The notes beneath the pieces are model-generated. The model ran no database searches and had not been told where the DNA came from. It saw nothing but the letters and a program-made list of their open reading frames with translations. A DNA stretch of 64,000 bases, taken from positions 81,711 to 145,710 of the forward strand of contig JAJKFJ010022611.1 of the NCBI GenBank assembly GCA_027382625.1, read 5' to 3'. This stretch comes from Tetmemena sp. SeJ-2015 (lineage: Eukaryota; Ciliophora; Spirotrichea; Sporadotrichida; Oxytrichidae). Below are positions 1-64,000 of this stretch, in pieces; positions within the stretch are counted from its first letter, which is position 1, and each line of letters starts with the position of its first letter. The translations under genes and the position numbers were made by a program.

Positions 1-3000
1 CTCAAGATGGAGCAGCTTATATAGTAGGATATGATGGATCTACGAATCCTTATCTCAAAACCTACAAGTTCTAATCTTTGACAGCTGGATCTACTTACTC
101 ATTCAGAGTATATGCAAGAAACGACAAAGACTATTCCGATCCCAGTGCTCCTCTTGTGGTGATAGCAGCAACCTTACCTTTCCAAATGGCCACACCTAAA
201 TGAATATTTATTTTCTTCTACAGTTACAGCAGTTGACTATTCTACTCAAAGTGTATCTCTTCAATGGTTAGTTCCTTCTTTGAACGGAGGTAGTGGTATC
301 ACAGGCTACTATCTCTAGATTAACAGTGGATACTCAACTAGCTTCATTTAGCCTGGAACATTAATTCCAGTTGGTACTAACACTTATAAACTTATATAAG
401 AACAATTTTACAAAAACTATTGTAAAAAATCAGGATAATTATATAATCATTAAACTCATTTAGCCTGAAATTTACTTACTCTGGACTTGTCCTTGGAGCA
501 ATTTACAAGTTCAGAATAGCTGCAGTCAATGCTCTATGGACAGCGAACTTGTTCGACGGGGATGTGATTAACTTCTCAGATCCAGTCACTCAGATTGTAG
601 CTAACATACCATCCCAAGTATCAGTCTTCTCTCAATAGAGTTTCGATTATGTGAAGGGAAGCTGTATTATTTTGTGGCAGGCACCAAGCAGCAATGGTAG
701 TCCCATTACAAGCTACACTCTCCTCAAGGATGTGGGTTCAGGAGTTTTCTACACTGTCTATCAAGGAAGTAATACCTCATTCACTGATACTGAGCTCGTT
801 GAAGGAAATTCTTACAACTACAAAATCTATGCTACTAACGCCGCTGGCAGTGGACCAGTCAGCAGTAAATTAATTTAAGTACTCTTACTGCGATTGCAGG
901 AGCTGAACCTGGCAAAATTACCTCAGTCTCAATTGGCCTTCAGAGTCAAGCTACGCTTACTATAAACTACTTAGCTCCCGACGATAAAATTATTTTTCAT
1001 ACTGGTGGACTTGCTATTTCAGCTTATTGGATCTTGACAGATGAGGGTAACTTCATCTACAATCCTGCCATTAGCAATGGCCTCGCCCTCACTTACTCAA
1101 AGTCTATTACTTAGCCAGGAAATGAAGGCAAAATATTCAGATTCAAAGTAGCTGCAAGCAACGTTCTAGGGATAGGTGAGTATAGTGATGAGATTCAGTT
1201 GATGGCAGTTGATAAGCCAGACCCACCTACTTTAAAAAAATAAATTTGTTGTTAGTCGCTGCTAAACGAACTTTAACAACTATCCAGCTATAGTTCATTC
1301 CAGACACTGATACTGGAGGCTCTCCAATCATTGGCTATCTTCTTTACAAAGATGAAGGAGTAGCGGGAAGTCCTTTCTCTCTTTACTATAATGGAACTGG
1401 TAAACCAGAAGTGATTTATGTGGATGTCACTGGTTTGTAAACAGGATAGACTTACAGATTTTAGCTTTACTCTTAGAATGCAATCTATCTATCGAGTGCA
1501 CCAGGAACTCTCTCCACTTTGATTGGAACTGTCCCTGATCCTCCATCCAAGCCAGCTTATGTAGCGTCAGACTATGTCGGCTAATATATTACTGTCTCGT
1601 GGACAGCTCCAAAGTATACAGGAGGAAGTCCAATCACCTCTTACAATCTCTGGATTGATGATGGAAATGGAAACTGGCCTCTCACTGCATCATATTCATT
1701 CACCACTCTTACTACACTTCAATACTAGTTCAATGGTCTCACTGGAGGAAGTATGTATGGAATCAAAATTGAAGCTGTTAATAGCGTTGGTGATTCTTAA
1801 TTCTCTGATCCATCTTACTTCATCTGTGCAAAGGTCCCAGTAGCTCCAGCAGCACCAACTCTCGAAGGCTCATAGAAGTCTTCTATCACTATCGCTTGGA
1901 ACGCTCTAACTGGAATCACGAACACAGGAGGCACGCCAATTACTGGCTACAGAGTTTATTTCAACGACTTGCTGAGCGATACTTGGAAACTTGTATATGA
2001 CGGCTCGAACTATCCTTCAACTTTAACTTATCAACAGACAGGCCTATCTGCTGGAAGGTACTATAGATTCAAAGTCACAGCCATTAATCAAGTTGGCGAG
2101 GGACCAGCATCTACCGAGGTCCAATTCATAGCTGCTAATTTCCCTAGTGCACCGTCTCAGCCTCAGTTAGTCAGCTCTTCCATAAATAGTGTTACTATAA
2201 GCTGGACTCCTCCAACTGATAACGGAGGAGCAATTATCACAGGATATGAGGTATGGTATAAGACCGCAGTTCAGGATGAAACTCTGTGGACTCTATTGTA
2301 CAATTTAAATTAAATTAGGCGATGATATTGTCTGAAATTAAATTCAATCGAATTTCACATTTTATCAAAGTAAGATATAAAAATGATATAATAATTTGTG
2401 AAAACTATTCCTTATGATTATAAATCAAATTTGCTATAATTGGAACAGTTGATTTGAATACCTTAACTTTCACTCACAGCTCATTAACTGGAACTGATGA
2501 TGTGCAATACAAAGTTAGAGCGCTTTCTAACAAGGGTGATGGAGCCTTCTCAGTAAGAAACACTTTCATTCTCGCTTCTACTCCTACAATAAACACAGCT
2601 CCGATTAAACTTAGCTCTTCCAAGTACTCAATCACAGTCAGCTGGGGTTTGACTTCTAACGGAGGTTCTCCTGTGCTAGGATACAAACTATATCAAAACA
2701 ATGTAACCACTGGAGGAGAGTACCTTATCTATGATGGAAGTTCCATTTCAACAGTTACTAGCTTTACTTCAAGTGGATTAACTCCAGGAAATGTTTACTA
2801 GTACAGAGTCTCCGCACTCAACAGAGTTGGCGAAGGCACAGTAAGTCCTTACAGCATTAAGATTAAAGCAGCCAACGTACCAGGAAGACCTAGCACTCCA
2901 ATTTACGTGAGCTCAACAGCTACAAAGATTGTCATTAGTTGGGGAGATGTCTCTGACAACGGCGGTGCTCTGATCAACTACTATAAAGTCTATGCTGATA

Positions 3001-4680
3001 ATGGAGTTCTACTCTCTAATTCTTTCAACTATCTGTAATCGACTTCGTATCTTACTTACACATTGGACAATACAGCGTTCACTAGTTTCACTACTGGATC
3101 TATTTACAAGTTTAGGATAACCGCTGTCAATGAGATCGGTGAAAGCTAGGCTAGCAACTACGTTAGAATAGCCCTTGCTTCACTGCCTGATGCTCCAAGT
3201 GCTCCCTAGATAGATATCTCTAAATCTACTTTGACTTCTCTCTACGTCTATTGGAGTGCGTTAACTCTCTAAGATATTACTGTGAATGGTTATAAGTTAT
3301 ATATGAGCGACAAAGTTTCAGGCCAATTTAGTCTAATTTATGATGGATCACTTAACTCAGACACCCTAAGTATAAACGTTACAGGTCTCACTACTGGCAA
3401 GTAATACTCTTTTGCAGTGTCAGCAGTCAACTTCAATGGTGAGGGAGATTAGTCTCAAGAGATTTAGCAACTAGTTTGTCAAGCTCCATAGCTGCTTTCA
3501 GCTCCAGTTTATTCTGCTTCTACATAAACAAGCTTGACTGTATAATGGTCCCCACCTGATGATGATGGAGGCTGCCCTATCTATACTTATAAACTTTACA
3601 TTAACGCTGGCGATGGAACTCAGCCAACTACTTAAGTTGATCCATCTTAGTTAGATGGCAAACCTTACTTAACTATCTACACTGTCAACAGTTTGACAGA
3701 GCTTGGAGAACCCTATCTATTCAAGGTTCAAGCGTACAATGACATAGGATTTGCAGAATCGCCTGTTTCATCAATCGTCTTGGCTTCAGTTCCAGATCAG
3801 CCTTTATCAATAATCACTTAGATTTTTGCAGAATCCTCAGGCTCTCAAATAAAGCTCACTTATCCATATTTAGCCACAACTCAAAATGGAGGAAGTCCAA
3901 TTTTAGGTTACGATTTGTGGAGAGATGATGGAGCTAATGGAGATTTCTTCCATTTGTATAGCGTTGATGTTGTTCTCGCTAATAACTACATAGACACAAA
4001 TGTAACTAGAGGAAAGACGTACAGATACATCTATAGAGCAAGAAATGCAAATGGCTGGGGAGATTTCTCATCAGAAGCATATTTATTTGCAGCAGACGAG
4101 CCCAGCTAACCTGCCTCTCCAACGGTCAAGTCATTTAGTAGTGCTTCAATCGACATCTAGCTTTATGCTCCTGAGGACTCCGGAGGTACTGAGATATTGC
4201 TGTATGCCTTAGAGATGGACTAAGGAACAATAAATTCCGCTTTCACTCCAGTCAGCTCTTATGATGGTTAATCATTAGAGAAAATAGTCTATCCATCTGA
4301 TGGTTTACCCTAGGTTTAATCTATTCCTTCAGACTGAGAGCCAAAAATGTAATAGGATTCTCAGAATACTCTGATGTCTTAAGAGTAGGATTTGGAGATA
4401 GGATATTGGCTCCTGCTACAGTCAGTGCAGACTTGACTAATACTGGGCCAAACTATATAACTATCAACTGGAGCAAAGTCGCAAATGCAAACTTACCAAC
4501 TATGGGCTACGTAGTCTAGATGCTCTATGGGAACCTATGGGTTACAGTCTATGATGCCTAATATAATCCAGACGCACTCTCGTTTACTATGTTTGGTCTT
4601 ATATAGAACACAGAGTACTCTTTCAGAGTTTATGCTACAAATTTCAATGGTTGGAGCTTGCCAAGTAGTATTGAGACTGT
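1..4680 (+). CDS. Giant FN3 protein, block A (somatic segment 1; 5' end outside window)
   Basis: Partial coding block of the giant FN3-repeat gene, entered mid-domain at base 1. Read with TAA/TAG as Gln it gives tandem class I FN3 domains: Trp of strand B, NGGSPITGY before strand C, DDGxGG turn, YRFRVxAxN of strand F, then a Pro-rich linker. Five IESs interrupt it (199-220, 387-478, 868-881, 1235-1254, 2317-2441), and there is a one-base frame slip near 4308. No signal peptide, start codon or membrane segment is seen. The last domain stops at LPSSIETV inside a 14 bp pointer (4667-4680). The same 14 bp occurs inverted at 47263-47276, where the missing remainder of the domain continues as YSCGLPTN. 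FN3 domains are known extracellular or cytoskeletal binding modules; the ligand is unknown. Confidence 0.9.
199..220. other. IES, pointer CTA
   Basis: 22 bp removed between CTA at 196-198 and 218-220. Excision joins ATP to TVTAVDYS in frame, removing an in-frame TGA. Confidence 0.7.
387..478. other. IES, pointer ACTTA
   Basis: 92 bp AT-rich insert between ACTTA copies at 382-386 and 474-478. Excision gives GTNTYSGLVLGAIYKF, the usual FN3 strand E-F spacing. Confidence 0.8.
868..881. other. Tiny IES, pointer AGTA
   Basis: Only 14 bp including one AGTA copy (864-867, 878-881). Removal corrects the frame and gives PVSSTLTAIAGAEPG. Confidence 0.75.
1235..1254. other. IES, pointer TTA
   Basis: 20 bp A-rich insert between TTA at 1232-1234 and 1252-1254. 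Excision joins PPTL to VAAKRTLTTIQL. Confidence 0.7.
2317..2441. other. IES, probable pointer AATT
   Basis: 125 bp AT-rich, stop-containing insert in an FN3 domain. AATT at 2313-2316 and 2438-2441 gives an in-frame join (NQIGTVDLNTL). The AT-rich flanks leave the exact pointer uncertain. Confidence 0.6.
4667..4680 (+). repeat. Scrambled pointer A/B (copy at end of A)
   Basis: AGTATTGAGACTGT. Reverse complement lies at 47263-47276. Bases on either side differ between the copies, so the repeat is exactly 14 bp. It joins LPSSIETV to YSCGLP in frame. Confidence 0.9.
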
Positions 4681-4723
4681 ACCTTAATAATTTTTGTGAC
4701 TAAGAATAAATTTTTATAAGGTA
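4681..4723. other. Spacer between blocks A and G
   Basis: 43 bp AT-rich noncoding DNA between the end of somatic segment 1 and the start of segment 7. It separates two unrelated half-domains, so it is not a conventional IES. Confidence 0.85.
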
Positions 4724-4738
4724 TTCTGATTCAGTGGA
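4724..4738 (+). repeat. Scrambled pointer F/G (copy at start of G)
   Basis: TTCTGATTCAGTGGA, also at 48361-48375 in the same orientation. It joins GITWTSDSV to DCDGSNS in frame, completing a class II domain. Confidence 0.9.
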
Positions 4739-7700
4739 TTGTGATGGAAGCAACTCAATCATCATTGCAAACTTGCTTTGTGACATACCTCTGTCTACTC
4801 TGAGGCAGATTCCTTTCAACATTTAATCAGGGGACATAATCTAAGTTAGAGTAGCAGCTATAAATGTAATAGGAATAGGTGCCTACTCTCCTGCTCAGGC
4901 TGTCACTTAACTTGAGACAGAGCCTCAAGCTCCAGCTGCTCCAACCAGAGGTGCAGCAACTAGCACATCTCAAATCTAGATTCTATGGACAGATTTAACC
5001 ACCAGAGATTAGACTGGTGGTTCTGATATTACCTCATATCACTTATAGTGGGACAAAGCAACAAATCAAGGAAACTGGTATGATGTAGTGGGCCTTGATA
5101 GTCCTTTCACTGGAACTTCATTTACTCAAATCGCTAATTTTTATATGCTAATGTCGCGAGTGGAAGCCGATACTATTTCAGACTAAGAGCTCAAAACGAG
5201 CATGGATGGGGACCTTACTCTGCAGTGAGCTCTATTCTGGCAGCATACTATCCAGACTAAGTATAGATGCCAACTGTTACTGAGAACTTAGATCAGACAG
5301 TGTAGATTTATTGGAATGTTCCAAGCAGCAATGGTGCGTCAATTACAAAGTACAACATATTCATTCTGTCAATGGATGTTCTTAAATTAATTAAATTGAT
5401 GGCAATTACTACAATACTACAGCTTGCAGTGGATTGGACGCCACTATTGTTTCCCAACATTCTATTAAATAAACAGAAATAAGTGAAGAGAATCGTATAT
5501 TATAAGAATAAGATCAAAGCCCAATTTTAAATTAAATGTTTCTAATTAAAAGGATAGAGTTTGGGCTAATAGAGATTAATTCTAATACTAATTGGTGTTT
5601 AATATAATGATCAGAGCTATAATTTAAACTCTAATGTTTAATTGGGTTTCTTTTTAGAGATCTGTGATTAATCAATGGGGTGTCTAAATTTAATTAAAAA
5701 CTAATCTTTTACTATTTATTAATTAAAATATATCATACTTTTCTTCTCAAACCTGAAAACATTCTCATTCACTCTAACCACTTGCTTAAAGACAAATAAA
5801 TTCTTATTCTTATAACCCACGATTTATTTCACTTATTACTCTTTATTGTGCTTAATTTGTAATGAGGACTTAAAATAATTGATTACTGCAACGTTCAGAT
5901 GAGTGTGTTCTTGTCATTACCATTTGCAAGAGTTCAAGGAAACTAAATTACAGTCAAGGTACAGGCTTACAATGAAATCGGATGGGGTGCTTTATCAGAC
6001 GCCAACGTCGCTGGTGCTTTGATTGCATCAGTTCCATTAAAACCAACTTCTACTCCAACTATGGTTTCTTTAAATAATTAAAAATAAAATTCATCATTTA
6101 AAATAATTTTTATTTTTTTCAAAAAATAATTTTTTAGAGATTTTAAAAATTTGAAATTATTTTTTTTAACCATTTTTTAATAAAATTTTTTTTAAAAAAA
6201 TTTTTTAAAATTAAAAATTTAGAGTAAAGGGTTAAATTCTATTGCTGTTTCAATGCCAGCTATAGTTGGACTCCTTACAGGTGGCTCTACTATCCTTTCA
6301 TACAATCTGCAATACAAGCCAAGCTCGTCTACCAACTACACCACTTTAGTAGGAGAGGCCCCTGATAGCTTGATTCTAACTTACACTAAGAACGGCTTGA
6401 CAGCAAATGTCCTCTACTAATTCAGATATAGAGTGAGGAATAAGTATGGATGGGGATCTTTCTCAGATGCTGTCGCTATACTCGCAGCCTAGGTTCCTAA
6501 TCAGTTAAGCACTCCAAGCATCAGCATAGTTAATGATGTCTACGTGAGAATTGACTGGACCGCGCCCTACAACGGAGGAACACCCATCACTGCTTATAGC
6601 ATTCTAATATAAGATGACCAATTATTAAATAGGAAAACAATTAATTGGGACGAGTGCTTGAGTGGTCCATGTTTTCCAAAAATTTCCTTTCTATCTTTGG
6701 CAATGATGTCATAGAATCCGATGATGAGGATGATGACTTTGAAGAAGTCAGTGACTGGGAAGAAGACTTACCCCAGGTTATTGAAAAGGAACAAGAAACT
6801 GAGTTTCCTGACTTCAATGTTGGCATTGACTTCGAGAGTGAGCTTGATGAAAAAGACACGTGGACAAAACACGACAAATGTTTTGCGAGATACCTTGACC
6901 TACTACAACCTCAAACACTTTGCTGGAATGGTATGAGAATCTAAGTGGTGCAAGGAGTGCCTCAGGGTGCAAAAATGTCCCCAAAACTCTTCAACATTTA
7001 CGTGGATGGAATGTGGCGAACATTCCAATATGATCCAAGTAAGACCAGGTTCAAACTTTACGCGGACGACCACGTCATTCTTTTCCGAGGTTTAAGTACC
7101 GATGAACTAATTTCTGAACAGAAAAGAATAGCTCAGCATACCGGTCTGTATGGTCTACTATTAAATAGTAAAAAGTCTAAGACCATGAGACTGAAGAAAG
7201 ATATTCCCTTCTTTGACAAATTCCAGATACTAAAAGCCTAAGACATGACTACTCACTATAAATACCTGGGCACAACTATGACACATGACCCGGATGAAGT
7301 CTTAGAGAATATGTTCAGGGAATATGAACAAGATGTCAACAAATACACGAACTACTGGGCTGGTACCATTGACGAGAAACTCTAATAGATTCTCTACAAC
7401 TCCTATGTGTACTCAAAAGTCCAACACAAAATCATGCCTAACATAATTACATACTACTAATACAACAAACCCATAATAGATAGACTTAGGAAAATACACT
7501 GGGAGCATGTGAGGAAGAAAGATTACTTCCTGAAGTTTGTCTTTAGCAAAAATGACTACAAAAACCAAGCCTTCACGCCTCCAGAGGCATTGATATATTC
7601 GGCCTTCGTAAACAACTGGTAAGAAAGAAAAAATGAAGCTGGAGAACACATCAGAGCTACAATACTAGACAACTTCCTGGGCAAAACAAATTTCAACTTC

Positions 7701-10700
7701 TCGTGGAAAGAAATGCCTGTTTGGGATTAAGAAACTATAACTAGACTAACCCAATTCATCCCTAGTGAATTCTTCCCTTTACTTCGAAAAGGTCCCCTTA
7801 GATACATGGGAAAAGTTCTTAAATGCTACTGCGGTATTAAATGCAAAAAACACGACATGGAAGACCTATGCCTAGACACCCATATGTATTGTATGGAAAG
7901 AGGCATCAGATTCCCCTATATGGATATCTTAAGGGAGGTTGCTTAACTTGGCCAAACCTATAACAGAACTAAGAGAAGCAAAATGAAACTGAAGGAGCAG
8001 ATTCAAGACATTGAGAAGGAAAAGGTGGCCCTCTCTGGCCTGAAAGACAAATTCAACTTTCACTGGAAAGAGATCAAACTCAACCTCAAGAAAAGAGCTG
8101 GTTTGAAGTGAATTATATCTAACGTAACACGGGAGGTCATGACTTCCCTAAGTTTAAACTATAACACGCAAGACGCTAGATCGTCTAAAATGCGTTGTTA
8201 TATTATTATTTATTATATTTATTATTATAGTTAATGATGTCTACGTGAGAATTGATTGGACTGCGCCCTACAACGGAGGAACACCCATCACTGCTTATAG
8301 CATTCTAATATAAGATGACCAAGGAGATTTCATTACAGAGACCCAATACTGCGATGGCACTTCTTTGATTATAGTATAGCAAACCTATTGTGATATTCCC
8401 TTCACCACTCTAAGATCCTCATCAACATTCAATCTCTAATAAGACGATTTGATCGTGGTCAAGATATCTGCAATTAACAGTATAGGTATGGGAAGCTACT
8501 CTACTCCTAATTCTAATGGCTTGACGATTTAAACTGAGCCAGATGCCCCTATCGCAGCTCCAACACTTCAAACTTACTCTGAATCTCAAGTTACAATTAC
8601 TATGACCTACTCTACTGGCTCAAGACTATTGATTGCAAGTACATAATCTAGTGCTATACTCTACTATGATCTGACTTGGGATTAAGGACTCGGAGGAACA
8701 AACAACTGGGTATCTTACACAGTCACAGCTTTGAACACAGTGACAGTGACTGGTCTATCTTCTGGAGTGGTTTATAGATTCAAGTTTAGAACTCAGAACA
8801 TATTTGGCTGGGGAGACTATTCCCCAGTGCTTACAGTCCAAGCTTAAAGTGTACCGCAAGCAGTTCCCGCAGTAACTACTACTAATGTTGCTAAGAATGT
8901 TCTTATTGACTGGACTGCACCTTACAGCGGTGGATTAGGTGTCAACATTTAATAAAAATTTATGATAACTTATCTGTTAAGACATTGAGAAGTATGATAT
9001 TGCTCATATTATAATCACTTGAATTGAGAAGATTGTTGTTCTAAACTGCAAATTATTTTATAGATTTAAAAGCATTGAATAAGATATAACAAATTTCATT
9101 AGGTTCAATATATCTTATTTATATCTTTTGAATATCAAGATCATGAAAGCTGATGGAACGTATACTTAGTACCTGACCACATGCGATGGAACTGATGCAA
9201 CTATCAATTCTATTTATAATTATTTATCATTGCATAAACATCTTGTCTGGTACCGATGAGTATACTCACCTCAACAGGCGCAGGAGGATTTTCCTTGACT
9301 TAGGGCACACTTATAGTAGCAATCGTATCAGCCTATAATGATTTGGATCAAGGACCCTACAGCTCTCCAAACACAATAGGAGCGTTAGCTCAAGTCGTGC
9401 CACTATAGCCACCTACTGCTCCAAGAAGAGGATCTTCAACCACTGACTAGCAAATTCAAGTTGATTGGGACTTCATTCAGAACCCTTGACAATCCTTGGA
9501 GGAGCACCAGCAATCTCCTATGAGCTTCAAATTGATGATGGTAACGGAGGAAGCTTCTCAGAAGTAGTTGGATTCACAAGTCTCTACACCTTGAATTCTT
9601 ACAATATCACTTCCTCAATAACAAGCGGAGCTACTTACAAAGTCAAGTATAGAGCAGCTAACATAATTGGATACGGAGCATTCAGTGCTGAGACATCCAT
9701 TCAAGCCTCCACTGTTCCAGGAGCTCCTGGCTAGCCGACAACCTCTATTAATTAAGATCAAGTAGTCGTGAGCTGGGCTTAGCCTTCATTCACTGGCGGA
9801 AACGGAATACTTCTATCAAGCTATAGAGTGTAGATATTAATGAAATTTGAAGTCATTCTTGTATTTTCTAAAGAGATTTTTAATTCAATACTAGCCTTAG
9901 ATGGAACTTATAAGAACGTTTCAACTTGTACAGGTGCATCATTGACTAGTGCTACAACCTCGTGCACTTTCCCAATGGCAAGTGTAGTTCTCTCACCTTA
10001 CTCACTTGTGTATAATAGTGCGATTAAAGCTATAATCTACGCCTCAAACTCAAATGGAGAGGGACCAGCTTCAATAGTGAGCACTACCAACTAAGTAGTA
10101 ATCACAGTGCCTCTCAAACCTTCCTCTTCTCCTCAAAGAGGAAGCAACTCGGACTATAATCAACTGGAAGTAACTTGGGGCGCCTTGGTCACTCCTTCAG
10201 ATGGTGGAAGTTCTATAACTTCCTATGAACTGCTTTGGGATAGCGGAGTTCAAGGAGGAATGTTCGGTGAAGTAGTTGGATTCAGCAATCCCTATACTTC
10301 AACCTCGAAGTTGATCAGCGTTACACCAGGAACGACCTATCAATTCAAGTATGCAGCTAAAAACGTAATTGGTTGGGGTGCAGTATCCGATACTATAAGC
10401 ATCAAAGCTGCTACAAAGCCAAGCAAAATTGCTACAGTTACTACTGTAGTTGAGAATCAATATGTCAAGGTATCTTGGAGCTATCCAACTGATAACTATG
10501 ATGCAGTAACAGCTTATGAAATCTAAATCCAAGCTACAAATACATCTTTCCTCAATCAGATAGCATACTGTGATGGAAACTAAACAGCAATAATAACAAA
10601 CAGATACTGTCACATTCCAATGACTATCCTGAGAGATGCTACCACATTTAATCTGGCATACAACACTTTGATAGTTGTGAGGATAAGAGCAAGGAACACA

Positions 10701-13700
10701 ATTGACTGGAGTGACTTTTCTGATATCAACACAGCAGGAGCCTAAATATAAGTAGAACCAGTTCAGATGGCTGCACCAACTCGAGGAAGCTCAACCTCTG
10801 CCACTTCTATCTAAGTTTCTTGGACTGCCCTCACTACAGCGTCCGATACTGGCTCATCAGCAATTACCTCCTATCATCTCCAATGGGATCAAGATGGAAC
10901 TGGAACAACCTACTATGATCTAGTAGGACTATCCACAACATACACACTTACAAACTAAAATCGTTTTATTACTTACCTCGTATATAATCTCTGCTCTTCC
11001 TTCAGGAGCAAGTTACAACTTTAGAGTGAGAGCTAGAAACAGTTGGGGCTTCGGACCTTACTCTCTACCAACCAAGATCTAAGTATCTACAACTCCCTTG
11101 ACTATTGCTGCACCAACTGTTTCAGTATCTGGAGTCAATGTGAGAATTACCTGGTTACCTCCAGACACTCAAGGAAGCGCTATTACTCAGTATTAGATTC
11201 TGGTAAAGTAATCTAGTGGAGTCTATTCTGAAAACACTCAGTACTGCGATGGATCCTTAGCTATCATTGTTAGCCAGAGCTACTGCGAGATTCCAATGAG
11301 CACTCTCAGAGCTTCTCCTTATTCTCTCGGCTATAATGATCTTGTTCAAGCCAAAGTTCAATTAATTTTTTTACAGGAAAAAATTATACATTTAAGTTTC
11401 CCTTTATAGATAATGGTATTAATAATTTAAAAAGTAAGAGAAAAAAGAAATATTTTTAGAGAAAAAAATATTTGAATTAAAGTTTTAGCTAAGAATGCCA
11501 ACGGATGGAATACCGTTTCATCTATAAATACAGCTGGAGCTCTAATCTAAACAGTACCTACTCAAATGGCTGCAGTAACTCGAGGTTCATTGACTTCAGA
11601 ATCTCAAATCGAAGTCAAGTGGGTCGCTCTGAGCACTAATGCACAAATAGGAGGATCACCCATTGTGTCTTACTATTTACAATGGGACCAAGGATCAAAT
11701 GGAGCCTCAATTATATTTTAAGCCACTTGGTATGACTTAATTGGTTTGACTTCTATTTACCCATTCACATCCTTCATCGTAATAACGAACGTAGTTGCAG
11801 GTACAGACTACTAGTTTACAATTTCTGCAAGAAACGCGCACGGCATCGGTGCTGCATCTGCGATATCTACGATTGAAGCTAGTGACATACCAGTTTAGAT
11901 GACTCAAGTATAAACCTTCATAGCTAATGATATCTATGTCAGAATAAAATGGGATGCTCCTGATAGCAACTCTAACCTTATCAAGGCCTATAAGATATTC
12001 ATTATGAAAAAAAGGAATTTATTTCTTCTAACTAATTTAAAATTATTGATTGATCAAGACTAAAGCAGGCGCTTATGTTGAAGATACAACTAATTGCAAT
12101 CATATCAAAGCTGGAATTTATATTATCTTAATCTTCATATAATTAATGGCGCTAATCCAACTATTATCTCTCAGCAATATTGCGATATGTTAATGACAAC
12201 TCTCAGAGCATCTCCATATCTCCTAGCTTATAACGACTTAGTTCAAGTTTTTTAAAAGGATATCCATATCATTAATTTTTTTAAATACGAAGGTCACAGC
12301 TTAAGAGGCGATGATAACTTGTAAAATAATGAATTTATCAATAAAGTCCAGAATATTTAGCCAAAATGTTAGAATTTTAACTCTTTTTTTAAATTAGAGC
12401 ACATACTGTCATTGACGAGGCTAATTATATCTAGAAAGGCTGAGAATGCCCTACAAACTGACTAATATCCTATGGCCATAGAATAGAAAAACAGCGCATC
12501 CTGGCAAAAATTTTGTTTGTGCAAAGAGCAAGCTTGTATCCTTTTTCAATTTTCGGTTATATACTCATATCAGTTGTATCATTAATTAAAATTATAGACA
12601 AAGCAGCCTAAGACGAAAGAGCTCAATCTTTAAGGTAACTTTTCAAAAAGAATTTGAATATTTTATATATCTGTTTGAGTATTAAATATCTTATTTAAAA
12701 ATATAAGACTGGCCGCTGTCTCGGGAGAATTATGATTCAAACTAAAATGGATTTTTATTTTTACTCCCTCAACTTTAACTAAATAGTTCAAGCAGATTTA
12801 ATTAATTTTTAATAAAGCAGTGGCTTAAGCCCAAAATGATATCGGATGGTCTATTCTCTCACCTGTGAATACAATCGGTGCAACAATCGAGACTGAGCCT
12901 TTCTAGATGGCAGCCCCAACTAGAGGTTCTCAAACAACAGAACTGTAAATAGAAGTGTTCTATGCAGCTCTCACTTCAAATTAAAATGGTGGCGCAACAA
13001 TTGACTCCTATAATCTACAGTATGACAACGCTACTAATGGAGGAACATGGACTGATCTCTAGGGACAAGCTGGCTCTTTCTCTACTTTACTTACATACAT
13101 AGTAAGTTAAAATGTTGTCAAGGGATCTGCTTACCAGTTCAGAGTTAGCGCACATAATATATTCGGATGGGGTGTGTTCTCATCAGTCACGACAATTTAC
13201 TCTGCAACAGTCCCAGCAAAACCTGTTGCACCAACGACTACCATTAACAACATCTTCATTAAGGTGAAGTGGGATCCACCTTATAGCAATAGTGGAACTA
13301 TCACAGGCTATAGAATTATGGTAGCAGATAGGAACGTTTCATTCTCAATAGAGTCCACTTATTGTAATGGACTTATCAATCCTGTGCTCAGTCAGTTGTA
13401 TTGTGAAATTCCAATGACTGTACTTCGAGCTCTTCCTTATCTATTGCCTTTTGATCAAGTGGCCTACTTCAAAGTCTAGGCTTTAAATCAATATGGATCC
13501 AGCGACTGGTCAGATGCCAACTCAGCAGGAGCTTAGATCTAAGTAGAACCTATCAAAGTTTATGGACTAGAGAGAGGATCTAATACTAACGAGGCTTAAA
13601 TTGAACTAAGTTGGGACTATCTCACTACTCACATAGAAACAGGAGGTTCAGACGTGATTACTTATAATCTTCAATGGGATGCTGGTTATAGCTAATTGCT

Positions 13701-16700
13701 TTGGTCTGACCTTGTTGGCTATACATCTCTCTACACTGGAAGTAGTTACATAGTAACTCAAGGTGTGATTGCTAACAGATAGTACAGCTTCAAAGTAAGA
13801 GCCAAGAACTTCTGGGGCTGGGGCAACTTTAGTGATATCATCACTATCAAGTCAAGTGCAGCTCCTTCTAAGATGAGCACAGTTACAACTTCAATCTATG
13901 CACTCACAGGAGGAGTGAAGATTACATTTGTTGCACCAAGTCCAAACTCAGACGTTATCACAAAATACAAGATCGAGATCTAGAAGTAAGATGGCACATT
14001 CGCAGAGGACACTACAAATTGTGATGGCACAAATTCAGTGATAATTGCTCAATTGTACTGTGTAGTCCCAATGGCTGTTTTGATAGATTCAACAAAGTTT
14101 GATCTTGACTTCTAAGATCTAGTTGTGGTAAGAGCTAGTGCTTACAACGTAAATGGTTGGGGAGACACTTCAGATGTTAATTCAGTAGGAGCTACAGTTA
14201 AGATCATTCCAATACAAATGGGGGATCCAGTGAGAGGTTCTTTAACTTCACAGCAGTAGATTCAAGTTAACTGGACTCCACTTACCTCAGTTAGTGCCAC
14301 TGGTGATTCACCCATAACTTCATACTAATCTTCAATGGGATGCAGGAACTAACGGAGGAACGTGGACTAATCTAATAGGATATTCATCCCCTTCTACCTC
14401 TCTGAAATTCACTGTTTCGTATGGAATAACACCAGGACAGTAATATCTGTTCCAAGTGAGAGCAATGAACATTTATGGATTTGGAGAATTCTCCAACCAA
14501 GTTTAAATCCAAGCCTCAGGCATTCCAAGCTAAACTGATATTCCTCAAGTCTCACCTCAAGGTCTGCAAGTAAAGATAAGTTGGGTCAGGGCTTCCTTAA
14601 ACTCTGCAGATCTGGTTGGATATAAGGTTACAATCAGAAAGAGCGACGGCACATATGTAGAAGACACCACTCTTTGCAACGGAATGGATTCAACAATCAT
14701 AAGCCAGCAGTACTGCCTCATACCTTTCACTTCATTAAGGAACGCAGCAACTTTCAATCTTGCACTTGGAACTCTGATTCAAGCAAGAGTCTAAACTGAG
14801 AATGACAATTTAAAATGCAAGCCAAGATATTGAGCTTAAATTTCACTTATCTTAAATGGATGGGGAGATACTTCAGAGCCAAACTCATCTGGAGTTTAAT
14901 ATATATTTTTAGCAACAATACAAACTGAACCAGGAAAAGCATCTCAGCCTACAATGAATTCCATTTCAAGTACTTCAGTCATTAGCGTTGACTGGACTGC
15001 AGTGAGCATTACTGGAGGCTCTCCAATACTTTCCTACAAAGTAGAGTGGGATCAAGGATCTAGCACTTGGTAAACTGTCCAAGGAGACGTTGGTTCACCA
15101 GCACTTAGCTTTATTACACGACAACCTAAGTTCTCACGCCTGGAAGTACTTACTCATTTAGAGTAACCGCAGTTAACCTTCATGGCTCAGGAGCGGTATC
15201 TGATGTTACCCAGGTCTTAGCCTCAGGAGTTCCAGATACCCCAGTCGCACCTGAAACCTAAATCAACAATAACTTAGTAAGAGTGACTTGGAATGCCCCT
15301 TTCAATAACTTTGAAGCCGTCAGCCAATACAAGATTGTCATTCAGCAAAGCAACTCAGTATTCTCTGAGCAGCTATTCTACTGTGATGGAAGCAGTTTAG
15401 TTATCATAGGTCAGCGATACTGTGAGATACCTATGAGTGTGCTACTTGCTAGTCCTTACAGTCTAAGTGCAAACACCATCATTGCTGTATAAGTTCAGGC
15501 CAAAAATTCAAAAGGATGGGGACCTCTTTCAAGTTCAAGCGTCTAATACGCTATTGTCTAAACTGTGCCTTCTCAAATGACTCCAGTAGTTAGGGTCGAT
15601 AGCACAACCACTGTTGCTTAAATCACAGTCTCGTGGACTGCCTAGACTTTAGCAAACTCAGGATACTCAACAGTTACCTCTTATAACATCCAATTTGATT
15701 CTGGAACAGGTGGAGTTACTTGGGTAAACTTGACTGGTAGTACTTAAGATTTCCTTCCTTCCCCTCTGAGCTATACCGTTTCATCTTCGATCTCAGCTGG
15801 CACATTTTATTAGTTTAGAATAAGGTCAGCAAACAAATGGGGCCTGGGAGCTTTCTCAGATACGACAATTATCAAAGCAGCAACATCTCCACCTCAGATG
15901 AGTGCTCCAGTTTTAAGCATTGACAGCTCCACTGGAGGAGTGAAGATTGCCTGGACCGCTCCTTATAACAATGCAGATACTATAACAAAGTATAAGATTG
16001 AGATCTTAACTGACACTGATGCTACAACTCCCAGCACCTACCTTGAAACCACTACTTATTGTGATGGCACTTCAGCTTCAGTCATTATTGCATTAATAAC
16101 GATTAGGAAATTATCAATAAAAAATGGAGTCTATTCTTATTATAGAATTGAAATTATAAAAATTCTTTATAGCCAAGCAATTAAATGAGTTATCTTATCA
16201 ACTTAAAATTAAATCTATGAATAGCAACTCATTCTGCATTATACCTATGAGTGCTTTAATAGCATCTCCTTACAGCCTCGACTATCTAGAATAAGTTATA
16301 GCGAGAGTGAGTGCTTACAATTCCTATGGATGGAGCACAGTTTCTCCCTCTAATACAGCAGGAGCCACTATCAGAGTTGTCCCAGTTAAAATTAATTTCA
16401 TTTAAAATGGTATCTCCATCTCGAGGTACAGACACCACAATTTCTCAAATTGAAGTTGACTGGACTCCACTTACTACTACCTCTGACATAGGAGGCTCAG
16501 CTATTACTAGCTATAGACTTTAGTGGGACTATGGCACAGCACAAGGAGACTGGCAAGACTTAGTTGGCTATGACTTCAACTATGTAAACCTCAGCTACTT
16601 AGTAACAAGTGGACTATTGCCCAATAAGCAGTACTACTTCAGAGTGCAAGCCAAGAATATCTATGGATTCGGCGCTTTCTCAGATCCCACTGCAATTTCT

Positions 16701-19700
16701 ACGGAGTAAGAGCCTGCTTAGGTGACCGGAGTAAGCACCTCAAATGATGGATTATATGTTACTGTGGCCTGGTAGAACCCTTTCAATAACTACGATGATG
16801 TAACAGCATACAAGGTCGAGTTCAGAGATGCCTCTGGTAACTATCATGAGATACCAACTTATTGCGATGGCTCTCTACTCACTATAGTCAACACTCGAAC
16901 TTGCACTAACATTCCTATTACTGTGTTTAGAGACACTCCTACAATATTCAGCCTCACTTATGGAATGCTTATAGCAGCAAGGGTCAAGGCCTCACAAATT
17001 TTATATAAGCATCTTTACATAAGACAAAAATCATTATTTTTTTTAAGTATTAATTAGAAATCTAGTAATTAAGGTGGCATTGAATTTTTGCTTTCAAAAT
17101 TTTATTTTAAGGCTTAGAACTCATATGGATGGTCAATTGATGGACAACCAAATACTCAGGGTGCTGTTATATAGACAGTCCCAACTTAAATGAACACTCC
17201 TACCTATCTGCCACTACTATCCTCATAAAGTTCGATATCTCTGAGTTGGTCTGCTCTCACTACCAATGCAGCTAAGGGTGGTGATCTAGTCATCAACTCT
17301 TACAATCTTCAGTACATAGCTGGACCAGACTTCACACCCGACATTTGGAGTGATATTCAAGGCTAAGACGGATCATTAACTGATGCAATTACAGGAGCAC
17401 TCTCCACAGGCATTACTCTCGGTACTCAATACAGATTTAGAGTACGTGCAAGTAACATTCATGGATGGGGAGCCTGGAGTGCATACTTGCAAGTGCTAGC
17501 TACAGATGTTCCTGCCAAGCCTAGTGCAGTTCAAACTCAGATTGATAACCTAAATGTAAAGGTCACCTGGTCAGTGCCCAGCAACGTAAACTACGCTACA
17601 GTAACAGGTTATAAAGTCAAGATTGTGAATTCTGTTGGAGCCTACATAGAAGATACTACTTACTGTAATGGAATGGACTTCTAGATATTGGCACAACTGT
17701 ACTGCACCTTGCCCATGCAGTACCTCAGAGATAGCACTGGAAGTTTCTAACTCTCTTATAACACACTTGTTACTGCTGTTGTGTCTGCCTATAACATCAA
17801 TCTATTAAATTTATGTCATCATACGAGAAATTAATTTAAAATCATTTAAATAAACAATGTCTTTTAAAATTAAGTAATTTAAGAAGTCAATAAAATTTTC
17901 AAATTAAGGTTCTAAAAAAGACTCCCAAATATCTTTAATTTTAAGATAACCTTGCAATTTTTACACAAAAAATTTAATCTTGAATATATCTTATTAAAAA
18001 GTGTAATGGTATTGTTTATCGATTTACTGTGAATGGCTATGGTGCGTTCTCAGATCCTAATTTATCAGGTGCAGTTATTTAAACTGAGCCAGTGCAAATG
18101 GCAATAGTAACTAAAGGCTCTTTGACAAGTTAATCTCAAATCTAAGTGGCTTGGACAGCCTTGAGCACTGCTCCTCAGAATGGCGGTTCAGTAGTGCTCT
18201 CATATAATCTTGTCTATGACTCAGGCACACTAGGATTATCTTGGACACCTCTCATCGGACTGACTGCAAACTACCTGTCAACTTCTTATATTGCTTCAAC
18301 AGGCATAGTGCCAGGCAGCAGCTATCAATTTAAGGTGAGAGCTTTGAATAAGTGGGGATGGGGAGCCTACTCAGATCCCTTCACTGTTCAGGCGTCAGCA
18401 GTGCCAGCGTAGCCTGACGCTCCTCAGACTTCAGTCTCAAGTATTAATGGAAACTTAGTCATTACGTGGAATCCTCCTAACAGCAGAAACAATGCTATTG
18501 ACAAGTACTTCATTGAAATTAGAAACAAGCTAACTACAAATTGGTATTAAGACTCCACTGACTGCAATGGAGCAGACTCAACAGTCATTATTCTTTAAGT
18601 ATTCTCAATTTTAAATTGTTTGGAGTACTAAATAATTAAGCAATAGCAATTTGAGGTGTGAGATTCCTATGAGCACCCTACTAGCAATACCATACAATTT
18701 AGCCTTATCGGGTCTAATTGTGGTAAGAGTAAGCGCTCATAATGCAAACGGATGGAGCTCCACCTCAAGTTAAAATACATTTGGAGCGACTGTTAAGACA
18801 ATACCTGCACAGATGACAGCTCCTTCTCGAGGCTCGGAGACATCTGAATAGTAAATTCAGATCACTTGGTCGGCACTCACAACTACAGTTTAAACTGGAG
18901 ACTCGGCTATTCAAAATTTAAAAACCAAAGCATAAATCTAATTAAATCAATATCATATTGAATATTCTCTCGTATATGCTAGAGTGGGACTAGGGTTCAA
19001 GTCAGTGGCAGGTACTAGTAGGGTTCCCTAGTAACTCACTCCTTCTCTCTTACATAGTCTCAACATAAGTAACTGCAGGCTCCTCTTATGTGTTCAGAGT
19101 AACTGCTAAAAACATATATGGCTTCGGCCCAGTTTCCTCTCTGACTACAATTGATGCAAGTGATGTCCCAGAGCAGCCTGATCCGGTCACAACTGTCAAC
19201 TAAGGCGATCAGATTGAAGCGACTTGGAATGCCCCAGACTCAAACAGTGATGACATCTTTGCCTATCAAATTCAATTCCTGACTTCTGATGGCAGCACTT
19301 TCCTTGAAACATCAGCATGTAATGGCTATACATCTCCAGCAAAGGATAATCGAGTCTGCCTAATTGATATGGACATATTTACTGACGCTTCGACTTACGC
19401 ATTAACTCAAAATGATTACGTTGTAGGGAGGGTAAGAGCTTAGAACGCAATTGGATACTCGGACTGGTCTTAAATTTCAGCATCTCTCTCAGGAGCCTTC
19501 ATTAAGACTTTGCCATCTTAAGTATCAGCACCTTATCTTGGCACAGATATATCTCTCACTCAACTGGAGGTGTTATGGGATGAATTAAGTGGAGACTCAA
19601 CTGGCTCAGACGATATCGACTCCTACTAGGTTGATTATGACGCAGGTTCAAATGGTTTGACTTGGACTGAAGCTCGCTGGCTAGGATGGAAGCTACTCTC

Positions 19701-22440
19701 TTGACACTGAGATCACAGTGAAGTTACTCTCTGCCAACATCAATTATACTCTAATTAAATAATTAAGAGTTGCTAGATTAACCAATGTAATTTAAATAAC
19801 TTAACTTTAATATCTATAAAAGTTGTAATAGAATTAAAGTAGTGATGGATTAAAAAATTAATTTGCAATACTAATTCCGAGTTAGAGCTCATAACGTGAT
19901 GGGTTGGGGGCCTTACTCAACTGTAGTCACCTTCACGACTTATGATTATCCAGCAGCTCCTATCAATGTCAATTCTCAACTCATAGGCATGAATCAACTA
20001 AATATTACTCACTAAAATATTAGCTAAATGATTTGTATCCTTTAAAAATCAATCAATATATAGTTAATGAACGTAAGAATAGGATGGACAGCAGGTAGTC
20101 CAAACTACAGAGCCATTGATGGTTACAAGATTATGATCCTTAACATCAACACTGGAAATGAGTTTGAAGATACACTCTATTTATTTTTATTGCAACGGCT
20201 CGCAAGCATTGATAGTGTCTCAGCTCTATTGTGATATCCCCTTAACAAGACTTAGACTCACTCCTTACTAGCTACAGTATAGCCAACCAGTCACAGCCAG
20301 AGTGCAAGCACACAATCTCAGAGGCTGGGGAAGCTTTTCTGTATATTCTTCAACTAATCTAGCTTTGCCAACAGAACCTTTCAAGATGGCCTCCCCCACT
20401 CGAGATTCAGCCACTAACTCACTACACTTGGTAGTCGACTGGACTGCTCTTGACTCAACTAACAATGGAGGAGCGGCTGTCACTTCTTACAATCTGATGT
20501 GGGATGCAGGCAGCTCTGGAGTTTCTTGGTTCAATCTGATAGGTGCAGACTCATAAGGTCCTTTCACCTTGACTCAATTTATAGCATCCACTGGAATAGT
20601 AATGGGCTAAGACTATTAGTTCAAGGTGAGAGCTCAAAATATGTGGGGCTGGGGACCCTTCTCAGATCCCTCTACTATAAGAGCAAGTGAACCTCCAGCC
20701 AAGATGACAGCACCTGTGACCTCAATCGACTCAGCGACGGGAGGTGTGCGCATCAGCTGGGCTCAACCAAACAACATGGGCAACGCCATTACCAAGTACT
20801 TCATAGAAATTTAGAACTTGCTGCAGTCAAGTTGGATAAGCTCAAGCTCATGTAACGGTGCGAACACTAACATCTTCCAAAATAGATACTGCATCATACC
20901 AATGAGTGAGTTCTTAGTTGCACCTTACTATCTCACCTTTGGAACGATTATTAAAGTGAGAGTCTCTGCTTATAACGTGGTTGGGTATGGCCTCCCTTCT
21001 GATCCAAATACTGTTGGTGCTACAATTAAGACTGTTCCAAACAAAATGGCAACTCCTACTAGGGGATCAGCCACAACCACGAATAAGATTCAAGTGAACT
21101 GGGCGGCTGTAGTGTACCCTGACGATGGTGACTCTACTATCTTGTCATACAGACTTGTGTGGGATGCAGGCACTGGAACAGCTCAGCAAGACTTGATAGG
21201 TGCAGCTGCTTCCTTCACCAATCTAACATACACCATAAGTTCTGCTATAAGCGTGGGAGTTGACTACACCTTTAAGATTAGCGCTAGAAATATTTACGGG
21301 TGGAGTACCTTTAGCGATGATGCAGTCATCACTGCTTCAGACATACCTGCACAACCTATCATAGTCACAACTTCCAGATTGAATTTCTTTTTATTTCTAT
21401 AATTATTTATTCAACTTATTACGATACGGTGGATCCTCTGAAATTAGTGATTGATTTTACCACTCCTAGCTCTAATGGAGCAACTATTCAAAAGTACGAT
21501 ATACTCATAGCAGACTCAACTGGAACCACTTTCAATATTACTCAAATTATTAGAAGGGAAATCATTTATAAAAAATCAACTAAAAATAGGCCAAAATATG
21601 GTAGAGTCTCTATTTAAGTGATAAAGATATATTTAAACATGCAAAGCTCTGCTAAAGAGATGAATTAAAAATTAATTATTTTTTCCAATTTTGGGATAAG
21701 TGAAGTCTTAAGCTAAACTTATCCTTCTAAATGCTTTGTTGTTTATAGATTTATATCGAGTGCAAAATTTTGAGGTTCCGATTCCGAGCATTACTCTCCT
21801 TCTAAATTAAAAAATAAAAGGTTATAACTATCTATTTGTAAAAATTTAATTAAAAATACTTTTAGAATTTTTTATAACTTTAAACTTTTCTTTGTAGATG
21901 ATTCTTTCTTTTTTAAAATAAAAAATAGTTTTAATTTATTTTTTATGATAACGAGCTAACAGACTGTTCTGGCTCCGACACTCTTGTCATAATCAAATAC
22001 ATTCTGCAAGATTCCTATACTTATTTTTTTTAATTTAATCATTCATAATATAAACTTTGGAGTTTTTATTCTGTGCTTATAACTTATAGAGAGGAAAATA
22101 TTTTGATAACTTTAAACTTCAATTGCATAAAAATAAACTTTAATTTAAAATTAAAAAATAAAATTCCAATAAGTTCGCTTCGATTGGCTCCGTTCAACTT
22201 AGTATATGGTCAATTAGTTATTGTGAAGATAGCTGCATACAATTCAAACGGATGGGGACTATACAGTCAAGTCAACTTCGATGGAGCTACTGTGAGAACT
22301 GAACCTGGTCTGGTTCCTTCATTCAGCTACGATCCCACTCAGAGTAGCTTGACCACTCTGATGCTAACTTGGACAGAACCTAGTGGCGATCTCACTGGTG
22401 GATCAGCCATAATTTCGTACCTTATCTTGAAATTCATAGC
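4724..22440 (+). CDS. Giant FN3 protein, block G (somatic segment 7)
   Basis: Largest + strand block, made of class II FN3 pairs. One domain type carries WTALT...GGSxITSYxLQWDxG...GWGxFS; its partner carries TTYCDGT...YCxIPMSxLxxSPYxL and ends NTxGAxIQTEP. Recurrence of IPMS-like motifs about every 0.64 kb after subtracting IESs gives roughly 20 pairs. The two Cys of each partner domain are about 10-14 residues apart and could form a disulfide (inference). At least 25 IESs and a LINE-like element interrupt the block, and there are one-base slips near 9485, 14328, 15115, 19680 and 22008. The 5' end is a 15 bp pointer shared with block F. The 3' end breaks off after GGSAIISY near 22440 with no partner inside the window. 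Confidence 0.9.
5139..5152. other. Tiny IES, pointer GCTAAT
   Basis: 14 bp unit between GCTAAT at 5133-5138 and 5147-5152. Excision restores QIANVASGSRYYFRLRA. Confidence 0.85.
5379..5401. other. IES, pointer GATG
   Basis: 23 bp AT-rich insert between GATG at 5375-5378 and 5398-5401. Excision gives SMDGNYYNTTACSG. Confidence 0.75.
5462..5884. other. IES of 423 bp, pointer ATT
   Basis: Noncoding AT-rich insert in block G, between ATT at 5459-5461 and 5882-5884. Excision joins IVSQH to YCNVQMSVFL in frame, the expected YCxIPMS motif position. I see no gene or terminal repeat inside. Confidence 0.75.
6076..6237. other. IES of 162 bp, pointer TTAAAT
   Basis: Very AT-rich (A and T runs), between TTAAAT at 6070-6075 and 6232-6237. 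Excision gives MVSLNSIAVSMPAIVG. Confidence 0.85.
6526..6621 (+). repeat. 96 bp direct repeat, copy 1, left of LINE-like element
   Basis: FN3 coding sequence repeated at 8227-8322 with only two mismatches. Both are C-to-T changes in copy 2 and both are synonymous (Asp and Thr codons). Either copy alone gives a continuous reading frame. Confidence 0.95.
6669..8111 (+). CDS. Reverse transcriptase fragment (LINE-like), ciliate code
   Basis: 480 codons from the first in-frame ATG to TGA; the open frame begins just upstream at 6618. Residues ~17-60 are acidic (DDEDDDFEE). An RT region follows: QGVPQGAKMSPKLFNIY at ~95-111 (fingers/palm motif B type) and LYADDH with the catalytic YADD at 131-134 (DNA 7059-7070). 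A C/H cluster at 386-408 (C386, C388, C392, H395, C401, H405, C408) may bind zinc, and a Lys/Glu-rich helix near the C-terminus may be a coiled coil. I could not find a convincing motif A aspartate upstream of motif B, so the catalytic core may be incomplete. At least seven in-frame TAA/TAG codons are read as Gln, so the element has long used this nuclear code. It lacks an endonuclease domain. Confidence 0.8.
8131..8149 (+). repeat. Near-perfect palindrome in LINE 3' UTR
   Basis: GGGAGGTCATGACTTCCC core: arms GGGA/TCCC around GTCATGAC with one mismatched pair. It lies 20 bp after the ORF stop. Confidence 0.6.
8160..8202 (+). other. 3' UTR stem-loop of LINE-like element
   Basis: Outer arms at 8160-8170 and 8191-8202 pair with one bulge. 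Inner arms AGACG (8171-8175) and CGTCT (8182-8186) pair perfectly around CTAGAT. A 3' hairpin beside a simple-repeat tail is a known recognition feature for several LINE reverse transcriptases; the role here is inferred. Confidence 0.6.
8227..8322 (+). repeat. 96 bp direct repeat, copy 2, right of LINE-like element
   Basis: 94/96 identical to 6526-6621. The FN3 frame continues from this copy into the YCDGTSL...YCDIPF motif. Confidence 0.95.
8950..9125. other. IES, bounds approximate
   Basis: AT-rich stop-containing insert between GGLGVN and IKIMKADGTYTQ of a class II domain. I could not fix an in-phase pointer; two adjacent IESs are possible. Confidence 0.6.
9212..9243. other. IES, pointer TCT
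   Basis: 32 bp insert between TCT at 9209-9211 and 9241-9243. Excision joins DATINS to CLVPMSIL in frame. Confidence 0.55.
9837..9890. other. IES, pointer ATA
   Basis: 54 bp insert, length divisible by three and without a stop, so it leaves the frame open. ATA at 9834-9836 and 9888-9890. Excision gives YRVQILALDGTYKN, the family consensus. Confidence 0.65.
10952..10976. other. IES, pointer ACTTAC
   Basis: 25 bp insert between ACTTAC at 10946-10951 and 10971-10976. Excision gives TYTLTSYIISALPSG. Confidence 0.85.
11359..11484. other. IES of 126 bp, pointer AAAGTT
   Basis: AT-rich insert between AAAGTT at 11353-11358 and 11479-11484. Excision gives LVQAKVLAKNANGW. Confidence 0.85.
11707..11724. 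other. In-frame 18 bp IES, pointer AGCC
   Basis: AGCC at 11703-11706 and 11721-11724. The insert is stop-free and divisible by three. Excision gives NGATWYDLIGL, matching sister repeats (NGGTWTDLIG); retention would add six residues. Confidence 0.65.
12005..12058. other. IES, bounds approximate
   Basis: AT-rich insert between AYKIFI and KTKAGAYVEDTT. The join probably uses a pointer of only 2-3 bp that I cannot fix. Confidence 0.5.
12101..12147. other. IES, pointer AAT
   Basis: 47 bp insert between AAT at 12098-12100 and 12145-12147. Excision gives TTNCNGANPTIIS. Confidence 0.75.
12248..12792. other. IES of 545 bp, pointer TAGTTCAAG
   Basis: Between TAGTTCAAG at 12239-12247 and 12784-12792, an unusually long 9 bp pointer for a non-scrambled IES. 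No ORF, inverted repeat or FN3 motif is recognised inside; the part near 12400-12550 is less AT-rich than other IESs. It abuts a second IES whose pointer overlaps this one. Confidence 0.75.
12796..12820. other. IES, pointer AAGCAG
   Basis: 25 bp between AAGCAG at 12790-12795 and 12815-12820. After both excisions the frame reads DLVQAVAQAQNDIGW. Confidence 0.7.
14810..14857. other. IES, pointer AAT
   Basis: 48 bp between AAT at 14807-14809 and 14855-14857. Excision gives VQTENDNGWGDTSEP and removes a TGA. Confidence 0.65.
14895..14912. other. In-frame 18 bp IES, pointer AG
   Basis: AG at 14893-14894 and 14911-14912. Excision gives SSGATIQTEP, the family linker (NTAGATIQTEP). GT...AG intron removal would break the frame, so an IES fits better. 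Confidence 0.55.
16091..16225. other. IES, bounds approximate
   Basis: AT-rich insert between SVIIA and NSFCIIPMS. It contains TGA and frame changes; the pointer was not resolved. Confidence 0.6.
16393..16408. other. IES, pointer TTAAAAT
   Basis: 16 bp unit between TTAAAAT at 16386-16392 and 16402-16408. Excision gives VVPVKMVSPSRGTD. Confidence 0.85.
16991..17113. other. IES of 123 bp, pointer AAGGC
   Basis: AAGGC at 16986-16990 and 17109-17113. Excision gives ARVKAQNSYGWSIDG. Confidence 0.85.
17802..18034. other. IES of 233 bp, pointer AAT
   Basis: AAT at 17799-17801 and 18032-18034. Excision gives SAYNINGYGAFSDP. Confidence 0.75.
18595..18650. other. IES, bounds approximate
   Basis: AT-rich insert between DSTVII and NLRCEIPMS; the pointer was not resolved. 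Confidence 0.5.
18913..18967. other. IES, pointer TATTC
   Basis: 55 bp between TATTC at 18908-18912 and 18963-18967. Excision gives GDSAILSYMLEWDQG. Confidence 0.85.
19755..19880. other. IES, bounds approximate
   Basis: AT-rich insert between SANINYTL and FRVRAHNVMGWG. Candidate repeats (CTAATT, ATACT) leave the frame off by one, perhaps because of a slip near 19680. Confidence 0.55.
19994..20071. other. IES, pointer ATGAA
   Basis: 78 bp between ATGAA at 19989-19993 and 20067-20071. Excision gives QLIGMNVRIGWTAG. Confidence 0.8.
20182..20191. other. Tiny 10 bp IES, pointer TATT
   Basis: Only six internal bases between TATT at 20178-20181 and 20188-20191. Excision gives FEDTLYCNGSQALIV. Confidence 0.7.
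21374..21417. other. IES, pointer CAACTT
   Basis: 44 bp between CAACTT at 21368-21373 and 21412-21417. Excision gives VTTYYDTVDPLKLVIDF. Confidence 0.85.
21537..21951. other. IES of ~415 bp, pointer ~AA (approximate)
   Basis: AT-rich insert between STGTTFN and ELTDCSGSD. Only a 2 bp repeat fits the frame. No gene is seen inside. Confidence 0.55.
22016..22167. other. IES of 152 bp, pointer ATTCC
   Basis: ATTCC at 22011-22015 and 22163-22167. Excision gives CKIPISSLRLAPFNL, leaving a coding island of about 65 bp before it (21952-22015). Confidence 0.75.
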
Positions 22441-22463
22441 TTGAAGTAATGAAATTGAAAATA
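22441..22463. other. Spacer between the 3' ends of blocks G and B
   Basis: Two convergent blocks stop mid-domain here. The right edge is the AGGGAGTT pointer of block B. The left edge (the pointer of block G) cannot be set because its partner is outside the window. Confidence 0.6.
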
Positions 22464-22471
22464 AGGGAGTT
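22464..22471 (-). repeat. Scrambled pointer B/C (copy at end of B)
   Basis: AACTCCCT on the minus strand, direct match to 48432-48439. It joins RDDGNSL to ANNFVEVHATAIN in frame. Confidence 0.85.
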
Positions 22472-25400
22472 GCCATCGTCTCTAAAGATCGAATAGCTAG
22501 TAATTGGACATCCTCCATCGTCCAGAGGCTCAAGCCAGAACAATTCAACTGAGGTTGTATTAACTACGCCTCTGAAAGGACTGCTGATGCCACTTGGGTT
22601 CACGCAAGAATAAACTGTTGCAGAATCAGATTATGGACTCAATCCAACTGCATTCTCAGCAACAACGTAGAATCTGTAAGGCATGCCAGTTTGCAAGTTG
22701 CTTACTGTAGTTTAGAGCACAGTCTGTTTTCCTTTACCATTATAGATTAGGTTAAAGTTGCCGTTTGATCCATCGTCCATGTATAAGTAGTATCCAGTGA
22801 TGCTACCAGCAGGTAATTGAGTATTCGCACTAGCTGCCCATGATATGATAGCTGAAGTTCTAGATGTGAACGAATCCTAGAAGACTTAAACTGGGGTAGC
22901 TGGCTTTAGTGGACTATTGGCAATAGGAACCAGAGTGATGCCACTAAAGTCAGAGTCATCGATTATGTTGGTCGCTAGGAACTTGAATTGATAATACAGT
23001 CCAGCTGTCATTCCTTCTCCTGCTATTGAGAAAGTAGCTGAGTACCCATTAGTACTCCAAGTATAAGAAGTTGTGAGAACTTGCTGGAAAGCAGAGCCAT
23101 CAGTTCCTAAGTTTCGCCACAGCTCATAGTTAGTCACTGGACTTCCTCCGTTGTCTGTAGTAGGATACAAAGTCAAGGAGAGTGATGTTGATGTTATGGA
23201 AACTGCTTTGGGCGCTGGAGGAGCTGAGGGGTTTGTTGCTGCTAGCACATAGAGCTCATCTGAGAATGGGCCTGAGCCATAGCAGTTGATAGCTCTGTAT
23301 CTGAAACGGTAAGTTAAACTTCTAGTCAAGGAAGTAACAGTTTAAAATTAATACAGTTAATGAGGGCATCAAGAAGGGAGAAGTTAGTCCAGCTAATGAG
23401 GTAAAGTATCCTCCCTATCCATCATCCATTTATATCTCAAATGATTTGATGGTGCATCCTCCGTTTGAACTGGCTGGGAAACTTGCAATGCTTATGGTTA
23501 TCTAAGTGTCATTGCTATAGGCCAAGTCCTTTGTTGGTGTGGGAGGCTTAAGTGGAAGGTCTGCAAGTCTTGCTCCTAAAATAGGACTCTCCAAGTATCC
23601 AGCTGAATTGTAAGCTCTCACTTTTACTCTATAAACGTTGCCTACAACCAAAGGAGATAGCCTTGTGATGATGAGTTGACTTAGAGAGGGAAGACTTCTC
23701 ACACTGATATCATTGTCTACATTGGCTTCTACGAAGGAACCTCCTGCTCCATCGTCCACAAAGACTGCATATCCAGTTATAGGACAGCCTCCATTATCCT
23801 TTGGCTCATTCCACTGGACTGTGATTGATGATTAAGAGGATGTTACTCTCGAGGGTCGAGACCAGCCTGCAGGGACATTACATGGCGGGAATGAAGAAAT
23901 CGAGGAGTTTGCAGAAGCTCTATTGAAGTTGAAAGACCTGACTTGGAATCTATAGGGAAGAGCTTTCGTCAGACCAGTCACTAGATAATGATCTATGTTT
24001 GGTGAGATGTTTACTGAGCTATAGATCATCTTGAATCTTCCTCCATATCCATCATCCATGAATAGTTGATAGCCTGTGATCTCACCGCCAACTCCTGTCC
24101 CGTCATCAACCAAATCCCATTGAACATAGAGACTTGTATTGCTCTTGAAATTAAAAATAAGCTGCTTAGAGTGTAAATGACAGTAGGGGAGTCTGGGATG
24201 TCTGGTGGGTCATTTGGACTCGCGTACAAGATCTCGCTATAGTCAGAATCACCCTTGTCATTTGAGCATCTAAAGCGAATCTGATAGATTAGACCAGTTG
24301 TAAGAGTTGGCATTTTAGTTGTATCAAAAGTGTAGTCCATTACAGCTGCTGATTAGTCGTAAGTGGGTGCATCCGAGAAAATACTTCCATCAGTACCAGT
24401 GTTTATTTATAGCTCATGAGTGGTGATATGGTTCCCACCATCGTCAGGGCAAGTTTGCAGTTAAACTCTGATTGAAGTATCTGAAGCTGAGACAAGAACT
24501 GGCTCCGCAGGCTAGATTGGTACCACTGCTACTAGAGAAGTAAGAACAGGAGACCATGATGAAGAGTAGCCATAGATGTTCTTGGCCTCTGTATCTGAAC
24601 TTGTAACTCTATCCTCTTGTTAGGTTGTATGCTGTATAGCTTGTGAGCAGAGTGTCTGGCATCATCTAATCATTTATAGAACCTCCGAACACATCATGAT
24701 AGTTATCTGATCCAGTTCCATCATCCATTTGTAGGTTATAGCTAAGGATAGTTGAGCCACCTGTTTGAACAGTAGTAGTTAAGGCAGCTATTGAAACAGA
24801 GATGGAGGAGTTAGTCACCTAGACTTCAGTTGGTGCTGAAGAAGGTGTTATAGGGATAGCTGCTAGAATATAACTAGCTGTATTCGAATCAATACTTCCA
24901 ACTAGATTGTAAGCCTTTACAAGGTAAGCAAAGGTTCTACCTGTTGCTGCAGTATTTGGAGCTGGGAAAGTAGGGTAGAAGTTTACTTGAGTTGTAAAGA
25001 GAGTTGGTTTGTTCCTGATATTAGTATCGCTATCTTGATTGACTTCTACGAAAGTAGTTCCTCCTAAGCCATTGTTGCGATGGACTGAGTAGCCAGTGAT
25101 TAGGCAGCCACCATTGTCAGCAGGGGAAGTCCAAGCTATAATAAAGTGTGTAAAACTAGTTGTAAGGTTGAAGCATCAGAAGTCACTCTTGTGGGTGCTG
25201 CCATATTAGAAGGAGCAATGCAAGCATAGGTGAGAACTTCACTTGATAAGGGTCCTTCTCCGTTGTAGTTGATGGCTGATACTTTGAACCTGTACATTTG
25301 CCCAGTAGTCAGGTTCTTAGTAATAACTGAGAGGATGTTGGGAATACCATTGCCATCATAGACTTGGGTGAAAGAAGCAGTTGGACCTTATGCCATGTAG

Positions 25401-28400
25401 AGTCTGTATCCTCTTATCAAACCACCATCTCCGAGTCCATTAGCAACTGCTGTCCAAGATATCTATATTTGAGTCTTGGTCGTACCAGAGTCTATTCTTA
25501 TGGGTGTTGCAGGAATGGCAGGCACTGCATTTAGAGAGACTTATAGAGAGTTGGAATAGTCACCATAGTCGATAGCATTTTAAGCTCTTAGTTTGATCTT
25601 ATAAATTCTTCCTGTTGTCAGGCTATTTGCTGTCTTATCTATGCTGTGGATAGAAGTTTGACTCATTAACATTTAATCAATATGATCATCTTAGGTTTAT
25701 AAAGTTTGACTATAGCCAACTACAGGAGTGTAAACTAATCCATCTAGTCCATCATTATTCAAAATGAGGAATGATTCAATTCTATGAATGATAAAATTGG
25801 TCTTTTTATAATCTCAAGTGAGTAGAGGATGATGGGAGTTCCTCCATTGTTGATATTCAAGTCGAGAGCTACTTTGATATAGGAATCTGTTGCTTCAACG
25901 AATACTGGAGGTAGAGGCTTGGCTGGGACTTGTGCTGCAAGAGCATAAGTGACATCTGAATATGCAGACCAACCATACTTATTGTAAGCCTTGTACCTGA
26001 GTCTGTAAGTAGTTCCTCTAGTTATACCTTGAGAGATGGTTATGTCTGTAGCCATTTGATAGATGCCGGGAACTGCTCCACCTAGCGATCTGTAAGGACC
26101 TCCTGCTCCATCATCTATCTCCAGAGAGTAAGAGAGGATAGGTGAGCCTCCTGTTTGGTCAAGCAGAGGATCAGAAGATGATACTAAAGGAGTGATAGTG
26201 ACGCGAAGTCTTGTTCCTGAAGAAGAGGCAATGACCAGAGTGGGCTTAGTTTGAGGTTTATTTGGAACGCTTGCAAGTGTTATAAGAGCAGGATCTGAAT
26301 CTATTGAACCTTCAACAGTGAAGACTGTTACCTTAATTCTGTAATCCAATCCTGGAGTAAGTGGAGTGAGAGTATTTATAGCGAGCTAGTTAAGGCCAGG
26401 CTACTCTCTTACGTTGGGATCATTTAATTAGTTGACTTCATAGAAGGATCCTGCTGCTCCATCATCTGCAAACACTCAACCTCTTTTACAGATTTTATAT
26501 GCAAGGTTAATTTATTCTATCATGAACTAATTATAATTAAGAATCGTTCTCTTTTATAACAGAACACTATTAGTTTTATTTTAAGCAAAAAAATTAAAAG
26601 GTTAAGAAAATCCTTAAAATGCTTTAATTATTTTCATTTAATTTATAATTCCGAATTCATATTTAAAATTTGAATCCTATAGTGATCCTTTTGGGGGTTA
26701 AACTGCATAGCCAATTAGATTGAATCATATTATTTTTGTAATAAAGGGAATTAATTTTGAATGATTTCACAACCACCGTTGTCTGCAGGAGGATTCCATC
26801 CTATAGTTATCTAGGTTCTGTCAGAAGTGATTCGATAAGGAGAGGCGAATCCACTTGGGAAAATGCAAGAGTAGAATGAGTATTCATTTGAGGTAGTTCC
26901 AGCTCCATTGATAGTGTAAGCAGTGACTGTGAACTTGTACTCATGAGAGGGTTAGAGCCCATTAACAGAGAAAGTAGTCTAGTCAGGCAGGGAAAGTGAA
27001 GGTCCATCGAAAGCTGTCCACACTACTCCGCTCATGCATTCTTTCACCTTCAGAACATAACCAATGATCTTTCCTCCTGGAGAAGTACCAGCAGTAGATG
27101 CACTCCAAGATACACTGATGCTGGAAGGAGTTGAGAGAGCTTCGTTCTTAGTGATTGCACTTGGAGCACCAAGGACTGCAGTTGCAGCTACTCTTAGCTC
27201 ATCAGAAACAGGGGAACTTCCAAACTCATTTATAGCATACCATCTGAATCTGTATATGCCTCCATCAACTATTCCAGATGAAACCGTAGTTATTTTTATT
27301 CGAATGTGAATTAATAAATAAACAAAGGCATTCAAAAGTCAAGGAGGATTTATTTTAAATAGTTGTGTATGTTGGGACAGAGAAAGTCTTGGCAGTACTG
27401 AATGATGGAGTAGTATCCCCTTCGTAGAGCATATCAACTATGTAACTCTGAATCTGTGATCCTCCATCATCCACAGAAGGATTAAGAGTGAGCTTGATCT
27501 GTGAACTGCTAGTGCCACTGGGATCAAGTTGCAAATCGTTAAGTTGAGAGGGAACTACTCCCACCCTCTGTGTTACGGTTGGAGACCAATCGCTCCAGCC
27601 TTTCTCATTAAGTACTCTAAACCTGAATTTGTATTATTTGCCTTTAGTCAAGCCAGTAGCAGAGTAAGTGGTCCTCAAATTGGGATTATCTACATCTCCT
27701 CCATTCAAGTCGATCCATTGCTCTTAGTAAGCATCAGTATACTGCAAATGATAAGAGAGAATAGGACTACCTCCATCAGTTACCCCTGCTGAGTAGGTAA
27801 GTGTGATCGAGCTTATCGTCACTTAGTTTACAACTGGGGCGAGAGTAGGGGCATCTGGAATCGTTGAGAAAGTAAAGCAAACGCTTTCACTATCGACATA
27901 GTCTCCTATAGAGTTGAACACTCTAACCTTAAACTTGATGTTTGATCTGATGAGACTGTTACTTAAAGTAGCTGAAGCCTGTCGAAGAGTGGGTATGTTT
28001 CTTATCAAGGGATCATTGTTTGAGTTTACTTCTATTGTGGGAACTCCTGTCACACCATCATCTCTGAATACAGCATAGCCAGTTATTGGACATCCTCCTG
28101 AGACAAGTGGAGCTTGCCAAGCTATTAGTCATAGAGGTAGTTGTACTAGAGACAAATACGGGAGGTCCGAAAGCTGAAGGAGGATTACAAGTCCAGAACG
28201 TAGCGATGTCTGAGAGCGGCCCAAACTGATTGAAGCTCTCTGCTTGTATTCTGAACCTATAAGGCAGAGATGTAGTTAGGTTGTTGACAATATTAACTTG
28301 CTTTAAATAATTTCACATTTCTTATGGTTCATGGTAAATGTAGTTGCTAAAAGTGGCCACGTTTTGTCCGTAGAAAATCTTAGAAATATCTAGCTAAAAA

Positions 28401-31400
28401 TGATAATAAATAAATCTCTAAGATGTCTCCATTCATTCCATTATCCATGTATATTTTGTAACCAGTGACTGCGCCTCCTGGAAGTGTTCCATCTGTATTA
28501 AGAGCCCACTATATAGCGATTGAGGTGTTAGATGACATAGCTCTGATCTAAGTTGGCGTGGCTGGCTTGTCAGGCTGGTCAACTAATGCGACTGAGAGTA
28601 TTGAAGAGTAGTCTGAGTAATCTAAACCATTGTATGCTCTCGTCATGAATTTATAGATTCTGCCTGTGATCAGTGTAGCATCTGCACTTTGAAGGAATAG
28701 TGCTTCATTAGGGTACAGGTATTCCTGAATTTTGGTGGGTGTACCTCCAAGGCCATCGTCTCTCCATAGTTCATACTTGGTAATTGTTTTGCCTCCGTTC
28801 TCATTACTTGCCCAGAGTCCTATAGTCATTTGATCATCGAAGGCGCTTATATAAGTTGGTGTGTCTGGTGGAGAGGGCTTGACAGAAGCATATATGTATC
28901 CTATTGGTGAGTAGGAACTCCATCCCACTGCGTTTCTAACTCTGTATCTTGCTCTGTACACATTCCCTTTCTAAACTCCTCTAGAGAAAGTGTAACTAGT
29001 TGACAGTGATGGTAACTAATTGTAAGGTGAGTCTGTCTCTCCATAGACAGGCTGAAGTAACCCACCCTGTCCATCATCTACTTCTAGTGAGTAGGAAGTA
29101 ATTGCAGATCCTCCATTATTTGCAACTAGCACTGGTGTTATGTTTATTTTCACAACTGAAGTAGTGGTCACTGCTAAGTCTGAAGATGGGGCGGCAGTTG
29201 GAGTCGCAGGAGCATCAGCTAGTACAAAACCTATTGAGTTTGAAAATGTTGTGCTTATCACATTTACAAATAAAATTTAAGTCTATCCAGATAAAAGTAA
29301 AAAATCATTTAGGCATTTTTTAACTTTTCACTGGGCAAGTATATTTTTTAAATTCAATTTAGAATTTATTTTAATAAGTTAAAAGGATAATAGACCCTTA
29401 TATTATGATAAAATATAAGGGGTTTAATTGTAGACAGCGATCTTAAACTAGAAGGTGCTTCCTATCATTCCAGTTGGGAAAGTGGATGTAGTGTGATAAG
29501 TATACTCAGGCTTGTCTTTGATGTCTGCTGAGTCAATCTCAGTGAATAGTAGACCTCCATTTCCATCGTTGATGTAGAGACCGAATCCTAAAATAGGACA
29601 TCCTCCGTTGTCTTTGGGTTAAGTCCACGTTAATGTCATTGATGTGCTTGTGCCACTCACAAAGACAGGTGGATCTGGCTGAGATGGGCCCACACAGGAG
29701 TAGATAACTTACTCCAAGCTATAATCTGTGAGTCCATTTAGATAAGCTGCCTGCACTCTAAACTTGTAGTTGATTCCAGCTGAGATATTTTAGCGCTACA
29801 GGAAGGTAGTAATTGCAGGGTAACCGTATTAGCCATCAAATACTGATGACCATATTCCAACTCTAGGATCATACATCTGAAGTATGTAGCCTGTCACTGC
29901 TCCACCTGGGAGAGTGGTGTCACTTGAAGAAACCCACTGAACACCAATTTGATTCTGGTTTGTGAAGGCAGTAAGACTCTGAGGCTAACCTGGTGCAACT
30001 GGGGAATCAACCAAAGCAAATCTAGCAATAGGAGAGTCTACTGAGTTGCCAATAGAGTTGTAAGCTTTGAATAAGAGCTTGTATATACTTCCAGTTGTCA
30101 GGGCATCATCTGTTTTCTTGAGAGTGTGAGTGAGAGTATTGAGAGTATAAGTCGTTACTAAATTGGTAGGGTCGTGTGTATCAACTCCATCATTAATGTA
30201 GAGCTCATACTTAGTGATCTGTGCTCCACCTATATCATCAGGTCTGTAAAATTGCAAAGTCATCTCATCATCGTCAGCAGAGATCAAAGTTGGTGCTTTG
30301 GGTTGAGATGGAACAATTGCCGCTTGTATCGAGACTACGTTAGAGTAATCACTCCATCCATTTACATTTCTGCATCGATATCTAAATCTATAGAATTTTC
30401 CTTATTATAAAAGAACAGTTTAATTAAAACAGAAACGAATATGTTTTCTAATCCGAAATAATGGTAAAGAGATAAAGTCTTTTGAATGATATCCTCTAAT
30501 TATGAAATTTTAAGGAAATTTTTTATGACAACTATTTAATTAAATTATTTATCCTTTGACTATTCCATCTGAAACAACTATTGAGTCTAAGGACATTTAT
30601 TGTCGCTCCGACGATGGTAGTGAAATCTCCACCTAACCCATTATCAATCTAGAGTTGTATTCCCACAATTGGAGCACCATTGTTACTCGGAAGAGTAGTT
30701 CCAAAGAATACCTTGATCATTTGATCATTGGTTACTGTTGGGTCGTTGAATGGATCTGCAGGCTTTGAAGGTGGCATCGCCATTAGGAAAGTACCAACTC
30801 CACTTGTAACCATTCCTGCAGAATTGTAGGCTTCCAATTTCATGAGGAATGTCTTTGAAATATCTGTCGAAGCTATAGGTACTTGATAGTTGTAAACATT
30901 AGGCTCTACTGAGTCCACAACAATCGATGGCACTGCTCCTGAATCACCTACATTCTTGTATATTTTGAAATTTGTCAAGGGGCAACCATTCAAGGTGGAT
31001 GGAGGTTGCCATTATATTGTAATTGAGGTCGTATCTGATGTAAGATAAGTTGGAGCGTTAGCATGTTTTAAGGAGGAAGACAAGAGTAGACCTGCAATTC
31101 AGTAGAGTCTAAACTTTCTCCGTTAAAGTTAATAGATCGAACTTTGAATCTGTAAGACTAGCCAGTTGTCAGATTCTTGGCTGTATAGTAAAAGATTCCT
31201 GGTGAGCCTGAGCCAGCTAGCATAAGTTGATAGGATCCTGTGTTTCCAGTGTCCATATACAAGTTATATCCAGTTATGGGGATGCTAGAATCAGCAACCT
31301 AATCCCATAGAACATAGATCGAGGTCAAGGTACTGAAAGAATCTAGCTTTCTTAGATTAGTCGGAGCAGTAGGCAAACTCTCACAAGCAACTTACAGCTC

Positions 31401-34400
31401 ATCAGAATATTGAGAATCACCCATTGAGTTAGTTGCCTTAAGTCTAAAGGCATAAGTCTTGCCTGTGACTAATCCGTCGCTCGCAACTGTAAGAGTATCC
31501 TATAAGCTACTTCCATCATAAGTAGCTATTGGTGCAAATACTAAAATTTAATTAGCAAAGGTATAAGAAGGGAGCTGTCTCATCTCTAATGTGTAAAGGC
31601 TTATTAGTGCTCCTCCATTATCACTTGGTTCTTAATATGATAGTGATATACTAGTAGAGGTGCTAGCAACATAAATAGGTGTAGGAGGCTTTGATGGTAC
31701 TTGAGCAGCTTAAATAGAAGCTACATCTGAGAAGTCAAAATAATTTTGAAATGTAAGTCAGACCAGCCAATTAGGTTCTTAACTTTGTACTTGAATCTAT
31801 AAACGAGTCCCTTTGAAATACCTTGAGTGATATAGAAACTTGTGATCATACTATTTGAGCTTTCATCTCCTGCAATGATATAGAAGTCTCCATTCCTTCC
31901 ATCATCCATCAACACTTAGTATGATATTATAGAGGATCCGCCATCATTAGGAGTTGATATTTGAGGCATGTAAACGCCGATAGTAGTTGCAGATATCTAA
32001 GAAAGTATAGGCTAAGGAGGAGTTGCTGGTGTTAATGGTATTCCAGCAATCAAAGCAGTTAAATAGGCATTGCTTTAAGTATCTCCTCTAGTATTAGAAG
32101 CCTAGAGTAGGAACCTCACATTCTTTCCAGTAAGAGTGCCTGGTAAAGTGAATGTATATTGGAAAAGATAGGGCTTATTCTAAATGTCTGCTTGATTCAT
32201 TATCGTAGTTATAAGTCCATTCTGTCCATCATCTCTGAATAGAGCATAAGATGTGACTGGGCAGCCTCCAGTTGCTTGAGGTTATGTCCATCTTAAGGTT
32301 ACTGAAGTTGAAGTAGAAGAAATTAGAGAAGGAGCTTGTACACCTGAAGGTGCAACGCAGGATATAATCTAAGCTTTGGTAGAAGCTATTCCTTCTCCAT
32401 TAAAGTTTACACCTGTTACATAGAAAGTGTAGAGGACACCTGGTGTCAGCCCTGTCACATTTGTGTAAGTCAAACTTCCAGTATATGCTATATTAAATAG
32501 AACTCCATTACCATCATCCATGTAAAGATTGTAGTTTAGAACTTGAAGAGTCTATAGAGTCAGCGCATCCCATTAAACTCCTATTGAGGACTCTGAATTG
32601 CCAATTGTTCTTCTATAAGGGGCAACAGGCTAAGTTGGCAAAGGACCGAGGCCAACTCTAATGGTATCACTAAAGTCAGAGTAGCCCATCACATTCTTTG
32701 ATACAAACTTGAATCTGTATTTTTGTCCTTTTACAAGAGCGTTTGCTAACTAATCAACTTTGAAGCTGAATAGATTGGTACTATAAGAGTATGTGGTAAG
32801 TTTGCTGAAAGATGAAGTAAGAGATCCATTGTCAATATAGAGTTCGTAAGTTAGAATCTATGACCCTCCATCATTTTCGCTTCTATACAAGTCAAGTGTT
32901 ATGTAATCATCAGTGGAACTGGAATAAGTAGGAGCAGGTGGTGCTGAGGGTACTGAAGCAGGTTGAATGAAAGCTATAGGGCTCCATCCTGAACTACCAA
33001 CACTATTAATAGCTCTATATCTAAATCGATAAGTCTCACCAAATTCTAGTCCAGTTATTGTGTAGGCGTTTGCGAGGGAGTAATTAGATGAAGATCCAAT
33101 CACATCGAAGAATCCTGAACCATCGCTCAAAGTTCTTTGCAGATGATAAGAAAGTACTGCAGTGCCTCCATTATCTGCGACTTAAGGATATAAAACACGG
33201 ATTTGAGTTCCGTTGGTCTCAGCCGAATCATATGTAGGAGCTGATAAAGGAGTCGATGGAGGATCTGCTGCTACTGCAGAAATGATGTTTCCAGTTGAGC
33301 TCCCAACATCATTGTAAGCTATTATTCGAACTCTGTATCTGTAACCTGTAGTTAAAGTATAGTCAGCTGTTTTAACATCGTATCTAAAGGTTGAGGGACC
33401 AAGGCCTGTATTTAGGTCAGTAAAAATTCCTCCTTAACCATTGTCAATAGAGATAGAGTAGCTGTTGATGGTGCAGCCTCCATTATCTGCAGGCTATGCC
33501 CAAACAACTGTGATCTAAACCTTGCTTGTGCTTTTAAGGCTCACTGAAGTGAACTAAGATGGTTGATCGCAAGAAGCTCTGAAGTTGGAAGGTGAGAAAT
33601 CTGATGGTCCGTTAAAGTTGAGTACTTGCAGTTTATAGTAGTAAACCGATCCTGTTGTTAAGTTAGAATGAGTGAATGATAGTTTGTTGATGTTTCCCTC
33701 TCCGTCATAAATTAATGAGTAGTCACCATTCAACCCCAAATCAGAGTAGAGTCTGTAGCCTGTAACTGGTGTGTCGATTGAGACTCCGATGCTCCAAGTG
33801 ACAGTGATTGCATTTCTACTAGATTTCAATACATTGAAGGAAGGAGCGGAGGGAGTAGTAGGAGGCCTGGCTAACACTACTTTCAACAAGTCAGAATCAG
33901 GACTGACTCCAATACTATTGATGGCTACAAACTTGAAAGTATAGACAAGTCCTGAAGCTATAGTAGTTGAGATTGATCCTTGAGTGAAGACATCTCCAAC
34001 ATTAATGATAGCCTAAAGAGAGGCCTAGTTAAGAGATGAAACAGGAACGAAAGAACTTCCATCTGATCCCTGGTTAATGTAAAGTATGTAATTGCTTATG
34101 TCACTTCCTCCATCATCCTAGGTTTCACTCATATCCAAAGATAAGCTAGTTTAACTGACTGAGTCTATTACTGGGGCTGGAGGAGCTTTGGGAATAGTAG
34201 CTGCTTTAACATAATTGACATCGCTCCAAGGTCCAGCGCCGATCGAATTGATAGCTCTGTATCTCAGTCTATAAGTCAATCCTTTGGTGATCCCATTAGT
34301 TACAATCACCTCTGTGTCTAGAGTATTGCCATTTGCGCCCAGCACAGTTTAGAAGTTGCCATTATTACCATCATCTATCTGAATCTGATAACCTAAGATA

Positions 34401-37400
34401 TAGGTTCCTCCATTATTAACGTCGTCCAACTCAGCAATAACAATCATCAATTATGATCCGTCCGAGTACTCAGTGTCGAGCTAGGGAGTTGTTGGAGGTT
34501 CATCAGGTACAGTAGCTATTATAAAGGCTGCTATGCTAGAAGTTGAAGTGTACAATGTGTTGCTAGCCTAAAGTTAGAAGCGGAAGACTTTGCCAGTATC
34601 AGTTGAGGTGAAAGTTATCATATGCTGGCTAAGATATGGCTTGTTGTTCACGCTAGCAGGATCTACATTGCTACTTATAGCTCCGTTTTATCCATCATCT
34701 ATCTAAAGGTTGTAGCTTGTTAAAGGACATCCACCATCATCAGAAGGTGCAGTCCATTGAAGTGTTAGAGTGGTCTTTGTTCCTGCTATTATGATAAAAA
34801 AAAAGTATTCTCTTTGGCAAAGCTGGCTTTGAGGGTGCGGTACATGAATAAGCTATGAATGCATTGCTAAGAGTAGATTCTCCGTTAAAGTTAACTGCAG
34901 CAACCTTGAATTGGTAGATGTTTCCAGTAATCAATCCACTCATGAGATAGTATCTTTGAAGAGGGTTTAAGAATCCATTGTAAACTAGTGAGTATGATCC
35001 TGATCCATCATTCATATAGAGAATTAAACACACCCTTATAAATAAGAGTCTATATCCTTGGATGGGAATTTGAGTCATAGCTGATTGAGTCCATCTTATC
35101 ATTATTGAAGACTTTGTTGAGAATGTTAAGTCTTTGTAAGGTGGATCAGGTTAAGTTGGAGGTGAAGCTGCTGCGAATCTTGCTTCACTGCTATAGGCCG
35201 AGTCTCCCTTGACATTAGTGGCTAGGAAGATGAAAGTATAAGTGGTGCCTGCTACTATGCCGTTAGAAGCCTGGGTGACAGTATGAGTCATTGCTGAGCC
35301 AAGATAGTTGCCAACAGGAGAGAAAGTTGAGCCCAACGTTCCTTAATCCATATACAGACTATATGAAAGGATTTTGGATCCTCCATTATCTGCAGATTCA
35401 TACAGCTGTAGCTAGATAGAAGTTCCAGTGGCCGAGATTAGTGTAGGTGCAGGGGGTGCTTGTGGTACATTTGCTGCAAGCGCATAGAGAACTGGAGAGA
35501 ATCCACTCCAACCTGCTCCATTTAGAGCTCTATATCTCAGTCTGAAGGTTCTCCCTCTTACAATGCCAGCTGTAATAGTATAACTAGTGACTAATGAGTT
35601 GGAGGTATATCCTCCAGCAGATGTATATTCACCTCCGAAACCATCATCGATCTAGAGTTCATAGGAAATAATTGCACTGTTACCATTACCGGTGTCTGGT
35701 ATTAGAGGAAGAGTGACTGTAATTTAGGTGTCAGATGTTTCGTCATCAACTAATGTAGGTTTTAAGGAGGGATTGCTTGGAGGTCCAGCCAAAAGCATAG
35801 TCCTAATAGGAGAATCCTTAGATCCTTCACGATTATATGCTGTAACTTTGAATCTTATGGAGGTTCCAGTAACTCCTATGAAATTTGATACGATAAGTTA
35901 TCTGAGAGTAGGTATTCCTCTAACTGCTGGATCATTAGCGACATTAACCTCTGTGGTTAAGTCTGAGCCAGTACCGTCATCTCTAAACACAGCGTAACCT
36001 ATGATAGGGCAGCCACCATCATCCGAGGGCTTTTACCAGGATAAAGTTATCGAGCTAGTAGTTGAGGTTACTTTAGTAGGTGCTGCTAAATCTGATGGAG
36101 TATTGCAAGCATTAAAGACGAATTCAGGACTCTCTGGTGATTCTCCATTAAAGTTCATAGCTATAAGCTTGAAAATGTACTATTGACCTGTGGTCAAACC
36201 TGTTACAGTATAGTCAAGCTTGAGAGGTCTGCTTGTTCCATCATAAATAGTCTTGAATGCTTAGCTTCCATATTCAGACATCTAGAGTAAGTATCCCGAA
36301 GTCTCAGTCTGGGTGTCAGGTACTTTGTTCCAGTAAATGTTGATAGCTGTCTTATTTGAGAGTAATACATTCTTGTAGAGAGCAGTAGGAGCACTTGGTA
36401 AAATTGCTGCAATGGCTATAGTTTGGTAACTCGATAAGGACAATCCAACTGAGTTTTCTGCAATTACAATGAATCTATACATTACTCCTGATGAAAGTCC
36501 TGTCACAGTATAGGTCGAGTCGATTCCATTGTAGCCTGCCACACTTGTACTAACAGTTGAAGAGTAGTCGCCTAAATCTCTGTAAAGATAATACTTCTTA
36601 ACTATGGCACCATTGTTATCAGCTACAGGCAAGATTTAAAGTGTAATGCTGCTTGCAGTTGAGCTTATGTAAAGAGGTCTGGGTGGCCTTTCTGGAACGC
36701 CTGCAACTTGAAGATATGCAGTGTTGCTATAAACTGAAAAGCCATTGTCATTTGCGCATCGATACCTTGCCTAAACTATTTAGCCTTGAGAAAGAGTTCC
36801 ATTTAATAAGTAAGTTAACTCAAGATTGTATTGAGGATAGCCTAAAACTGTTTACCAAACATCAGTTGAAGAGTATCGTAGCTATAGTTAATAAGAGATG
36901 ATTGGCACTCCTCCATTTGATGAAGGCGGCGTCATCTGTATCGACAAGTAGGAGCCATCAGAAGTGCTGGTAGCAGGACTTGGTTGGGATGGAACACCTG
37001 CAAGTATAACTCCTATTGAATCACTAAGTGTCTCACCCACATTGTTGTATGCTCCTATCATGATTCTATAGACATTTCCAACCACTCCATTCAATCCTGT
37101 TGCAGACATATCGATAGCATACATATCCAAAAATGGTTTATCTTCTACATTAGCCTAGTCGTATTCTGAGAAGCTGCCTTGAAGACCATTATCAACATAG
37201 ATTCTATATCCTAAAAGTTAACAGCCTCCATCATCTTCAGGCATCAACCAACTAATGACTATCTAAGTTTATGACACATCCATCAATACTGGGCTATTCA
37301 CTGAGCTTGGATAAGTGCAAGGCTTGAACCTTTTGATTACAGAAGGTTAAGATTCTCCATTGAAATTGATTGAAGTAACGTAGAAGTTATAAGATAGGGA

Positions 37401-40400
37401 TGAAACTATCTGAGAGGATACGAATGTATAGCTAAAGATCTCAGGCATGTTATTTCCGTCATAAATCAAAGAGTAGCTATCATCGTTTCCTTAATCGGCA
37501 TAAAGTCTATAACCAAGAATGGGAAGACTATCACCTATTACTCTAGTCCATATTACTGATATCGCAGTTTCATTTGAGAGTCTATCAACTTTCAGAAGTG
37601 AAGTTGGAGGAGATGGCATAGAGCCAAATGCAAATATCAACTCATTACTGTAAGCTGAGTATTGCAAATCTTAGTTTATTGCTCTGAGCTTAACTCTGTA
37701 GATTGTACCAACTGCTCCTAGATTATTAGCAACTTTCTAGAGTTGATAGATCGATTAAAAGCTCGTGCTTGTAAAGGATCCAACTTGAGTAAAACTACTA
37801 AGGAGGTCATTGCCAGCATCTATCCAAAGCTCATATCCTGTGATTCGAGAACCATTATCATCTTATGAGGGGTAGAGATGTATGTCTACTGTCGTTGTAG
37901 TTGCATCGATAAATTCAGGAGCAGGGGGAGCATCTGGGACTGAGTAAGCTACAATGTATCCAATGTCTGACCAGTCACTCCATCCATTGACATTCATCAC
38001 TCTATATTTAAACCTGTAGTAGTTCCCTCTTTCAATTCCATCTTTAACTATCAGAGATGTCTATTGAGCTGAAAGAAGTATTGTGAAGAAATCTCCCTCA
38101 TGTCCATTATCTCTCTAAAGTTCTATTAAGGTAACAGGAGAACCTCCATCATCTGTATTAGTATTTGCAAAGGATACTAAAATCTGGCTTGTGGTCGTAT
38201 TTGATATATCTGCGAATGGAGCAGGCACTGGTTTGCCTGGAACACTTGCTAGTACAAATTGCAAACTTGGGCTGAGTACTGATCCCATTACATTTACTGC
38301 TTCAACTTTCACTCTGAATGTTAATCCAGTGTAGGTGTTCGCAAGTACAATTTAATTGAATATCTTTTTTTTAATACCTTATTTAAATTATAGACCTGAG
38401 TATGTAAATGTTGCATTATTAGAAATTTATTTTATAACAAAGATATTAAATGACTAAATGGGCCTTTAAATTTTACTTGGGAATATAATTATTTGCGAGG
38501 AAAAAAAAATCCTGTCAATCATGAAATTTGATACTATTTGCTTCTAAAAAACTCAGAAAATTTAAATAAAATATAATTATCAAATTGAATATGATTATAT
38601 TAGGAAAAATTAATAAAGTCCAAATGAGATTTGTTAGGTTTTTCCTTAATTATCGCATTATAATTATTCACTTAAACTAATTGAAAGCATAGGCCTTTCA
38701 ATTCTCCGATAAAATTTATTTTAATTTTAAGATTCCATTAAGTTAAAATTTTAGATTATTAGAAATAGTAGACATTAGTGTAGAAATACCAAGACCAGTA
38801 CCCATGTCACTATAAACTTTGTAGCTTGTGATTGAGCAGCCTCCATTACTCTTTGGCAGATCCCAAGTAATAGTGAAAGTGAGCTTTGCTACACTCACTA
38901 AGGTGGGTGCACTTAGCTTAGAAGGAGCAACGCATGATATATAGGTAAACTCATTAGAGAAAATTCCAAGTCCATTCACATTCACAGCCACTGCTTTAAA
39001 TCGGTAGCTTCTACCTGAGAGCAGGTTAGACGCAAGGTAGGAGAGCTATTGAGGATTTACTGAGCCATTATAAGCCACATTAAAATCTCCACCAATGCCA
39101 TCATCGATATACAGGATATAACCTAGTACAGGTAAGGCAGAGGTAGTCACTTAGGTCCAAGAGACTTATAAGCTCGTGGCATTTGAAAGTAAAGAGTCTA
39201 CTGAAATAGTGGTAGGTGCTGGAGAAGGGCTTGCAATACCGGCTATCAATTCATTCGAGTAATCTGAGTCTCCAAGCTAATTGTTTGCCACTAAAACAAA
39301 TCGATAGATCTTTCCAGCTAAATTTAGAGCTGAGAATTAAATAATATTAAAAAATTAAAAATATAGATTGCGATGATTTATGAAAATCAAGTCAGCTAAA
39401 ATGAGAGATTATCTTTTGAAGCGAATTTTATTTTTGCTAGTTTAGGTTGGCTTTTTGTACTAGAATATTCCAGATAGCTCAGTAAATTACTAGGGATCGT
39501 GCTAATTTGTTCTTAAAGAAACCAATATTTCTATTTTTTTAAGCTATCATTTTAATGTGTTGCTACAAGTAAAATAATGTTTAAAGGATCAAAATGCTTT
39601 TAAAATTATTTATCTTTATAAATCTACTCCTACTATATATAACTGAATGATTATAACATATAAATAATGAAAGCTGTGAGCAGAGTTTCGATTGCGACGT
39701 CAACTTTATAACTCATTGATGATCCATCGTAAAATTAAAGCTCAGTGAAACTGCTTGTGAAGTATAATTAAATATTGCACTTATAAAGTCATTTCCAGCA
39801 TCTGCATATAGTTTGTAGGCTAATATGGGAGCCCCTCCATTATCTAGAGTTTAGGAGAGAGCGAGAGTGACAGTTGTAGAATCACTAATCACATACTAAG
39901 GAGCAGGTGGTTTCATAGGCTTCTAAGCTGCAAGAATAAAAGCAACATCTGAGTATTATCCCCAGCCTATCAGGTTCTTTGCCCTATATCTGAATCTGTA
40001 AACTCACTAAAATTAATTAACCCCTCATGCATATATTTTGTGATTTACAATACTCCCTTCGTAAGATTTTAGGTTACAGTGTATGAAAGCTTCAAGTATA
40101 GTTGAAGTAATTACATTATATTAACAATAATTATATACATTCTAGCAATAATCAGTATTTACTCCAATCAGATCCTAGAAATCACCTCCTTTTCCATCAT
40201 CAATTTGCAAGTTGTAACTAGTTATATCTGTGCCTCCATCATCCAAAGGTGTAACGAAATTTACCTTTATCTGGCTAGAGGTTGTGGCTGTTAGATCTGC
40301 TGTGGGAGCACTAGGAGGCTTTGCTGGCACATCAGCCATTAGAATGTTAGTGAGAGTACTTGTGACACTACCGATAACATTGAATGCTGAAATCTTGATA

Positions 40401-43400
40401 CGGAAGTACTAGCCTGTCAAAAGGGGATCGGTGAATGTCAAAGTGTGCGATCTCAGATATGGCTTATTCTCAATAGATGTGGCGTCGACTTCGGTGAAGC
40501 TACCTCCTGAGCCATCATCCGCATATAACTTGTAGCTGGTTATAGGGCATCCACCGTTATCAGTTGGTGGCACCCAAGCTACGCTGATTGTGAGCTTCGA
40601 GGTATCAGTTGAATAAGGAGAAGATAGTCCTGATGGGGTTGTGCATGCTGTATACGATACCGATGTTGATCTCGGTCCTTATCCATTGAAGTTGAATGCT
40701 ACTAGTTAGAAACTGTAAGTTGATCCTGTTGTAAGATTACTGATTGTGTAAGATAAGACGTTTGGATTAGAAGAGCCATCCCAAATCAGCTACTCTGCTT
40801 GAGTGCTAACATCAGTCATGTATAATTAATACCCAGTTGCAGGTTGAGTATCTGGGAGTGTGACCCATTTTATTCTCATCGAAGTTCGTGTAGAGTAAGC
40901 TTAATCTTTGGTAACTGGATCAGGCTGACTTGGAAGCGGAGCTATTGCTGCAGTGAGTTCTTCAGAGAAAGCTGACTCTCCATATGCATTCTTCGCGAGG
41001 ATTCTGAATCGATACTATCCATTAGAGAGTATACTATCAGTTCCAACGTTCAAGGTATAACTCATAGAGCTTCCATCGTAAGAAGTCACATTAGACCAAG
41101 TAGTTGTCTTGTAAGGAGATATTTGAAGTACGTAGCTTGTAATAATAGAACCTCCATCGTCAGAACTAGGTGAAAAGACAAGAGATATAGAGCTGGAGGT
41201 TGAAGCGCTATACTCAGGAGATGGAGGTCTAGAAGGTGCTTGAGCTGCGGTAATGTAACCTATGTTCGACCATGGTCCGGCTCCATTCACGTTCCAAGCT
41301 CTGTATCTGAACTGATAAGTGAATCCCTTTTGGATTCCGCTTGCATAGATAGCTGTATTTTACAAAGAGAATGCATCTTAGCCTCCCACAATGCTAATCC
41401 ATTAAGATTAGACAAGTGAGTAGATCTCGATCTCGTATGAAATGATGTCTGTTCCACCATTTAAAGTTGAAGCCATAGCATCATAATTGACTTGGATTTG
41501 ATAAGATGTTGTCTCAGCCAAGTTAAGGTAAGGGGGGTTGGGTGGTTATAGAGGTACTGAGGCCAGAATGAAAGCAACAGTAGTAGTTTAGACTTAGCCT
41601 ATTACATTTATAGCTAGCATGTAAAACTTGTAGGTGGGAGCAACTCCAGTAGCTGCGGGCAAGGTGATTGGATAAGTTCTGAGAGATGGATTGTTGTTCA
41701 CTATCAGTGGGTCAACTTCAGTGAAAGAGCTTCCACCTGCTCCATCGTTTATGAAGATCTTGTATGAGGATATAGAGCATCCCCCATTCAATACTTTAAA
41801 AAAGAGAGATGATAAATTGTTAAAATTTAAAAATATATTAGAGGATGGAGCCAAAAAATTAAGAGAGTATTAAAAAATTAAGCCTTCCAAGATAATGTCA
41901 TTGACGTCTAAGAAACACTTGAAAGGGTAGGACTGCTAAAACCTGATGGTGCTATGCAAATGATAAATGGAGCTGCATCAGATAGCAAACCTTCTCCATT
42001 AAAGTTTAGAGCAGCTACTTAGAAGTTGTATTTTAATCCGGTTGTCAATCCAGTCTAGGTGAACTTCAGAACATTCATTAAAAAATTTGGGTTTAATTTG
42101 CTTAAGCTAATTAGATTTGCATAAGATTAGGATAGTTCTGTCCATTGTAAACCATTATAAATATCTCAGATTTAGTGTAAAATTGGAAATTGTTTATATT
42201 ATAGAGAAATCTCCGCCATATCCATCGTCCATGTATAAATTATATCCTATAACTGGTAGATCCTTATCAAGGCTTTTCAGCCAACTTATAGTAATATAGG
42301 TTTCACCACTTTCGCCTGCAATCTTAGTAGGTGCAGATGGCTTATCAGGAAAATCTGAGACTGCAGCTTCTACTTCATCTGAATAATCTGAAGCTCCAAA
42401 GCTGTTTATGGCTTAATACTTAAACTTGTATATGCTTCCCGGGGTTAACAGGTAAAGGGTCTTGTCAAGTTTAATTTAAGTATCCTGAACAGTTAGTGTC
42501 TTAACAATTGTATAGTTGTTAGAGACTCCTCCTTAGTTACGCCAAAGCTTGTACTATAAAATATCGCTTCCTTTGTTATCAGTTGAGGGAGAGAGAGTGA
42601 AAGTTATTGAATCAGCATCTGCAGTTAAGAACTAAGGAGCCGGGGGTCTTGTGGGAACTGTTGCAGCTTAGATATAAGTTATAGGGGACCAATCAGACCA
42701 GCCATTGATGTTCCTTGATCTATATCTGAATCTATATTGCACACCTGTAGTAATTCCAGAAGCTATCGTGTACGTTGTCTCAAGAGAGTCTAAGCTTCCT
42801 CCAATTAGGCTTGAGAAGTTTCCTCCCTTTCCATTATCAATTTGCAGCTCGTAGCTTAATATCTCACTTCCTCCATTGTCAATAGTGGCTTAAGGTCCAA
42901 AGTTAACCTTGATTCTAGTATTATCTGTTACTGTGGCATCTGAAGTTGGACCTGAGCCTGGAGTGTTAGGAACAGCAGAGAGTACAACGCTTAAAGGATT
43001 ACTGTCTGAATAGCCGGCGTTGTTATAAGCTCTGATTTTGAACCTAAATGTCTTAGAGACTGGAGCAAGACTGCTGATCGTATATTCTCTTAGCGAGGGC
43101 TTGTTTTAGATGCTACCTGGATCTACATTTATAGCAAGATCATCGGTGTTTCCAGTATCTCTATATATTTCAAAACCAGTTAGAGCACATCCGTTAGAGC
43201 TAGGCTCTGTCCAGGCAATTGTAATAGATGTTTAAGTTGTGCTAACTTTTGTTGGTGGATCTAATTGAGAGGGCTTTAGACAAACATAGATAGTTGTTAT
43301 GTCAGAGTCTGGAGAATCTCCATTGATGTTAGAAGCAACTACCTTGAATCTGTAAGGGAGACCTGTTGTAAGTCCAGGCTAAGTATAAGTGTTGATTGTA

Positions 43401-46400
43401 GGATAGCCTTGTCCGTTGTATATGATTGTGAAGTCTCCATTATAGCCGTCATCCATGAACAGCTAATAGCCTGTGATTGAGACTGAATCAAGAGGGACTT
43501 GAAGAGGCCATTAGAGAGCTATAGATGTCTAAGTACTCAAGAGCTCAATTTTAGAAGGAGCTGTTGGCTTATATGGAAGTGAACCAAGGGCTGCTCTTGT
43601 TTCTTCGGAGAAGGCAGAAAACCCATATTGATTCTCAGCTTGCAAAGTAAATCTATATGTCACTCCTGCTGTCATAGAGAAGGAAGATGCAAGTACATCA
43701 GTTGACAGACTTGAACCATAGTATACAATCTGGAAATTGGGAACTGCTTAAATTGTATCCATCCAAAGTCGGAAGTTACTAATAGTCACGCCACCGTTAT
43801 CATCAGGAGGTATGAATTGCAGACTAATCTTTGTAGAATCAGAGCTGATATAGATTGGAGCATCAGGAGTTGATGGGTATGAAGCAGCCTTAATATAACC
43901 TACTGTACTCCAAGGACCCCATCCGTTGAAGTTCTAAGCTCTATATCTGACTCTATATGAGTTACCTCTAACTATATTATTAGTGACTGAGATACTTGGA
44001 CTGAGTGTGAATACACTCGAATAGAGTCCTCTCTATCCATCATCATATTGAATCTGATAATTTAGAATCGGGCTTCCACCATTGTTGGCACTTGTAAAGG
44101 TATCTATGAGAATGAGAAGTTGGTATTGATTAGTGCCATCAGTGTCTGCATAAGGAGGATTAGTTGGTTGACTTGGTAAAGAAGCCAGAGCAACTGAAAG
44201 TGCATTAGAGGAAGTTGAGCCCGCATTGTTTATAGCTTCCACTCTAAACTTGTAGATTCTTCCTACTACTCCAATTGGAATTGTAGTTGTCATATCGATT
44301 GTATTACTCTAGATACTGGGATCATTATTCACCAAAGATGTGATAGGGTTATCAATATCTCCTCCTAAACCATTATCCATATAGAGGGAATAGCCAGTTA
44401 TAGCGCAACCACCGCTGTCCTTTGGAAGAGTCCATGAGATTTTTATAGTCTTTGTCGTCATTGAAGAACTCACATATTGTGGGGTTGCAACTCCAGAAGG
44501 TGCCTGGCAGGCAAAGATCGAAACTATTGGAGATGCTGTTGAGTTTCCATTATCGTTAATAGCTTAGACGCTGAATCTATAAGAGAGGCCTGTGGTCAAA
44601 TCTCCAACTGTATATGTCTGAATGTCAGGTCTATTGAGACCAATGTAGATAGGTCTTATATCTCCATTCTGTCCGTTATCCATGTTGAGAATATACCCAG
44701 TCACATCAAGATCGCTTGAAACAGGAGGAGTCCAACTTACTTTGATGGATGTGTAAGTTGAAAATACCAGAGTAGGGGATGGAGGAGTATTGGGAACTCC
44801 ACCAAAGGCAATATATCCTTCGTCACTGAATTCGGAATAGTCAATTCCATTCTTAGATCTACTTATGAATCTGTATGTCTTTCCTATCACTAAGCCATCA
44901 TTCGTAAAGTTAGCAGCATATATTTAAGTGAGTCCATGATACCCGTAATATTATGAAAGGCTGAATTGAAGTTATCACCCGCGTCTGTCCAGAGCTCATA
45001 AAACTGAATTGCTGACCCTCCATTATCTGCTGACTGCTAAATGTTGATGTAGAGACTTAATTGATTGAAGTTAGAGAATTTTGGCACTCCAGGCGCGGAA
45101 GGTACAGTCGCTGCAAGAATGGAAGACTCGTCCGAGAATTATGACCAACCTATAGAATTGCGAACTCTGTATCTGAATCTGTACTCTCTTCCTTTAACAA
45201 TTCCTGAAGTAACTGTGTAAGTAGTTAGAAGAGAATTGACTGAGTATCCAATAATTGAGGAGAATTCTCCACTCAAGCCATCATCCATTTATAGCTCATA
45301 ACTTATGATAGCAGAACCTCCATTGCTCGGTGCTGGATTTGCAAAGTTCACTTTTATCCTTGATGATGTAGTAACCAATGGATCACTATCCTTAAATCAA
45401 GAATGTTAAATGATCAAATTATTTTTTTGTATAGATTTTTATTAAAAACTAACTTTGTTTTAAATTGAGCATAGTTGGGACATCTGTGGGTGTGGCAGGG
45501 ACTGATGCTTTTGTGATGAATCCAACATCTGACAGTGAGTTTCTCTAAGTTGTGAATACTTTAACTTGGAATCTAAAAGTGAAGCCATCAGTAGAAGTAG
45601 GGAAATTTGTGACAGCTAAAGTGTTCAGACTTGGGAGATCTCTAACAGCTGGATCATTGACTAAGTTAACCTCACTAGCGATATTTCCTCCTACTCCGTC
45701 ATCTCTATAAACTGCATATCCGGTGATTCTGCACCCACCTGCATCGTTTGGCTGCACCCATTGAATCGTTATTTAAGTGATGCTCTATAATACTACTGTC
45801 GGTGCTGCGAATCCAGTTGGTGCAGTACAGGCATAGAACTGAGAAACGGGACTTGCTCCAGACTTTCCATTAAAGTTGACAGCATATACTATGAAGCTGT
45901 ATCTTAGCCCATTAACAAGGCCTGACATCTTGTAGTTTACTACTCCAGGTTGGAAACTGCCATCGAATATAGTTGTGAAGTCTCCACCTCTACCGTCATC
46001 CATCTGAAGAATGTAACCTATAATTGGAGAGGGTGGATCTACTACTGAAGTCCAATAGATGTAGAGAGAAGTCTTTGAAGACTGAGTCCAGTCTACAAGT
46101 GGATAAGAGGGAGCAGTTGGTAAGGGACTTGAGGCTATAGTTAGAATTGGAGATCCCAAAGAAAGTCCATAAGAGTTGTAGGCAACATATTAGAAGCGAT
46201 ACTTCTTTCCAGGAGTGAGTCCAGTGACAGTATACTGAGATGTGGCTCCATCATATGCCGATACTACCGTGTCTATTTGAGAACTTAAGTCTCCTTGATC
46301 AGTTTAAAATCATCATATTATTTTAGATCTCTGATATATTAGATCTCTGTAGATGTAATATCGAATAATCTTTAAAAATAATATTTGCATTCTTGATTAA

Positions 46401-47276
46401 TCTTGCTTCCTCCATTATCACTGCTCAAACCAAATGACAAAGTTATGGTAGTAGATGAATTGGAAAAATATTTAGAATAGATGTGGAGGACACATAAGTT
46501 GGCTTAGGGGGAGCTGCAGGAATAGTTGCTGCATTTATCTCAGTGATTGGAGACCACCCACCTGCACCAACTGCGTTAATTGCTCGATATCTAAAGGCAT
46601 AGGTCTTGCCTTTTTCTATGTTATTTGTAACCACGAAGTATAGGCTCAACGTTTAAGGATCTGCTCCGCTAATGCTAACAAAATCTTTCAAGAGTGAGGA
46701 TCCCATTTAAAGCTCATAGCTTACAATAGAAGAGCCACCAGTATTTAAAACTGCTGCATAGGTTACTTTGATTTGCTTGGCGTTCGTTATAGTGGCGTCA
46801 CTAACCGGACCAGAGGCAGGAGTACCTGGGACTGATGCAAGAGTCATAGGGGCTGATATACCTGATTCAACATTGCCTTGAATGTTATAGGCAATTACCT
46901 TGAATCTGAAAGAGTCACCTATTTATGCTGTAGCAGGGAAAGTTGTGCATGTGAAGGTCAAAGTGTAGGGATCATTGCGTACATATGTAGTTGCTGGATT
47001 CACTTAAAACATAATTTTTATACGAATAAAGTATATAATATCACTTCAGTCCAAGAGGTACCTGAGCCATCTAAGTCTCTCCAAATTTATAGAAATCATA
47101 ATATATAAATTCCATAGTCATATATGTTGCAACCTCCATTCATAAGATATCAATTTGAAAATAATTTTCACGAGCGGAGCTTTCCAGGCTATCTTAATGT
47201 ATGTCTGGTCTGATTCAACAAATGTTGGTGCAGCCAAATTAGTGGGTAAGCCGCATGAGTAGACAGTCTCAATACT
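22464..47276 (-). CDS. Giant FN3 protein, block B (somatic segment 2), class I super-repeats
   Basis: About 25 kb on the minus strand, read from 47276 down to 22464. All domains are class I FN3 and follow a fixed order: (i) NGGCPITGYAVFRDDG with NDPxVR, (ii) SYxLEIDDGxGG ending GWSxxS...AA, (iii) ITKYELWRDDG, (iv) ITGYxLYMDDG with IYNG and NFNGEGxxS, then a Cys-x-x-Pro-Ser linker. The unit recurs about 18 times at ~1.2 kb (e.g. Cys-Pro linkers near 31080, 32360, 33580, 34850, 36110, 37320). The linker Cys and the following NGGC Cys lie in the same domain and could pair (inference). More than 20 IESs interrupt it, plus slips near 25160 and 28125. Both ends are pointers, to A and to C. Confidence 0.92.
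23343..23358. other. IES, pointer AACTGT (minus)
   Basis: 16 bp unit; ACAGTT on + at 23337-23342 and 23353-23358. Excision gives PSLTVTSLTRSLTYRFRY. Confidence 0.8.
24144..24163. other. IES, pointer AGC (minus)
   Basis: 20 bp unit; GCT on + at 24141-24143 and 24161-24163. Excision gives IYTLSSNTSLYVQWDLVDD. Confidence 0.75.
26477..26704. other. IES of 228 bp, pointer AGT (minus)
   Basis: ACT on + at 26474-26476 and 26702-26704. Excision joins GYAV to FADDGAAGSF. Confidence 0.75.
26702..26715 (-). CDS. 14 bp micro-coding island between two IESs
   Basis: Encodes only IGYAV of one FN3 domain, including both pointers. Upstream NGGCE(I) and downstream FADDG come from the neighbouring coding segments. 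After both excisions the domain reads NGGCEIIGYAVFADDG, the super-repeat consensus. Confidence 0.75.
26716..26762. other. IES, pointer ATT (minus)
   Basis: 47 bp; AAT on + at 26713-26715 and 26760-26762. Excision joins CEI to IGYAV. Confidence 0.7.
27292..27364. other. IES, pointer AACTA (minus)
   Basis: 73 bp; TAGTT on + at 27287-27291 and 27360-27364. Excision gives VPTYTTTVSSGIVDGG. Confidence 0.8.
28381..28417. other. IES, pointer AGATTT (minus)
   Basis: 37 bp; AAATCT on + at 28375-28380 and 28412-28417. Excision gives NGDILEIFYGQNVATF. A further unresolved insert with a TGA lies just beyond, near 28300-28325. Confidence 0.8.
29265..29429. other. IES of 165 bp, pointer AAT (minus)
   Basis: ATT on + at 29262-29264 and 29427-29429. 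Excision gives FKIAVYNVISTTFSNSIG. Confidence 0.8.
30404..30556. other. IES of 153 bp, pointer AAGGA (minus)
   Basis: TCCTT on + at 30399-30403 and 30552-30556. Excision gives SDGIVKGKFYRFRYRC. Confidence 0.85.
31737..31759. other. IES, pointer GACTT (minus)
   Basis: 23 bp; AAGTC on + at 31732-31736 and 31755-31759. Excision gives NLIGWSDFSDVASIQAA. Confidence 0.85.
34793..34808. other. IES with T9-10 run, pointer ATA (minus)
   Basis: Short insert holding a homopolymer; TAT on + at 34790-34792 and 34806-34808. Excision gives PKRIIAGTKTTLTLQW. The homopolymer makes the length uncertain. Confidence 0.55.
35032..35048. other. IES, pointer CTCT (minus)
   Basis: 17 bp; AGAG on + at 35028-35031 and 35045-35048. 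Excision gives PIQGYRLYMNDGSGSY. Confidence 0.8.
38348..38392. other. IES, pointer TA (minus)
   Basis: 45 bp; TA on + at 38346-38347 and 38391-38392. Excision joins TYSGL to LANTYTGLTFRV. The 2 bp pointer is tentative. Confidence 0.55.
38427..38766. other. IES of 340 bp with 12 bp pointer (minus)
   Basis: ATTTCTAATAAT (minus); + copies ATTATTAGAAAT at 38415-38426 and 38755-38766. Excision gives LMSTISNNATFTYSGL in frame. No gene is seen inside. Confidence 0.85.
39333..39676. other. IES of 344 bp, pointer CAGCT (minus)
   Basis: AGCTG on + at 39328-39332 and 39672-39676. Excision gives ETLLTALNLAGKIYRF. No gene is seen inside. Confidence 0.8.
39733..39767. other. IES, pointer TTA (minus)
   Basis: 35 bp; TAA on + at 39730-39732 and 39765-39767. 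Excision gives ISAIFNYDGSSMSYKVDV. Confidence 0.65.
40006..40055. other. IES, pointer GAGT (minus)
   Basis: 50 bp; ACTC on + at 40002-40005 and 40052-40055. Excision gives NLTKGVYRFRYRAKN. The coding island it borders (about 40052-40095, YTVTQNLTKGV) is followed by another unresolved IES near 40098-40155. Confidence 0.75.
41789..41839. other. IES, pointer AAT (minus)
   Basis: 51 bp; ATT on + at 41786-41788 and 41837-41839. Excision joins APSSN to GGCSISSYKIF. Confidence 0.75.
41837..41852 (-). CDS. 16 bp micro-coding island between two IESs
   Basis: Encodes APSSN (with both pointers) of one FN3 domain. After both flanking excisions the strand B-C region reads LSWKAPSSNGGCSISSYK, the class I consensus. 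Confidence 0.78.
41853..41884. other. IES, pointer GGCT (minus)
   Basis: 32 bp; AGCC on + at 41849-41852 and 41881-41884. Excision joins LSWKA to PSSN. Confidence 0.75.
42079..42122. other. IES, pointer ATG (minus)
   Basis: 44 bp; CAT on + at 42076-42078 and 42120-42122. Excision gives NYPNLMNVLKFTQTGL. Confidence 0.75.
42150..42196. other. IES, pointer TA (minus)
   Basis: 47 bp; TA on + at 42148-42149 and 42195-42196. Excision gives GDFSIIYNGQNYPNL. Confidence 0.6.
45395..45465. other. IES, bounds approximate (minus)
   Basis: AT-rich insert between TPTDVPTML and DSDPLVTTSS. ATTTAA flanks it, but that join is one base out of frame. Confidence 0.55.
46301..46345. other. IES, pointer GATC
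   Basis: 45 bp between GATC at 46297-46300 and 46342-46345. Excision gives YYIYRDQGDLSSQIDTV. An internal repeat of AGAGATCTA (two copies, minus) offers an alternative boundary. Confidence 0.75.
46373..46404. other. IES, pointer AAGATTA (minus)
   Basis: 32 bp; TAATCTT on + at 46366-46372 and 46398-46404. Excision gives NGGSKIIRYYIYRD. Confidence 0.85.
46458..46483. other. IES, pointer CATCT (minus)
   Basis: 26 bp; AGATG on + at 46453-46457 and 46479-46483. Excision gives YVSSTSTTITLSFG. Confidence 0.8.
47006..47046. other. IES, pointer AAGTGA (minus)
   Basis: 41 bp; TCACTT on + at 47000-47005 and 47041-47046. Excision gives SWTEVNPATTYVRNDP. Confidence 0.85.
47088..47111. other. IES, pointer AATTT (minus)
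   Basis: 24 bp; AAATT on + at 47083-47087 and 47107-47111. Excision gives NIYDYGIWRDLDGSG. Confidence 0.85.
47143..47170. other. IES, pointer TGAA (minus)
   Basis: 28 bp; TTCA on + at 47139-47142 and 47167-47170. Excision gives WKAPLVNGGCNIYDY. Confidence 0.85.
47263..47276 (-). repeat. Scrambled pointer A/B (copy at start of B)
   Basis: Reverse complement of 4667-4680 (14 of 14). The minus-strand FN3 frame of block B starts here in mid-domain. Confidence 0.9.
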
Positions 47277-47308
47277 GAAAATTATTATACTAACATTGAA
47301 TATATTTT
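47277..47308. other. Spacer between the 5' ends of blocks B and F
   Basis: 32 bp AT-rich DNA separating two divergent coding blocks, each beginning mid-domain at its own pointer. Confidence 0.85.
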
Positions 47309-47319
47309 AAGCTAGATCT
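47309..47319 (+). repeat. Scrambled pointer E/F (copy at start of F)
   Basis: AAGCTAGATCT, identical to 58030-58040. It joins LLTKTSQI to QVQIAALTGSF in frame. Confidence 0.9.
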
Positions 47320-48375
47320 AAGTACAGATTGCAGCCTTGACTGGTTCTTTCACAGGAGGAGCCACTATCATATCCTATTTGATCGAGTATGATAAAGGCA
47401 CTTCCGGAGCATCTTGGTATGAATTACAAGGCTTCACAGCTCTAAGCACATCTCTCTCATTCCAAATAAGCTCTGGCCTCACAATTTCAACTCCATACTA
47501 GTTCCGCTATTCTGCAAAGAATATCTTTGGATGGGGACCTTCTTCTGCAATTGGAATAATTACAACTGTCATGGTGCCCGATCAAGTTGCGTTGCCTAGC
47601 ACCGAGGTTGCGGAACAAATGTTAGGATTTCATGGTCTCCTCCAAATCTGAACGGAGCTACTCTCACAAGCTATTCAATTATCATCCGAGGTGCAGACAG
47701 CTAATTCTACTCAAGCACATTCTGCGACGGAACTTCAGCGACAGTCATCTCTAATCAAGAGTGCCTAGTCCCTATGAGCTCACTTTGGGTTTCTCCATTC
47801 TTCCTAACTCAGGGAGCTCTCGTCTAAGTCAAAGTTCGAGCATCAAACACTTAAGGCGATGGCGCTTACAGCAATTAGAATACAGCAGGTGGACTTACTC
47901 AAGTGAAGCCTCTGGTTCCAACATCAGGACCATTAAGAAATGAAAATGCCTGTACTAACACAGCTATTGCTATCGAGATGCCTGAAATAACTGGAAGTAG
48001 AACAGGAGGATCTGATATCATAAGCTATGCTCTCTTTTGGAATCAAGGATCAGGAACGAATTTCGTTCCACTTGTAGGATTCACAGTCGCTAGTATCAAT
48101 AGATTTGCAACATAGTCAGGGCTTTCTAATGGAGGCTCTTACGACTTCTACTATCAAGTTGAGAATGTATTTGGCTGGTCTGATCCCTCTCCCACTGTCA
48201 CTGTGTTTGCTGCAAAGGTTCCAAGCCAACCTTTGATACCTTCAACTGAAATAATTGCAGGTTCTAAGTTGGAGATAAAATGGCTTTCACCTGCAGATAA
48301 CGGTAAAGCAATAACAGCTTACTCAATTCAAGTTCTTCAATCAGATGGAATAACTTGGACTTCTGATTCAGTGGA
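47309..48375 (+). CDS. Giant FN3 protein, block F (somatic segment 6)
   Basis: Short + strand block of class II modules. It starts mid-domain at QVQIAALTGSFTGGATIISY, runs through a WYELQG domain, a YCxVPMS-type partner (SECLVPMSSLW near 47755) and a GGSDIISYALFWNQG domain, then stops at VLQSDGITWTSDSV. A one-base slip near 47612 separates VALPSTEVAEQ from NVRISWSPP; restoring one A there gives the consensus. The start pointer (11 bp) matches the end of block E and the end pointer (15 bp) matches the start of block G. Its position between blocks B and C is therefore a germline rearrangement, not gene order. Confidence 0.9.
48361..48375 (+). repeat. Scrambled pointer F/G (copy at end of F)
   Basis: TTCTGATTCAGTGGA, identical to 4724-4738; flanking bases differ on both sides. 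Confidence 0.9.
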
Positions 48376-48431
48376 CTTTATATATCTCTTGAATTTTATG
48401 CTAAGTTTGCTTGAATTTGTTGAGAGATGGA
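48376..48431. other. Spacer between blocks F and C
   Basis: 56 bp AT-rich DNA. A class II domain ends on its left and a class I domain begins mid-strand on its right. Confidence 0.85.
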
Positions 48432-48439
48432 AACTCCCT
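48432..48439 (+). repeat. Scrambled pointer B/C (copy at start of C)
   Basis: AACTCCCT, the shortest of the six scrambled pointers. The preceding five bases (GATGG) also match one base further out, so homology is wider than the pointer. Confidence 0.85.
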
Positions 48440-51249
48440 AGCTAATAACTTTGTGGAAGTTCATGCTACAGCTATCAATAACAAACCCTCACTATTCACT
48501 TACGTTATAACTGATCTTCCTGCAACACCTATTGGCTAGACGATTCGCTTTAGAGTGAGAGCTAAAAATCAAGGGGGTCACTTTATCATGTCTTCGTCCC
48601 TCTCAGTTGTTATAGCTTCAGTGCCTGACACTCCTCTTACTGCACCAGAGTCTGATGATACCACTACTAGCGGTTAACTTATTAAGATTAAGTATTCTGC
48701 TCCAAACAGTGGAGGTTCTGTCATTATTGCTATAATTTTCTATAAAATTTAACAGTTAATGGTTTTTAATTCCTGAAATATGCTTTCTTAGCTTAATTAT
48801 TCTTTGAATACTAATTATGAAATCTAGATGGATGATGGTGTTGGAGGACCATTCTACACAATTGCGGGAGGAGACTCTTCTATCTATACTTACACTTATT
48901 TTGCTGGCCAAGCACCAACCGTAGTTTCCTCAAGACAAAATAAATAATTTATTAGGCTTAATTAACTTTCAATAAATGAAGTAGCTAATATATTTTTTAT
49001 TAGAAAGACTTCTTCAAGTTTATGAAACTTAGAGTGAGTATACTACTGTTAACATCACGCAAGGCGTTTACTATCGATTCAGGTATAGAGCAGCAAATGT
49101 TAATGGTTGGAGTGGCTGGAGTCCTGTAGCATAAATATAAGCAGCCACTGTTCCTTATAGCTTTATTATCTGCAATTAGAAGATAGTCTACAAATATCTC
49201 AATCATGAAGTAAATTTTCTATTACATTTAAACTTGAAACTCTCATAAAGTATTTGCTCTATAAATTCTCTTATTAAAAGAATTAAAATTTTATTTGGGG
49301 GGGGGCCCTTCCTCGTCATCCACTTTTTTTCATAAAAATATGAAAAATCACTCCATAGCCTAAAATTAGCCAAAAACACCAATTTTTTAGTCCTAATTCA
49401 ATTTGAGAGGGCTTATCATGATCATATTCTTTAATTTAGAAGACATTTCGAACCTACAAGAAATATTCATTTATAAAAAAATTAAATTTTAAAGGAGTGG
49501 CAATATCACTTGGATAATTAATTCATAAATAAGTTGAAGATGTCTAATGTAACAAATAATTCAAATTACTCTAGACCACCTTATCACAGTGTTCGAGTCC
49601 TTTTCACTTTTAGTATCTCCTATTAGCATAATCTGATCTAAAAGATATATCTAAATCAATTTATTTCATTAAATTCATATTGTTCTTTGATTGCTTAATT
49701 AAATATGAAATTTCATGTATCCTAGATTTCTTTTGAAATATTCTATAATTGAATATCGAAGCCTTAGCTTTTAAATAGCTTTAAGCATGTTTAAAGAAAT
49801 TTCAACTCATTTATAAATGTCTTTCGTAGCATAGATATTTTTCGTAGTTAAGTATTATCTTATATATTGAAAACCTATATTTTTATTCAATATAATAAAG
49901 TTTTTTTGTTCTATAAAGTTGCCTTAAAAATAAAAAATTATGTCAGACTGATTCTAAAAAAATCAAGCTCTATTTTCTAAATTAAAGAATATGATCATGA
50001 TAAGCCCTCTGAATTTGAATAAGGACTAAAAATTGGTGTTTTTGGCAAATTTGAGGCTAATAAGTAATTTTTCATATTTTCATGAAAAAAGTGGATGACG
50101 AGGAAAGGCCCCCCCCTTTTATTTATTTACATCATAATGAGCTTGATGAAATCGTTTCTCTTTTTATCACAATTGGTATATTATGCATAATGATCTCAAT
50201 TCCTTCTATTTAGTAAAAATAATCTATTAACCACCTTAGAGACCATCATTGAACGCATCCGACTCTGACTCATTGACAATTTAAATTGAATCTAGTCTTG
50301 ATAATGGTGGCTCAGTAATACAAGGATACAAACTCTTCTTCGGTACTATTGGCCAATAAGACTTACTGCAAATATCGAGATACGATGGCACAAGTTACTA
50401 ATTCAAAGTTAGCGTTAGTGACGATGGCTTGGTATCAGGAACAACTTATCGATTTACCACTGTTGCTTTTAACGAGATAGGAGATTCAGACTAGAGTAGC
50501 GAGTCTATCTTTACAGTCACAGACCTACCACAGATTCCTTAATAGCTAATTCGCTCTACACTATCAACTAGAACTTAGATTACTCTCTCGTGGCTGGTAG
50601 AGCCTGACACTGACTCCCCCATTACTGGCTACTCTCTCGAGGTTGATACATAAGGTGAAGGCAACTTCTTTGAAATATGGAATGGTAGAGGCAGACCTGA
50701 TGTGCTGGCATTCACCTTTACAAATGTTACAACAGGCAATAGCTATCAATTCAGACACAGGTCTTTCAACTTTAATGGTCCTAGTGGATACTCTCCAGTT
50801 CTACAAACCATAGCCTGCGTTTCTCCAACCTCGCCTGGAAAACCCTCTTGGGTAACTTCTACTACAACTAGCATCACAATAATTTGGGATGAGCCTGTAG
50901 ATGATGGAGGGTGTCCTATCTTACAATACAGGGCCTATAGAAATCCAGGCAATCTTGATAATCCATTAATCGAGATATAGAGTACAGACCTTGCAAACAA
51001 GCCATATGTAAATGGTTTAATAGTTACAGAGTTACCAGCAAACTCACTTGGACTTTCTTTCATCTTTAAAATCTCAGTGGTAACTAAGTATGCTACTATA
51101 GATAGCTCTAATTCAGATCCTTTAATATTAGCAGGACTTCCAGGGGCTCCGTCTACTAAGCCTTCTTAAGGAGCATCAACAAGTGATACTACTATTTAAG
51201 TTACTATTGCTGCTGTTACTGCCTTTAATGGATCACCAATAGTTAGTTA
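48432..51249 (+). CDS. Giant FN3 protein, block C (somatic segment 3)
   Basis: Class I modules on the + strand: ANNFVEVHATAIN continuing a domain from block B, then RFRVRAKNQGG, MDDGVGGPFYTIAGG with GWSGWSP, a KLFFGTIGQ domain with FNEIGDSD, a SLEVDTQGEG domain with NFNGPSGYSP and a Cys linker, and NGGCPILQYRAYRNPG, so the four-domain order of block B is kept. Interrupted by IESs at ~48725-48820, 48937-49009 and a 1081 bp IES (49158-50238) that houses an inverted-repeat element. It ends at FNGSPIVS inside a 9 bp pointer whose partner is the start of block D. This is the last class I block in the reconstructed order. Confidence 0.9.
48725..48820. other. IES, bounds approximate
   Basis: AT-rich insert between SGGSVI and NYEIQMDDGVGG. 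The pointer was not resolved. Confidence 0.6.
48937..49009. other. IES, pointer AAGAC
   Basis: 73 bp between AAGAC at 48932-48936 and 49005-49009. Excision gives TVVSSRLLQVYETQSEY. Confidence 0.85.
49297..49441 (+). repeat. Left terminal inverted repeat
   Basis: Starts with G9 then CCCTTCCTCGTCATCCAC. About 145 bp pairs with 49975-50116 with a few mismatches and indels. Confidence 0.9.
49975..50116 (-). repeat. Right terminal inverted repeat
   Basis: Reverse complement of the left repeat, ending GTGGATGACGAGGAAAGG followed by C8. Confidence 0.9.
51241..51249 (+). repeat. Scrambled pointer C/D (copy at end of C)
   Basis: AGTTAGTTA; reverse complement at 54707-54715. It joins NGSPIVS to YDIEIDDGLGG in frame. 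Confidence 0.9.
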
Positions 51250-51285
51250 GAATAGAATTTATAATCTATTCAGCATATAAATTTT
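51250..51285. other. Spacer between the 3' ends of blocks C and D
   Basis: 36 bp AT-rich DNA between two convergent coding blocks. Confidence 0.85.
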
Positions 51286-51295
51286 TGTCTCCCAG
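51286..51295 (-). repeat. Scrambled pointer D/E (copy at end of D)
   Basis: CTGGGAGACA on the minus strand; identical to 54775-54784 on the plus strand. The join leaves the frame displaced by one base. Confidence 0.75.
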
Positions 51296-54200
51296 AAGGA
51301 TTGTTAATGTAGTTCCACTACCTGCATTCCAAAGTACAATGTAAGATGTTATGTCGCTGCCACCAGTATCAGTTCCAGTGAGTGGTTAGAGAACTAACTC
51401 AATTTGAGTTTCAGCAGTATTGGCTCCTCTGCTTGGAGCTACAGCAGGAGTCTTAGGAACTGTTTCTATCTTTGCACCCAATGTGTTCGCATCTGATAGG
51501 ACACTTGTTCCGAAAGAGTTAATGGCTTGCACTTTAACTTAGACTAAGTTTCCTTGAGAGAGATCGAATGGAGAAAGTTAGAGTGCTGAAAGTAGCATAG
51601 AGCAAGTTCTTCCTGAAACAACTGCCGGTTAGGTTCCTAAGCAACTGCCTGAAGTTTACTCTAGGAATGCTCCAGTCGAATCTGCGATGAATATTTTGTA
51701 GCTTGTGATTGCAGATCCCATAATGTTAGGGGCATTCCAGCTTATAATAACACTAGTCGAGGAAATAGTTGTAGAAGGAGCTGCCATTTTAGCTGGTGCA
51801 GTAGCAGCTGTGACTAGAGTTGGTTGAGATGTGTCTCCCCATCCAAAGATGTTCTTCGCTCTATATCTGAACTGATAAACCTAGCCAGGAGTCAATCCTG
51901 TTACTGTGAAAGTAGCTATCAAGCTGCTGTAAGATTCACCAATCAAGCTATACCATGTTGCTCCACTTGTTCCTTTGTCCCATTGAAGGTTCAAGGATGT
52001 GATTGTCTAACCTCCATTATATATTAAATGACTATAAAATTATAGGGAGAAGCTGGTGCTGGGAAGTCAACTTAGATAGTAGTATTTGAAGTGCCTAATT
52101 CGTTTCTGACTGGTCCTGCAGGCGGTGCTTGGGCTCTGTTCTGACATCTGCTCCAGCAGTATTAGCAGTAGATGGAATGCTGTACCCGACTAAGTTTTGG
52201 GCTTCAACAGTAACTTTCACAATTCTACCAAGAGGAAGATTGAAAGAGCCTGAAACTAGAGCTGACATGGGCACAAGACAATATCGATTTGCTTTGATAG
52301 TAGGGTCTGCTCCGTTACAAGAAGCTGACTCGGAGAAGGTTCCTACAGTTTGGGTCTCTATCATTATTCTGTAAGCCAGAATAGGAAGTCCACCATTGTA
52401 GGTTGGAAGGTTCCAAGAAATCAGAACATTAACATCCTGATTTTGAGTTGTCGCGGTAACTATGGTGGTAGGGACTGAAGCTGCATACAAGTCAAGATTA
52501 TCAGAGTATGGTCCCCACCCAAACAAGTTCTTGACTCGATACCTGAACTTGTATGTTGCGCCAATAGTAATTGAGGAAGAGATTGAGCCTTGCGTTGCAA
52601 GACTATCAGCAGGGTAGCCACTGATGATAGTCCATATTGTTGCTCCAGAGGCATCATCATACTCTAATGAATATGATGTGATAGCAGAGCCTCCATTTGT
52701 AGGGGAGCTGATAGTTGGCATGTTGGCTACTAGTTGAGAGTAAGAAGATGAAGCATCTCTTATCGGTGTTGAAGTAGGCTTCAGTGGAGCTACTCTCACA
52801 TCTGCGTTAGTGGTACTGATATCAGAAGAGACACTCGAGCCAACTGGGTTCTTTGCTATTACGTAAGCAACTATTAGATCTCCCTAAATCAGATTGTATA
52901 GAGTCACTGAGGTAAAGGAAGACATAGGAATATCACAATACTTGTTTGTTACGATACTAGCCTAAGAACCATCACAGTCGGTTGTATCTTGATAGAAAGT
53001 TCCATTCTTTGCCTAGATCATTACTTAATATGCTGTTATCTGAACATTATTGCAGGAAAAATAAGTTAATATATAATTCATAGATTGATAAAATATTCAC
53101 TTAGCATTTATAAATTAAAATAGTACCTCCAAGGTTAGTTGGTTGATCCCAAGATACTCTCACTGTAGTATCAGTCAAAGAATTAACAGTCTACACATTC
53201 AGAGGTTAAGTAGGGACTGTCGCGGCTAGAATATTTGTGACGGGAGAGTAGTTAGTGCTCCAGTCGTAGATATTCTTAACTTTGTATCGAATAGGATAGC
53301 TCTAGCCACTTGTGATACCATCTGAGTATAAGATAGTTTAAACTACAGAATCTGCGGTTTCTCCTTGAATTTCTACAAAGCCGGATCCTTTATCGATTTC
53401 AACTCCATAAGAAGTTAAGGCAGATCCTCCATTTTCCAAATGAGTTGGTATAATGATCTACAATTGTAGAGTATTCGTTAGACTTCCTCTTTGAGGAGCT
53501 CTAGTGGGATCAAGAGGCTTAGTGCGAGCAAAAGCTCCTAAGGTGTTTTCAGGTGAGGCTGTAGAATAGCCAACTGCATTTAAGGCATCTACAACTGCGA
53601 CTATTAAGCCATTCAGAGGGATGCTAAATGGTGATGATAACAGAACTGTCATAGGGATGGTACAAGTTAACAGGCTAACATCAGTGCCAGGGCATGTTGT
53701 GGCATAAGGGTAGTATATTCCATCTGCTGCAGATTTGACTCTGACTCTATAAGATATGATATCGGAACCTCCAGTGCTGCTTGGTGCAGTCCACACTATA
53801 GTTACATCTGGATCAGTGTTCGATGTCTAAGCGGCAGGAGTGATTTGAGATGGTACAGCAGCCATGATAATAGATGTGATTGGAGAATAATCACTCCAGC
53901 CCTATGCGTTGTTTGCTCTATAGCGGAAATAGTAGATCTTGCCTGTAGTCAGGCCAGTGATAGTGTATTGAGTAAGATTTGAATATGGCGAGAATCCGCT
54001 TATGATATCGAATGGACCAGCTCCATTTCCTGTTGAGTCCATTTCAAGTGAATATGATTGAATTGCAGCCCCCCTTGCTTATACAGCTGTGAAAGGAGTA
54101 ACCTACACTCCCATTGTTGTTCCACTAGTAAGAGAATTGATCCTTGTAGGTCCTGTGCTTGGTGAGACTGGGATATCTTGCATAATGGCAGGGAAGATAG

Positions 54201-54715
54201 TTTCAACTGAACTAGAGCTTGAACCCTAAACGTTTGTAAAGATTACCTTTGCGCTGATTTGGTCTCCAAATATCAAAGACCAAGTTGTACCCCTGAGGAA
54301 AGCAAGTGGAATCAGGCACTGCCTTGCAAGGAATATAGCTGAGTTAGTTCCATCACAATTAGTTGTGTCTTCTATGAATTGGACACCATCGTGATGCTTG
54401 ATGGTAATTTGAGCGGAGAGGATCGGAGAGCCTCCGTTGTAAGGCAAGAAGAATTGCACTTTGGCATTTGTACCAACTACTGAAACTACTGGCGGGATTG
54501 GGGTATCAGGTTTACGAGCTGCGAGAACGAAGAGTATTTCGGAGTAAGGGCCAAAGCCGATTGCGTTCCTGGCTCTATATTTCACTTTGTAGATTCTTCC
54601 TGCATAGATACCGACTGATTTAGTTGCAGTGAGAGACAAAGAGTTTGAATTTAATCCCTAAAGTGATGAGTAACTTCCACCCAAGCCGTCATCAATCTCT
54701 ATGTCATAACTAACT
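51286..54715 (-). CDS. Giant FN3 protein, block D (somatic segment 4)
   Basis: Minus strand, read from 54715 down. It begins mid-domain (SYDIEIDDGLGG), the last class I-like domain, and switches within about 250 codons to class II pairs: TTNCDGTN...QCLIPLAFL, SLEYDDASG..GWGPYS, SASCNGAD...YCLVPMSAL, DCDGS...YCDIPMSS, and ITSYIVLWNAGSG at the end. The class I to class II boundary of the whole protein therefore lies here. IESs lie at 52022-52044 and about 53050-53125. The last residues LTILLGD lie in a 10 bp pointer shared with the start of block E; that join is off by one base (see findings). Confidence 0.88.
52022..52044. other. IES, pointer TATAAT (minus)
   Basis: 23 bp; ATTATA on + at 52016-52021 and 52039-52044. 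Excision gives ASPYNGGQTITSLNLQWD. Confidence 0.85.
53050..53125. other. IES, bounds approximate (minus)
   Basis: AT-rich insert between DQPTNLGGT and NVQITAYQVMIQ. The pointer was not resolved. Confidence 0.55.
54707..54715 (-). repeat. Scrambled pointer C/D (copy at start of D)
   Basis: TAACTAACT on +, reverse complement of 51241-51249. Confidence 0.9.
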
Positions 54716-54774
54716 TTTATATTCAATATTTAGCACTAGAGTGCAATTTATTCTGGCCCAATAAAATTATTTAG
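54716..54774. other. Spacer between the 5' ends of blocks D and E
   Basis: 59 bp AT-rich DNA between divergent coding blocks. It includes a small hairpin (GCACT-AG-AGTGC near 54733-54744). Confidence 0.8.
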
Positions 54775-54784
54775 CTGGGAGACA
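54775..54784 (+). repeat. Scrambled pointer D/E (copy at start of E)
   Basis: CTGGGAGACA. The FN3 frame of block E is one base out of register with block D across this pointer. Confidence 0.75.
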
Positions 54785-57700
54785 CTAACTCCAAATACCC
54801 TAACTACTGTTCTGATAAACCAAGGAATCAGCAGTGGTTAAACTTATAGATTCTCTTACTACGCTAGGAACATCCATGGGGATGGATGGGATGGTATCAC
54901 AGCGCTTCCTTATGTTGATATACTTGCTGCGACCAAACCTTCTCAAATGCTGGCTCCTAACGTTAATTACTTAAACCTCAAGTACGTTGTTACTTTCTCA
55001 GCTCCATCATCAAGCGGAGGGACTGGAGTCGCTGTAACTGGCTATGAAATTCTATTCCTGTAGAAGAATGGAATTTACAGTGCTGTAACTAGTGAATGCG
55101 ATGGAATCAATGACCCAACAATAATCTCCTCTACAACTTGCTCGGTATCTCTCTCCACTCTCACTTCAGCACCCTTTAGTCTTATCCTAAGGTGATTAAG
55201 TTGTAGCTAAAGTTAGAGCCTGGAACAGTCTTTTCAGCTCAGTCTATAGCAATCCAAGTGCATCTGCTACTTACATAGTACACTCTAAATGAGTTTATCT
55301 TATATAAAAGACAGCTTAATTTTTTCCCTCAATAGCTAAACCTTAGAAACCTCCTTCTAAGCCTGTGAGAGACGACAGCTTAAGTACAAAGACATCTATC
55401 AAGATCAATGTTCCCACTATCACTGGTACTAACACTGGAGGTCTCGCTATTACTTCATACAAGATAGAATGGAACCAAGGAGGCTCTAGTGTGACATTTG
55501 TAGCAGTCCAAGGAGATTCTCCATTAAGCACCACTCAGTTTTATAATTTCATCTTGTTGACTACTGGCATTCAATACAAGTTTAGATATGCAGTTAAGAA
55601 TGATGTGGACTGGAGTGATTACTCTGACATACTAGTCACATATGCAGCTATAGCTCCTTAATAGCTCCCAGCTCCAACTACAGAAATTGTTTCCACGACT
55701 GTTAAGATTACTTGGTCACCATAAGATAATGGCGGTATAGATATCACTTCCTACAAGATTCTAATTAGAGCTTGGGACTCAAACGTCTATGAAACAGCTC
55801 AGTGTAATGGAACAGATGCTACAATTATCTCAAATACTTATTGTAACGTAGACATAAGTACTCTCATGAGCACACCATTCTTACTCTCTCAGGGTAATTT
55901 GGTTGCAGCTCAGGTTATCGCTAACAATTCAATTGGTGCTTCTCTCATTTCTCTTGCTAATTCCATTGGAGCTTACTTAGAGAATGTTCCACTAAAGCCT
56001 CCAGTCGCCCCTATCAGAAACTCAGAGACAACTTAGTCTCTGCTTGTTGTTGACTTAACTGCACTAACAGGCACTGCTACCGGAGGATCTTCAATCTTAT
56101 CTTATCAAATCTAATGGGACTCAGGCACATTCGCCTCAACTGCAACTGCGACTTGGACTACCATTCAAGGACTGAGCCCTTATACAACTGGATTGCAAGT
56201 GAGACAGTCATCTGGAGTATCAAGCGGATCCTAGTATTTATTCAGATACGCAGCTCTTAATAGGCAAGGCTGGGGTCCATTCTCTGATCCTACAACAATC
56301 CTTGCAGCCATGTAACCAACTTAGATGCAACCTGTTTAGACATCATTTATATTTATGAATCTATGAGTGGTAAGAACCTTCGAATAGTTTGGCTAATCCC
56401 CAGTGAAAACGGTTCTCCAATATCAGCCTACAAGATCCTTATTCTGTAATCAGATGGTGTAACTCAGACTGAATCTACTACATATTGTGATGGGTCTAAC
56501 TTTGTCGTCATTGCAAACAGATTCTGTGAGATTCCTATGAGCGTTCTTGTCTCAGCACCATATTCGATTCCACAAGGTCAATTGATCAAGGTAACTGTCT
56601 ATGCTATCAACTCAGTTGGAAGCGGCACTCCTTCAGCTTTAAATACAGCTGGTGAGCTTGCACAAGTTCCACCTCTAAAGCCTCCCTCCCCACCAACTCG
56701 AAACGCTGGCACAACTTAGTATTCAATCATGGTAGACTATGCTATCTTGACAGGAACTTTTACTGGTGGCAGCACTATCCTTTCACTCAATTTGTAGTGG
56801 GATCAAGGCTCAGGCGGAGCAGACTGGACAACTTTGATTGGATTCAGTCCTTACTCGACAACACAAACTCAAACCATTAGTGGATCTCTGATAGCTCCCG
56901 GAAGAACTTATAAATTCAGATACCGAGCCTATAACATTCATGGATGGGGATCATATTCTGATTCATCAGATATCATTGCGGCCTAATCTCCAAGTTAACT
57001 AAACCCGGTGATTGTTACTCAAGTAGGAACTTAGGTTCAGTTATCTTGGGTAGCTCTTAATTCTAATGGAGCTGCAATATTATCATTCAAAGTCGAGATC
57101 TTGGCAAGCAATGGAAATTACTACTAGAGCACAACTTATTGCGATGGTACTGATGATAATGTGATTCTAAATTCCTATTGTCTTATACCAATGAGTGTTT
57201 TCCTTTCATCTCCATTCTCATTGACATAGGGAACTCTTATCAAATCAAGAGTGAGCGCTATAAACGCTATCGGATAAAGTTCTGAATCTACTCTAAATGT
57301 TGCAGGTGTACTTGTCTAAACTACACCCGGACAGCCAGACTCACTGACTATAGATTAAACTAATACGTTTGAGCAACAGATAACAGTAATTATGATAGCT
57401 ATGAACAATCTAGTAAGAGCAGGAGGCTCTGCTATAATCTCTTACTCTCTGGAATGGGATAGCGGCACATCCGGTTCTTCATACACTGTTCTTACTGGAG
57501 ACGTTTCTAACAATATCGTGCTAACTTACACTTAGCAGTTCCTAACAGCAGGACAGTCTTACTATTTCCGCTACAGAGTTCAAAATATATTTGGATTTGG
57601 CCCCTACTCAGATATCTTGCAAGCTATAGCTGCCAAAATTCCAGATAGACCTGCCACTCCAAGTACTTCTAACACAGGCACTTCAGTAATGATATCATGG

Positions 57701-58040
57701 GTTGCTCCATACAATGGTGGATCAACTATAATTGGCTATAATGTTCAAGTGCTTCAGGCAGATGGTGTAACTTACAAAGAAAACACAGACTACTGCAATG
57801 CGAGGACTGATCAGACAGTGATATCTAACACTTACTGTGTCATTCCTGTATCAGTACTTCAAGCTGCTCCTTTCAATCTTGTTTAAGGAGCAGTTGTTAA
57901 GGTGAGAGTACTAGCTTAAAACATTATTGGTGATTCATAGTACTCTCAAACTAGCAGTAGTGGTGCCACTATCCAAACTTAACCTTTGTAACCTCCCTTG
58001 CCTCCTTTCAGAGGTCTTCTTACTAAAACAAGCTAGATCT
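54775..58040 (+). CDS. Giant FN3 protein, block E (somatic segment 5)
   Basis: Class II FN3 pairs on the + strand: LTPNTLTTVLINQGISSGQTYRF, SECDGIND...CSVSLSTL, SYKIEWNQGG, AQCNGTD...YCNVDISTL, SYQIQWDSG with GWGPFSD, TYCDGSN...FCEIPMSVL, NLQWDQG, TYCDGTD...YCLIPMSVF, SLEWDSG, DYCNART...YCVIPVSVL and IGDSQYSQ. It stops in the linker FRGLLTKTSQI at an 11 bp pointer. IESs lie at 55279-55335 and 56351-56364. One base too many near 55193 (run of C) separates PFSLI from QGDQVVAKVRAW. Both ends are pointers, so block E joins D to F. Confidence 0.9.
55279..55335. other. IES, pointer ATAG
   Basis: 57 bp between ATAG at 55275-55278 and 55332-55335. Excision gives SASATYIAKPQKPPSKP and removes a TGA. 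Confidence 0.8.
56351..56364. other. Tiny IES, pointer TAT
   Basis: 14 bp unit between TAT at 56348-56350 and 56362-56364. Excision gives PVQTSFMSGKNLRIVWL. Confidence 0.6.
58030..58040 (+). repeat. Scrambled pointer E/F (copy at end of E)
   Basis: AAGCTAGATCT, matching 47309-47319; FN3 coding ends here. Confidence 0.9.
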
Positions 58041-58306
58041 TATTAATATATCATTTTGTGAGTACTTATGTCTAAAAATGAGCAGTTTGATTGCATTAAT
58101 AAGTTAAGTCTTATTGAAAATTTATATTGCGAGATCCTATAAAAGCTTAGTAATACTTTGCTGCTACTTTTGATAGATTGATAAATTTATAATTTGCACA
58201 AGGTAATAAAATGATCCTCCTCAATTAAAACTTATCTGCCGTTTCTAAATAGTTGAAAAACTAACAATCTTTTATATAGATTTCTAAGCAGGCATAAAAT
58301 TAAAAT
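58041..58306. other. Noncoding AT-rich stretch
   Basis: About 265 bp between the end of the FN3 block E and a purine-rich region. I see no gene, pointer pair or repeat that I can support. Confidence 0.6.
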
Positions 58307-58985
58307 ATGCACTCAACTAGTCGAGATAAACCTTATTTTTACAATAATCCTAGTATAATTGAAACTTACATAGTTTAGGACTTTAAAAGCTAAGCAATTA
58401 CTTAAGAAAGAAGAAAATGAGAAGAAATAAGTGCTTGCTTAAAAATTTGAAAAGTTAAATCAGAAGTACCATCTCATAAAGTAAAGAAAAGAAATAGAGT
58501 AGACTTTTAAATACTCTCAAAAAGGTAATAAACTTGATATTGCTAGTTAGAGTTTGGACAATATATCATTTAAATGAAAGAGCTAAAATAAGTTTATTAT
58601 CCAACAGAAGGAACTGGCGAGTGCTCACAGGCGGTTAAGCCAAGAAATAAATGACGCATAGATGAAGAATATCATCACGAATAAATGAACTTACAAAGAT
58701 AAAAGCAGTTGGAAAAACTTAGAGAAGAAAGGCAGTTAGCTCAATGAGAAAAGTGAGCTATGAGTAGAGGACCAAGCTAGGAATAGAATAACACACATCA
58801 TCCAAATTAGTTAAACTAAGCTTAAGAATCTGATCAATTCAAGAGAAGCTAAGAGACATCTCTTTGAAACAACTATAAAATCAGATAGTCACAGACATCG
58901 AGGGAAGATAACTCCTTATTAAAGGAAGACAGAAGTGAAAATAGAAATTACCATCAAGATAGACCAATTATGAATTTATATTAAA
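58307..58985 (+). CDS. Uncertain coding tract (non-FN3)
   Basis: Begins ATG...HSTSRDKPYFYNNPS and stays in one frame to about 58985 with Lys/Glu/Gln-rich, coiled-coil-like text (QMNLQRQKQLEKLREERQL). Seven TGA codons lie in this frame, close to what chance predicts, so part of it may be noncoding or another frame may be used locally (for example KKEENEKKQVLAQKFEKLN, one base over). It has no FN3 motif and I do not recognise it. Confidence 0.25.
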
Positions 58986-59041
58986 AAATAAATTGGGTAT
59001 TTTACTACATTTGATAATCTCTATTTAATATGATATAAATT

Positions 59042-59793
59042 AGCAAATCGAGGAAGCATAAGGACATGGAGCTGTATCAATTTTTAGTTGATTGTAGATA
59101 AAAGGAAATAGCTTAGGGTTTTGGAAAAAAGAAACCAGCAAATAGCTTTATAGGAGTTGAAAAGGGAGAGCAATAAATTGCCACTGAAGAATCCAATAAA
59201 TTTCTAAAATTAAATAGCGAATCTTCACAAGAGAAAATCAATCACACAACTAATCAACCTAAGGGAGAAAATCATAGACTCTCTATTAGAGGTCATCAGG
59301 ATTTGAAAGATATGAAGCTGTTGATTTAGCAAAAGGAACTTATAAAGTAACAGGAAGTATAGAGAGATTTTGATTCTAAGCTAGATGTGATAAACTATAG
59401 CTGGCACGTTTTTAAACACTCTTCAGAAGCAAGACCTATCTAAGAGGTTCACACATAGATAGAGGCATAGAATCCTTACAATGAGCTGGAGAAATGGAAA
59501 AAATATATTCAGGATGGCGAGAGTAGTCATCCATACTCAGCCACAGGGGTATTATCAAAGAGCGAGCGCAGAAGGTATAGTGTCTTGAGCTGATAAGAGA
59601 CTAAGGGTCAGTAAAGAAGAATGACTTTCACCGGATTACCTGCTAAGGCTTTGGAAAACTATTTTGATGCATAAATGGAAGGAAGTCTTTTAAGAAAGAA
59701 AGAGAGCAAATCTAGGAAAATCAGCTCTATTGAGAATGTTTTTAACTTTAATCTGACAAAATTATAGTTTTAATGGTCCAATCACCGAATCTT
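59042..59793 (+). CDS. Probable coding segment of an unrecognised non-FN3 gene
   Basis: About 250 codons read with TAA/TAG as Gln, same frame class as 58307. It opens with KHKDMELYQFLVDCRQKE, continues with Ser/Lys/Gln-rich stretches and ends with GLPAKALENYFDAQMEGSL and ISSIENVFNF. One in-frame TGA follows SVLS. Strong purine bias of the + strand supports this coding direction. No known domain is recognised. Neighbouring segments switch frame, as expected if IESs separate them, but I could not fix pointers. Confidence 0.45.
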
Positions 59794-60033
59794 CCCAAAC
59801 TAAAAAGATAGTTTCCTTTAATCAGAGAATAAGCATCCCCTATGCCATTATAATTGCAGCTACAGGTACCATCTAATGCCAGAAATTCTTCCTCTCTTCG
59901 GAGAAAGAGGGTTCATAACTACTCGCAGCTTGATATGAAGGACCCTGACATTCGCAATAAGGTTTCAATCATGGAATTTGCAATGCGAAAACTATAGTAA
60001 GAAGATAAACTCTCTAAGTTGTCCTAGCTTTGA
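59794..60033 (+). CDS. Probable coding segment, unrecognised gene
   Basis: 80 codons in another frame: PKLKRQFPLIREQ, then SNARNSSSLRRKRVHNYSQL, DMKDPDIRNKVSIMEFAMRK and LQQEDKLSKLSQL before TGA. Basic and coiled-coil-like. Probably the same gene as the flanking segments, displaced by an IES or indel. Confidence 0.4.
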
Positions 60034-60076
60034 GAAGAACAGAATGGTTCTCAAATATCTTGAGCTCACAGAAAAA

Positions 60077-60517
60077 ATGTCACCTCACATCAAGGTTTAG
60101 AAAACTATAGAGGATGCTACACTGTCCCCTGTGAAATTGCCAAAACCTGATCAAAATCCATACACAGCAGCAAAAATCCTAGAAAAATAAGACTCCATAA
60201 AAGCAAGCATTATCTTAAACAAATTGAAATATATTACTAATTTAAGCCTAATTCCTTTACCATAATAAGTAAAGGAGAGTAATGAGCGAGAAAAGCAATA
60301 GAGTAGAATCGGATCAGCTTATTCAAAGGGAAAAATGAATTCAAGTGATAAGATAGAGAGTGATTTCGGAGAACAGAAGAATCATAACAATTATCGTAAA
60401 TAGAAAGTAAAATCAAGAATGAGCTAGATTCTCCAAGTTTCATTCGATCCATCATTATAATTTTTGTATCAACAGAGAAGGATCTAAGTAGATCTTAATA
60501 GGATGGATCTAGAATGA
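60077..60517 (+). CDS. Probable coding segment, unrecognised gene
   Basis: 146 codons without TGA: KMSPHIKVQKTIEDATLSP, VKLPKPDQNPYTAAKILEKQ, later SNEREKQQSRIGSAYSKGK and KSRMSQILQVSFDPSLQF. A hydrophobic stretch (LKYITNLSLIPLP) in the middle may be a retained IES. No domain is recognised. Confidence 0.45.
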
Positions 60518-61131
60518 AAACTCATCTTTTGGTGAATAACAAAGATGACTATAACCCTTATATGTAATCTTATGGTGCTACAAAGTTAAATATTTCATCC
60601 TTATAAGAATCTTTCAACAATCCTATTGGCGTTTCCGACTTCTAGAATACACCGAATAATTAAGTAGATGCTATCTTTATACAAAATTCTTCCGCTCAAA
60701 ACGATAATATAGAAGGTGATTCGAGTTCTCCTCTCAATATAAAGCTGCAACCTACTTTAAATAGCCATCAAAATTATAAAACTTCAGATGACATTAGAGA
60801 AGGAGATAAAACCACAATAAAGGTTAAGGACCTATTGAATTAGAATAACATTCTTACTCAGCAATAATCACTAGAGTATTTTCAAAACCTATTAGCAGAA
60901 GCTTAGGCTTAAGGATTTACTCAATAACCAAAGGGAAATCTTGAAAATCCTCATTAACTTGGATATGATAGTTAGCGAAAGCAAAAAGAGGCAGCAGCAC
61001 AGACCACACTCCAAATCAAAAGCTTCTAGGAATAAATCTTCAAATTCAGAACAGTAGCGTTGCTTATAACAACAAGGTTTATAGAGAGAGATTACAATCT
61101 AGAAATCAGACTACTCGTAAAAGAAAAATGA
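60469..61131 (+). CDS. Probable coding segment, Asn/Ser/Gln-rich, unrecognised gene
   Basis: 220 codons without TGA, overlapping the end of the previous segment in another frame. Text such as MQSYGATKLNISSLQES, NNPIGVSDFQNTPNN, QQSLEYFQNLLAEAQAQGF and GYDSQRKQKEAAAQ is typical of low-complexity hypotrich proteins. Its length is about five times what chance allows at this TGA frequency. Confidence 0.55.
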
Positions 61132-61393
61132 AGCTTTACTAAGTACCAATAAATCGGGGATGAGCATTGAGTAGAAAGATAGTGAGAACGATCAATAATA
61201 AAATAGAGCAAATTTAGAAGTGCAAAAGGCTTTTGACGAGAAAATCATGTTCAAAACCTAAAACTATTTCTCAGGCATAACTAAGTCCTTAATTTCTATT
61301 TTATGGTATTTATATAATAAGTCACCTTATAAAAAAACTAAGATCCCAGATTCAGCAAGATTTAAGATTTCTAAGATTCAATAGGGAAGCTGA
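60971..61393 (+). CDS. Probable coding segment, unrecognised gene (overlapping frame)
   Basis: 140 codons: VSESKKRQQHRPHSKSKAS, then EALLSTNKSGMSIEQKDSEN and VQKAFDEKIMFKTQNYF. Overlaps the previous segment in a different frame; one of the two takes over near 60971-61100, probably at an IES or indel. Confidence 0.4.
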
Positions 61394-61541
61394 AATATTA
61401 ATGCTCGAGTTATTTATCTACTTAACAAAAAGCTCGGAGGAAGAGTCCACTCTCTCAAGTGAGAAATATAGTATTCTATATTTTTAGTTTGAGAGTGGAG
61501 TGCCTGATAAATCAAAACGAGAAAGCGAATAATCTTTTTGA
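61344..61541 (+). CDS. Probable coding segment, unrecognised gene
   Basis: 65 codons: QQDLRFLRFNREAEILMLEL, then YLTKSSEEESTLSSEKY and SGVPDKSKRESEQ to TGA. A short inverted repeat (CCACTCTCTCAA with TTTGAGAGTGG) spans 61447-61497. Confidence 0.35.
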
Positions 61542-61800
61542 AGATGTAATGACGAAGGAGCGATACAGATTTGAGAAAAACCTTCCAATAGATTCACCAC
61601 TCAGAAGTAACTACCAAGAGACTTTAATAAGCAGAAATTTAGAGGAGAACAATGGGAACACAAACAGGAGAGAAAATGAATTATAAAAGATAGATATATT
61701 TTATTCTCTATCATATGAGAAAATGACTCAACCATTAATGTTTCTAGGTTTTCTGACGATAAAGAAACTGCAAAAGTCAGTAGTTTAAATTTTAACCTTA
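61459..61800 (+). CDS. Probable coding segment, unrecognised gene
   Basis: Open in a third frame: CLINQNEKANNLFEDVMTKE, RYRFEKNLPIDSPLRSN, YQETLISRNLEENNGN; past 61686 only with TAA read as Gln. Charged, no recognised domain. Confidence 0.4.
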
Positions 61801-61834
61801 CAATTTATTTAAAATTTGTAGTTAATATAGAAAT

Positions 61835-62390
61835 ATGAGTGCAGCAAAAAGTAGAATGAATAATTCTACTTTTGTTCATCAAGACATAAGCGGGCTTTCC
61901 CCTTATGAAAATCAAACTTTTTAGAGTACTCTAAATAAGATAGGAAGAATATAGTCTGCCTCTGAAGAGCAATAATTTCCAACCACTGAAAATAATCTTA
62001 CCATATCCTAATCACACACTCACAGCCTTTATCACTCTTCAATTTCCAACAAAATGCGATTTACAGCTCAGAGTTTTAACACAAAGAAATCCAGAGTTCC
62101 CTCAAGATAGAAAGAAGAATAAAAGAGCCAAAAAATTGAAGAAATAGCACAAACAATGATGAATAGACTAGATAAATCTATGAATTATTTCCTCGAGGAG
62201 ATTGTGGCCAAGGAAGGCTAAACTAAGCGAAATGTCAAGGGTCAAGCTGAGAGATTGAGGGACATAAATATTTTAAGTAAATTCCTTTAATTCCTAAAAA
62301 TTTTATGACATGAGATTTTAGAAGAATTAGAGAGTACGATCCCGCATAGAAATGGAAAAGAAGAGCTATGTCTCTGAAATCAATCAATGA
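61835..62390 (+). CDS. Small basic coiled-coil protein with clear start, unrecognised
   Basis: ATG at 61835 opens a frame with Gln = TAA/TAG: MSAAKSRMNNSTFVHQDISG, a Ser/Thr/Gln-rich N-terminal third, then KSQKIEEIAQTMMNRLDKSM, NYFLEEIVAKEG and KGQAERLRD. Removing a 46 bp IES with pointer GACAT (62266-62311) extends it through RFQKNQRVRSRIEMEKK to TGA at 62388-62390, about 170 residues. Without excision it stops at 62308. It could be a separate gene or the 3' part of the preceding segments, because Met is also followed by coding-like text upstream. Further coding-like text follows from 62500. Confidence 0.55.
62266..62311. other. IES, pointer GACAT
   Basis: 46 bp AT-rich between GACAT at 62261-62265 and 62307-62311. 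Excision joins ERLRD to MRFQKNQRVRSR. Confidence 0.55.
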
Positions 62391-62498
62391 CTTTCTTTAC
62401 TTTCATTTATTTAGCACTATAAGAAGCCTTTAAGTGGCTTAATTTTAAGCATAAGTTGATTTTATAACGCTGTTGAATATTTGTATGCTAATTTCGAA

Positions 62499-62872
62499 GC
62501 AGGATGAGGAATAAGAATGATCTGATTAGATTAGAAGAATTAATTGATGGGATAAACTAAGCCAATTCAAATCATAAAGGCATTACTTTAAAAATAGATT
62601 ATATATTAGGACTTATAATGATTTCAGTAATGGAAGGAAAATTGTTTTGATGCCATAAACTAGAGATGAGAAACCTGCACAATCTTAACTAGGACGAAAG
62701 ATGAATACTAAGACTGGCATTATGAGATAGAGTATGAGAAAAAGATTTGAAAATTAAGTATACTTATAGGTTCATATTATTAGAGAATCAGAGATCAAGA
62801 GAAAACGAAAAGAGCATTTTCCGAACACGCTTATAAACTGTCTATCTGGTGTGCTTAGTATCTATCTATAAT
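62499..62872 (+). CDS. Probable 3' coding segments of the same non-FN3 gene
   Basis: Two coding-like stretches: RMRNKNDLIRLEELIDGINQ with ANSNHKG (from about 62500), and after an AT-rich break GRKIVLMPQTRDEKPAQSQL, GRKMNTKTGIMRQSMRKRFEN (from about 62629). The break (about 62585-62625) is probably an IES; pointer not fixed. Confidence 0.4.
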
Positions 62873-63344
62873 CGCACTTTACATTGTTCTAGCTACATAT
62901 ACTACGCTCATTCGCTCTCCTTAACCTCCAAAGTATATTTCACAAGGGGTGTTGTTGTTGACACATACATAACATACATTATATTATGCAGCAAAGTCTA
63001 TGATTAGCTTTCGCTTTGATTAATCGCCTATTTTCACTGCAAGAGATCATTCTCTACTTTTACATATTAGTCAAATAAAAGAGAATCTTAAAATTTAATT
63101 TTTTGAAATAATGGGATTTCAGATTTTGTTAAATTAAATTAAGTTTATATATTTGAATGTTTTGCAATAAATTATTAATTTTAGTAATATTTAGCCTCTA
63201 ATGTTGTTTTTTAATGATCTTAATCTATTGCATTCTCTGCTTATGCTAAGGAGTCTATATTGCTTTATTTTTATACATTACTTAAGTTATTATTAAAGTT
63301 ATTAACTGGGCTGCCTTTATTTCAGTCCTATCTGAGATTCCTTA
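62873..63344. other. AT-rich intergenic stretch
   Basis: About 470 bp without a supportable coding frame on either strand. No telomere-like C4A4 repeats, tRNA-like fold or transposon end was seen. Confidence 0.55.
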
Positions 63345-64000
63345 ATCACAAGCTTCCCACAGTTTATGTACTGATAGGTGAGAATTGTGAGTTGCCAATA
63401 GCATTTTACGCTCTATACTTGATCTGAACATCGTTTTAAGTAATGCTATAGCCGTATGTTGTTGTCAGGGTAGTGTAGTTCACTGCAGTATTCATTGTTG
63501 ATGTGAGGGTTGTCAAAAGCACAAAGTCTGAATCGGTTATACTGTAGATGTAAACTTAATAGCCTGTAATTGCTGAGCCTCCGGTACTACTAGATGCTGT
63601 TAGGGTAATTGTGATTTGGGTATTTGCGACATCATCCGCAAGAGTCGGTGCGTCAGGAGTAGCCGGTTCTGTTTTAACTTGTTATGAAGATGAATATTTA
63701 GGGCTGAGGCTCTTACAGTGATAGCATCTCCGACGATGTATTCGAAGTTGCTGACAAGAACGGCATAGGTTATAGTGCACTGTGTGTTACTGAATACTGT
63801 TCCAGTTGAAGCATCGCAAGTTGTGGTGTAAGTGCTCCAGGTTCCGGCTGTCTTCTTCTGAATCTCCACCTTTAAAAATCCTTTCTATAATAAAATTACC
63901 ACTTGCATAAAATCAGTGAATTTTATATTTTGAGATAGGAATAAATTAAAGAACGTAACAGTGATGGTGGTGTCAGTGTTGGATTAAGGTTATTAAGGAT
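63345..64000 (-). CDS. Fragmented class II FN3 modules (second scrambled locus or continuation)
   Basis: Minus strand, three pieces. 63940-64000: PQQPQSNTDTTITVTF. 63690-63870: VEIQKKTAGTWSTY, TTCDAST...TQCTITYAVLV, VGDAITVRASALNI. 63345-63678: VKTEPATPDAPTLADDV, NTQITITLTASSSTGGSAIT, KYRAQNAIGNSQFSPIS. The pieces belong to successive class II domains, but the parts that should link them are absent: the GG..ITGY region between the first two, and the GxGxxSxxN linker between the last two. The gaps are too short to hold them. That is the odd/even pattern of scrambled hypotrich genes, with the missing segments elsewhere. It may belong to the giant gene or to a paralogue. Confidence 0.65.

Follow-up and report, generated by a model that had tools for sequence, protein, structure and literature searches.

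Probable inside-out scrambling of a giant titin-like FN3 gene into at least nine germline macro-blocks in a spirotrich-type ciliate

In the scrambled genes of hypotrich ciliates, segments are permuted and in part inverted, IESs are present and the pointers measure 2-20 bp, those at scrambled junctions tending to be longer than the ordinary ones (PMC9797194). Scrambled loci account for 13.6% in Tetmemena, where up to 204 scrambled pointers were reported in a gene of 14.7 kb, and a gene of 13.7 kb in Oxytricha contains 195 (PMC9797194). Pointer joining is guided by RNAs in hypotrichs (PMC5940158), and conventional IESs are usually removed before inversions and translocations take place (Mollenbeck et al. 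2008; PMC2394655). Recursive, layered germline organisation has been described as Russian doll and odd-even loci, and Braun et al. (2018) reported 176 irreducible loci in Oxytricha, of which 22 retained four or more scrambled pointers (PMC5940158). Giant genes are also known in this group: in Oxytricha, Jotin forms the longest nanochromosome (66 kb; PMC3558436), its somatic chromosome in Stylonychia measures 65.4 kb (PMC4122937), and the longest gene of Halteria is titin-like (63.9 kb; PMC7858049). None of the open-licence passages on Jotin that were consulted describes its germline order, and an account elsewhere, for instance in the Oxytricha germline paper of 2014, is conceivable.

The DNA analysed here (the window, 64,000 nucleotides) comprises bases 81,711-145,710 of contig C3247, at its right-hand end, in an assembly of 146 Mb and 5,213 contigs. 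We consider it very probable that it belongs to the germline locus of a titin-like FN3 gene of giant size, which is divided into at least nine scrambled macro-blocks on two probably adjoining contigs and joined via eight pointers. The locus resembled the hypotrich scrambled genes in its permuted and inverted segments, in its pointers and IESs, and in the tendency of the scrambled pointers to be the longer ones (PMC9797194); it differed from the most scrambled of them, with the 204 and 195 junctions cited above, in that only eight have so far been located in about 79 kb of coding sequence. As in the Jotin-type genes of Oxytricha, Stylonychia and Halteria, a giant titin-like product is encoded by a single gene in a spirotrich, and the gene is probably the counterpart of Oxytricha Jotin; this likeness is one of size and type, and the decoded gene (79 kb) was longer than any of the three. 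The layered organisation is shared with the Russian doll and odd-even loci, whereas the layers lie here within one gene instead of among several nested genes, and a core of five pointers survived the repeat/return reduction, as coded by us, in contrast to the odd-even pattern (PMC5940158). Gene scrambling is already known, and what is new is the scale, the low number of scrambled junctions and the nested order.

Stop codon usage was determined in the 4,464 FN3 codons that served to train the decoder, where in-frame TAA or TAG appeared 95 times and TGA never; any FN3 hit that contained TGA in frame was to be discarded, and there was none. A 20-base C4A4 telomere pattern occurred 67 times in the assembly, 11 of them in the 28 bases at the start of a contig and 21 in one single contig. 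Both features are, in our judgement, consistent with a spirotrich ciliate.

Blocks are numbered in the order of the joined gene. Along the window, the FN3 array of block II (positions 1-4680, plus strand; it begins upstream, at C3247:72759) ended in a 14-bp exit pointer, AGTATTGAGACTGT (4667-4680), with coding decoded up to 2 nt from the block end. A spacer of 43 bp (4681-4723, 81% AT) separated it from block VIII (4724-22427, plus strand), whose entry pointer (4724-4738, 15 bp) has its partner in block VII and whose exit pointer, GTACCTTATCT (22417-22427, 11 bp), has its partner on the minus strand of contig C3234 (20344-20354). After 36 bp (22428-22463, 78% AT), an adjacency of the exits of VIII and III that was also found in contig C920, block III extended on the minus strand over 24.8 kb (22464-47276; entry pointer 47263-47276, exit pointer 22464-22471). 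Its entry was separated from that of block VII by 32 bp (47277-47308, 88% AT), with the same adjacency in contig C1088. Block VII (47309-48375, plus strand; entry pointer 47309-47319 with partner VI, exit pointer 48361-48375 with partner VIII) was followed by 56 bp (48376-48431, 71% AT) and block IV (48432-51249, plus strand; entry pointer 48432-48439 with partner III, exit pointer 51241-51249 with partner V). A spacer of 36 bp (51250-51285, 83% AT) lay between the exits of blocks IV and V, the latter on the minus strand (51286-54715; entry pointer 54707-54715 with partner IV, exit pointer 51286-51295 with partner VI), and one of 59 bp (54716-54774, 75% AT) between the entries of V and VI. Block VI (54775-58040, plus strand) carried its entry pointer at 54775-54784, with partner V, and its exit pointer at 58030-58040, with partner VII. 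The probable C-terminal end of the gene, in block IX, was located on the minus strand at 63352-64000, where an FN3 domain was followed by TGA near 63352. Block sizes ranged from about 1 to 25 kb. Between blocks VI and IX (58041-63351), other open frames were present on the plus strand under the ciliate code; two of them were scanned and matched no Pfam family, and a different gene may be situated here, enclosed by blocks of the giant one.

Two ends of this series were incomplete. Block VIII ran into a TGA in mid-domain and block II began without a convincing start, although the missing start is not decisive alone because the AT-rich sequence upstream of this block has an in-frame ATG at about 50 nt. 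The TGA at 22440 was tried as the end of the gene and rejected, since the domain is incomplete there and is completed via the 11-bp pointer. The minus strand of contig C3234 (38 kb) encoded FN3, filamin and PA14 domains, with a tandem FN3 array at the low end of the contig, and two of its sites matched the start of block II (C3234:20403-20414 with C3247:72759-72770, window -8951 to -8940 if 0 is taken as a position; 12 bp) and the end of block VIII (C3234:20344-20354 with window 22417-22427; 11 bp). As both joins were in frame, we assigned blocks I and IX to this contig. A spacer of 48 bp (79% AT) separated the exit of I from the entry of IX, so that all seven spacers at block boundaries on the two contigs were 32-59 bp long with 71-88% AT. 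The exit pointer of VIII had ten more exact matches (nine of 11 bp and one of 13 bp) in the 132 kb searched; the partner on C3234 was preferred because a mid-domain coding break occurs there beside the exit of I and the frame is restored. The possibility that C3234 carries an unrelated neighbouring FN3 gene was rejected on the basis of the two pointers and of the environmental protein P0023, described below. Block I started at about C3234:28,494 with a signal-like start (MKWLYYLLILK, by eye). Upstream of it, at about 36.5-37.3 kb on the minus strand of the contig, an open frame with the motif VHCAAGVSRS was seen, by eye a putative dual-specificity phosphatase.

The two contigs probably adjoin, judging from a common tandem array. 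Five near-identical FN3 tandem units of about 626 bp were observed in C3234:1-3100, and 172 bp of this unit lay in the window (63701-63872), 100% identical to five places; it is this array that places -IX and -I beside the window. By eye, coding sequence of about 330 nt was missing from the middle of the array copy in the window, and a 75-bp AT-rich stretch (63873-63947) stood in its place, separating the two remaining parts. A further scrambled junction may therefore lie in the array, and since this internal break remains in the C-terminal part, nine blocks are a minimum. The decoded gene comprised 79,122 nt and 26,374 aa, with 225 FN3 domains detected by a profile for which 40 domains of the same gene had been used, and a piece of 400 aa matched titin best in the PDB. 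The product would be a giant titin-like fibre, perhaps secreted or at the cell surface, with PA14 and filamin domains near the N-terminus.

The preliminary description of this DNA had proposed six exact repeats, and direct comparison reproduced all six. The chance frequency of a match of each length was estimated by drawing pairs of 90-base pieces at random from this DNA (up to 20,000), after dropping pairs less than 200 bases apart. They were 0.0003 for II>III (4667-4680 / 47263-47276, inverted, 14 bp), 0.14 for III>IV (22464-22471 / 48432-48439, inverted, 8 bp), 0.044 for IV>V (51241-51249 / 54707-54715, inverted, 9 bp), 0.014 for V>VI (51286-51295 / 54775-54784, inverted, 10 bp), 0.004 for VI>VII (58030-58040 / 47309-47319, direct, 11 bp) and 0.0002 for VII>VIII (48361-48375 / 4724-4738, direct, 15 bp). 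The 14- and 15-bp pointers were thus far beyond chance, and those of 8 and 9 bp are weak on their own given their frequencies. With the two exact pointers that tie C3234 to the window, eight pointers of 8-15 bp were obtained, and their copies lay up to about 44 kb apart within the window. When eight exits were compared with eight entries, excluding matches of a base with itself, the proposed pairing reached the highest summed match among the 40,320 pairings (90, next 85, mean 58.9); as the ends had been picked with the repeats known, this is a test of the partners and not of the existence of the ends. Some matches between wrong partners reached 10 bp.

Reading frames were followed with a decoder that weighs codon scores against those of AT-rich insert sequence; it is allowed to pass over introns, single-base slips and inserts with direct repeats on both sides. 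The lack of stops in the open frame is partly by design because the decoder forbids TGA. In blocks decoded one by one, the distance from the coding sequence to the inner ends was 1-33 nt throughout. Under the ciliate code, with TAA and TAG as sense, the frames of these independently decoded blocks agreed at 7/8 joins of the extended set (chance of at least 7/8 = 17/6561 = 0.3%), and joining gave an open frame there. Within the six joins first proposed, five had been claimed to restore the frame, and separate decoding gave the same count. In the joined sequence, decoding needed no skip in the 40 nt around a join, with V>VI (51286/54775) as the one exception. At this junction the proposed pointer was exact and the FN3 domain continued, but the frame was one base out. 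The offset is likely an assembly error, which is its simplest account because 18 indels of 1-2 bases occurred in 21.6 kb between the window contig and sister contigs (alignments with at least 97% identity and at least 100 nt). Five joins fell inside a domain, and the FN3 profile fitted these mid-domain joins; completion of the FN3 domain had no discriminating power, as wrong partners scored equal or higher for III, VII and VIII.

Evidence from other sequences was obtained for part of the joins. In C1088 (1705-2004) the joined VII>VIII query matched over 300/300 nt (99.3%), with one copy of the 15-bp pointer and an open frame; this was the only join at which retention of a single pointer copy was directly observed. 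Searches of the pointer regions found none of the other joins in the contigs of the assembly (in one of these searches, 39/798 candidates were scored). A collection of 5.8 billion proteins was then searched with three queries cut from the joined model protein: III>IV, a chimera of VIII>IX and I>II, and a chimera of II>III, IV>V, V>VI and VI>VII, which listed 21, 41 and 3 proteins, respectively. A join was counted as spanned when the best match of a protein to the model was one alignment across it with at least 20 residues on either side. Twelve of the 65 proteins spanned a join: ten III>IV (42-58% identity), one I>II and one IV>V. At I>II, P0023 aligned with 49% identity and 255 bits (70 bits at the next best place) and contained PA14, as block I does; at IV>V, P0063 aligned with 46% identity and 248 bits vs. 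154. The best match of the other 53 proteins, where there was any, spanned no join, and no protein among the 65 spanned II>III, V>VI, VI>VII or VIII>IX, joins that rest on pointer, frame and domain only. The design of the queries favours spanning proteins, but it cannot produce such identity on both sides of a join.

Five of the III>IV alignments were viewed, and a gap of two residues in four of them and of one residue in P0001 was present just past the join, indicating that the relatives are without 3-6 bases of the joined model at this point. Identity in P0010 was weak on the far side of the join (17/55 residues). Protein P0022 (69%) stopped at SYLI, four residues past VIII>IX, where the next two codons in our gene are TAG TAA; a bacterial gene caller reading these as stops would account for its end, which is suggestive only. 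Taken together, the reading frames, the rank of the pairing, C1088 (48375/4724) and the proteins across 22464/48432 and 51249/54715 upheld the scrambled-gene interpretation of the preliminary description; among its six joins, these three gained support from outside sequence and the other three had no spanning sequence.

The germline order of the blocks was II, VIII, -III, VII, IV, -V, VI, then about 5.3 kb, and -IX, -I. The order reported earlier (1, 7, -2, 6, 3, -4, 5) was right for the part seen, but it is only the middle of a larger series, and the seven blocks then counted became at least nine, as the start of the gene is beyond the window and a portion of it is on C3234. Mirror blocks were neighbours (I/IX, II/VIII and III/VII), with IV, -V and VI together, which corresponds to an inside-out nesting. 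Three adjacent mirror pairs are expected in 1.6% of the 9! orders, and in 0.3% when IV-VI must also be together, although the pattern was noticed post hoc. Using inversions alone, at least seven were required to reach the germline order. Repeat/return reduction of the nine-block pointer word, with our own coding, left pointers 2, 3, 6, 7 and 8, and the odd-even pattern was not found; this irreducibility depends on the side on which C3234 is placed, and the seven-block word of the window only was fully reduced. Irreducibility alone is unremarkable because 78% of random nine-block orders (5,000 orders) were also irreducible, and it shows only that the order is not of the odd-even type.

Sister contigs differed from the window in their content of inserts. 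Three of them showed 60 length differences (some sites being counted in two contigs), comprising 27 inserts of 23-81 bp present in the sister contigs only, 28 segments of 14-1,701 bp present in the window only, both classes with direct repeats at their ends, and five complex cases. Several stretches of contig C4901 were 100% identical to the window, yet the inserts differed. The assembly thus looks like a mosaic in which germline DNA is mixed with DNA that is somatic or has been partly processed. C1088 kept the germline boundary III/VII, yet VII was joined to VIII. It may be a chimera of somatic and germline sequence or a developmental intermediate; it is rather unlikely, although conceivable, that it represents a germline haplotype with VII and VIII contiguous beside an inverted III, in which case one inside-out step would be segregating and scrambling would be in progress. 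C1088 and C4901 ended at the identical base (window 18458) with the same last 60 bases, which suggests a break in the assembly graph rather than a biological end.

Three other explanations were weighed, and to each of them we attach very little probability. The blocks might be separate FN3 genes clustered on both strands, whose ends share short repeats by chance. Given the repetitive nature of FN3 sequence, the ends of domains are expected to match now and then by chance, and the wrong-partner matches of up to 10 bp are in line with this. A cluster of this kind is, however, difficult to reconcile with blocks that are coding up to their inner ends, with five joins in mid-domain and with 7/8 matching frames, and it is contradicted at I>II, III>IV and IV>V by the proteins and at VII>VIII by C1088. 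About as improbable is that a collinear gene was misassembled into a scrambled contig: the recurrence of two germline boundaries, VIII/III and III/VII, outside C3247 (in C920 and C1088, respectively, with 95-98% identity) argues against it, and misassembly would not produce seven boundaries of the same design, each with a short AT-rich spacer and flanking pointers, even if the mosaic appearance of the assembly and the capacity of FN3 repeats to mislead assemblers speak in its favour.

Slightly less probable still is a rearranged and decayed pseudogene copy confined to the germline, with a working gene elsewhere in ordinary order. A complete collinear version of the gene was not seen in any contig, although the assembly may lack most of the somatic DNA; on the other side, the 79 kb were decoded as coding sequence with inserts skipped (by a decoder that forbids TGA), and the pointer-region searches (39/798 candidates scored in one) gave no further copy beyond C1088 and C920.

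Under the scrambled-gene interpretation, which we prefer, conventional IESs would be cut out within each block and the eight junctions would then be joined via the pointers of 8-15 bp, with one copy kept and the AT-rich spacers of 32-59 bp removed, to give the product I-II-III-IV-V-VI-VII-VIII-IX with about 79 kb of coding sequence. A change of strand would be needed at four of the joins within C3247 and, given the proposed placement of C3234, at two others. By analogy with hypotrichs, the joining process is presumably a developmental, template-guided rearrangement. The order itself may have arisen by three nested transpositions, in which the middle moved out from between its flanks, plus inversions; each layer has its flanks left adjacent with a spacer of 32-59 bp and its middle outside. 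With few layered junctions in a giant gene, the sequence of scrambling events becomes readable, and the locus tests both the reach of joining (about 44 kb within the window) and the building in one piece of a giant titin-like chromosome.

The blocks are not single MDSs, since each is also interrupted by IES-like inserts: the decoder skipped 115 stretches within blocks, 85 of which were longer than 20 nt. The earlier contrast between these blocks and the segments of most described scrambled genes, which measure tens to hundreds of bases, was for this reason mistaken, as it mixed up blocks and MDSs. Within block VIII, a retroelement piece of about 1.6 kb was located on the plus strand (6622-8226; RVT_1, E 5.4e-13; of non-LTR type by eye), flanked by two FN3 coding copies of about 96 bp (94/97 identical; window 6526-8323). 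C4901 and C1088 were without the retroelement and had a single copy of this stretch; if the element is removed at development, the duplication of about 96 bp would serve as a long pointer. An insert of block IV contained a MITE-like repeat element of about 820 bp (49296-50116) with terminal inverted repeats of about 145 bp, which had near full-length matches on at least 38 other contigs (84-92% identity; 39/798 candidates scored). Runs of G were observed at the ends of this element.
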